A stretch of DNA of 32,037 bases from contig DAOVGS010000018.1 of assembly GCA_030672285.1 (NCBI GenBank), positions 1-32,037 of the forward strand, written 5' to 3'. This stretch comes from Hadesarchaea archaeon. Lineage in GTDB: Archaea; Hadarchaeota; Hadarchaeia; Hadarchaeales; Hadarchaeaceae. Position numbers and translations under genes: made by a program. Shown piece by piece: positions 1 through 32,037 of this stretch; the stretch's first letter is position 1, and the number at the start of each line of letters is the position of its first letter. Under the pieces are notes generated by a model, which saw only the letters and a list, made by a program, of their open reading frames with translations, did no database searches and was not told the DNA's origin.

Positions 1-38
1 TGGGGCTGTTGTGGCAATTTTCATTTCATTCACACGTA

Positions 39-419
39 TCACCGCTGAACATAAACCCAACCTTTTTCTTCTCTAACGCGACCAAGTTCTCCCTTTCTTA
101 AAAGGCGAATAACAATCGCAGATAAAGATGATTGGGGGTAAATGTAACCATGTTTCTCCAACTCTTTCTGAATATCGCCAAGAGTTCTTTTTTCTTTGAA
201 AAATCCTTCGTTTTTAAGCCTGAGAATCATGTCTGTTGCGCTTATTGGCTTCCTACGTCCATGAACCATCTCATTTCTCCTTTTTACAAGCTCCATTCTG
301 GATCTTTCAAGCATCCCTTCCCGTCTATAAAGCGCCATCACTATTTCTTCTACTGTACGTCTGTCGCTTTCTATCGTCATTTCTGTGCCGCTTTTAGTTT
401 TTATTATCGCTTTTACCAT
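39..419 (-). CDS. Small protein with probable C-terminal winged-helix domain
   Basis: 126-aa ORF; C-terminal half (TDMILRLKNEGFFKEKRTLGDIQKELEKHGYIYPQSSLSAIVIRLLRKGELGRVREEKGWVYVQR) reads as a winged helix. Confidence 0.6.
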   Translation of the reverse strand: MVKAIIKTKSGTEMTIESDRRTVEEIVMALYRREGMLERSRMELVKRRNEMVHGRRKPISATDMILRLKNEGFFKEKRTLGDIQKELEKHGYIYPQSSLSAIVIRLLRKGELGRVREEKGWVYVQR

Positions 420-770
420 ATTTTTACCTGAATAAGTATGTAAGCATAAGTATTAATACTTTTTGTCGGCCCCCTCAACGTGAGCCCCCACGGGTTCGCG
501 ACCGGGCGCCCGGCCTCGGTGGGAGTGGACGAGTATCGGCGACTATTCCTCCAAATCGTAGATCATCGCCGTCCCCGTCTCCTCGAGCTCGCCCTTCGAG
601 CAGGGCTCCGCCCCCTCCGAGATCTCCTGCGCGCTCAGCGGCCCGTGGCAGCCCGCACACCGATGGTGCCCGGCCCCAGGTCAGGTCTACCAGCCCCCCA
701 ACGTGAGCTCCTACCCCCTTAAAAACGATATTTTTAAGTATCGGTTTATCTATAAAAATATGGAATCGAT

Positions 771-1730
771 ATGGTTCAGTTAAGCGAGCGCCTGCACCGA
801 AGGCTGCTGGAGAAGAAGCGCAGGCTGGATGTGCACCGCCCCCTCTCCACCGAGATGCTGGAGAAGCTCCGCGAGCAGTTCGTGATCGAGTACACCTACC
901 ACACGAACGTCATCGAGGGAAACACCCTGACCCTTCGGGAGACCCAGCTTGTGATCCAGGAGGGAATCACCGTCAAGGGGAAGCCCCTCCGCTACCACCT
1001 CGAGGCGATCAACCACCCCAAGGCCATCGAGTTCATCGAGCGCCTCGCTCAAGGCAAGAAGCCGACCAGCGAAAAGGACATCCCATACCTCCATGGCGTC
1101 GCGATGAAGGGAATCGGGGAGGCCGAGCCGGGGGCCTACCGCCGTGGGCAGGTCGCGATCACGGGCAGCCGTTACAGGCCCCCGCCCCCATACGAGGTTC
1201 CCTTCCTCATGACCGACTACGTTGGCTGGCTGAACGGCAACCCGGAGGAGCTGCGGCCGGTTGAGCTGGCCGGGCTGGCGCACTTCAAGCTCGTCCACGT
1301 TCATCCATTCGTCGACGGCAACGGCCGCGTCGCCCGCCTCCTGATGAACCTCTTTCTCCTGCGCCATGGCTACCCCATCGCTTACGTCCGTCGAGAGGAG
1401 CGGGGGCGCTACTACGATTCATTGGAGCGGGCCCACTTCGGCGCCCCCCGCCCACTCGTCAACTTCATCGGGCGCTGCGTCGAGCAATCCCTCGATTTAT
1501 ACCTCGCCGCAATCGAAGCTGCAACGCCGGAAACGACATTCATCCCCCTAGCCGAGGCGGCGAAGGAAACGCCATTCAGCGTCGAATATTGGGGGCTGCT
1601 CGCGCGGAAGGGTAGGATCGACGCGGTCAAGCGAGGGGGTCGCTGGTACATTCGAAGGGAGACCCTGCGCCGCTACCTCGAGGAGGTCGGACGCGAGAAG
1701 CACGCAAGGGCCGTTAAACACCGTGGATAG
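771..1730 (+). CDS. Fic family protein (class II, N-terminal inhibitory motif) with C-terminal HTH-like region
   Basis: Fic motif HPFVDGNGRVARLL; N-terminal TNVIEG matches the (S/T)xxxE(G/N) inhibitory motif; C-terminal AAKETPFSVEYWGLLARKGRIDAVKRGGRWYI resembles an HTH. Confidence 0.9.
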   Translation: MVQLSERLHRRLLEKKRRLDVHRPLSTEMLEKLREQFVIEYTYHTNVIEGNTLTLRETQLVIQEGITVKGKPLRYHLEAINHPKAIEFIERLAQGKKPTSEKDIPYLHGVAMKGIGEAEPGAYRRGQVAITGSRYRPPPPYEVPFLMTDYVGWLNGNPEELRPVELAGLAHFKLVHVHPFVDGNGRVARLLMNLFLLRHGYPIAYVRREERGRYYDSLERAHFGAPRPLVNFIGRCVEQSLDLYLAAIEAATPETTFIPLAEAAKETPFSVEYWGLLARKGRIDAVKRGGRWYIRRETLRRYLEEVGREKHARAVKHRG

Positions 1731-1789
1731 CCCCTTGAAATGAGATAAAACACATCGAAACTACATGCCCTCGAGCATTACTCTAGTTC

Positions 1790-2023
1790 TCAAGCAGTGG
1801 CCGGAGCCCTCGTGCCTTCCCCTGCCTCGATGGAGACCCGCTTGGAAAATTCGAGCACCGTGACGCCGATAACCTCACCCTTCCTGTACCTGACTACCAC
1901 GTCGTTGCCCGTCAGCTCGGAGTCATCCGCCTCCCGAACCCCTCCGAAACTGATGTAGAGCACGTCATGATCCCTGTCGTAGGAGACGTCTATGTCCTCC
2001 ACATTTTTTATTCTCGCTTCCAT
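1790..2023 (-). CDS. DUF2283 family protein
   Basis: VSYDRDHDVLYISFGG...GEVIGVTVLEFSKR is typical of DUF2283. Confidence 0.75.
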   Translation of the reverse strand: MEARIKNVEDIDVSYDRDHDVLYISFGGVREADDSELTGNDVVVRYRKGEVIGVTVLEFSKRVSIEAGEGTRAPATA

Positions 2024-2060
2024 AACACGATCCCCCTCTTTAGTTCCAGCGAGGTCGACT

Positions 2061-2288
2061 TCACGAGTCCAGAGCTTTGACCCTCTCAGCGGATACCTCG
2101 ATTTGGTCCAGATTTTTTACGGCTTCCCTGATTCCCTCGATCATCGTGGCTACTCCAGGGGGATACCACTCCTCCCCGCACCGCGTGCAAACCAGTACGG
2201 GCACCCCTTTGATCGAGATGTCGCCCGTGCGTTCCTGCTTGTGCTCAAGGCGCGTTTTTCCGCCGCATCTGCACGGGTATGCTCTCAT
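2061..2288 (-). CDS. YgiT-type zinc finger protein (MqsA-like)
   Basis: CxC..CTRCGEEWYPP; ATG at 2288 preceded by GAGGAGG. Confidence 0.75.
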   Translation of the reverse strand: MRAYPCRCGGKTRLEHKQERTGDISIKGVPVLVCTRCGEEWYPPGVATMIEGIREAVKNLDQIEVSAERVKALDS

Positions 2289-2340
2289 TTTCTTTTCCTC
2301 CTCGTGAAAGTCGGATCCCATATCAAACGGAGAAATTATC

Positions 2341-2583
2341 CTAAACGGCGAAAACCGCAACTTCCTCGACGGTGATGGGCTTCACCAAATTATCCTGAAT
2401 CTTCTCCCGTAATTTTTCCATCTTCTTGAGCTCGCCTTGGGAGTACAGCCTCTCGCCGCACCGCATACAGACCTCCGCAGAGACGCCTCGGATGACGACC
2501 AACTTCCCATTGATGGTATCAACTACGTCGACGCTCTTGTCCACCATCTCGCCGCCGCAGATCGAGCAAATTCCCGCCATCAT
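2341..2583 (-). CDS. YgiT-type zinc finger protein
   Basis: CSICGGEMV...VCMRCGERLYSQGELKKMEKLREKI. Confidence 0.8.
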   Translation of the reverse strand: MMAGICSICGGEMVDKSVDVVDTINGKLVVIRGVSAEVCMRCGERLYSQGELKKMEKLREKIQDNLVKPITVEEVAVFAV

Positions 2584-2684
2584 TTTCTCCTCTCCCTAAG
2601 ATCGATCCACTCGTTTTCACTAGGGATATAGACGGTGATGATTATTAATAAAAACCAACAAAAATGACGCCTTCAAAAATCGGT

Positions 2685-4283
2685 TTACCGTTTAAATACT
2701 GTCTCCTGAACATCCTCAGCCCAAGCGAACTTCCGCTGGAGGGTCTTGGGGTAGATCCTTTTCCAGTCGTATGAAACCTCCTCCGCCCACCCGACGTAGA
2801 GGCGCGGGTCGATGTAAGATTTGAGCGATGTCCCGAGGTTGTAGTTGCGCGTGGCCCTTGCCAGCTTCACCTTAAGCCTAGCAGCTCTTACCCGCCTCCG
2901 GAGGCTCTTTATCCGCTTTGTACGCGCGCGGGAGCGGGGCCTTCCCCTGACCTCCTTCAGCTTCACCTCCAAGGCCTTCATGCGGTCAACCTTTTTCCCG
3001 AGGGATTCCTTCCAGTTCTTCGGGAGCTTCCGCTTGTGGTGGCAGGTGATCGCAGCCTCGAGGTTCGCGAGCTTGGCCACATAATTCTTCTCGAAATCCT
3101 GGGCTTCCGGCCGAACTTTGGAACCCGCCAGGTACTCCCTGACGACCTTCGAGGCGTGATAGGTTCTGAAGACCTTGGCCGTGAGCCCGGGCATGACTTG
3201 GCCCAAAAAAGCGTTCACGTGCTCCGAGCGGACCCCCGAGAAAATGGGCGCCCTGGGCTTCTCGATGAAGGACCTCAGGTTATTCACGACTTGGGTCGGC
3301 GGCTTGATTGTCCTACGCCATCGCACCGAGTCCTTGCCCAGAAAGTCAAATTTCACCAGCCCGGAGCCGTCTATCTTGATGTGCGAGCCCCTCAGGGTCG
3401 TGGCCCCAATGGTATCGGCCTCGTCCTTGTCCTTCTCGTCACCGACCCTGAGCTTCAGGTTGTCGATCAGGTAAGATACGGTCGCTATTTTGCGCTGGGC
3501 GATTTCCTCCGAGGCTAGGTTCCCCTCGATGTGCTGCCGAACCCTCTCGACGAGCCCCTCCAGCTCGCGCGCCCTGTTGAACTTTTCGATCTCGCGCTCC
3601 TGCTTGAAGCGCGCGGTGTCGGCTATCCATAGATACTTGAGCTCCCCGCTGAGCTTGTCCTGCCACTTGGCTATCCAGAGGGCATGCGGATCGAAGACCC
3701 TTTCCTTCCAGTGCCCACCGCTTGAAGGTTCCGGGGTTGGAGCATCGGGCGACAGGTTCAGGATAATGTCTTCATAATTGACCCTCGGCTTCCACCGGCC
3801 TCGGAGCGGGTGCTTCCCACGCCCCATAAATATCGAGGGAGGTTCTACGGTGTAGCTGCCGATCTCGATAACCTCGCCGTTCACCTCGGCATACCCATAT
3901 CTCTGCTTGTTCTCCTCCCGGGCTTTTTTCCTGACCTCAGCGAGATTTTTCCTCTCCTCGCGCGACATCGCCTCCCTTCTCGCTTTTTCGGCCTCCACCC
4001 ATCGGATGATCTCTGAGAAATCGAAGTCCGCTATCTTGGCTGAGGTTTCAAGACCCAGGGCCTTCGAGAAGTCACCGGCGAAGTTTCTGACGAAGACCGG
4101 GTCCTCCACGTAGTCAGTTCCCAGCTTCTTGACCCACGAAAGCGCCATCTCCTCCTGCTCCGGGGCCAATTTGATTCGCTTGCCCTTGCAGCAGATGGTG
4201 AAGCCTCGGAATTCATAGATCGGGACGAGCACTCCGTTGTGTTTCAATCTCTCGATCTTAAACTGGTTCAACATTGACATCAA
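2685..4283 (-). CDS. topIB: Eukaryote-type DNA topoisomerase IB
   Basis: Segments match human TOP1: YLIDNLKLRVGDEKDKDEADTIGATTLR, FDFLGKDSVRW, GLTAKVFRTYHAS, CHHKRKLPKNW, LGTSLKSYIDPRLYVGWAEE...IYPKTLQRKFAWA. Confidence 0.95.
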   Translation of the reverse strand: MMSMLNQFKIERLKHNGVLVPIYEFRGFTICCKGKRIKLAPEQEEMALSWVKKLGTDYVEDPVFVRNFAGDFSKALGLETSAKIADFDFSEIIRWVEAEKARREAMSREERKNLAEVRKKAREENKQRYGYAEVNGEVIEIGSYTVEPPSIFMGRGKHPLRGRWKPRVNYEDIILNLSPDAPTPEPSSGGHWKERVFDPHALWIAKWQDKLSGELKYLWIADTARFKQEREIEKFNRARELEGLVERVRQHIEGNLASEEIAQRKIATVSYLIDNLKLRVGDEKDKDEADTIGATTLRGSHIKIDGSGLVKFDFLGKDSVRWRRTIKPPTQVVNNLRSFIEKPRAPIFSGVRSEHVNAFLGQVMPGLTAKVFRTYHASKVVREYLAGSKVRPEAQDFEKNYVAKLANLEAAITCHHKRKLPKNWKESLGKKVDRMKALEVKLKEVRGRPRSRARTKRIKSLRRRVRAARLKVKLARATRNYNLGTSLKSYIDPRLYVGWAEEVSYDWKRIYPKTLQRKFAWAEDVQETVFKR

Positions 4284-4333
4284 CCTAGATTATTTTGCGC
4301 CATTAAATATCAGGTGATTCGAGTTGATCGAGT

Positions 4334-4362
4334 CAACTACCCGCCATGAGCGGGGGAGGTAG
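4334..4362. repeat. Direct repeat copy 1 with hairpin potential (left of AbrB/PIN module)
   Basis: CAACTACCCGCCATGAGCGGGGGAGGTAG; near-copy at 5138-5163. Confidence 0.65.
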
Positions 4363-4377
4363 CTATAAATACTTAAA

Positions 4378-4393
4378 GTAAGATATATCTTAC
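4378..4393. promoter_or_regulatory. Perfect 16-bp palindrome upstream of AbrB-like antitoxin; candidate operator
   Basis: GTAAGATATATCTTAC, just downstream of a TATAAATA-like promoter. Confidence 0.55.
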
Positions 4394-4404
4394 CGGGTGG
4401 AGAT

Positions 4405-4671
4405 ATGGTTTTGGATATGACAAGGCTCTCGGAGAAGGGGCAAATCGTCATCCCAAATGAGCTGAGGAAGGAGATGGGTCTAAGGGAGGGCACCAGATTC
4501 GTAGTGATGGGGCTGGAAGACACGATCGTCTTGAGGAGGCTGGAGCTTTCCCAAGAGCGAATAAGGTTAAAACGCCTGCTGGAGCGATCAAGAAAGATGG
4601 CCGAGAAAGTTGGTTTCACGGAGAAAGAAGTTGACCGACTGATCCACTCCTTCAGAAAGGTTGGTAGATGA
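4405..4671 (+). CDS. AbrB/MazE-family antitoxin
   Basis: MTRLSEKGQIVIPNELRKEMGLREGTRFVVM. Confidence 0.88.
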   Translation: MVLDMTRLSEKGQIVIPNELRKEMGLREGTRFVVMGLEDTIVLRRLELSQERIRLKRLLERSRKMAEKVGFTEKEVDRLIHSFRKVGR

Positions 4672-5132
4672 GGATTGCCCTCGACACGAATGTACTCGTC
4701 TCGGCGTTTATCTCAAAACGAGGGCAGCCGGCGAGGTTATTAGACATTCTTTTAACATTTCCGGAAATCCAGCTCATTTCGTCCACCCCCATACTTGAAG
4801 AGCTCAGGGATGTTTTATCGAGAAATGAGGTTAAGGAAAGGTTCCACTATTCGGCTCGTGATATAAAATCCTTCGTTCGGGCTGTTCGGAACGTTTCGGT
4901 TAGAGTAAAAATCAAGTCAAATTTCAAAGTAGTTGTAGACGACCCTAAAGATGATGTTGTCTTAAATACCGCACACGATGGCAGGGCTGACTACGTCGTC
5001 TCTGGAGATCACCATTTACGGGGGTTAAGGAGTTTCAAGGGTATCAAAATCGTTAGTCCCAACCAAATGATGAGGATAATTATGGGGAAGTTCGGCGAAT
5101 TCATCATCCCGAGGGAAAAATTAGGGAGATAA
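4668..5132 (+). CDS. PIN-domain putative toxin
   Basis: MRIALDTNVLVSAFISKRGQP...VDDPKDDVVLNTAHDGRADYVVSGD; overlaps the antitoxin by 4 bp. Confidence 0.92.
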   Translation: MRIALDTNVLVSAFISKRGQPARLLDILLTFPEIQLISSTPILEELRDVLSRNEVKERFHYSARDIKSFVRAVRNVSVRVKIKSNFKVVVDDPKDDVVLNTAHDGRADYVVSGDHHLRGLRSFKGIKIVSPNQMMRIIMGKFGEFIIPREKLGR

Positions 5133-5137
5133 ACAAC

Positions 5138-5163
5138 CAACTACCTATGAGCGGAGGAGGTAG
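5138..5163. repeat. Direct repeat copy 2 with hairpin potential (right of AbrB/PIN module)
   Basis: CAACTACCTATGAGCGGAGGAGGTAG; ACTACCT...AGGTAGT arms. Confidence 0.65.
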
Positions 5164-5524
5164 TCGATTTCTTGCCCTTCGTGATGGAGATTCCCTGCCC
5201 CGTCAGCATTATCTTCACCTTCTCCCGCGGGGCGAGGTTCAGGGACTTCGCCATGGCCCTCGGGATCGAGACGACCAGCGACCCTCCGACTTGCTTCAGC
5301 TCACGCTCCTCCTCCAGCCACGGCTTCCAGATCCCGAGCTTGATTGCCTTCTCCTGCGCCCGCGCGACCTGTTCGGCCGTGTAAAATTCCTCCCCACATT
5401 TAGCACATTTGTCCACCTCCAGCTTGGGTTCGATGACTACCCGTCCCATGAGGTAGGGTGCCCTCGCGCGTTTGACCGCCCCCCCGCAAATCGGGCATCG
5501 CTTGAGGTATTTTCCGACCATCAT
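5141..5524 (-). CDS. YgiT-type zinc finger fused to AbrB-like DNA-binding domain (putative antitoxin)
   Basis: CPICGGAV...CAKCGEEFYTAEQV then LKQVGGSLVVSIPRAMAKSLNLAPREKVKI. Confidence 0.8.
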   Translation of the reverse strand: MMVGKYLKRCPICGGAVKRARAPYLMGRVVIEPKLEVDKCAKCGEEFYTAEQVARAQEKAIKLGIWKPWLEEERELKQVGGSLVVSIPRAMAKSLNLAPREKVKIMLTGQGISITKGKKSTTSSAHR

Positions 5525-5772
5525 ATCGCTCTCCTTGTGGTTTGTCCAATGTTTATCACGACGATTTTGTCGGCCAGTTCAGCATACCTGATGAGGACGA
5601 ACTTTCCGGCGAATTTGTCCTGCGCCAGCCATTTTCCGGCCTTTCGACTTTCAAGTTTCCGCTCCCCACCTTCTATCGCGGCGACCAACCTTTGAACCGA
5701 CATGCCGAGGTGATCCATCTCGCGCCGTGCCGACTTGGTTATCACCAGACGTTTCCCCTTCGTGTATAACAT
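5521..5772 (-). CDS. Small DUF4258-like putative toxin partner
   Basis: 83 aa; ITKSARREMDHLGMSVQRLVAAI...KFAGKFVLIRYAELADKIVVINIG; 4-bp overlap with the downstream zinc-finger/AbrB gene. Confidence 0.55.
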   Translation of the reverse strand: MLYTKGKRLVITKSARREMDHLGMSVQRLVAAIEGGERKLESRKAGKWLAQDKFAGKFVLIRYAELADKIVVINIGQTTRRAI

Positions 5773-5829
5773 TTGTTTAACCTTTATTTAACTTTTTAGG
5801 GTGGATTTTCGGTGCCCGGTTTAAACACT

Positions 5830-5870
5830 CCCGCCGAGGCTTTGCGCGGGGGTTGTTTATAAAGAGGAAA
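5830..5870 (-). promoter_or_regulatory. Dispersed promoter/hairpin cassette, copy c
   Basis: Sense: TTTTCCTCTTTATAAACAACCCCCGCGCAAAGCCTCGGCGGGA. Confidence 0.75.
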
Positions 5871-6083
5871 ACGTGGGGCTTGATTTAACCGACATTATCA
5901 AAAATGATAAGTTGGGTTGATTGAATCAGTTAACCCCTAAGCACCCGCCATGTTCGCACCGCTTCAGCTCGCGCCGGCCGCCCCTCGACAAAAATCTCCA
6001 TCGCCCGGTGCCGCGAAGTCCACTGAATCAGCCTGGGCTTCGAGATCCGCCTGCCCACGCACCTTATCTTCTCCGCCTCTATC

Positions 6084-6482
6084 CTATCGCTCCGGTTCAA
6101 CCCAACCCTCCCCCCACAGTTCCAGCAGGAGCTCGTTGACGAGGTCGAAGTCTATCCTCAGGGCATCGCTTATCTCATCCGCACGCACGCGCTCCCTGCC
6201 CTTCAGGTACCGCTGGATCTCCTTCTTCGCCCGCCCCTTGGGCACGTCGCGGTAGGTGACGACTTCCAGGCCCCGAAGGTGCTCGGCGTAGTGTTTTATT
6301 GCCCCCCTTATCGCCTCCGCTTTCGAAACCCTGAGCCTTTCCGTAATCGCGTTCAAATCCTTCTGGCTCCCCGTGAGGTCAACCGGATAGACTAGCCTCT
6401 CGGTTTTCACGGGCATCTCCTCATTGTATAGGTTGTATAAATTTGTATAAATATCTGCTGGTGTGGCCTCGGATTTCTTCAA
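6084..6482 (-). CDS. Small RHH/winged-helix-like DNA-binding protein
   Basis: TTG start at 6482 directly after a cassette (alternative ATG at 6416); DLTGSQKDLNAITERLRVSKAEAIRGAIKHYAEHL plus C-terminal wHTH-like segment. Confidence 0.65.
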   Translation of the reverse strand: MKKSEATPADIYTNLYNLYNEEMPVKTERLVYPVDLTGSQKDLNAITERLRVSKAEAIRGAIKHYAEHLRGLEVVTYRDVPKGRAKKEIQRYLKGRERVRADEISDALRIDFDLVNELLLELWGEGWVEPER

Positions 6483-6487
6483 CGCTT

Positions 6488-6532
6488 CCCGCCGAGGCTT
6501 TGGGCGGGGGTTCTTTATAAGGGGGCAAAAAT
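6488..6532 (-). promoter_or_regulatory. Dispersed promoter/hairpin cassette, copy b
   Basis: Sense: TTTTTGCCCCCTTATAAAGAACCCCCGCCCAAAGCCTCGGCGGGA. Confidence 0.8.
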
Positions 6533-6594
6533 CGTCGGGGCGATGCTCAAGAGCGCTCGAAAGCCTTATTTGCTGTAAAAACAATTCTTAACTG

Positions 6595-6616
6595 CCGTGA
6601 GGGGTGTGTCTTTTCC
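6595..6616 (-). repeat. Partial copy of the 6722-6794 tRNA (D-loop to anticodon loop)
   Basis: GGAAAAGACACACCCCTCACGG vs tRNA GGAGAAGACACACCCCTCACGG (21/22). Confidence 0.8.
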
Positions 6617-6721
6617 GGGTTGGTCCCGGTTTTTAAACCCATTGATTTTTCTTTTTTCTCGTTTATTCTCTGCTTTTGTATCCAAAGTGGAGGCAAGCCC
6701 ACGCCCACGGCAGCGTGGTCG

Positions 6722-6794
6722 TGGCCCCGACGGGATTCGAACCCGCATCTCACCCTCCGTGAGGGGTGTGTCTTCTCCATTAGACTACGGGACC
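6722..6794 (-). tRNA. tRNA or tRNA-like gene, 73 nt; isotype uncertain
   Basis: GGTCCCG/CGGGGCC acceptor, GTCT/AGAC D-stem, CACCC/GGGTG anticodon stem, GCGGG-TTCGAAT-CCCGT T-arm; anticodon loop reads CTCACGGA (8 nt). Confidence 0.8.
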
Positions 6795-6801
6795 GGCTTG
6801 C

Positions 6802-6846
6802 CTCCAGCTAGGCTTTGGGTGGGGGTTGTTTATTAAGGGGAAAATT
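6802..6846 (-). promoter_or_regulatory. Dispersed promoter cassette, copy d (upstream of tRNA at 6722-6794)
   Basis: Sense: AATTTTCCCCTTAATAAACAACCCCCACCCAAAGCCTAGCTGG; hairpin arm degenerate. Confidence 0.7.
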
Positions 6847-6877
6847 GTGTCTCAACAACTTTCGATCCCAAGTGCTA

Positions 6878-7219
6878 CTACACCTTCTTGCTCTCCGCCA
6901 GCAATCTCCTCAGCTTTTCACTGTCAGCGAACACCCAGACTATCCTGCCGTCTTTCGTCACGATTATTTTGTTTGACCTCTGGAGGTACTCGAGGACCAA
7001 ATTAAAGGTCTGGTACATCACCTTCTTCGGCAGATGCCTGAGCAGCTCGGCCTTCGTCGGGTATTCCTTGGCGCTCCTGATGGCGTCCTCGATCATCATG
7101 ACCGTGTCCAGCCGAGGGTAGTGTATTATTTGCCGTCTTTTTCGCGTACTTCCCACCATGAATTGTTGGTTATATAAGTTTATATAATTAGCTGGATTCG
7201 TATCAAACGTTTTGTTCAT
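6878..7219 (-). CDS. Small winged-helix-like protein
   Basis: ATG at 7219 directly after a cassette; SAKEYPTKAELLRHLPKKVMYQTFNLVLEYLQRSNKIIVTKDGRIVWVF. Confidence 0.65.
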   Translation of the reverse strand: MNKTFDTNPANYINLYNQQFMVGSTRKRRQIIHYPRLDTVMMIEDAIRSAKEYPTKAELLRHLPKKVMYQTFNLVLEYLQRSNKIIVTKDGRIVWVFADSEKLRRLLAESKKV

Positions 7220-7223
7220 CTTT

Positions 7224-7265
7224 CCCGCCGAGGCTTTGGGCGGGGGTTCTTTATAATGGGAAAAA
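7224..7265 (-). promoter_or_regulatory. Dispersed promoter/hairpin cassette, copy a
   Basis: Sense: TTTTTTCCCATTATAAAGAACCCCCGCCCAAAGCCTCGGCGGGA, then ATG. Confidence 0.8.
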
Positions 7266-7374
7266 ATCCTGAAAAGTTGGAGGAATAGACAAAATTTTCC
7301 TAAATTTTCCTAAACTTTTAAACTTTAATTAGTCGGTTCTACTTTTTTGTTTGTGTAACAGGAGCATAATCGTG

Positions 7375-8127
7375 ATGAGCAACATAGCAACTGGAACAAA
7401 AGCGATAAGAAAACAGTTGATTGGCTTCCGCCCCGTCGGCATAGCCTTCGCCCTGTTCCTCCTCCTGAACCTCGCCCTCTACCTCCTAATCACCCTGCAC
7501 CCCCCGCTGCTGGAGGACCTCTGGCTCTCGGCCGACCGCCCCTGGGGCATCCTGACCTCGATGTTCGTCCACCAGGAGCTCGATCACCTCGCCGGCAACC
7601 TGCTCTTCTTCACGATCTGGAGCGCCCTCTTCGTGACCGTGAACTTGCTCAGCGGCGCGGAAGCGAGGAGATGGTGGAGCAGGTTTTTCCTCGGGGCGGT
7701 CTTCCTCGCGGGCATCACGGCGAACGCCATCGAGTTTGGGGCGTGGGGGATGGCCGGCGTGCCGGATAATTCGTGGGGCGCATCGGGGGTGGTCTATGCC
7801 GCTATGGGGGTTCTGCTGGCGTGCGCCCTTTACAACCTCCCCTCCAACCTGACTGCCCTTCGTGCGGCGGTTGCCACGCGGAGGCGTAAACCCAGGAAGA
7901 TCCGGCGAAGACTGAAGCTCGTCCTAAAATTTGAGAAAACATTCATCGTGTCCATGGTCACCATAGGAGTCGTGGTTGTTTTCCTGTCCCAGCTGGTTCT
8001 GGACCCGGGGACCTTCTTCAGCGCTGGACCGGGGGTCGACGTGCTGGCCCACGAGCTTGGGTTCCTCCTCGGCTTCCTGCCGGCGATGCTCCTGTTCTAC
8101 ACCCACGTTTCCAAGAAAGGAAAGTGA
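7375..8127 (+). CDS. Rhomboid family intramembrane serine protease
   Basis: Multi-TM; HLAGNLLFF, GASGVVYAAMGV, late-TM AHELGFLLGFLPA; GGAG upstream at 7361. Confidence 0.82.
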   Translation: MSNIATGTKAIRKQLIGFRPVGIAFALFLLLNLALYLLITLHPPLLEDLWLSADRPWGILTSMFVHQELDHLAGNLLFFTIWSALFVTVNLLSGAEARRWWSRFFLGAVFLAGITANAIEFGAWGMAGVPDNSWGASGVVYAAMGVLLACALYNLPSNLTALRAAVATRRRKPRKIRRRLKLVLKFEKTFIVSMVTIGVVVVFLSQLVLDPGTFFSAGPGVDVLAHELGFLLGFLPAMLLFYTHVSKKGK

Positions 8128-8142
8128 ATGCGGGCTATCCCC

Positions 8143-8445
8143 CTAAATCTCTCCCTTCTTGCCCGCCCTTAAACGAGCAATTCTCCTGATCATTTCGTCG
8201 ATGACGTCGAGGCGATATGCTACTTCCCTCGGTAGGATTTTGAGGATGTACGCCTCATCCTCCTCCTGCCAGTAGAAAATCCGCCACTTGCCTATCCTCA
8301 ACCTGAAAAGCCCGTCTCTTATCTTTCGAATGTCTCCTTTGCCAGTTTTCTCGAATTCCCTGAGTTTACTTCGAATCAGTGCCCAGTCCTTTGAGGGTAG
8401 TTTCTTTAGATCATCTAAGACCTTTCTTTCGACGTTCAACTTCAC
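8143..8445 (-). CDS. RelE/ParE-type toxin
   Basis: VLDDLKKLPSKDWALIRSKLREFE...IRDGLFRLRIGKWRIFYWQEEDEAYILKILPR. Confidence 0.85.
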   Translation of the reverse strand: MKLNVERKVLDDLKKLPSKDWALIRSKLREFEKTGKGDIRKIRDGLFRLRIGKWRIFYWQEEDEAYILKILPREVAYRLDVIDEMIRRIARLRAGKKGEI

Positions 8446-8635
8446 GAATCGCTTCCTCCAACGGTATGAACTCGCCTTCCTTGAGGGTCTTTAAAAGATC
8501 GTCTATGAACGCCTCACGTATTTCGATGAGTTCGTGAATGATCTGGTCGTAAGTCTTCCCCTTCTCCCCAACACTCTTGAGCAAATCTCGTGTGCTCTCT
8601 TGGACTTGGATAGTCGTGACCATTTCTCCTCCCAT
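8411..8635 (-). CDS. RelB/VapB-like antitoxin
   Basis: TTIQVQESTRDLLKSVGEKGKTYDQIIHELI; overlaps the toxin start. Confidence 0.75.
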   Translation of the reverse strand: MGGEMVTTIQVQESTRDLLKSVGEKGKTYDQIIHELIEIREAFIDDLLKTLKEGEFIPLEEAIREVERRKKGLR

Positions 8636-8641
8636 TCAGTA

Positions 8642-8656
8642 CTATAGCGGCTATAG
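8642..8656. promoter_or_regulatory. CTATAG-CGG-CTATAG repeat, candidate operator of the RelBE-like pair
   Basis: Two palindromic CTATAG half-sites just upstream of the antitoxin start. Confidence 0.4.
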
Positions 8657-8785
8657 CTTTATATAGTTGTTGATGAGAAGGCGAGAATCCGCAAGACGGG
8701 AGCCTCGTGCATCAAGGGGCGAGATCATACGGAAATTGGTGGCGGTTTTTTAACCACCGACGCACACCCAAGCTTGGTTGAGAGC

Positions 8786-10060
8786 ATGGCGCTCGAGGAG
8801 AAGACTATTCACGACCCGGTGCACGGCAGCATGCGCCTGAGCGGCCTCGTCCTCGAGCTCGTCGACACCCCCGAGGTCCAGCGCCTTCGAAGCATCCGGC
8901 AGCTCGGCCTCGCCAACCTCGCGTTCCCTGGCGCAAATCATTCCCGCTTCGAGCATGCCCTCGGCGTCGCATACCTCCTGAAGCGGATGAGCGAGGAGCT
9001 CAAGCTGCGCGGGCGTGAGCTGAACCTCCTCCTCGCCGCCGCAACCCTCCACGATGTCGGCCACGCCCCCTACTCCCACACTCTCGAGTACCTGACGAAG
9101 GAGTACGTGGGGAAGGACCACATGCAGGTGACCGGGGATATCCTGCGGGGGAAGCTCAGCATTTGCCCGCCGGGGGAAGTCAAACACCTTCGGGAGCTGC
9201 GGGTGCCGAGCGTGGTCGAGGTGCTCGAGCGCCACGGCATAAACCCGGGGGAGGTCGCGCGGTTGTTGCTGGGGAAGCACCGCAAGCCTTACCTCGGGCA
9301 GCTCATCTACGGCGATGTCGATGTCGACCAGATGGATTTCCTGCTCCGCGACGCCCACTTCACGGGCGTGGCCCTCGGGATGGTGGATATCGACCGCCTG
9401 ATGGACACCCTCTGCGTGCATCGCGGGCGCCTGGCGATCCTGAGCAAGGGAATCGAGGCGGTCGAGGGGCTGCTGACCGCGCGCGCCCTGATGTACACCT
9501 CGGTCTACTTTCACCACACCACGCGCGCGGCCGAGATGATGCTGATGAACGCGGTTGAGTTTGCGATCGAGCGGGACGAGGCGGTCACCAAGGACAATTT
9601 TTACCTGATGACGGACGCCGAGCTGATGGGGCACCTTTGCTCGATGGATGGATACCCTAAAGATATCGCGCTTCGCCTCCGTTACCGCCAGCTCTTCAAG
9701 CCCGCATACGTCGAGGAGCGCCGCGAGCTAACGAGCGCTGAGAAGCGGGGATACCTCAGGCGCTACGGCCGATGGCGCCGCACCCGCGAGCTGCAGGATG
9801 AAATCGCGGATGAGGCGGGCGTACCCCACGGTCAGGTCATCCTCGACATCCCGATCGTCGACATAATAATTTCAGAACCCCGCCTGGCGAAGGTCGAGAT
9901 TCCCGTGCTCGCGGAGGGGAAGCTTGAGAAATTATCTAAGCTCTCACCCATAGCGGCTGCCGTCGAGAAGCGGCAGGCCCCCCGATACCTGCTGCGGGTC
10001 ATCACCGAGTCCAGGCACGTGGACCGGGTGAGGCTGGCGACGAAAAAAGTTTTGAGTTAA
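8786..10060 (+). CDS. HD-domain phosphohydrolase (SAMHD1/dGTPase-like)
   Basis: IHDPVHGSMRLSGLVLELVDTPEVQRLRSIRQLG, HSRFEHALGV, LHDVGHAPYSHTLE. Confidence 0.92.
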   Translation: MALEEKTIHDPVHGSMRLSGLVLELVDTPEVQRLRSIRQLGLANLAFPGANHSRFEHALGVAYLLKRMSEELKLRGRELNLLLAAATLHDVGHAPYSHTLEYLTKEYVGKDHMQVTGDILRGKLSICPPGEVKHLRELRVPSVVEVLERHGINPGEVARLLLGKHRKPYLGQLIYGDVDVDQMDFLLRDAHFTGVALGMVDIDRLMDTLCVHRGRLAILSKGIEAVEGLLTARALMYTSVYFHHTTRAAEMMLMNAVEFAIERDEAVTKDNFYLMTDAELMGHLCSMDGYPKDIALRLRYRQLFKPAYVEERRELTSAEKRGYLRRYGRWRRTRELQDEIADEAGVPHGQVILDIPIVDIIISEPRLAKVEIPVLAEGKLEKLSKLSPIAAAVEKRQAPRYLLRVITESRHVDRVRLATKKVLS

Positions 10061-10080
10061 AATCATCTGGAAATGAGATA

Positions 10081-10569
10081 ATGACCGGAGTTGTAGCATA
10101 CTACACCAGGACTGGAAAGACGAGATTTGTTGCACAACGGTTGGCCAAGGCACTGGGTTGCAGAGCGCTCGAGATATCAGATCTGAAAAAGCGAATGGGG
10201 TTAATAGCATACCTAAAGGCCGCGAGAGATGCCAGGGGCAAAAAGAGGACAGAGATAGAGCCAAAGACGATCGATACCACAGGATGCGACCTAATCTGCC
10301 TCGGAACCCCGGTCTGGTGGTCTAACCCCACCCCAGCGATGATGACCCTGCTAGACAACCTTGATGTAAAGGGGAAAGATGTGGTGATATTTGGCACGGC
10401 AGACAGGTCTCCTGAACGAACCATTGACATCCTCAGGAAAAGGGTGGAGGAGAAGGGGGGTACTATCGTGGAATCCTTCTTTTGCCTGAAGGGGAGCGAT
10501 GAAGAGAGAATGAAGGTTGTGGAAGATTTCGTAGACCGCTTCAGAAAGCAGTCCCGATTGCACTTTTAA
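10081..10569 (+). CDS. Flavodoxin-like protein
   Basis: VVAYYTRTGKTRFVAQRLAKAL...DLICLGTPVWWSNPTPAMMTLLDNLDVKGKDVVIFGT. Confidence 0.85.
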   Translation: MTGVVAYYTRTGKTRFVAQRLAKALGCRALEISDLKKRMGLIAYLKAARDARGKKRTEIEPKTIDTTGCDLICLGTPVWWSNPTPAMMTLLDNLDVKGKDVVIFGTADRSPERTIDILRKRVEEKGGTIVESFFCLKGSDEERMKVVEDFVDRFRKQSRLHF

Positions 10570-10674
10570 CATTAAAGAAAGTTACCTTGACAGTTTTGTG
10601 ATGAGGAGAATAATTGAAATATCGGGGACAGGTATTACCTAAATTTTCCAGGTAAAGTGGGTTGATGAAAAATT

Positions 10675-11265
10675 TTAAACTAGGGCTTCCCGCCCCTGGT
10701 CAGTCAGCCTCATGCGGGCGTCCAGATAACCCAGGGTCTGCAGCCTCCTGACCTGCCCCCGCGCAACCATCACGGGTACGCCCACGTCGCTGGCGGCCCG
10801 CTCTAGGGGAATCCCGGTGTCAAGGTTTCGGAGGATGCCCCTACCGACCTCACCCACAAGCAACTCGTCGGCGAGCCTCCGCTTGGTCGCGGAGTTCATC
10901 TCCGGCCGCGCGGCGAGGATGCGCTTGAGGAGCTCGGGCCCCGGGGCGGCGCCGTACTTCTGGGTGAGCACCCGCTGGCAGGAACTCGACCCGGCTATCG
11001 CACACCGGAGGCCCTCGAGATCCCTCACCAACCCGAGCAGATCTCCAAAACGCTTCACCCGCCTTTCCGCCCCTATACCCAAACTGCCGCGGAGCGCCTC
11101 GTTTGCGTCCAGCAATCGCTTCACTTCCTTGCGCAGGAAATTGACCTCCCCCGAGAGTTTGCGCCTTCGAGCGATGCCGCCGCCGGAAAAGAGGATTATC
11201 CCTAGGAGCAGGAGGATGATGACCACGAGCAACGCTTCAACCCACACCCCCACCACCGCTCCCAT
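10675..11265 (-). CDS. Membrane-anchored protein with cytoplasmic HTH-like domains
   Basis: N-terminal TM, coiled region, C-terminal GVPVMVARGQVRRLQTLGYLDARMRLTDQGREAL. Confidence 0.6.
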   Translation of the reverse strand: MGAVVGVWVEALLVVIILLLLGIILFSGGGIARRRKLSGEVNFLRKEVKRLLDANEALRGSLGIGAERRVKRFGDLLGLVRDLEGLRCAIAGSSSCQRVLTQKYGAAPGPELLKRILAARPEMNSATKRRLADELLVGEVGRGILRNLDTGIPLERAASDVGVPVMVARGQVRRLQTLGYLDARMRLTDQGREALV

Positions 11266-11358
11266 TTACGCGCTAGGGATTAAAAACAGCTGGGTCGGCA
11301 ACGCACGTCATCGCCTAAACCCTTATTTTCAGGGCACCAGAGGTTACGCGGTGCTCAC

Positions 11359-12606
11359 GTGTTCGTCGAGGGACTCAAGTGCCTGAGGTGCGGACGAAAG
11401 CACGCGCCGACGAAGGGTTTGTACACCTGTGAGAAGTGCGGGGGCAAATTGGAAATCCTTTACGATTACGACGCGATCGCCGACGTGGTGGGGAAAAGGG
11501 AATTCGCTAAGCGGCGCGCGGGCGTTTGGAAATATTTCGAGCTCTTGCCCGTGGCCAGCAGGAAGAACATCGTGACGCTGGGCGAGGGGGGCATGCCGCT
11601 CCTGGAGGCGAAAAACCTGGCCCGCAAGCTAGGGCTCAGGCGGCTCCTCCTCAAGGATGAGACCAAGAACCCGACGGCATCATTCAAGGATCGACCGATG
11701 AGCGTCGGTTTATCCAAAGCGGTCGAGTTCGGGGCACGAAAGGTCGTGACGGCGTCGAGCGGGAACGCTGCGATCGCGCTCGCGGCCTACGCGGCGAAGG
11801 CGGGGGTCGAGTGTTACGCTTTCGTCCCAGCGGGGGCAGCGGCGAGCAAGCTGGCTCAGCTCTCGATGTACGGGGCCCACGTGGTCAAGGTTACCCGCAG
11901 GGGGGTGGGTGACCCGACCTACGAGCTCATGCGCGCGGCGTGGAGGAAATTCGGGTGGCATCCCATCCCCAGCTGCGGCGCCTTCAACCCCTACCAGCCC
12001 GAGGGCTCCAAGACGATGTCGTACGAGGTGTGCGAACAGCTGGGCTGGCGGGTGCCGGATTGGGTCGTCGTTCCGGTCGGGGCGGGGACCTTGCTTTCGG
12101 GGAACGCCAAGGGCTACTTCGAGTTCGAGCAACTTGGCTTGGTCAAAGGGGTGCCTCGCCTCGCAGCGATTCAGGCCGAGGGTTGCGCCCCTCTCGTCAA
12201 AGCGTTCAGGGAGGACACACCGCCCTATGAAATTCCGACTTGGCCGAACCCGAACACCGTGGCGTCGGGGCTTGTGGATCCCTACCCTTGGGACGCCGAT
12301 ACCGCGATCCCCGCGATCAAACGTTCGAGGGGTGCCGCGCAGGCGGTGAGCGACGCGGAGATCCTGGAGGCGGAGAAGCTCTTGGCTAGAAGTGAGGGGG
12401 TCTTCGCCGAACCTTCGGGCGCGGCAGGGCTGGCAGGGCTCCGCAAATTACTCGAGGCCGGAGTCATCGATCGTTCGGATGTCGTCGTGGTCGAGGTGAC
12501 GGGGGGCGGGCTCAAGGATGTGCGGACGGCGATGAAGTTAGCCGAGGAGCCGACAGTGATCGAGCCGGAGCTCGGGCAGTTCAAGCGGTTGTTGAAGAAG
12601 GGGTAG
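11359..12606 (+). CDS. thrC: Threonine synthase
   Basis: N-terminal zinc-ribbon-like CLRCGRKH..CEKCGG, LLLKDETKNPTASFKDRPM, TASSGNAAIALAAYAAKAG, FAEPSGAAGLAG. Confidence 0.93.
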   Translation: MFVEGLKCLRCGRKHAPTKGLYTCEKCGGKLEILYDYDAIADVVGKREFAKRRAGVWKYFELLPVASRKNIVTLGEGGMPLLEAKNLARKLGLRRLLLKDETKNPTASFKDRPMSVGLSKAVEFGARKVVTASSGNAAIALAAYAAKAGVECYAFVPAGAAASKLAQLSMYGAHVVKVTRRGVGDPTYELMRAAWRKFGWHPIPSCGAFNPYQPEGSKTMSYEVCEQLGWRVPDWVVVPVGAGTLLSGNAKGYFEFEQLGLVKGVPRLAAIQAEGCAPLVKAFREDTPPYEIPTWPNPNTVASGLVDPYPWDADTAIPAIKRSRGAAQAVSDAEILEAEKLLARSEGVFAEPSGAAGLAGLRKLLEAGVIDRSDVVVVEVTGGGLKDVRTAMKLAEEPTVIEPELGQFKRLLKKG

Positions 12607-12673
12607 CGACAAATTCACAACATTTAAATTGGGCTTGAAAAAAGAGTAAAAACTGTCTGAAAGGGTTAAGGAG

Positions 12674-13111
12674 GTGAAATGGATGGAAAAGAAAACGTTG
12701 ACGTATATCGGGCTTATCGGTGGTATAATTGCAATAGTCGGAGTTTTCTTGGACTGGATAACCGTAACGGTGACCGCTGGAGGCTTTTCAGTATCGGCCG
12801 GAGCATCAGGGTGGACGTGCACAGCAGCGGTGGTTTCACCCTATCTTGCTTTGCTCGGCGGCATCCTCGCGCTGCTAGGTGGTATCGGGCTGCTGTCTGG
12901 TAAGAGGGGCCTCGGCTTCTTGCTTCCCATAGGCGGGATACTTGCTATCGTTGGCGCAGGTTGGTTCTACGCTGACCTCAATGCTGCGATAGGAGCAGCG
13001 GGGGCTGCAGCTGGAGTGGGCGTATCGGTAGGCGCTGGTATCGGCCTCTATGCATCCATCGTCGGCGGCGTAATAGCCCTGATTGGAGCGGCCGGCCTGA
13101 GAGGGAAGTAA
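12674..13111 (+). CDS. Gly/Ala-rich multi-TM membrane protein
   Basis: 145 aa, several hydrophobic helices. Confidence 0.6.
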   Translation: MKWMEKKTLTYIGLIGGIIAIVGVFLDWITVTVTAGGFSVSAGASGWTCTAAVVSPYLALLGGILALLGGIGLLSGKRGLGFLLPIGGILAIVGAGWFYADLNAAIGAAGAAAGVGVSVGAGIGLYASIVGGVIALIGAAGLRGK

Positions 13112-13165
13112 CCCCGCGGACACGTACCAAGCGAAGGCTTTTTTAATTTTTTCACAAGAAGTAGC

Positions 13166-14218
13166 CTACGGCATGAACATTGCCATTACTGCCTTCTGCA
13201 CGTGCAGTCGATTCTCGGCCTCATCGAAGTAAAGCGAGCGCTCGTACTTGTCTAGTACTTCATCGGTAACTTCCTGTCCTCGATCCGCAGGTCCGCAGTG
13301 CATGTAGTGGGCCTTATTTGTGATGTCTAGCAGTTCTGGGGTTGTGATCCAGTCCTTGAACTTGCCTTGGTAGGCTGAGGCCCCCTCCTTGTCGACCGTC
13401 TTGCTGTGGGGCGGGACGAACTGCTTTGGCGACCAAGCCTTCGGGTAGACGAAATCAGCGCCCTCGAATGCCTTCTTCATGTCGTTGACGATCTCGAAAC
13501 TTCCCCCGTAACGTTTGGCGTTATCCTTCGCGGCCTTGATCGCGCTATCCTCGAGCTCGAATCCCTTGGGGTGAGCGAGCACGACATCCATCCCGAACTG
13601 GGTCGTTATCAGGACCTCACTCTGGGGCACTGCTAGGGGCTTGAGGCCGCCCGAGTACGCATAGGATACAACGAATTTCTTTCCTTGGAGCTTTGGTTCA
13701 GTTTCTCTTGCAGCTTGGATATCCGCCAACGCTTGGAATGGGTGATAGAGGTCGTCTTCCATGTTGAGCACGGGGATTTCGCCCCACTTTGCGAACTCCT
13801 CGATGACCCGATGTCCCCGCCCGATGGTCCACTTCGCGGGGTCACCGTAGATTCGGATGGCGATAGCGTTGCCGTAGCGGCTCAGCACCCTTGCGACATC
13901 GGAGATCGATTCGGTTGCATAGGGTACCATGTCTTCTGGAAGGGTCGGGGTGTAAAGGTCTTGGGGGCTGAGGAAGTGGGCGTGTCCCCCAAGTTGGTAC
14001 ATCCCTGCCTCAAAGGAATTCCGCGTCCGGAGGGAGCGGTTGTAAAATATCATGAAAAGGGTTCTTCCAGGCAAGTACGGTGTGGGTTCCCGGCTCCTAA
14101 ACTTCCGCTTCAAGTCGTCTGCTGCGTCCAAGATTTGTTTGATTTTTTCTTGAGTGAAATCTTGGGTGTTGAGGAAATCCTTCCCCTTGAACGCGCCGAC
14201 GTACTTTGGGATTTTCAT
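13166..14218 (-). CDS. Aspartate/ornithine carbamoyltransferase-superfamily protein (N-acetylornithine/YgeW-like)
   Basis: SLRTRNSFE, YHPFQALADIQAA, HCGPADRGQEV in place of HCLP. Confidence 0.85.
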   Translation of the reverse strand: MKIPKYVGAFKGKDFLNTQDFTQEKIKQILDAADDLKRKFRSREPTPYLPGRTLFMIFYNRSLRTRNSFEAGMYQLGGHAHFLSPQDLYTPTLPEDMVPYATESISDVARVLSRYGNAIAIRIYGDPAKWTIGRGHRVIEEFAKWGEIPVLNMEDDLYHPFQALADIQAARETEPKLQGKKFVVSYAYSGGLKPLAVPQSEVLITTQFGMDVVLAHPKGFELEDSAIKAAKDNAKRYGGSFEIVNDMKKAFEGADFVYPKAWSPKQFVPPHSKTVDKEGASAYQGKFKDWITTPELLDITNKAHYMHCGPADRGQEVTDEVLDKYERSLYFDEAENRLHVQKAVMAMFMP

Positions 14219-14294
14219 GTGGGGTACCTCCTTTATGTAACAAATCGATTTGTCTTAAGAAAGGTTTAAATGTATAAGTCGCCTATGTGCAACC

Positions 14295-15023
14295 ATGAAA
14301 TTATTACTCGCCGGTGAACCTGAAGTATATGCAAAATACTTGATAGCTGTAATGAAAAAATCAGGTATCGATTTTACCCATATCCCACCAGATCGATTAC
14401 AGGAAATGCCATCGACGCAGGACCAATTATCAGGATACAATGCAGTAGTAATAAGCGATGCTCCGGGTTCGTCACTATCGGACCGAATGAAGTTGTTGAA
14501 AGAATATGTGGAAAGGGGTGGAAGCCTAGGAATGATAGGTGGATGGTGGTCATTTACTGGTTCTAAAGGAGACTACAGGGGTACAGCTGTTGAAGAAGTA
14601 CTGCCGGTAAATTGTTTGCCAGAGGACGATAGGATTAACGATTCAAATGGTTTCAAGGTAATTAAGAAAAAAGAACATCCGATCCTAGAAGGATTGCCAT
14701 GGAATGATGCACCTACTATTTGTGGATACAATAAAGTCAACGCAAAACCCGAGGCTGAAATTCTCCTAACTTCGAGAAGAATAGAATCTGTTGGCAAGGA
14801 TAGGGTTGAAGGAATAAAGTTGGCCGAAGAAGAAAATCCCTTGCTTGCAGTTCGTAAGTATGGAAAGGGCAGAAGTCTTGCATTTATGACCGATGCATCA
14901 CCGCATTGGGTCGGTGGAATGGTAGATTGGGGAACGGAAAGGGTAACAATCGGTGACATGGAACTAGGTGATCAATACGTTCAATTCATATCCCAGATTT
15001 TAAAATGGTTGGCAAAAATTTAA
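14295..15023 (+). CDS. Class I glutamine amidotransferase-like fold protein
   Basis: YNAVVISDAPGSSLSDRMKLLKEYVERGGSLGMIGGWWSFTG...HPILEGLPW...GKGRSLAFMTDASPHW. Confidence 0.75.
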   Translation: MKLLLAGEPEVYAKYLIAVMKKSGIDFTHIPPDRLQEMPSTQDQLSGYNAVVISDAPGSSLSDRMKLLKEYVERGGSLGMIGGWWSFTGSKGDYRGTAVEEVLPVNCLPEDDRINDSNGFKVIKKKEHPILEGLPWNDAPTICGYNKVNAKPEAEILLTSRRIESVGKDRVEGIKLAEEENPLLAVRKYGKGRSLAFMTDASPHWVGGMVDWGTERVTIGDMELGDQYVQFISQILKWLAKI

Positions 15024-15048
15024 GTTATTTTACTTTCGAATCAAAAAC

Positions 15049-16941
15049 TCATTTCCTTAACCTGTCGGCGACCCATCCGACATCGAGCTCCTCTAACTTC
15101 GCCTTGGTGGGCACGCCAGTTTCGTCCCAACCCATCATCTGATAGTACGCGGCGATTGCCTGCTTGAATTCATCTTTCGAGAGTTTCTTGCCCTTCAGCG
15201 GGCCGCCTTCGAGAGGCTCAAAAAATCGCTCCGGGATCCAATCGTCATCTTTGGTAAAGCCCTCCCTGACGTTGAATGCCCGGGCCATCGTGGTGCAGCG
15301 TTCCCCGACCTTCATGAGCTCCCACGTCGTCGTGTCCCAGCCCGTGACCGCATTTACCATTTGCGCCGCCTGCGGTATCGTCCAAACCCTGGCGGGGGCA
15401 GTCGAAAACAAACATAATTCAATACAATCACCCACACTCCACCAATGCTGCAAGTATGTGAAGAGCCTGACCTTACGCGGCCCTATATCGGTACTTTTCA
15501 CGGGCTCTTGGATGCCGAGTGGACTGAGCTCATCCAAGAAGGGGTTCTTCGTTTCAAAACAGGGGTCATGCTCTATTTGAGTGTGATCGGCCCCGATGGG
15601 CGAAACGGCGTAACCCAGCCCCACGCCCGCTTTCAAGCGGACCTCGTGCATCGGGAGCTCTTTACCTTTGGTGTGCAACGCGAACTTCTCAGCTCCTTTC
15701 CCGATTTTTTCGGCTGCTCGCTTGACGCCCTCGGCGAGGATGTCACCTAGACCCTCGCGTTTGGCTATCATCTCCGCCATTTTTACCACTGCTTCGGCGT
15801 TGCCGAATTTCAGTTCGAGCCCCCCCGTATCGTCTTTTGTAAGAATGCCGTTCTCGAAACATTCAATCGCGAAAGCCACTGACATGCCCGTGGATATGGT
15901 ATCCATTGTGTATGCATTACAGATCTCCGCAGCCTTTACCACGGCCTTCAAATCATCTACGCCACAGTTCGAACCGAAGGCGGCGAGTGTTTCGTACTCC
16001 GGGCCTCCGTAAGCAGGGTCAACTTTGTAGGGCTCATCAACTTTAACTTTTCTCTTGCATCCCACGGGGCAAGCAAAACACGCTTCCTGGCCGGCATCCA
16101 AGGTCTCCTTTAGTTTCTCACCGCTTATCTTCTCGGCTCCTTCAAACGCGCCCTCGTGAAAGTTCCTCGTTGGGAGGGCCCCCAGTTTTTGATGTACTAG
16201 AATGAGAATGGGTGTGCCCAACTCGTGGAGTCCTGAAGTATCCCCTTTCTTCTTGAAGTTCTCGGCAAACCACCTGGCAAGCGCTTTCACGGTATCCGAA
16301 TCTTTTACCTCGACTTTTTTCGTTCCCCTCACCGCTACGGCCTTGAGGTTTTTCGACCCCATGACCGCACCCATGCCGCCGCGACCGTTCATGTGTTTTA
16401 ACTCGTTGGCGATGCAAGCATATCGAACGAGCTTCTCACCAGCGGGACCTATCAGTGCAACCCTAATCTTGTTATCTCCTAACTCCTCGCGGATGCCTTC
16501 TTGGGTCTCCTTGCCCGTCTTTCCCCACAGCTTGCCGGCATCACGTATCTCAACTTCGCCGTCATGAATCCACAGGTAAACGGGCTTGTTTGCCTTCCCT
16601 TTAATGATTACCGCGTCATAGCCAGTGAACTTCAACTCGGGGCCAAAGAAACCTCCAGCTTCAGACCCAATGAAGGTCCCGGTCAATGGAGACTTCGCGG
16701 CAACTGTGAACCGGGCAGCACCAGGGAGTAGGGCACCAGTGATGACGCCCGGCGCAAAGATCAGCATGTTGTCCGGTCCGAGCGAATCCACATCCGGCTC
16801 CAGCTCCTTCAGCAGGTAGTAAAGTGCGAGGCCCCTTCCCCCGATGTACCTCCTGTAAAAAACCTCATCCGGCTCATCCACCGAGATTTTTCCGCTCGAC
16901 AAATCGACGCGTAAAATCTTGCCATTATAGCCGTAAGCCAT
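15049..16941 (-). CDS. Aldehyde:ferredoxin oxidoreductase family (tungstopterin) protein
   Basis: YNGKILRVDLSSGKISVDE...YIGGRGLALYYLL; GRGGMGAVMGSKNLKAVAVRG; CFACPVGCKRK. Confidence 0.95.
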   Translation of the reverse strand: MAYGYNGKILRVDLSSGKISVDEPDEVFYRRYIGGRGLALYYLLKELEPDVDSLGPDNMLIFAPGVITGALLPGAARFTVAAKSPLTGTFIGSEAGGFFGPELKFTGYDAVIIKGKANKPVYLWIHDGEVEIRDAGKLWGKTGKETQEGIREELGDNKIRVALIGPAGEKLVRYACIANELKHMNGRGGMGAVMGSKNLKAVAVRGTKKVEVKDSDTVKALARWFAENFKKKGDTSGLHELGTPILILVHQKLGALPTRNFHEGAFEGAEKISGEKLKETLDAGQEACFACPVGCKRKVKVDEPYKVDPAYGGPEYETLAAFGSNCGVDDLKAVVKAAEICNAYTMDTISTGMSVAFAIECFENGILTKDDTGGLELKFGNAEAVVKMAEMIAKREGLGDILAEGVKRAAEKIGKGAEKFALHTKGKELPMHEVRLKAGVGLGYAVSPIGADHTQIEHDPCFETKNPFLDELSPLGIQEPVKSTDIGPRKVRLFTYLQHWWSVGDCIELCLFSTAPARVWTIPQAAQMVNAVTGWDTTTWELMKVGERCTTMARAFNVREGFTKDDDWIPERFFEPLEGGPLKGKKLSKDEFKQAIAAYYQMMGWDETGVPTKAKLEELDVGWVADRLRK

Positions 16942-16945
16942 GTTC

Positions 16946-17881
16946 TCACTTCACCGTTCCTCTCTCGGGGTTGCCTGCCAAAAACTTTTCGACCTCTTTC
17001 AATGTCGGCATGGATTGGGCACCTATCTTCATCACAGAGAGGGCCGCGGATGCCGCTGCAAAATCCGCAGCCTCCCTCGGGGCCATCCCCTTGTAAATGC
17101 AGCTGATGAAAGCCGAGTTGAAGCAATCACCCGCGCCAGTCGTGTCCACCACGTTTTCGACTTTATAAATTGGTATTTGGTGCTCCCCCTCGGACGTTAC
17201 GAGCATGGATCCCTCTTCACCCATTGTTATGAGGACAAGCTCAGGGCCAAAGCTTAAGAGTTTTTTTGCCGCCTTCTTAACATCGGTTTCTTTGGTAAGT
17301 TCAAGGGCCCCTCTGCGGTTGGGTAGGAGGATATCCGTCATCCCAAGCAAATCCTTGATCGCATCCAAGCCGTAAACGGCGACATGCCTTTCCAGGTCGA
17401 ACGAAACTTTCTTACCAGCTTCCTTTGCGATTTTCATGCATTTTCTGGCTGGATCAATTTTCACGGCATCCGTGTGGAAAATATCCGCTTTTGCGACATA
17501 ATCTGATATAATTTCACCTGCATCGAGGACATTTTTTTCCATGTATATATCTTGAAGTATTTGGCGACTTCCGTGAGAATCCACGACTATGATGTTGACC
17601 GGAGTTTTTGTCTCTTTTTTCAGAAAGAAATGGTCCATGTCCATGTCGTGATTTTTAAAATTTTGTACTATCTCATGACCGTTGGAATCGTCGCCAGCTG
17701 AACCCATGAAACCGGACTTGACACCGTTGCGTGCAACCCCAACGCAGAAATTCGCGACGACCCCCCCACATTGCCTCGCGAAATTTTTTATCCAAATCTT
17801 GTCGTCGGGTTTGCAGAACTCCTCGACTATTACAAACTCATCTATCGAGGATACGCCCAAGCCTATTATCTTTGCAACCAT
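16946..17881 (-). CDS. PfkB-family carbohydrate kinase
   Basis: QCGGVVANFCVGVARNGV..., DTTGAGDCFNSAFI. Confidence 0.92.
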   Translation of the reverse strand: MVAKIIGLGVSSIDEFVIVEEFCKPDDKIWIKNFARQCGGVVANFCVGVARNGVKSGFMGSAGDDSNGHEIVQNFKNHDMDMDHFFLKKETKTPVNIIVVDSHGSRQILQDIYMEKNVLDAGEIISDYVAKADIFHTDAVKIDPARKCMKIAKEAGKKVSFDLERHVAVYGLDAIKDLLGMTDILLPNRRGALELTKETDVKKAAKKLLSFGPELVLITMGEEGSMLVTSEGEHQIPIYKVENVVDTTGAGDCFNSAFISCIYKGMAPREAADFAAASAALSVMKIGAQSMPTLKEVEKFLAGNPERGTVK

Positions 17882-18003
17882 AACTCCAACCTCGTGTGAT
17901 TTTTGCCATTTCATCTAAATTTGCCCAACTTTAAGTTTTTCGCCCGAAGCTTGGAGAGCTAGAGCTTAAAGACGTGGCCGACGATTGGAAGCTGGGTCAG
18001 CGG

Positions 18004-18678
18004 ATGGAGATCATCTACGAGGGCAAGACCAATCGTTTGATTCGCCTAGGCGATCGAACTTTGCTGCAGTTCAAAGACGCATTGGTCGGCGACGCGAAGG
18101 GTAACGTCGACCCGGGCGGTGATTTCGTCGTCGGGCAGCTGGAGGGCAAGGGCGCGGCGTCCGCAAAGGTCGCTGCTTATTTTTTTAAACTCATGAACGA
18201 AGCCGGTATCGATACCCACTTCTTGGGGGTGCACTCGGATACCGAGCTGGAGATTCGCCCAATCACAAGGATTCAGCTAGAGGTGATCTACAGGGCGCTG
18301 GCGTATGGGAGTTTTCTTCGGAGATATCGCGGCTATGTGCAGCCGATGGCGGAACTCGACTTGGTTGAATTTAATCTCAAAGACGATGCTCTGGGAGACC
18401 CCCTGCTCGAGCGCCGCGTCGTCACCAAACTCGGAATCGCCAGCCCTGATGAGGTCGGGCGCATGGAAGTGATAGCTCGTCGGGTCGTGAGGGCGGTAAC
18501 GGGGGTGCTTACCGACCAAGGGTTAAAACTCGTCGACATGAAGCTGGAGTTCGGTAGGATTGGTGAAAATCTTGTGGTAATCGATGCGTTGAGCGGGGAC
18601 ACCATGCGGGTTTACGATCCCGAAAAAAGAAAAGTGTTGAACCAGCTTGAACTAGCGGAGGGACTTGGTCTTACTTGA
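18004..18678 (+). CDS. purC: Phosphoribosylaminoimidazole-succinocarboxamide synthase
   Basis: MEIIYEGKTNRLIRL, LVDMKLEFGR, DALSGDTMRVYD; possible upstream GTG at 17974. Confidence 0.9.
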   Translation: MEIIYEGKTNRLIRLGDRTLLQFKDALVGDAKGNVDPGGDFVVGQLEGKGAASAKVAAYFFKLMNEAGIDTHFLGVHSDTELEIRPITRIQLEVIYRALAYGSFLRRYRGYVQPMAELDLVEFNLKDDALGDPLLERRVVTKLGIASPDEVGRMEVIARRVVRAVTGVLTDQGLKLVDMKLEFGRIGENLVVIDALSGDTMRVYDPEKRKVLNQLELAEGLGLT

Positions 18679-19288
18679 CGAGCTTTTCTACCTCTTCCTC
18701 TGAGAGCTCGCGGTAGCCTCGCTCATCGATTAGCGCGATGACCGTCTTGTCCCCAGTCGCGGCATCCCGCTCGATTGCGATCTTGATCGACTGCGCCACC
18801 AGCTTCGCCCCATCGTCGAGCTTCAACCCGTCGCGGTAGTTCTGCTCGAGCACGCCGTAAGCCACCGTGGATCCGGTGCCGGCGCTCGCGAACTTCTCCT
18901 CCTCGAGCTTGCCCCCCACGGGGTCGAGGAAGCAAAGGCGTGGCCCGTCGCTATCGACGCCCGAAATCACACCCGCCACTATGTAGGGAAATACCCGCCG
19001 CCCATGGAGCATGTTTGACGCCACCTGAGCCAAGCTCTTCGTCGAGATCGGGCGCCCGTGACTCAGGCGGTAAAGGTTAGCCTCAGCTCGGAGCATGTTG
19101 ACCAAGCTCTGGACATCGCCCGAGCTGCCCGAAATAGCGGCCCCAATCCGCCCATCGAGCTTGAAGACCTTCCGGACGCGCTTGCTGAGCACCAGATAGT
19201 AAGCCGTACCCCGGGTGTCCGAGGCCAGGGCGATTCCCTCCTTGCATCGAACCCCAACGATCGTTCCCGTGAAGCCGTACATTGTCAT
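18671..19288 (-). CDS. psmB: Proteasome beta subunit with atypical N-terminus
   Basis: GTIVGVRCKEGIALASDTRGT...LSKRVRKVFKLDGRIGAAISGSSGD...AGTGSTVAYGVLE. Confidence 0.92.
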   Translation of the reverse strand: MTMYGFTGTIVGVRCKEGIALASDTRGTAYYLVLSKRVRKVFKLDGRIGAAISGSSGDVQSLVNMLRAEANLYRLSHGRPISTKSLAQVASNMLHGRRVFPYIVAGVISGVDSDGPRLCFLDPVGGKLEEEKFASAGTGSTVAYGVLEQNYRDGLKLDDGAKLVAQSIKIAIERDAATGDKTVIALIDERGYRELSEEEVEKLVK

Positions 19289-19319
19289 CACACGTAGATT
19301 GGCGTGCTGGTTATAAAAA

Positions 19320-20789
19320 TCATCGCCGCCGGAGCAGGACCGCGGCGAGCGCTACAATCGAGCCGACGAGCACGGCAACCAAGGCGTAGAGCAAAAGGTT
19401 GAAAAGTTGCTCGGCGGGCGGGGCCGGGAGAGAGGAGATCGACACCGACGCCTCGCCCTTTGCCAAGAAAGTTCCACTAATAGTATCGTGGGGACTGTCG
19501 TAAGTTACATTGACCGTGAGGGTGTGGGACTCACCGTAAGCCCCTTCCTTGACCCTTGGCCTGAAGGTTACCTCCCCCGTACTCCCTGAGGGGATGTCCC
19601 CGATGTTTTCAATTGGAACTTCATCGAAATAGCTCGAATCCACCACGAGCTGCGCTTTGACATTTGATGCAGGACGCCTACCGATGTTCTTGACTTGTAG
19701 GGTTGCGATCAGTTCTCCGTCTGCGATTTCGCGTGACGGAGTCAAGTTAAGTTGGAGTGCTATCTCCGGGGCAACCGTCCCGGTATGGGAACCGCGGACA
19801 GTTGCAGGAGGAGGTTTAGTCCACCTCCACCCCCACACACCCGAACCTTGCCATTTAATTTCACCATCCTTAACGACATTCTCACCACCCACTGAGGCAC
19901 CGACGATGTGTGAATAATCGATGTACCCAAAGGATCCGACACCGGTGGGCCAAACGAGGTCAAGGGGGACCCATCCAATGCTTGGCAGATAGATCATCAC
20001 CCATTCATGCCCAATTTCATCAACATCGGCGCTGATCTCCGTAGCCCCGTAAAGCGGGGAGTAGGCCAAGCCAATGATGGCCTTAGCTGGCACCCCAACC
20101 GCTCGCGCCAAAGCTATGTATAGATTTGAATAGTCGCTGCAATCTCCTTCTCTTGGAGAAAGGCGAAATGCGTCGAGGGCCCCATGCTCAACCAGCTGGC
20201 GTTTGTAGGAGAAATAGCTTATCACATTTTCAAACAGCAGCCTCGCTTTTCGATAAAGATTGGTTTCATTCTCCACCACTTGGTCCGCGTAGGCGACGAT
20301 TTCAGGCGCATTTTCAAAAAGCCCATCAACCGGCAAAGTGTATTTTACAACCTCGGAAGGGATAGAGGTGCCGACCGACTCCGGATCTATCTCGAACTGA
20401 GGAACTGTTTTGACCCGCAAGGTTTGAACCACGGTTATCGTCTTTGAAGCGCCCACGGGAATGTTGCCAACGTTGACCTCTACCCAACGGTTTTCCTCGC
20501 CCCTAGATGCTGTGAAAGAGGTGGGCGCCCCGTCGACACTTATTTCTTCGCTCAACACCACTTGGTCTGCCCATACGGAGTAATTATCGAAGAGTGAAAT
20601 CGTTGCTCTGACATTGTTTGCTTGGTTGGGGCCATCGTTCGTCAACTCATAATCTATCGTGATGGTATAGATGGCTGCCTCCTCCGCTTGGGCACTTGCA
20701 ACCGGTTGGATTAAGAACAGCACGAAAATGGAGAGCCCGATAACAGCCAGCTTGCGCAACTGCTCACCCTCTAGGCTATTTTTTACCAC
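19320..20789 (-). CDS. Secreted/membrane-anchored transglutaminase-like protein
   Basis: GTG at 20789 preceded by GGAGGT; signal peptide; REGDCSDYSNLYIALARAVGVPA, GHEWV, PLDLVWP triad; C-terminal TM. Confidence 0.85.
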   Translation of the reverse strand: MVKNSLEGEQLRKLAVIGLSIFVLFLIQPVASAQAEEAAIYTITIDYELTNDGPNQANNVRATISLFDNYSVWADQVVLSEEISVDGAPTSFTASRGEENRWVEVNVGNIPVGASKTITVVQTLRVKTVPQFEIDPESVGTSIPSEVVKYTLPVDGLFENAPEIVAYADQVVENETNLYRKARLLFENVISYFSYKRQLVEHGALDAFRLSPREGDCSDYSNLYIALARAVGVPAKAIIGLAYSPLYGATEISADVDEIGHEWVMIYLPSIGWVPLDLVWPTGVGSFGYIDYSHIVGASVGGENVVKDGEIKWQGSGVWGWRWTKPPPATVRGSHTGTVAPEIALQLNLTPSREIADGELIATLQVKNIGRRPASNVKAQLVVDSSYFDEVPIENIGDIPSGSTGEVTFRPRVKEGAYGESHTLTVNVTYDSPHDTISGTFLAKGEASVSISSLPAPPAEQLFNLLLYALVAVLVGSIVALAAVLLRRR

Positions 20790-20841
20790 TTTAAAGAACC
20801 TCCGTATCCCGTTGGGCGGCACACGTATGTCACATCTGCGC

Positions 20842-20886
20842 AAATTTTCCCCCTTATAAAGAACCCCCACGCAAAGCCTCGGCGGG
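20842..20886 (+). promoter_or_regulatory. Dispersed promoter/hairpin cassette, copy e
   Basis: AAATTTTCCCCCTTATAAAGAACCCCCACGCAAAGCCTCGGCGGG, directly before ATG at 20892. Confidence 0.8.
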
Positions 20887-20891
20887 AGAGA

Positions 20892-21560
20892 ATGGATGAG
20901 AAAACCATGACCAAGCTGAGTCTGCTTTGCTCGCTGACGGGGCTGGCGGCTATCTACGCCGCGGCGATGCAGGTCCGCCCGACGATGACTCCCATCGCGA
21001 GCCTGGACAACGAGTTCGTCGGGCTGCAGGTGACAGTTTCCGGGCAGGTCGTCGACTCCTACGAGCACCCCGATGGGCACCTCTTCCTGAAGCTGCGCGA
21101 CAACTCGGGAGGCGTGGTCAGCGTTCCGGTGTTCGCCCGGGTGCGCGCGGAGCTGAGCGAGCCAATAGAGTTTCTGGACATCGTGCAGGTTGCAGGCGAG
21201 GTGACGCTCTACAAGGGCGAGCTCGAGGTGATTCCCAGAGGGGCGGGTGACTTGCGAGTGGTGCACACGGCTCCGGCCAAGCTCTCGAGCCTGAGCCGGG
21301 AGCATGTGGACATTCCGGTGAAGGTGCAGGCCACCATCGTAGAGCGCGAAATCGTGGGGGGTGGAAGCCTGATCCTGACGCTCCAGGAGGATGACAGCCA
21401 GCTGTTGGTCTTCGTCCCCGCATGGGTGGTTGAGGATGGCTTGCCCGAGCTCCACGTCGGCAACGTGGTGTGCGTCGACGGGTGGCTCCAGCTTTACAAC
21501 GACGAGCTCGAGCTGAAGCTCGGGGCCCCATCGCACCTGCGGGTCGTCGAGGCGGCGTAG
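20892..21560 (+). CDS. Membrane-anchored tandem OB-fold nucleic-acid-binding-like protein
   Basis: N-terminal hydrophobic helix; two repeats of V-x-GQVVDSYEHPDGHLFLKLRDNSGGVVSVPVF / V-QATIVEREIVGGGSLILTLQEDDSQLLVFVP. Confidence 0.65.
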   Translation: MDEKTMTKLSLLCSLTGLAAIYAAAMQVRPTMTPIASLDNEFVGLQVTVSGQVVDSYEHPDGHLFLKLRDNSGGVVSVPVFARVRAELSEPIEFLDIVQVAGEVTLYKGELEVIPRGAGDLRVVHTAPAKLSSLSREHVDIPVKVQATIVEREIVGGGSLILTLQEDDSQLLVFVPAWVVEDGLPELHVGNVVCVDGWLQLYNDELELKLGAPSHLRVVEAA

Positions 21561-22802
21561 ATGCTGGAGGTGCTCGCCTACACGCTGCTGGGCGTGGGGC
21601 TGGGCACCTTCACGGGCTTGATCCCTGGCGTCCACGTGAACAACCTCGCGCCCTTATTGGTCGGAGTAGCAGCGGTCTCAGGCCTGCCACCGATGAACAT
21701 CGTGGCCGCTATCGTGGCGATGATGATGGCCCACACTATCATCAGCTACATCCCAGCGACCTTCTTGGGGGCGCCCGAGCCCGGGACTGAGCTCTCGGTG
21801 CTGCCCGCCCACCGCCTGCTGCTCGAGGGGCGGGGATACGAGGTCATCCGCCTGACCGCGTTCGGCTGTCTCGGGGCCCTGATGCTGAGCGCCGCGCTCG
21901 CCCTGCCCCTTTCGCTCATATTCGCCCCCGCCTACGCGTTCGTCCAGCCCCAGATGCACTGGCTACTACTCTCGGTGATCGTAATCATGATCGCGCTCGA
22001 GCGCTCGCGTTCGGGCATCCTGTGGGCGATGACAATTTTTCTGCTCTCGGGTCTGCTGGGTCTGTTCACGTTGGACACCAACCTCGTGAGGGGAGACGTG
22101 GCCCTGTTACCCTTGCTCAGCGGGCTCTTCGGGGTGAGCGTTCTCCTGCTTAGCGCCGTCCGCAAGAGCAGCCTTCCCAAACAGAAAGTTGATAACCCGG
22201 AGCCGCTCGAGTTTCGTGAAAACGCGAGAGCTTTGTGCGCGGGAACCGGGGCTGGCGTCCTGACGGGCATCATCCCGGGCATAGGCCCATCGCAGGGGAC
22301 GGTGCTCGCCCAGCTGGTGACCCGCTCGAGCGGCACGCGTGAGTTCTTGGTGGGGGTGAGCGGGGTGAACACGGCGAAGGCGCTATTCTCATTTGTCGCG
22401 CTTTACGCCATCGCCAGACCCAGGAGCGGTGCAGCCGTCGCCGTCGACCAACTCGTGGATAAAGTTGGTTTGAATGAACTCATCTTTTTGATAGGAGTCG
22501 CGCTCGTCGCGGGGGGGATTGCGACGGTGCTTCACTTGAGGCTCGGCAGGCTCGCGGCCCGCCACATCGGGGGGCTGCCTTACCGGACGATGTGCCTGAC
22601 GGTGATCTCGGGCATGGCGGTGATGACGTTTTGTTACGCGGGTTTGATGGGCCTGCTCATTTTAGCAACTGCGACTGCGATCGGGATACTTCCCGCGGTG
22701 GCCAAGGTCAAGCGTACCCACTGCATGGGGGTGATAATGTTGCCTTGCATCCTCTATTTTGCGGGGGCGAAGGATGGAGTGCTCGCGGCGCTCGGCTTAT
22801 AA
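21561..22802 (+). CDS. TctA/DUF112-family multi-TM permease
   Basis: GVGLGTFTGLIPGVHVNNLAPLL and repeated GAGVLTGIIPGIGPSQGTVLAQL; start abuts the upstream stop. Confidence 0.85.
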   Translation: MLEVLAYTLLGVGLGTFTGLIPGVHVNNLAPLLVGVAAVSGLPPMNIVAAIVAMMMAHTIISYIPATFLGAPEPGTELSVLPAHRLLLEGRGYEVIRLTAFGCLGALMLSAALALPLSLIFAPAYAFVQPQMHWLLLSVIVIMIALERSRSGILWAMTIFLLSGLLGLFTLDTNLVRGDVALLPLLSGLFGVSVLLLSAVRKSSLPKQKVDNPEPLEFRENARALCAGTGAGVLTGIIPGIGPSQGTVLAQLVTRSSGTREFLVGVSGVNTAKALFSFVALYAIARPRSGAAVAVDQLVDKVGLNELIFLIGVALVAGGIATVLHLRLGRLAARHIGGLPYRTMCLTVISGMAVMTFCYAGLMGLLILATATAIGILPAVAKVKRTHCMGVIMLPCILYFAGAKDGVLAALGL

Positions 22803-23162
22803 GCCCCGCTCCCTGATCGCCTTCCACAGCTTGAACCCGGCGTAGAGGGCGAGCACGAGCCCCGGGATTGCGAGCGAAAGCTTGAGCTCGATCGAGACCA
22901 GCCCCGCTCGGACCAGACCGAAGCCCAGCAAGACGAGCCCCACCACGAGCAGGACCGGCATGAATGTCATCTCGGGAGGCGCCCGGAGCCAGTGCCAGAA
23001 ATAATCGCCGATCAGCCGGAAATAGCTGAGTATGAGCACGACCCCCAGCCCCATGAAGGCCGCATCGACCAAGCTTTTGGGGGCTGGGTAGACCCCCTCA
23101 ATTAAAAGGTACACTCCGATCACGAGGGCGATGAATGCGAGGTAAGGTCTATTGGCGTTCAT
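22797..23162 (-). CDS. Small multi-TM membrane protein
   Basis: ATG at 23162 preceded by GGAAGAGAAG; four hydrophobic stretches. Confidence 0.6.
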   Translation of the reverse strand: MNANRPYLAFIALVIGVYLLIEGVYPAPKSLVDAAFMGLGVVLILSYFRLIGDYFWHWLRAPPEMTFMPVLLVVGLVLLGFGLVRAGLVSIELKLSLAIPGLVLALYAGFKLWKAIRERGL

Positions 23163-23217
23163 CTTCTCTTCCAAAAATCATTTGAGTTTATCTGATTAAA
23201 GGACATAGCTTTTCCTG

Positions 23218-23895
23218 ATGGGAATGCGGGTCGCGGCCCTTTGCTCGGGTGGGAAGGATTCGGCGTATGCGCTCTGGCTGGCGATGGAGCAGGGGCACGA
23301 GGTTGCGCAGGTAGTGGCGATGATCCCGCGCCGAGAGGACTCCTGGATGTTTCACTTCCCAAACATTCACCTCATCGACCTCTTCGCCGAATGTGTGGGC
23401 CTGCTCCTCATCAAGGCCGAGACGAGCGGCGAGCGCGAGGCGGAACTTGAGGACCTGAAACGAGTGCTTCAAACGCTTGACATCGAGGGCGTGGTAAGCG
23501 GCGCAATAGCCTCGAACTATCAAAAGAGCCGCATCGACCGCATCTGCGGGGAGCTCGGTTTAAAGTCGATAGCACCCCTCTGGGGGAGGGAGCCCCTCGA
23601 GCTTTTGCGGGAGTTCATCGCGGCGGGTTTTGAGGCAATCGTGACGAGCGTCTCCGCTGAAGGCTTTGATGAGAACTGGCTGGGGAGGGAGCTCGACGAG
23701 GCAGCGGTACGCGATTTGCTCGAACTCAATCGTAGGTACAAGGTCAATTTGAGCGGAGAGGGCGGCGAGTACGAGAGCCTCATCCTGGATGCGCCATTTT
23801 TCGGGAAGCGCATCGAGCCCGTCGAGGTGGAACGTGTCTGGCGGGGGACTAACGGATATTTAATCATCAAGCAAGCAAAGCTCGTGGAGAAGTGA
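23218..23895 (+). CDS. dph6: Diphthine--ammonia ligase-like PP-loop ATPase (Dph6)
   Basis: MRVAALCSGGKDSAYALWLAMEQGHEV...EGVVSGAIASNYQKSRIDRICGELGLKSIAPLWGR. Confidence 0.92.
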   Translation: MGMRVAALCSGGKDSAYALWLAMEQGHEVAQVVAMIPRREDSWMFHFPNIHLIDLFAECVGLLLIKAETSGEREAELEDLKRVLQTLDIEGVVSGAIASNYQKSRIDRICGELGLKSIAPLWGREPLELLREFIAAGFEAIVTSVSAEGFDENWLGRELDEAAVRDLLELNRRYKVNLSGEGGEYESLILDAPFFGKRIEPVEVERVWRGTNGYLIIKQAKLVEK

Positions 23896-23898
23896 ACC

Positions 23899-24927
23899 AT
23901 GTCGACCGCCATCGTTTACTCGGAGAAATACCTCGAGCACAAACCGGGCATGGGGCACCCCGAGCGGCCCGAGCGCCTGAAGGCGATAGTGGAAGCGCTG
24001 AGGGGGGCAAAGCTCTGGGGAACGCCGAGCGTAAAGGTGATCGAGCCCAAGCCAGCTAAACGTGGGGATATCGAGCTCGTTCATGCCACCGAGCACATCG
24101 AACTCGTCGAACGCCTGAGCAAATCCGAACGCCCCCTCGATGGCGACACCCCCGTGCGCAAGAACACCTTCGAGCTCGCGCTGCTCGCCGCGGGAGGGAC
24201 GATCGATGCCGGGCGCGCGGTACTCTCGGGTGAGGCCTCGAACGCATTCGCCTTGGTTCGTCCTCCGGGTCACCACGCGTCCCGAGCGCGGGGCGGGGGG
24301 TTCTGCTACTTCAACAACCTCGCGGTGATGATCGAGCGCATGAAGCGGGAGTTCGGGCTGAGACGAATATTCGTCCTGGACTTCGACGCCCACCACGGCA
24401 ACGGTACCGAGGACATCTTCTACGAGGACCCGAGCGTGCTTTACATGTCGTTGCATCAGGACCCGCTCACGCTTTACCCCGGGACCGGCTTCGTCCACGA
24501 GCTGGGCTCGGGGGAGGGCGAGGGATATACCGTCAACGTGCCCATGCCCCCTGGGAGCGGCGATGCCGAGTACGCGGGCGCCATGGGTGAAATTTTCGTG
24601 CCGCTGAGCGAGCAGTTCAAGCCCGACCTTTTCGCGGTTTCCGCCGGGTTCGACGCGTACGCCGATGACCCACTCACACAGCTGCGGCTATCAACACCCG
24701 CCTATGGGTGGCTCACACGTTTCGTCGTCGAGCAAGCTGAGAGGCTGTGCAAGGGGCGGGTGGTTTTTGTGCTCGAAGGTGGTTATGTGCTCGACGCTTT
24801 GGCGGAGGGAGTGGTAAATGTAGTGAAAACCCTGACCGGCGAGAAACCTCCAACGCCCGTCGAACCTCGCCGCCCCAGCGTTATCGATGAGCTCAAGCGG
24901 GGGCTCGCGAGCTATTGGAAACTGTGA
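23899..24927 (+). CDS. Histone deacetylase/acetoin utilisation-family protein
   Basis: GMGHPERPERL, RPPGHHASR, DFDAHHGNGTEDIFYEDPSVLYMSLHQ, VSAGFDAYADDPL, EGGYVLDAL. Confidence 0.95.
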   Translation: MSTAIVYSEKYLEHKPGMGHPERPERLKAIVEALRGAKLWGTPSVKVIEPKPAKRGDIELVHATEHIELVERLSKSERPLDGDTPVRKNTFELALLAAGGTIDAGRAVLSGEASNAFALVRPPGHHASRARGGGFCYFNNLAVMIERMKREFGLRRIFVLDFDAHHGNGTEDIFYEDPSVLYMSLHQDPLTLYPGTGFVHELGSGEGEGYTVNVPMPPGSGDAEYAGAMGEIFVPLSEQFKPDLFAVSAGFDAYADDPLTQLRLSTPAYGWLTRFVVEQAERLCKGRVVFVLEGGYVLDALAEGVVNVVKTLTGEKPPTPVEPRRPSVIDELKRGLASYWKL

Positions 24928-24949
24928 GTTCACACGTGTGCATTGCTGA

Positions 24950-24994
24950 AATTTTCCCCTTTATAAACAACCCCCGCCCAAAGCCCCGGCGGGA
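24950..24994 (+). promoter_or_regulatory. Dispersed promoter/hairpin cassette, copy f (upstream of tRNA at 25077-25166)
   Basis: AATTTTCCCCTTTATAAACAACCCCCGCCCAAAGCCCCGGCGGGA. Confidence 0.8.
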
Positions 24995-25014
24995 GAACAG
25001 TGAAAAAAAGGAAA

Positions 25015-25037
25015 AACGGACAACATCCCGGTCTGGC
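25015..25037 (+). repeat. Partial copy of the 25077-25166 tRNA (D-loop to anticodon loop)
   Basis: AACGGACAACATCCCGGTCTGGC vs tRNA AACGGATAACATCCCGGTCTGGC (22/23). Confidence 0.8.
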
Positions 25038-25076
25038 AACTAAATCTCTCTCCCAACTCGGTAAAAGATTTTCGGT

Positions 25077-25166
25077 GGGCGCGTAGTGTAACGGATAACA
25101 TCCCGGTCTGGCGGTCGCTCGTGCGGCCGAAAACTGGAAATCCGGGTTCGAATCCCGGCGCGCCCG
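25077..25166 (+). tRNA. Intron-containing tRNA or tRNA-like gene; isotype uncertain
   Basis: GGGCGCG/CGCGCCC acceptor, GTGT/ACAT D-stem, CCGGT/ACTGG anticodon stem, CCGGG-TTCGAAT-CCCGG T-arm; a 17-nt intron is inferred from a bulge-helix-bulge fold. Confidence 0.82.
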
Positions 25167-25229
25167 ACACTACGGGTTGAGAAAGCGCTAGACATTTAAC
25201 GCCAGCCATAAATCGGTTTTCGGGAGTGA

Positions 25230-26615
25230 ATGGATAAAATTCTAAAATCGATCCTCAAGCGGGTCAAGCCAACCCCAGCCGACCGGGAGCGCCTCGAGCG
25301 GGCGACGGCCGAGCTCATCGAGCAGACGGACGCAACCTGCTCCAAGCTCGGCATCAAAGCAAAAGCAATGCTCGTGGGTTCCGCGGCCCGCAACACGTGG
25401 CTCCGTTCCGAGCGCGACATCGATATCTTCATCCTCCTTCCAGAGGGGCTTTCACGCGAGGAGCTCGAGCGCCAAGGGCTAGCAGTAGCGCGGGAGGTGG
25501 CCGGTAAGCGCGGAAAGGAGAGCTTCGCCGAGCACCCCTACGTGACGATGCGATTCAAGGGCTTCGATGTCGATCTCGTCCCCTGCTACGACATCGCCAA
25601 GCCGAGTGAAATCCGCAGCGCGGTCGACCGCTCTCCCCACCACCAGCGCTACATCACTAAACACCTGAAGTCCGAACTTCTCGATGAAGTGCTGCTGGCG
25701 AAGCAATTTATGCTCGGCATCGGTTGTTATGGCGCAGAGCTGAAGGTACAGGGTTTTTCAGGATATCTCTGCGAGCTCCTCGTGCTGCACTACGGCTCAT
25801 TTGAAAAGTTAGTGGAAAGTGCGAGCGGTTGGAAGCCAAGCACGGTCATCGACCTCGAGCGCAGTTACCCGGACCCATCCGAAGCTGAGAGGATGTTTGA
25901 GGGGCAGCCGCTGATCACGATTGATCCCGTCGACGCCAGCCGGAATGTAGGTGCCGCGGTGTCGATGCGGAGCTTCGCCACTTTCGTCCGGGCATGCCAA
26001 GATTTCGCGCAGGGGCCGGGGGAACAATTTTTCTTCCCAAAACCCGTGCGAAGGCTGAGTGCGCGGGAGATTCAGGCGACGTTGGAGCGGAGGGGGACGA
26101 CACTCTTTTGCGTTGCCTTCTCCCCGCCCGATGTCGTCCCCGACGTGCTTTACCCCCAGCTCCGGAAGGCCGAGCGGACCCTTGTGACGCGGCTGGCGCG
26201 GGCTGGGTTCGGGGTGATGCGGAGCGACGTGTGGTCGAATTCTCAGGCCCTCATCCTGCTCGAGTTGGCGGTGACGAGGCTACCCCGGGTACGCACCCGC
26301 GTTGGGCCCCCGGTTTCGATCGAAGTAGGGGATTTCATCCAAACTCACCTAAAATCGAAGCGAAAATTCGCCGGCCCATTCGTCGATACCGCAGGAAGGC
26401 TAATCTTTGAGATCGAGCGCGAGCAAGCGAGTGCGAGGGAAGTACTCGAGCAGGCGTTAGGGGAGCGCACGACCCTCGGCAGGCACGTGGGTGAAGCCAT
26501 CGCAAGGGGATATCAAATCTACAAGGGGAAGAATATCGTCCAGCTCTGCAAGGATGAAAAGGTCAGCGAGTTCATCTCCGAATATTTAACGCGCTGCCTG
26601 CCTTGGTATCGGTGA
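25230..26615 (+). CDS. cca: Archaeal CCA tRNA nucleotidyltransferase
   Basis: ILKRVKPTPADRERLERATAELI; LVGSAARNTWLRSERDIDIFILLP; FDVDLVPCYDI. Confidence 0.95.
   Translation: MDKILKSILKRVKPTPADRERLERATAELIEQTDATCSKLGIKAKAMLVGSAARNTWLRSERDIDIFILLPEGLSREELERQGLAVAREVAGKRGKESFAEHPYVTMRFKGFDVDLVPCYDIAKPSEIRSAVDRSPHHQRYITKHLKSELLDEVLLAKQFMLGIGCYGAELKVQGFSGYLCELLVLHYGSFEKLVESASGWKPSTVIDLERSYPDPSEAERMFEGQPLITIDPVDASRNVGAAVSMRSFATFVRACQDFAQGPGEQFFFPKPVRRLSAREIQATLERRGTTLFCVAFSPPDVVPDVLYPQLRKAERTLVTRLARAGFGVMRSDVWSNSQALILLELAVTRLPRVRTRVGPPVSIEVGDFIQTHLKSKRKFAGPFVDTAGRLIFEIEREQASAREVLEQALGERTTLGRHVGEAIARGYQIYKGKNIVQLCKDEKVSEFISEYLTRCLPWYR
26587..26611. repeat. 25-bp direct repeat copy 1 (3' end of cca)
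   Basis: TAACGCGCTGCCTGCCTTGGTATCG. Confidence 0.9.
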
Positions 26616-26758
26616 CGAGAAGGTGTTATCTCAAGAAAAAAGATATAAAATTTTATTAACACGAGTGGCTTGTCACTGCTTTGAAACAAAAACAATGCAC
26701 CAACTCCCGCATAGGCAAAAAATAAATACTCACAAAAAAGTTTAACTGCGGATAGAAA

Positions 26759-27841
26759 ATGAGAGGAACTGTTTTGAGAGTGGCAGGGGCTATCTTTTCC
26801 ATTCTGATCGCGATTGTCGTCGCCTATGTAATGCTAACCTACGTGATACCGGAGGTTCTTTATGAGGACCAAGAGCCAACCAGAGAGATAACATTGTCCT
26901 CGGTCGAATCCTCTGACCCCCAAGCAATCCGCATGCATTACGAGTGGGAGCACGGTTACAACAAATACTCATGGGACGTAGCCATTCCTCGTGAATTGCA
27001 CCAGTATGCTGAAAACAAACCAAGAATTTCCTCATCCCAACTCCAGTCTGTGTCCCGCCGCTACTCTACCTACATTACCGACCCCAGAGACGATAATCTT
27101 TTGAAAACCATGGTGGCATCGATAGATAATCTCGTAACGAAAGAAGGGCTTAGCGAGGTAGAAAGGCTGTATACCGCGATAACGTTTGTTCAAAGCGTGC
27201 CATACGGATACGACACTGAAACAACGGGCCAAGTTGAGTACCCGAGGTACCCTGTTGAAACACTGGTAGACAATGTGGGAGACTGCGAAGACACATCCAT
27301 CCTGATGGGAGCTTTGCTCAGGGAAATGGGCTACGATGTAGCGTTAATTATATATGAAAATATCCACAGTGCGCTGGGCGTCTGTGAAACAGATGACATG
27401 AATTTTTATGGTACGTATTACCCGAAAGAGGGCAAAAGGTATTACTACCTAGAAACGACGAGCGAGGGTCGTGGAGTGGGGGAAATCCCTGACGAGTACA
27501 GCGGAGAATCTGCTAGCGTCTTCGGCATTATACCAGTTCCGATATTCACGCATACTTGGCAGAGTAGCTGGTACGGCACGAGCCTGACAGTAACGGTTAT
27601 CGTCAAAAATGAGGGGACCGCAGCGGCGGAGGGGGTATCTGTAAAAGTTGGTTTCGTGGACACCAACAGCCAGTTATGGAATGTTCAGTATAGTGAAAGT
27701 TTTAACCTTGAGCCGAACTCTGAGGGAACTGTAGCACTGCAACTTCAAAGGACTACGGGCAAGTATGTCCGGGTGGCTGTTTACGTGATCTACGAAGGTT
27801 ATAATTACGATAAATCATACTCCGACTGGTTTAGCACGTAA
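26759..27841 (+). CDS. Membrane-anchored transglutaminase-like protein with C-terminal CARDB-like domain
   Basis: N-terminal TM; DNVGDCEDTSILMGALLREMGYDVALI, ENIHSALGV, YYYLETTSEG; SSWYGTSLTVTVIVKNEGTAAAEGVSVKV. Confidence 0.82.
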   Translation: MRGTVLRVAGAIFSILIAIVVAYVMLTYVIPEVLYEDQEPTREITLSSVESSDPQAIRMHYEWEHGYNKYSWDVAIPRELHQYAENKPRISSSQLQSVSRRYSTYITDPRDDNLLKTMVASIDNLVTKEGLSEVERLYTAITFVQSVPYGYDTETTGQVEYPRYPVETLVDNVGDCEDTSILMGALLREMGYDVALIIYENIHSALGVCETDDMNFYGTYYPKEGKRYYYLETTSEGRGVGEIPDEYSGESASVFGIIPVPIFTHTWQSSWYGTSLTVTVIVKNEGTAAAEGVSVKVGFVDTNSQLWNVQYSESFNLEPNSEGTVALQLQRTTGKYVRVAVYVIYEGYNYDKSYSDWFST

Positions 27842-27908
27842 TCGTGAAGATAAATTACAATTGGCGGGAATTCTATCGCAGGTAGTTGAGCGAAGAAACT
27901 CAAAATCC

Positions 27909-28115
27909 CTAGACCCGAAACTTAGCGACCGCAGGAAGAAAACATAGAATCCCCCACACCGCGTATCCAATAAAATCCTTCCACGTTTCTTCGTGCCTGA
28001 GCTCCCTCTTCCCTATTTCCCTTTTCGCCCCATCGGATGTGATCTCTCCTTTCCTGAGTTTTTCCGCCAAATCTTTTGCCCGTCCGCCCTTTCCCCGTTT
28101 CTCTTCTTCAGCTAT
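27909..28115 (-). pseudogene. Remnant ORF without usual start codon (membrane/SHOCT-like C-terminus)
   Basis: Reads IAEEEKRGKGGRAKDLAEKLRKGEITSDGAKREIGKRELRHEETWKDFIGYAVWGILCFLPAVAKFRV*, in-frame stop immediately upstream. Confidence 0.4.
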
Positions 28116-28182
28116 TTACTAACCCTTCAACGGGAATCTAATTAGGTGGGATTGATAAAGCCACAAACTACTGCCATGTCCT

Positions 28183-28404
28183 CTATTTTTCCTCGCGGAG
28201 CAATTTGTCGCTAGATCTCAGCAGCGCGATGAACAACACCATTGAAACGATGAAGATGATCAAAAAAATAGGCAGCGGTCCTAGCCCAAGGAGGCTCACG
28301 GGGTGCAAGCCGAGCCAGAAAACAATCGCAAGAATAAATATTGTATAAATCCCAGTGGCTAACAGGCCCAACAGCGTAAGTTTCTTCCTCTTTTTTTCTT
28401 CCAT
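28183..28404 (-). CDS. Small two-TM membrane protein
   Basis: 73 aa, two hydrophobic helices. Confidence 0.5.
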   Translation of the reverse strand: MEEKKRKKLTLLGLLATGIYTIFILAIVFWLGLHPVSLLGLGPLPIFLIIFIVSMVLFIALLRSSDKLLREEK

Positions 28405-28422
28405 GATTCCACATTATTTACC

Positions 28423-28447
28423 TAACGCGCTGCCTGCCTTGGTATCG
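28423..28447. repeat. 25-bp direct repeat copy 2 (duplicate of cca 3' end)
   Basis: Perfect match to 26587-26611. Confidence 0.9.
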
Positions 28448-28497
28448 TTGATCGAGCGCAAAATCGTTTGGTTGATTTTACTTTTCCGCAAATGATT

Positions 28498-28923
28498 TCA
28501 GCGAACTTTAGGTCTATATCTGTCCCAGAAGAAACCGACGAGAACTCCCCAGATCAAGGCAGATATCAAACTCGTTACAGCGTGGACAGGCATCGATTCT
28601 ATGGTTCCCAAGTAATACCCGAGCCCCAGCCCTATGACAATCCACCATATTATTCCGAGGGATATCCCCTTCGAAATACTTTTAGCCCCAGGCAGATGGC
28701 CGTAAGCCGCTGCATATATCGTCCCGAAAATTAGTCCGACCATGGCATAAGCTATTATGTATCCAATCGCCCTTTCGTAGACTATGTATTCGCCGGGTCC
28801 GAGTTGCGTGTAAGTGTAGACAATGGCTATTATTGAGAATATTATCCCGTAAACAGCTCCTGCTTTTGCACCCGCCGACATGCCCCTTTTAAACTCGGCC
28901 AATCGTTCACCTCTTTCAGTCAA
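28498..28923 (-). CDS. Multi-TM membrane protein
   Basis: 141 aa; AGAVYGIIFSIIAIVYTYTQLG..., AYAMVGLIFGTIYAAAYG. Confidence 0.6.
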   Translation of the reverse strand: MTERGERLAEFKRGMSAGAKAGAVYGIIFSIIAIVYTYTQLGPGEYIVYERAIGYIIAYAMVGLIFGTIYAAAYGHLPGAKSISKGISLGIIWWIVIGLGLGYYLGTIESMPVHAVTSLISALIWGVLVGFFWDRYRPKVR

Positions 28924-28996
28924 GCCCTTCTCACTTTACCTTCTTAACTGTATCATCCACTAAGATTTTTCTTTTTTCCCATCTTTCAACCCTTCA

Positions 28997-29227
28997 TCAT
29001 TCTTCGCGACGTGATTTCCGACCCACTCTCGTGATAAACAAAGCGATTCCTATTATGATCACCCAAACGATTATCAAAACAATTCCGATAAAAATAAACT
29101 GAGCCACCCACGTGGGGCGCGGCGGCTTCCAAAATATGTGAAAGAGCGCTGCAAGTGCCACCCACATTACAGATATGATAGCCAAACTCTGGGCTGCCAT
29201 CAGTTTCTTGGACTTTGCGCCCCTCAC
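28997..29227 (-). CDS. Small two-TM membrane protein (GTG start overlapping upstream stop)
   Basis: GTGAGG at 29227 overlaps the TGA of the upstream gene, preceded by AGGAGG. Confidence 0.55.
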   Translation of the reverse strand: MRGAKSKKLMAAQSLAIISVMWVALAALFHIFWKPPRPTWVAQFIFIGIVLIIVWVIIIGIALFITRVGRKSRREE

Positions 29228-29655
29228 TCGACCTCCTCCTTCTTTGATTTGATTTTCTGTAGGTCCCCCTTGAACTCCTCCCACCTCTTGCCCACACCGC
29301 CTTCTCTCCAAATATTCTTACGAATCTTTCTGCCATCGGGGGTCAAACCCGTTATCTTTAAACCCTCCGTCCCGCCGCGTTTGATTATTTCCAAACCAGT
29401 TATCTCTCGAATGGTAATCGGCCGGAACTTCCGCTGAAAGGTCATACCCTCCTTGTCAAAAACTATTTTCTCGATATAGAAAAGAACACCCAAGATGCAC
29501 ATCGCGACTACAGCTGGTAAGAAAACCCAAATGTATTTCAGAATAAGAGCAGAAAGGCCCAGCAGGTAAAGGAAAGAGAAGAGTATCAGACAACTCGCTA
29601 GGAAAATCAGAGATATTATGTAACTTTTCCTTATCAGATAAACTTTTTGCGCCAT
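29224..29655 (-). CDS. Two-TM membrane protein with PH-like C-terminus
   Basis: Two N-terminal TMs then EKIVFDKEGMTFQRKFRPITIREITGLEIIKRGGTEGLKITG. Confidence 0.55.
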   Translation of the reverse strand: MAQKVYLIRKSYIISLIFLASCLILFSFLYLLGLSALILKYIWVFLPAVVAMCILGVLFYIEKIVFDKEGMTFQRKFRPITIREITGLEIIKRGGTEGLKITGLTPDGRKIRKNIWREGGVGKRWEEFKGDLQKIKSKKEEVE

Positions 29656-29723
29656 CGGATGACAACCAACCCACTTTATTTTTTATCTAATTTTTTAACT
29701 CCTTTTTTCATCTTTCACGGTGG

Positions 29724-29963
29724 TTAATACCATCTCTCTCCTCTCTTCCTCTTTATGATGGTGATAGGAATAGCGAGGATAGCTACGTAGATCAATGCAA
29801 ATACGAACATCCACACGAAAGAACTCCCGGGAGAACCTACCTCAAACGGGCCAATTCCTGGAAGGTCATGCGACGTCACATACCACACGATAATGAATAC
29901 CGGTAACAACAGAGCCGCAAGGGCCCCAATTGCCGCGGCAGCAAATTTTACATTCTTTCTCAT
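29724..29963 (-). CDS. Small two-TM membrane protein
   Basis: 79 aa, two hydrophobic helices. Confidence 0.5.
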   Translation of the reverse strand: MRKNVKFAAAAIGALAALLLPVFIIVWYVTSHDLPGIGPFEVGSPGSSFVWMFVFALIYVAILAIPITIIKRKRGERWY

Positions 29964-29972
29964 TTTGCCCCC

Positions 29973-30794
29973 TCAGCGCAAGCGGGAGTATAACAAGGCC
30001 AATATAGCTACGACCACGCAGATGACGGGCACGATGATCCAAACGATCGGAACGCCTTCCTCAGCAGGGGCAGCGCCGACGCTTAGCTGCAGCGAGTCAA
30101 GAATGGAGTGCAGATCCCCTTTGAGCACCTCTGATGCATCTGCTCCACCGATGGTATCAGGAAGAGGAGGGAGGGCACTTGAAGGATAGACGTTAAGGGT
30201 ATAATTGGCATCAAAAGACAAATAGAGGGCACCGCCCGGCATCCAAGGGACGTAGGGTGATTCCTCGATATAGCTATTTACACGGACGAGCATCATGAGC
30301 CTGCGACTAATCGCACCGTAATCGGTCTCGTGAATGGTTTTGATGAGAACATAATAGGCATCATGCCCGCTGATTTGGGTGTCCTCTTCTTCTTCGATCT
30401 CCCTCCTGAAACCTTCCACTTCTTCCCACCCTTGAATATGGTCTAGCAGTAATTCGTTCATCGGCAGTTGGTTTTCGTTCGGCCAAAAAGAAACGCGTAT
30501 AGTGATAGGTTGTGAAGCGTATAAATGAGGAATAGGTTTTCCTGGCTCGGACTGCCTACTATCAATTGACGTATTCGCAAATAACATTGGTCCACCTTCG
30601 TATGTCTCGAGCTCATCAACCGCGTAGTTGGGCGGTAACGTGAGGTAAAGCGTTATCTCATCGGCATTCTCTAGCACCCTCCAAGGGCCCATCGTCACCC
30701 GCGTCCCCTCTTGAGCTTTGGCTATGGGGGAAATCAAAGAAAGTGCCGCTATCGCTAACAAAAGACCAAGCAACCAAATCGCTTTTCGACCCAT
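29973..30794 (-). CDS. Secreted protein with signal peptide and C-terminal TM anchor
   Basis: MGRKAIWLLGLLLAIAALSLISPIAKAQ...VWIIVPVICVVVAILALLYSRLR; alternative start at 30851. Confidence 0.65.
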   Translation of the reverse strand: MGRKAIWLLGLLLAIAALSLISPIAKAQEGTRVTMGPWRVLENADEITLYLTLPPNYAVDELETYEGGPMLFANTSIDSRQSEPGKPIPHLYASQPITIRVSFWPNENQLPMNELLLDHIQGWEEVEGFRREIEEEEDTQISGHDAYYVLIKTIHETDYGAISRRLMMLVRVNSYIEESPYVPWMPGGALYLSFDANYTLNVYPSSALPPLPDTIGGADASEVLKGDLHSILDSLQLSVGAAPAEEGVPIVWIIVPVICVVVAILALLYSRLR

Positions 30795-30854
30795 CCTCGA
30801 CGCCTCACGACTTTCTAGCGGACTCTCTTCCCTCCAAATGATACTCAGCACATT

Positions 30855-31415
30855 TTATAAGCCTAGCTCGATCCGCGCTAGAGTGCTGTAAATAGGCCCC
30901 TTCTGCGTGAGCGTGCTTTGCTTCAGCTCCACCGCCTGGGCGCGCGTCGTTCCGAATTCCGTGCCCGCCATTTCTTTGATGAACGCTGCGAGTCGCTCTT
31001 TTTGTTTAGCTGTTTTGACCCGGGCAATTGTTAGGTGGGGAACAAAATCTCGCTCCGGGCGAAACCCCAGCGGCCCCAGCTCGCGGTCGATCCCTTGCTG
31101 GAGGCCGATGACCTCGTCGCGCCCCTCGGCCACGCCTGCCCACACGACTCGGATGTAGCGCAGGTTCGGGAAGACGCCTATGCCCTTAACCCCGATGTCA
31201 AATTGCCCCCTTCCCGCAGCGGCCCTTCTTAACGCCTCGGCGACCGCACCGATCTTGTCTTCGGGAACCTCCCCGAGGAATTTCATCGTCACGTGGATGT
31301 TGGGTGGTTCGACGAGCTTGAGCTGCGCCCCGGTTGCCTGGAGTTGCTCTTGGGCGGCCACCAGCTTGTGCCTGACCGCCTCGTCGATATCGATTCCGAT
31401 GAAAACTCGTGGCAT
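30855..31415 (-). CDS. thpR: RNA 2',3'-cyclic phosphodiesterase
   Basis: MPRVFIGIDID, NIHVTMKFLGEV, VPHLTIARVK (two HxT motifs). Confidence 0.94.
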   Translation of the reverse strand: MPRVFIGIDIDEAVRHKLVAAQEQLQATGAQLKLVEPPNIHVTMKFLGEVPEDKIGAVAEALRRAAAGRGQFDIGVKGIGVFPNLRYIRVVWAGVAEGRDEVIGLQQGIDRELGPLGFRPERDFVPHLTIARVKTAKQKERLAAFIKEMAGTEFGTTRAQAVELKQSTLTQKGPIYSTLARIELGL

Positions 31416-31585
31416 TTATTTGAACCCCTACTTCTTCCTCCACTTCAATAATCAAATTAAGCATATCAGATTAAAATAACTGTCTCTCAAGATGAATCGC
31501 GAGCGCTACTTGAACTAGCGGGCACCCTTTGATGTAGCACTAACTATTTAATAGTGAAACAAGACTCTTTTTAGGAGTTGTTGAA

Positions 31586-32037
31586 ATGGTTTCGAAGTTA
31601 GCAGTTGGAGTAATTGTGGTGATCGTGGTGGTCGGTGGAGGGGCAGCGGCATATGTATTGACGCGTCCGCCTGAAGCAGCTGAGACGTATACTCTAACAA
31701 CTTCCGTCAGTCCATCAGGGAGCGGTTCCGTCAGCCCAAGTTCAGGGACCTATGATGCTGGGACCTCGGTGACGCTCACAGCAACACCAGCTTCTGATTA
31801 TCAGTTTGACAATTGGAGTGGTGATGCCTCTGGGACCTCAACTTCAGTTATCATAACGATGGATTCAAACAAGTCGGTTGTGGCGCATTTTAAAACAATT
31901 CCAGAAACGTACGAGCTCTTCTATGACTACGAAGTCGGCGAATATTACGTCTACGAGACGACTACGACTACGACCATGGATAATACGACGGAAAATATCT
32001 TGTCGACCTATACCATGCAGGTGACCGCAGTGGAGGA
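31586..32037 (+). CDS. Secreted/anchored protein with divergent InlB B-repeat-like domain (truncated by window edge)
   Basis: N-terminal TM; YTLTTSVSPSGSGSVSPSSGTYDAGTSVTLTATPASDYQFDNWSGDASGTSTSVIITMDSNKSVVAHF. Confidence 0.75.
   Translation, partial: MVSKLAVGVIVVIVVVGGGAAAYVLTRPPEAAETYTLTTSVSPSGSGSVSPSSGTYDAGTSVTLTATPASDYQFDNWSGDASGTSTSVIITMDSNKSVVAHFKTIPETYELFYDYEVGEYYVYETTTTTTMDNTTENILSTYTMQVTAVE

What the first reader, a model, noticed from the sequence alone, without database searches (positions are those of the whole stretch)
5830..24994. Six-copy dispersed ~45-bp cassette: TATA box plus GC palindrome in front of tRNA-like, TA and regulator genes
Seen directly. In gene-sense orientation the six copies share TTTTCCCC-(T)TTATAAA-nAACCCCCGCCCAAAGCCTCGGCGGGA: 5830-5870(-), 6488-6532(-), 6802-6846(-), 7224-7265(-), 20842-20886(+), 24950-24994(+). 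Every copy points at the adjacent gene: the DUF4258-like/YgiT-AbrB pair, two small DNA-binding proteins, both tRNA-like genes, and the OB-fold/TctA operon. CCCGCC and GGCGGG form an inverted repeat in the best copies. From archaeal promoter geometry (TATA ~26 bp before the TSS), the palindrome would lie between TATA and TSS with start codons nearly leaderless. Inference: either a shared promoter/operator defining a regulon that links tRNA-like genes with TA and regulator genes, or a mobile promoter-bearing repeat.
Basis: partly seen in the sequence, partly recalled or inferred. Interest (0 to 1): 0.75.

Follow-up and report, generated by a model that had tools for sequence, protein, structure and literature searches.

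The report
Archaeal promoter class for second TFB
The repeated 43-base DNA element is a specialised on-switch (promoter) found only in one family of Hadesarchaea, where it sits just in front of about twenty genes per genome, and it is probably read by that lineage's second, unusual copy of the general initiation factor TFB.

Summary
The window lies in a 0.96-Mb Hadesarchaea (Hadarchaeota) MAG. The element is 43 contiguous conserved bases, TTTTYYYYYTTATAAAnAACCYCCrCsCAAAGsCThGGCGGGA. The genome holds 20 copies (6 in this window); the reversed-matrix control gives none. A sequence model finds it in 19 of 22 genomes of the family at E<=1e-5 and in none of 79 archaeal genomes outside it.
Copies point at genes: a start codon lies exactly 3 nt downstream in 69 of 127 (chance 4.6%). 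Orthologous genes keep their copy across genera. At the OB-fold/TctA operon a diverged version survives in another family. It is therefore a core-promoter class, not a mobile repeat. The 'palindrome' is not conserved: the right arm is fixed, the left varies, with no covariation.
Ordinary promoters here have an A-rich BRE; this class has a pyrimidine tract. The only other genomic position resembling the element (21st of 21) is the promoter of the operon encoding TFB2, a divergent second TFB whose BRE-reading helix is changed. Best explanation: a TFB2-dependent, autoregulated regulon (pili, exported OB-fold protein, toxin-antitoxin and regulator genes, tRNA-containing nested RNAs). The promoter class is near-certain; TFB2 as its reader is likely but untested.

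The parts
5829..5871 (-). Copy 1; predicted TSS near 5835; upstream of DUF4258-like / YgiT-AbrB toxin-antitoxin pair (ATG at +56)
   Evidence: matched upstream of the same gene in relatives L260, L265
6487..6529 (-). Copy 2; predicted TSS near 6493; upstream of a small RHH/winged-helix-like gene
6802..6844 (-). Copy 3 (right end altered to AGCTGGAG); predicted TSS near 6808; its last bases form the outer stem of a tRNA-containing RNA
7223..7265 (-). Copy 4; predicted TSS near 7229; 3 nt before the ATG of a 113-aa protein (possible winged helix, weak Pfam matches only)
   Evidence: orthologue with copy in L258
20845..20887 (+). Copy 5; predicted TSS near 20881; 4 nt before ATG of OB-fold/TctA operon
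   Evidence: conserved at this operon in the family's genera, diverged form in another family
24952..24994 (+). Copy 6; predicted TSS near 24988; upstream of tRNA-Thr (82 nt) and CCA-adding enzyme
5141..5524 (-). YgiT-type zinc finger plus MazE/AbrB antitoxin-like protein (second gene behind copy 1)
5521..5772 (-). 83-aa DUF4258-like toxin candidate (first gene behind copy 1); no Pfam match here
6084..6416 (-). 110-aa RHH-like protein behind copy 2 (ATG start; a longer TTG start lies 4 nt after the copy)
6721..6794 (-). tRNA(-like) domain with 8-nt anticodon loop behind copy 3
6688..6806 (-). Whole nested RNA: outer stem TGGAGGCAAGCC / GGCTTGCCTCCA enclosing the tRNA and a 3' hairpin
6878..7219 (-). 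113-aa small protein behind copy 4
20892..21560 (+). Membrane-anchored OB-fold protein, first gene of operon behind copy 5
21561..22802 (+). TctA-family membrane protein, second gene behind copy 5
25077..25166 (+). tRNA-Thr(CGT) with intron, downstream of copy 6

Best explanation
The element is a dedicated archaeal core-promoter class. From 5' to 3' it has a TTTTYYYYY tract in the BRE position, TTATAAA (TATA box), a fixed GC-rich segment AACCYCCrCsCAAAGsCTh, and the transcription start at or near the first G of GGCGGGA, so mRNAs begin about GGCGGGANNN-AUG. It drives a regulon of about 7-28 genes per genome in one family of Hadesarchaea. The most likely reader is TFB2, a second, divergent TFB whose BRE-reading helix differs from the canonical one and whose own operon has a diverged copy of the promoter (autoregulation), much as a bacterial alternative sigma factor reads its own long promoter. 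Gene-specific operators lie outside the core in some copies. Shown: the class, its position, its conservation, its restriction to the family, and the TFB2-operon promoter. Inferred: the TSS, that TFB2 binds it, and the inducing signal (unknown).
For: Class and position: 20 copies, no control hits; start codon exactly +3 in 69/127 against 4.6% expected; 43 informative columns with uninformative flanks; orthologous gene clusters keep the copy over up to 10 genomes; the OB-fold/TctA promoter is recognisable even in a family with 39-44% identical protein; BRE+TATA half and downstream half hardly ever occur apart. TSS: outer stems of the tRNA-containing RNAs start mostly at columns 36-38, about 24 nt after the TATA centre. 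Distinct from ordinary promoters: ordinary BRE region 31-49% pyrimidine and A-rich, class nearly all pyrimidine. TFB2: with a matrix trained without it, the only other position in the genome scoring >=6 is C36:1258-1300, 3 nt before the ATG of the flavoprotein-TFB2 operon; orthologous promoters score 33, 20.5, 15 and 12 in other genomes. TFB2 has Zn ribbon and TFIIB repeats, but TEVTVRNR becomes VGVSSLSK-like, conserved in TFB2s of two families. TFB2 is absent from the order/phylum genomes that lack the promoter (G022, G025, G027).
Against: No transcript, binding or expression data. TFB2 in the regulon does not prove that TFB2 reads the promoter. G019 (90% complete) has diverged copies but no TFB2 was found, and G015/G016/G020 have TFB2 but only strongly diverged copies. 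In family f3 TFB2 exists but only the OB-fold operon promoter (plus a TFB2-operon promoter that looks alike) was recognised. A TFB is not known to read 20 bp between TATA and TSS, so a further DNA-binding protein may be needed. Copies within a family are not independent, so the p-values are inflated.
Confidence: 0.58

Rival explanations
1. The promoters use the ordinary TFB, and the segment between TATA and start is the binding site of a separate regulator (most simply a repressor that blocks promoter opening). TFB2 is just one regulon member.
For: The strongest conservation includes CAAAG and GGCGGG, which lie where no general factor is known to read sequence in such detail; the class has many regulator and toxin-antitoxin targets.
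Against: The BRE-position tract TTTTYYYYY is strictly kept and its matches outside full copies do not exceed the reversed control, which a downstream repressor does not explain; genes with their own regulators have further palindromes outside the core. No candidate regulator identified.
Confidence: 0.33
2. A mobile repeat carrying a promoter, spread by transposition or gene-cassette capture.
For: Several targets are of mobile kind (toxin-antitoxin, homing endonucleases, methyltransferase, HTH genes), copies cluster in this window, and short tRNA fragments are duplicated near two copies.
Against: No conserved flanks or terminal repeats; fixed distance to start codons; single-copy orthologues keep the element across genera; divergence follows the host lineage.
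Confidence: 0.04
3. An RNA element (5' leader hairpin CCCGCC/GGCGGG) acting after transcription.
For: An inverted repeat can be drawn in the best copies.
Against: 81% of cells pair, no more than in shuffles, and the covariation score is no higher than in shuffles; most of the segment lies upstream of the inferred TSS.
Confidence: 0.03

Closest known systems
TFB3 / A(N)TTTC UV-inducible promoters of Sulfolobales (ups pili, tfb3)
   Same: A TFB paralogue, a non-palindromic T-rich element close upstream of the TATA box, pilus genes among targets, and the paralogue's own promoter carries the element (PMC5817253).
   Different: The Sulfolobus element is 6 bp at -44 to -39 in front of an otherwise variable promoter, and TFB3 lacks a DNA-binding domain. 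Here 43 contiguous bp to the start are fixed, and TFB2 keeps Zn ribbon and TFIIB repeats. No evidence for a DNA-damage link.
Multiple TBP/TFB combinations of haloarchaea
   Same: TFB paralogues give promoter specificity (PMC7289017).
   Different: No comparably long, rigid promoter is described in the papers found.
Standard archaeal promoter (BRE + TATA + Inr)
   Same: TATA box about 24 nt before the inferred start.
   Different: BRE is normally A-rich (PMC7289017); here it is a pyrimidine tract, and TATA-to-start is fixed sequence.
Bacterial alternative sigma factor regulons
   Same: A dedicated initiation factor, a long specific promoter and autoregulation (by analogy; from general knowledge).
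   Different: TFB is not homologous to sigma.

Membership tests
Archaeal promoter (TATA/TSS geometry) | TATA box about 24-27 bp upstream of the start, pointing at a gene | tested here: met
   Orientation and +3 start codons; TSS inferred from nested RNA stems; no TSS data
Archaeal promoter (canonical BRE) | A/purine-rich BRE next to TATA | tested here: not met
   TTTTYYYYY instead; ordinary genes of the genome have A-rich BRE
TFB family (for TFB2) | TFIIB Zn ribbon plus TFIIB repeats | tested here: met
   PF08271 4.6e-12, PF00382 4.2e-20; PDB TFIIB/TFB matches
TFB family (for TFB2) | Canonical BRE-reading helix TEVTVRNR | tested here: not met
   VGVSSLSK-like, conserved in TFB2s of two families
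Alternative-TFB regulon | TFB paralogue required for or bound to the promoters | not testable with these tools
   Only co-occurrence and autoregulation pattern
Alternative-TFB regulon | Paralogue's own promoter carries the element | tested here: met
   C36:1258-1300 is the 21st and last position in the genome, a diverged form; stronger orthologues in G011, G017
Sulfolobales TFB3 system | TFB3-type truncated paralogue | tested here: not met
   TFB2 is near full length, 298 aa
Mobile repeat / MITE | Terminal inverted repeats, target duplications, random location | tested here: not met
   Flanks uninformative, location fixed to gene starts
Structured RNA leader | Compensatory changes in stem | tested here: not met

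The most novel reading that the evidence does not exclude
An archaeal alternative TFB works like a dedicated sigma factor: it reads a rigid 43-bp composite promoter from BRE to start site, autoregulates its flavoprotein-TFB2 operon, and controls a family-specific regulon that includes a class of tRNA-containing nested RNAs whose outer stem is built from the promoter's last bases.
Probability: 0.42. Interest if true: 0.85.

Novelty: new variant of a known kind. Interest (0 to 1): 0.72.

Why it matters
Whether archaeal TFB paralogues recognise their own promoter sequences, as sigma factors do, has been hard to show because known targets share only weak motifs. Here is a clear, computable promoter class tied to one paralogue, with a clean phylogenetic boundary, in an uncultured phylum. 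It makes the question directly testable in vitro with a few proteins and one template, and it gives regulon membership for many genes of unknown function.

Tried and rejected
Palindrome as RNA hairpin or covarying operator (rejected). tRNA-promoter hypothesis: most of the ~40 tRNA genes have ordinary TATA boxes and no copy. Mobile repeat: rejected on flanks and orthology. Independent use of half-elements: BRE+TATA-only matches are no more frequent than the reversed control (25 outside full copies against 51), and one weak downstream-half match stands alone. TFB2 presence/absence as a statistical predictor of copy number within the family: too noisy because of incomplete MAGs. Search of other archaeal families with degenerate patterns: only the OB-fold operon promoter in g12 of f3 stood out; the looser pattern gave hits elsewhere at the control level. 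Structure prediction of TFB2 was not attempted, since it is not a window protein. Literature searches on Hadesarchaea promoters and tRNA-like RNAs found nothing relevant.

Full report
What was checked. The window is contig C41 of a 957,912-bp, 69-contig MAG, 82% complete. Among hits to its aldehyde-ferredoxin oxidoreductase-like protein, the closest named archaeal records are 'Hadesarchaea archaeon' MAGs at 75-85% identity, i.e. NCBI class Hadarchaeia, phylum Hadarchaeota. I fetched the whole genome as stretches and scanned it. A matrix from the six copies converges on 20 copies (39-70 bits); the next position scores 14.5 and the reversed matrix yields nothing at 15 or above.

Distribution. 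Mismatch patterns and a sequence-only covariance model (R1, built from 46 copies) find the element throughout one GTDB-like family. At E<=0.01 all 22 genomes have a match, with 7-28 in most; genera g6, g8 and g9 have few, and g3 has two. At E<=1e-5 19 of 22 family genomes match and none of 79 other archaeal genomes does. Two named public contigs, JAUWYN010000038.1 and JAGMBM010000056.1, carry it in front of the OB-fold gene.

Anatomy. Over 127 compiled copies, 43 contiguous columns are informative and the flanks are not: TTTTYYYYYTTATAAAnAACCYCCrCsCAAAGsCThGGCGGGA. CAAA, GG and TATA positions are almost invariant. The supposed left palindrome arm varies (YCCRCS) while GGCGGG does not, and no covariation is seen. 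In the own genome the BRE+TATA part and the downstream part occur together; separate matches are at or below control level, with one weak exception.

Position. In 69 of 127 copies a start codon begins exactly three bases after the element, against 4.6% by chance (relatedness inflates the p-value). Downstream genes fall into orthologous clusters: a 107-aa protein (13 copies), an 84-aa membrane protein (11), the OB-fold/TctA operon (8), a pilin-like operon (8), a 250-aa protein that I read as PIN-like although Pfam gives no match (7), small HTH proteins (7), and others including toxin-antitoxin, LAGLIDADG, SNase and methyltransferase-like genes. At the OB-fold operon the promoter is kept across the family's genera. 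In three genomes of another family, at 39-44% protein identity, TTTTCCCCC-TTATAAA-AARCC-like sequence is still recognisable.

Transcription start. Some copies are followed directly by a tRNA domain nested inside an outer stem. The 5' strands of these stems, which differ in sequence (e.g. TGGAGGCAAGCC/GGCTTGCCTCCA here, GGGGGACAGCAGGC/GCCTGCTGTCCCCC in L273, TGGGGTAGCAGGTT/AGCCTACTACTCCA in L366), mostly begin at columns 36-38, about 24 nt after the TATA centre. A control on non-tRNA copies gives lower stem scores on average (mean 9.0, sd 1.7), though a few reach 14-16.5, and for L261, L350 and L362 the simple stem search picked other pairings, so their outer stem rests on the minimum-energy fold or on reading by eye. 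This independently suggests transcription start at GGCGGG.

How it differs from ordinary promoters. Genes of this genome with a TATA-like box have an A-rich, pyrimidine-poor BRE region (31-49% Y); the class has TTTTYYYYY. tRNA genes likewise show ordinary TATA boxes without the tract.

The candidate reader. The genome encodes two TFBs: a canonical one (C40) and TFB2 (C36:2527-3423, 298 aa) with Zn ribbon and TFIIB repeats. TFB2 orthologues occur in most genomes of the family and in three of family f3, and are absent from G022, G025 and G027, which also lack the promoter. Its BRE-reading helix is altered: canonical TEVTVRNR against VGVSSLSK-like in TFB2 (MAFFT); homology to solved TFB ends at that helix. 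The key result: scanning the genome with the 127-copy matrix, which did not include it, leaves exactly one position beyond the 20 copies scoring >=6, C36:1258-1300. It lies three bases before the ATG of the geranylgeranyl-reductase-like flavoprotein gene that heads the TFB2 operon; the orthologous promoter scores 33 in G011 and 20.5 in G017. TFB2 thus appears to sit in its own regulon.

Mechanism and uncertainty. I infer TFB2 + TBP binding at TTTTYYYYY/TTATAAA and start at GGCGGG. Why 20 bp between TATA and start are fixed is not explained by known TFB contacts; either TFB2's reader/linker contributes or a second protein binds there. Some HTH-gene copies have additional palindromes outside the core (TGTCAACAGGGGTGTTGACA; GTACCGGGGAGTAC), consistent with gene-specific regulators layered on a common core. 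No expression data exist, and the relatives are unnamed, incomplete MAGs.

Comparison with the known. The nearest system is Sulfolobales TFB3 with its A(N)TTTC element at -44 to -39 in ups-pilus and tfb3 promoters (PMC5817253). Shared: TFB paralogue, pilus genes, a T-rich non-palindromic element, and the element in the paralogue's own promoter. Different: length and rigidity of the element and a near full-length TFB2. TFB paralogues giving promoter specificity are established in archaea (PMC7289017), so this is a new, unusually strong variant of a known kind.

Noticed in passing
window 6688-6806 (-); also L250, L273, L261, L197, L366, L350, L362: tRNA(-like) domains, some with 8-nt or odd anticodon loops, nested in an outer stem with a 3' hairpin, transcribed directly from this promoter class in several species; looks like an undescribed RNA class.
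   Followed up: partly
L169, L209, L217 (leader of PIN-like gene); L248: Partial tRNA sequences (tRNA-Thr lacking its 5' part; a tRNA-Asp-like 5' half) lie in the leaders of protein genes behind copies.
   Followed up: partly
window 6586-6616 vs 6748-6778; 25015-25037 vs 25090-25112; L250: Short direct repeats of the D-arm/anticodon region of the adjacent tRNA near both tRNA genes; possible remnants of insertion or att-like sites.
   Followed up: no
window 2685-4283 (-): Eukaryotic-type DNA topoisomerase IB with all three Pfam domains, uncommon in archaea.
   Followed up: partly
window 4405-8635: Dense island of toxin-antitoxin-type genes: MazE/PIN pair, YgiT-AbrB pair, ParE-like toxin with antitoxin.
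   Followed up: partly
window 6430-6460 (-) and 7160-7200 (-): TTATAnAA-type repeats just downstream of copies 2 and 4 (TTTATACAAATTTATACAACC; TTATATAAACTTATATAACC), possible operators of the small regulators.
   Followed up: no
L281, L282, canonical TFB genes of G016, G017, G019, G021-G023: Canonical TFB open frames of about 650-860 aa with the Zn ribbon separated from the core by over 1 kb, suggesting inteins in TFB.
   Followed up: no
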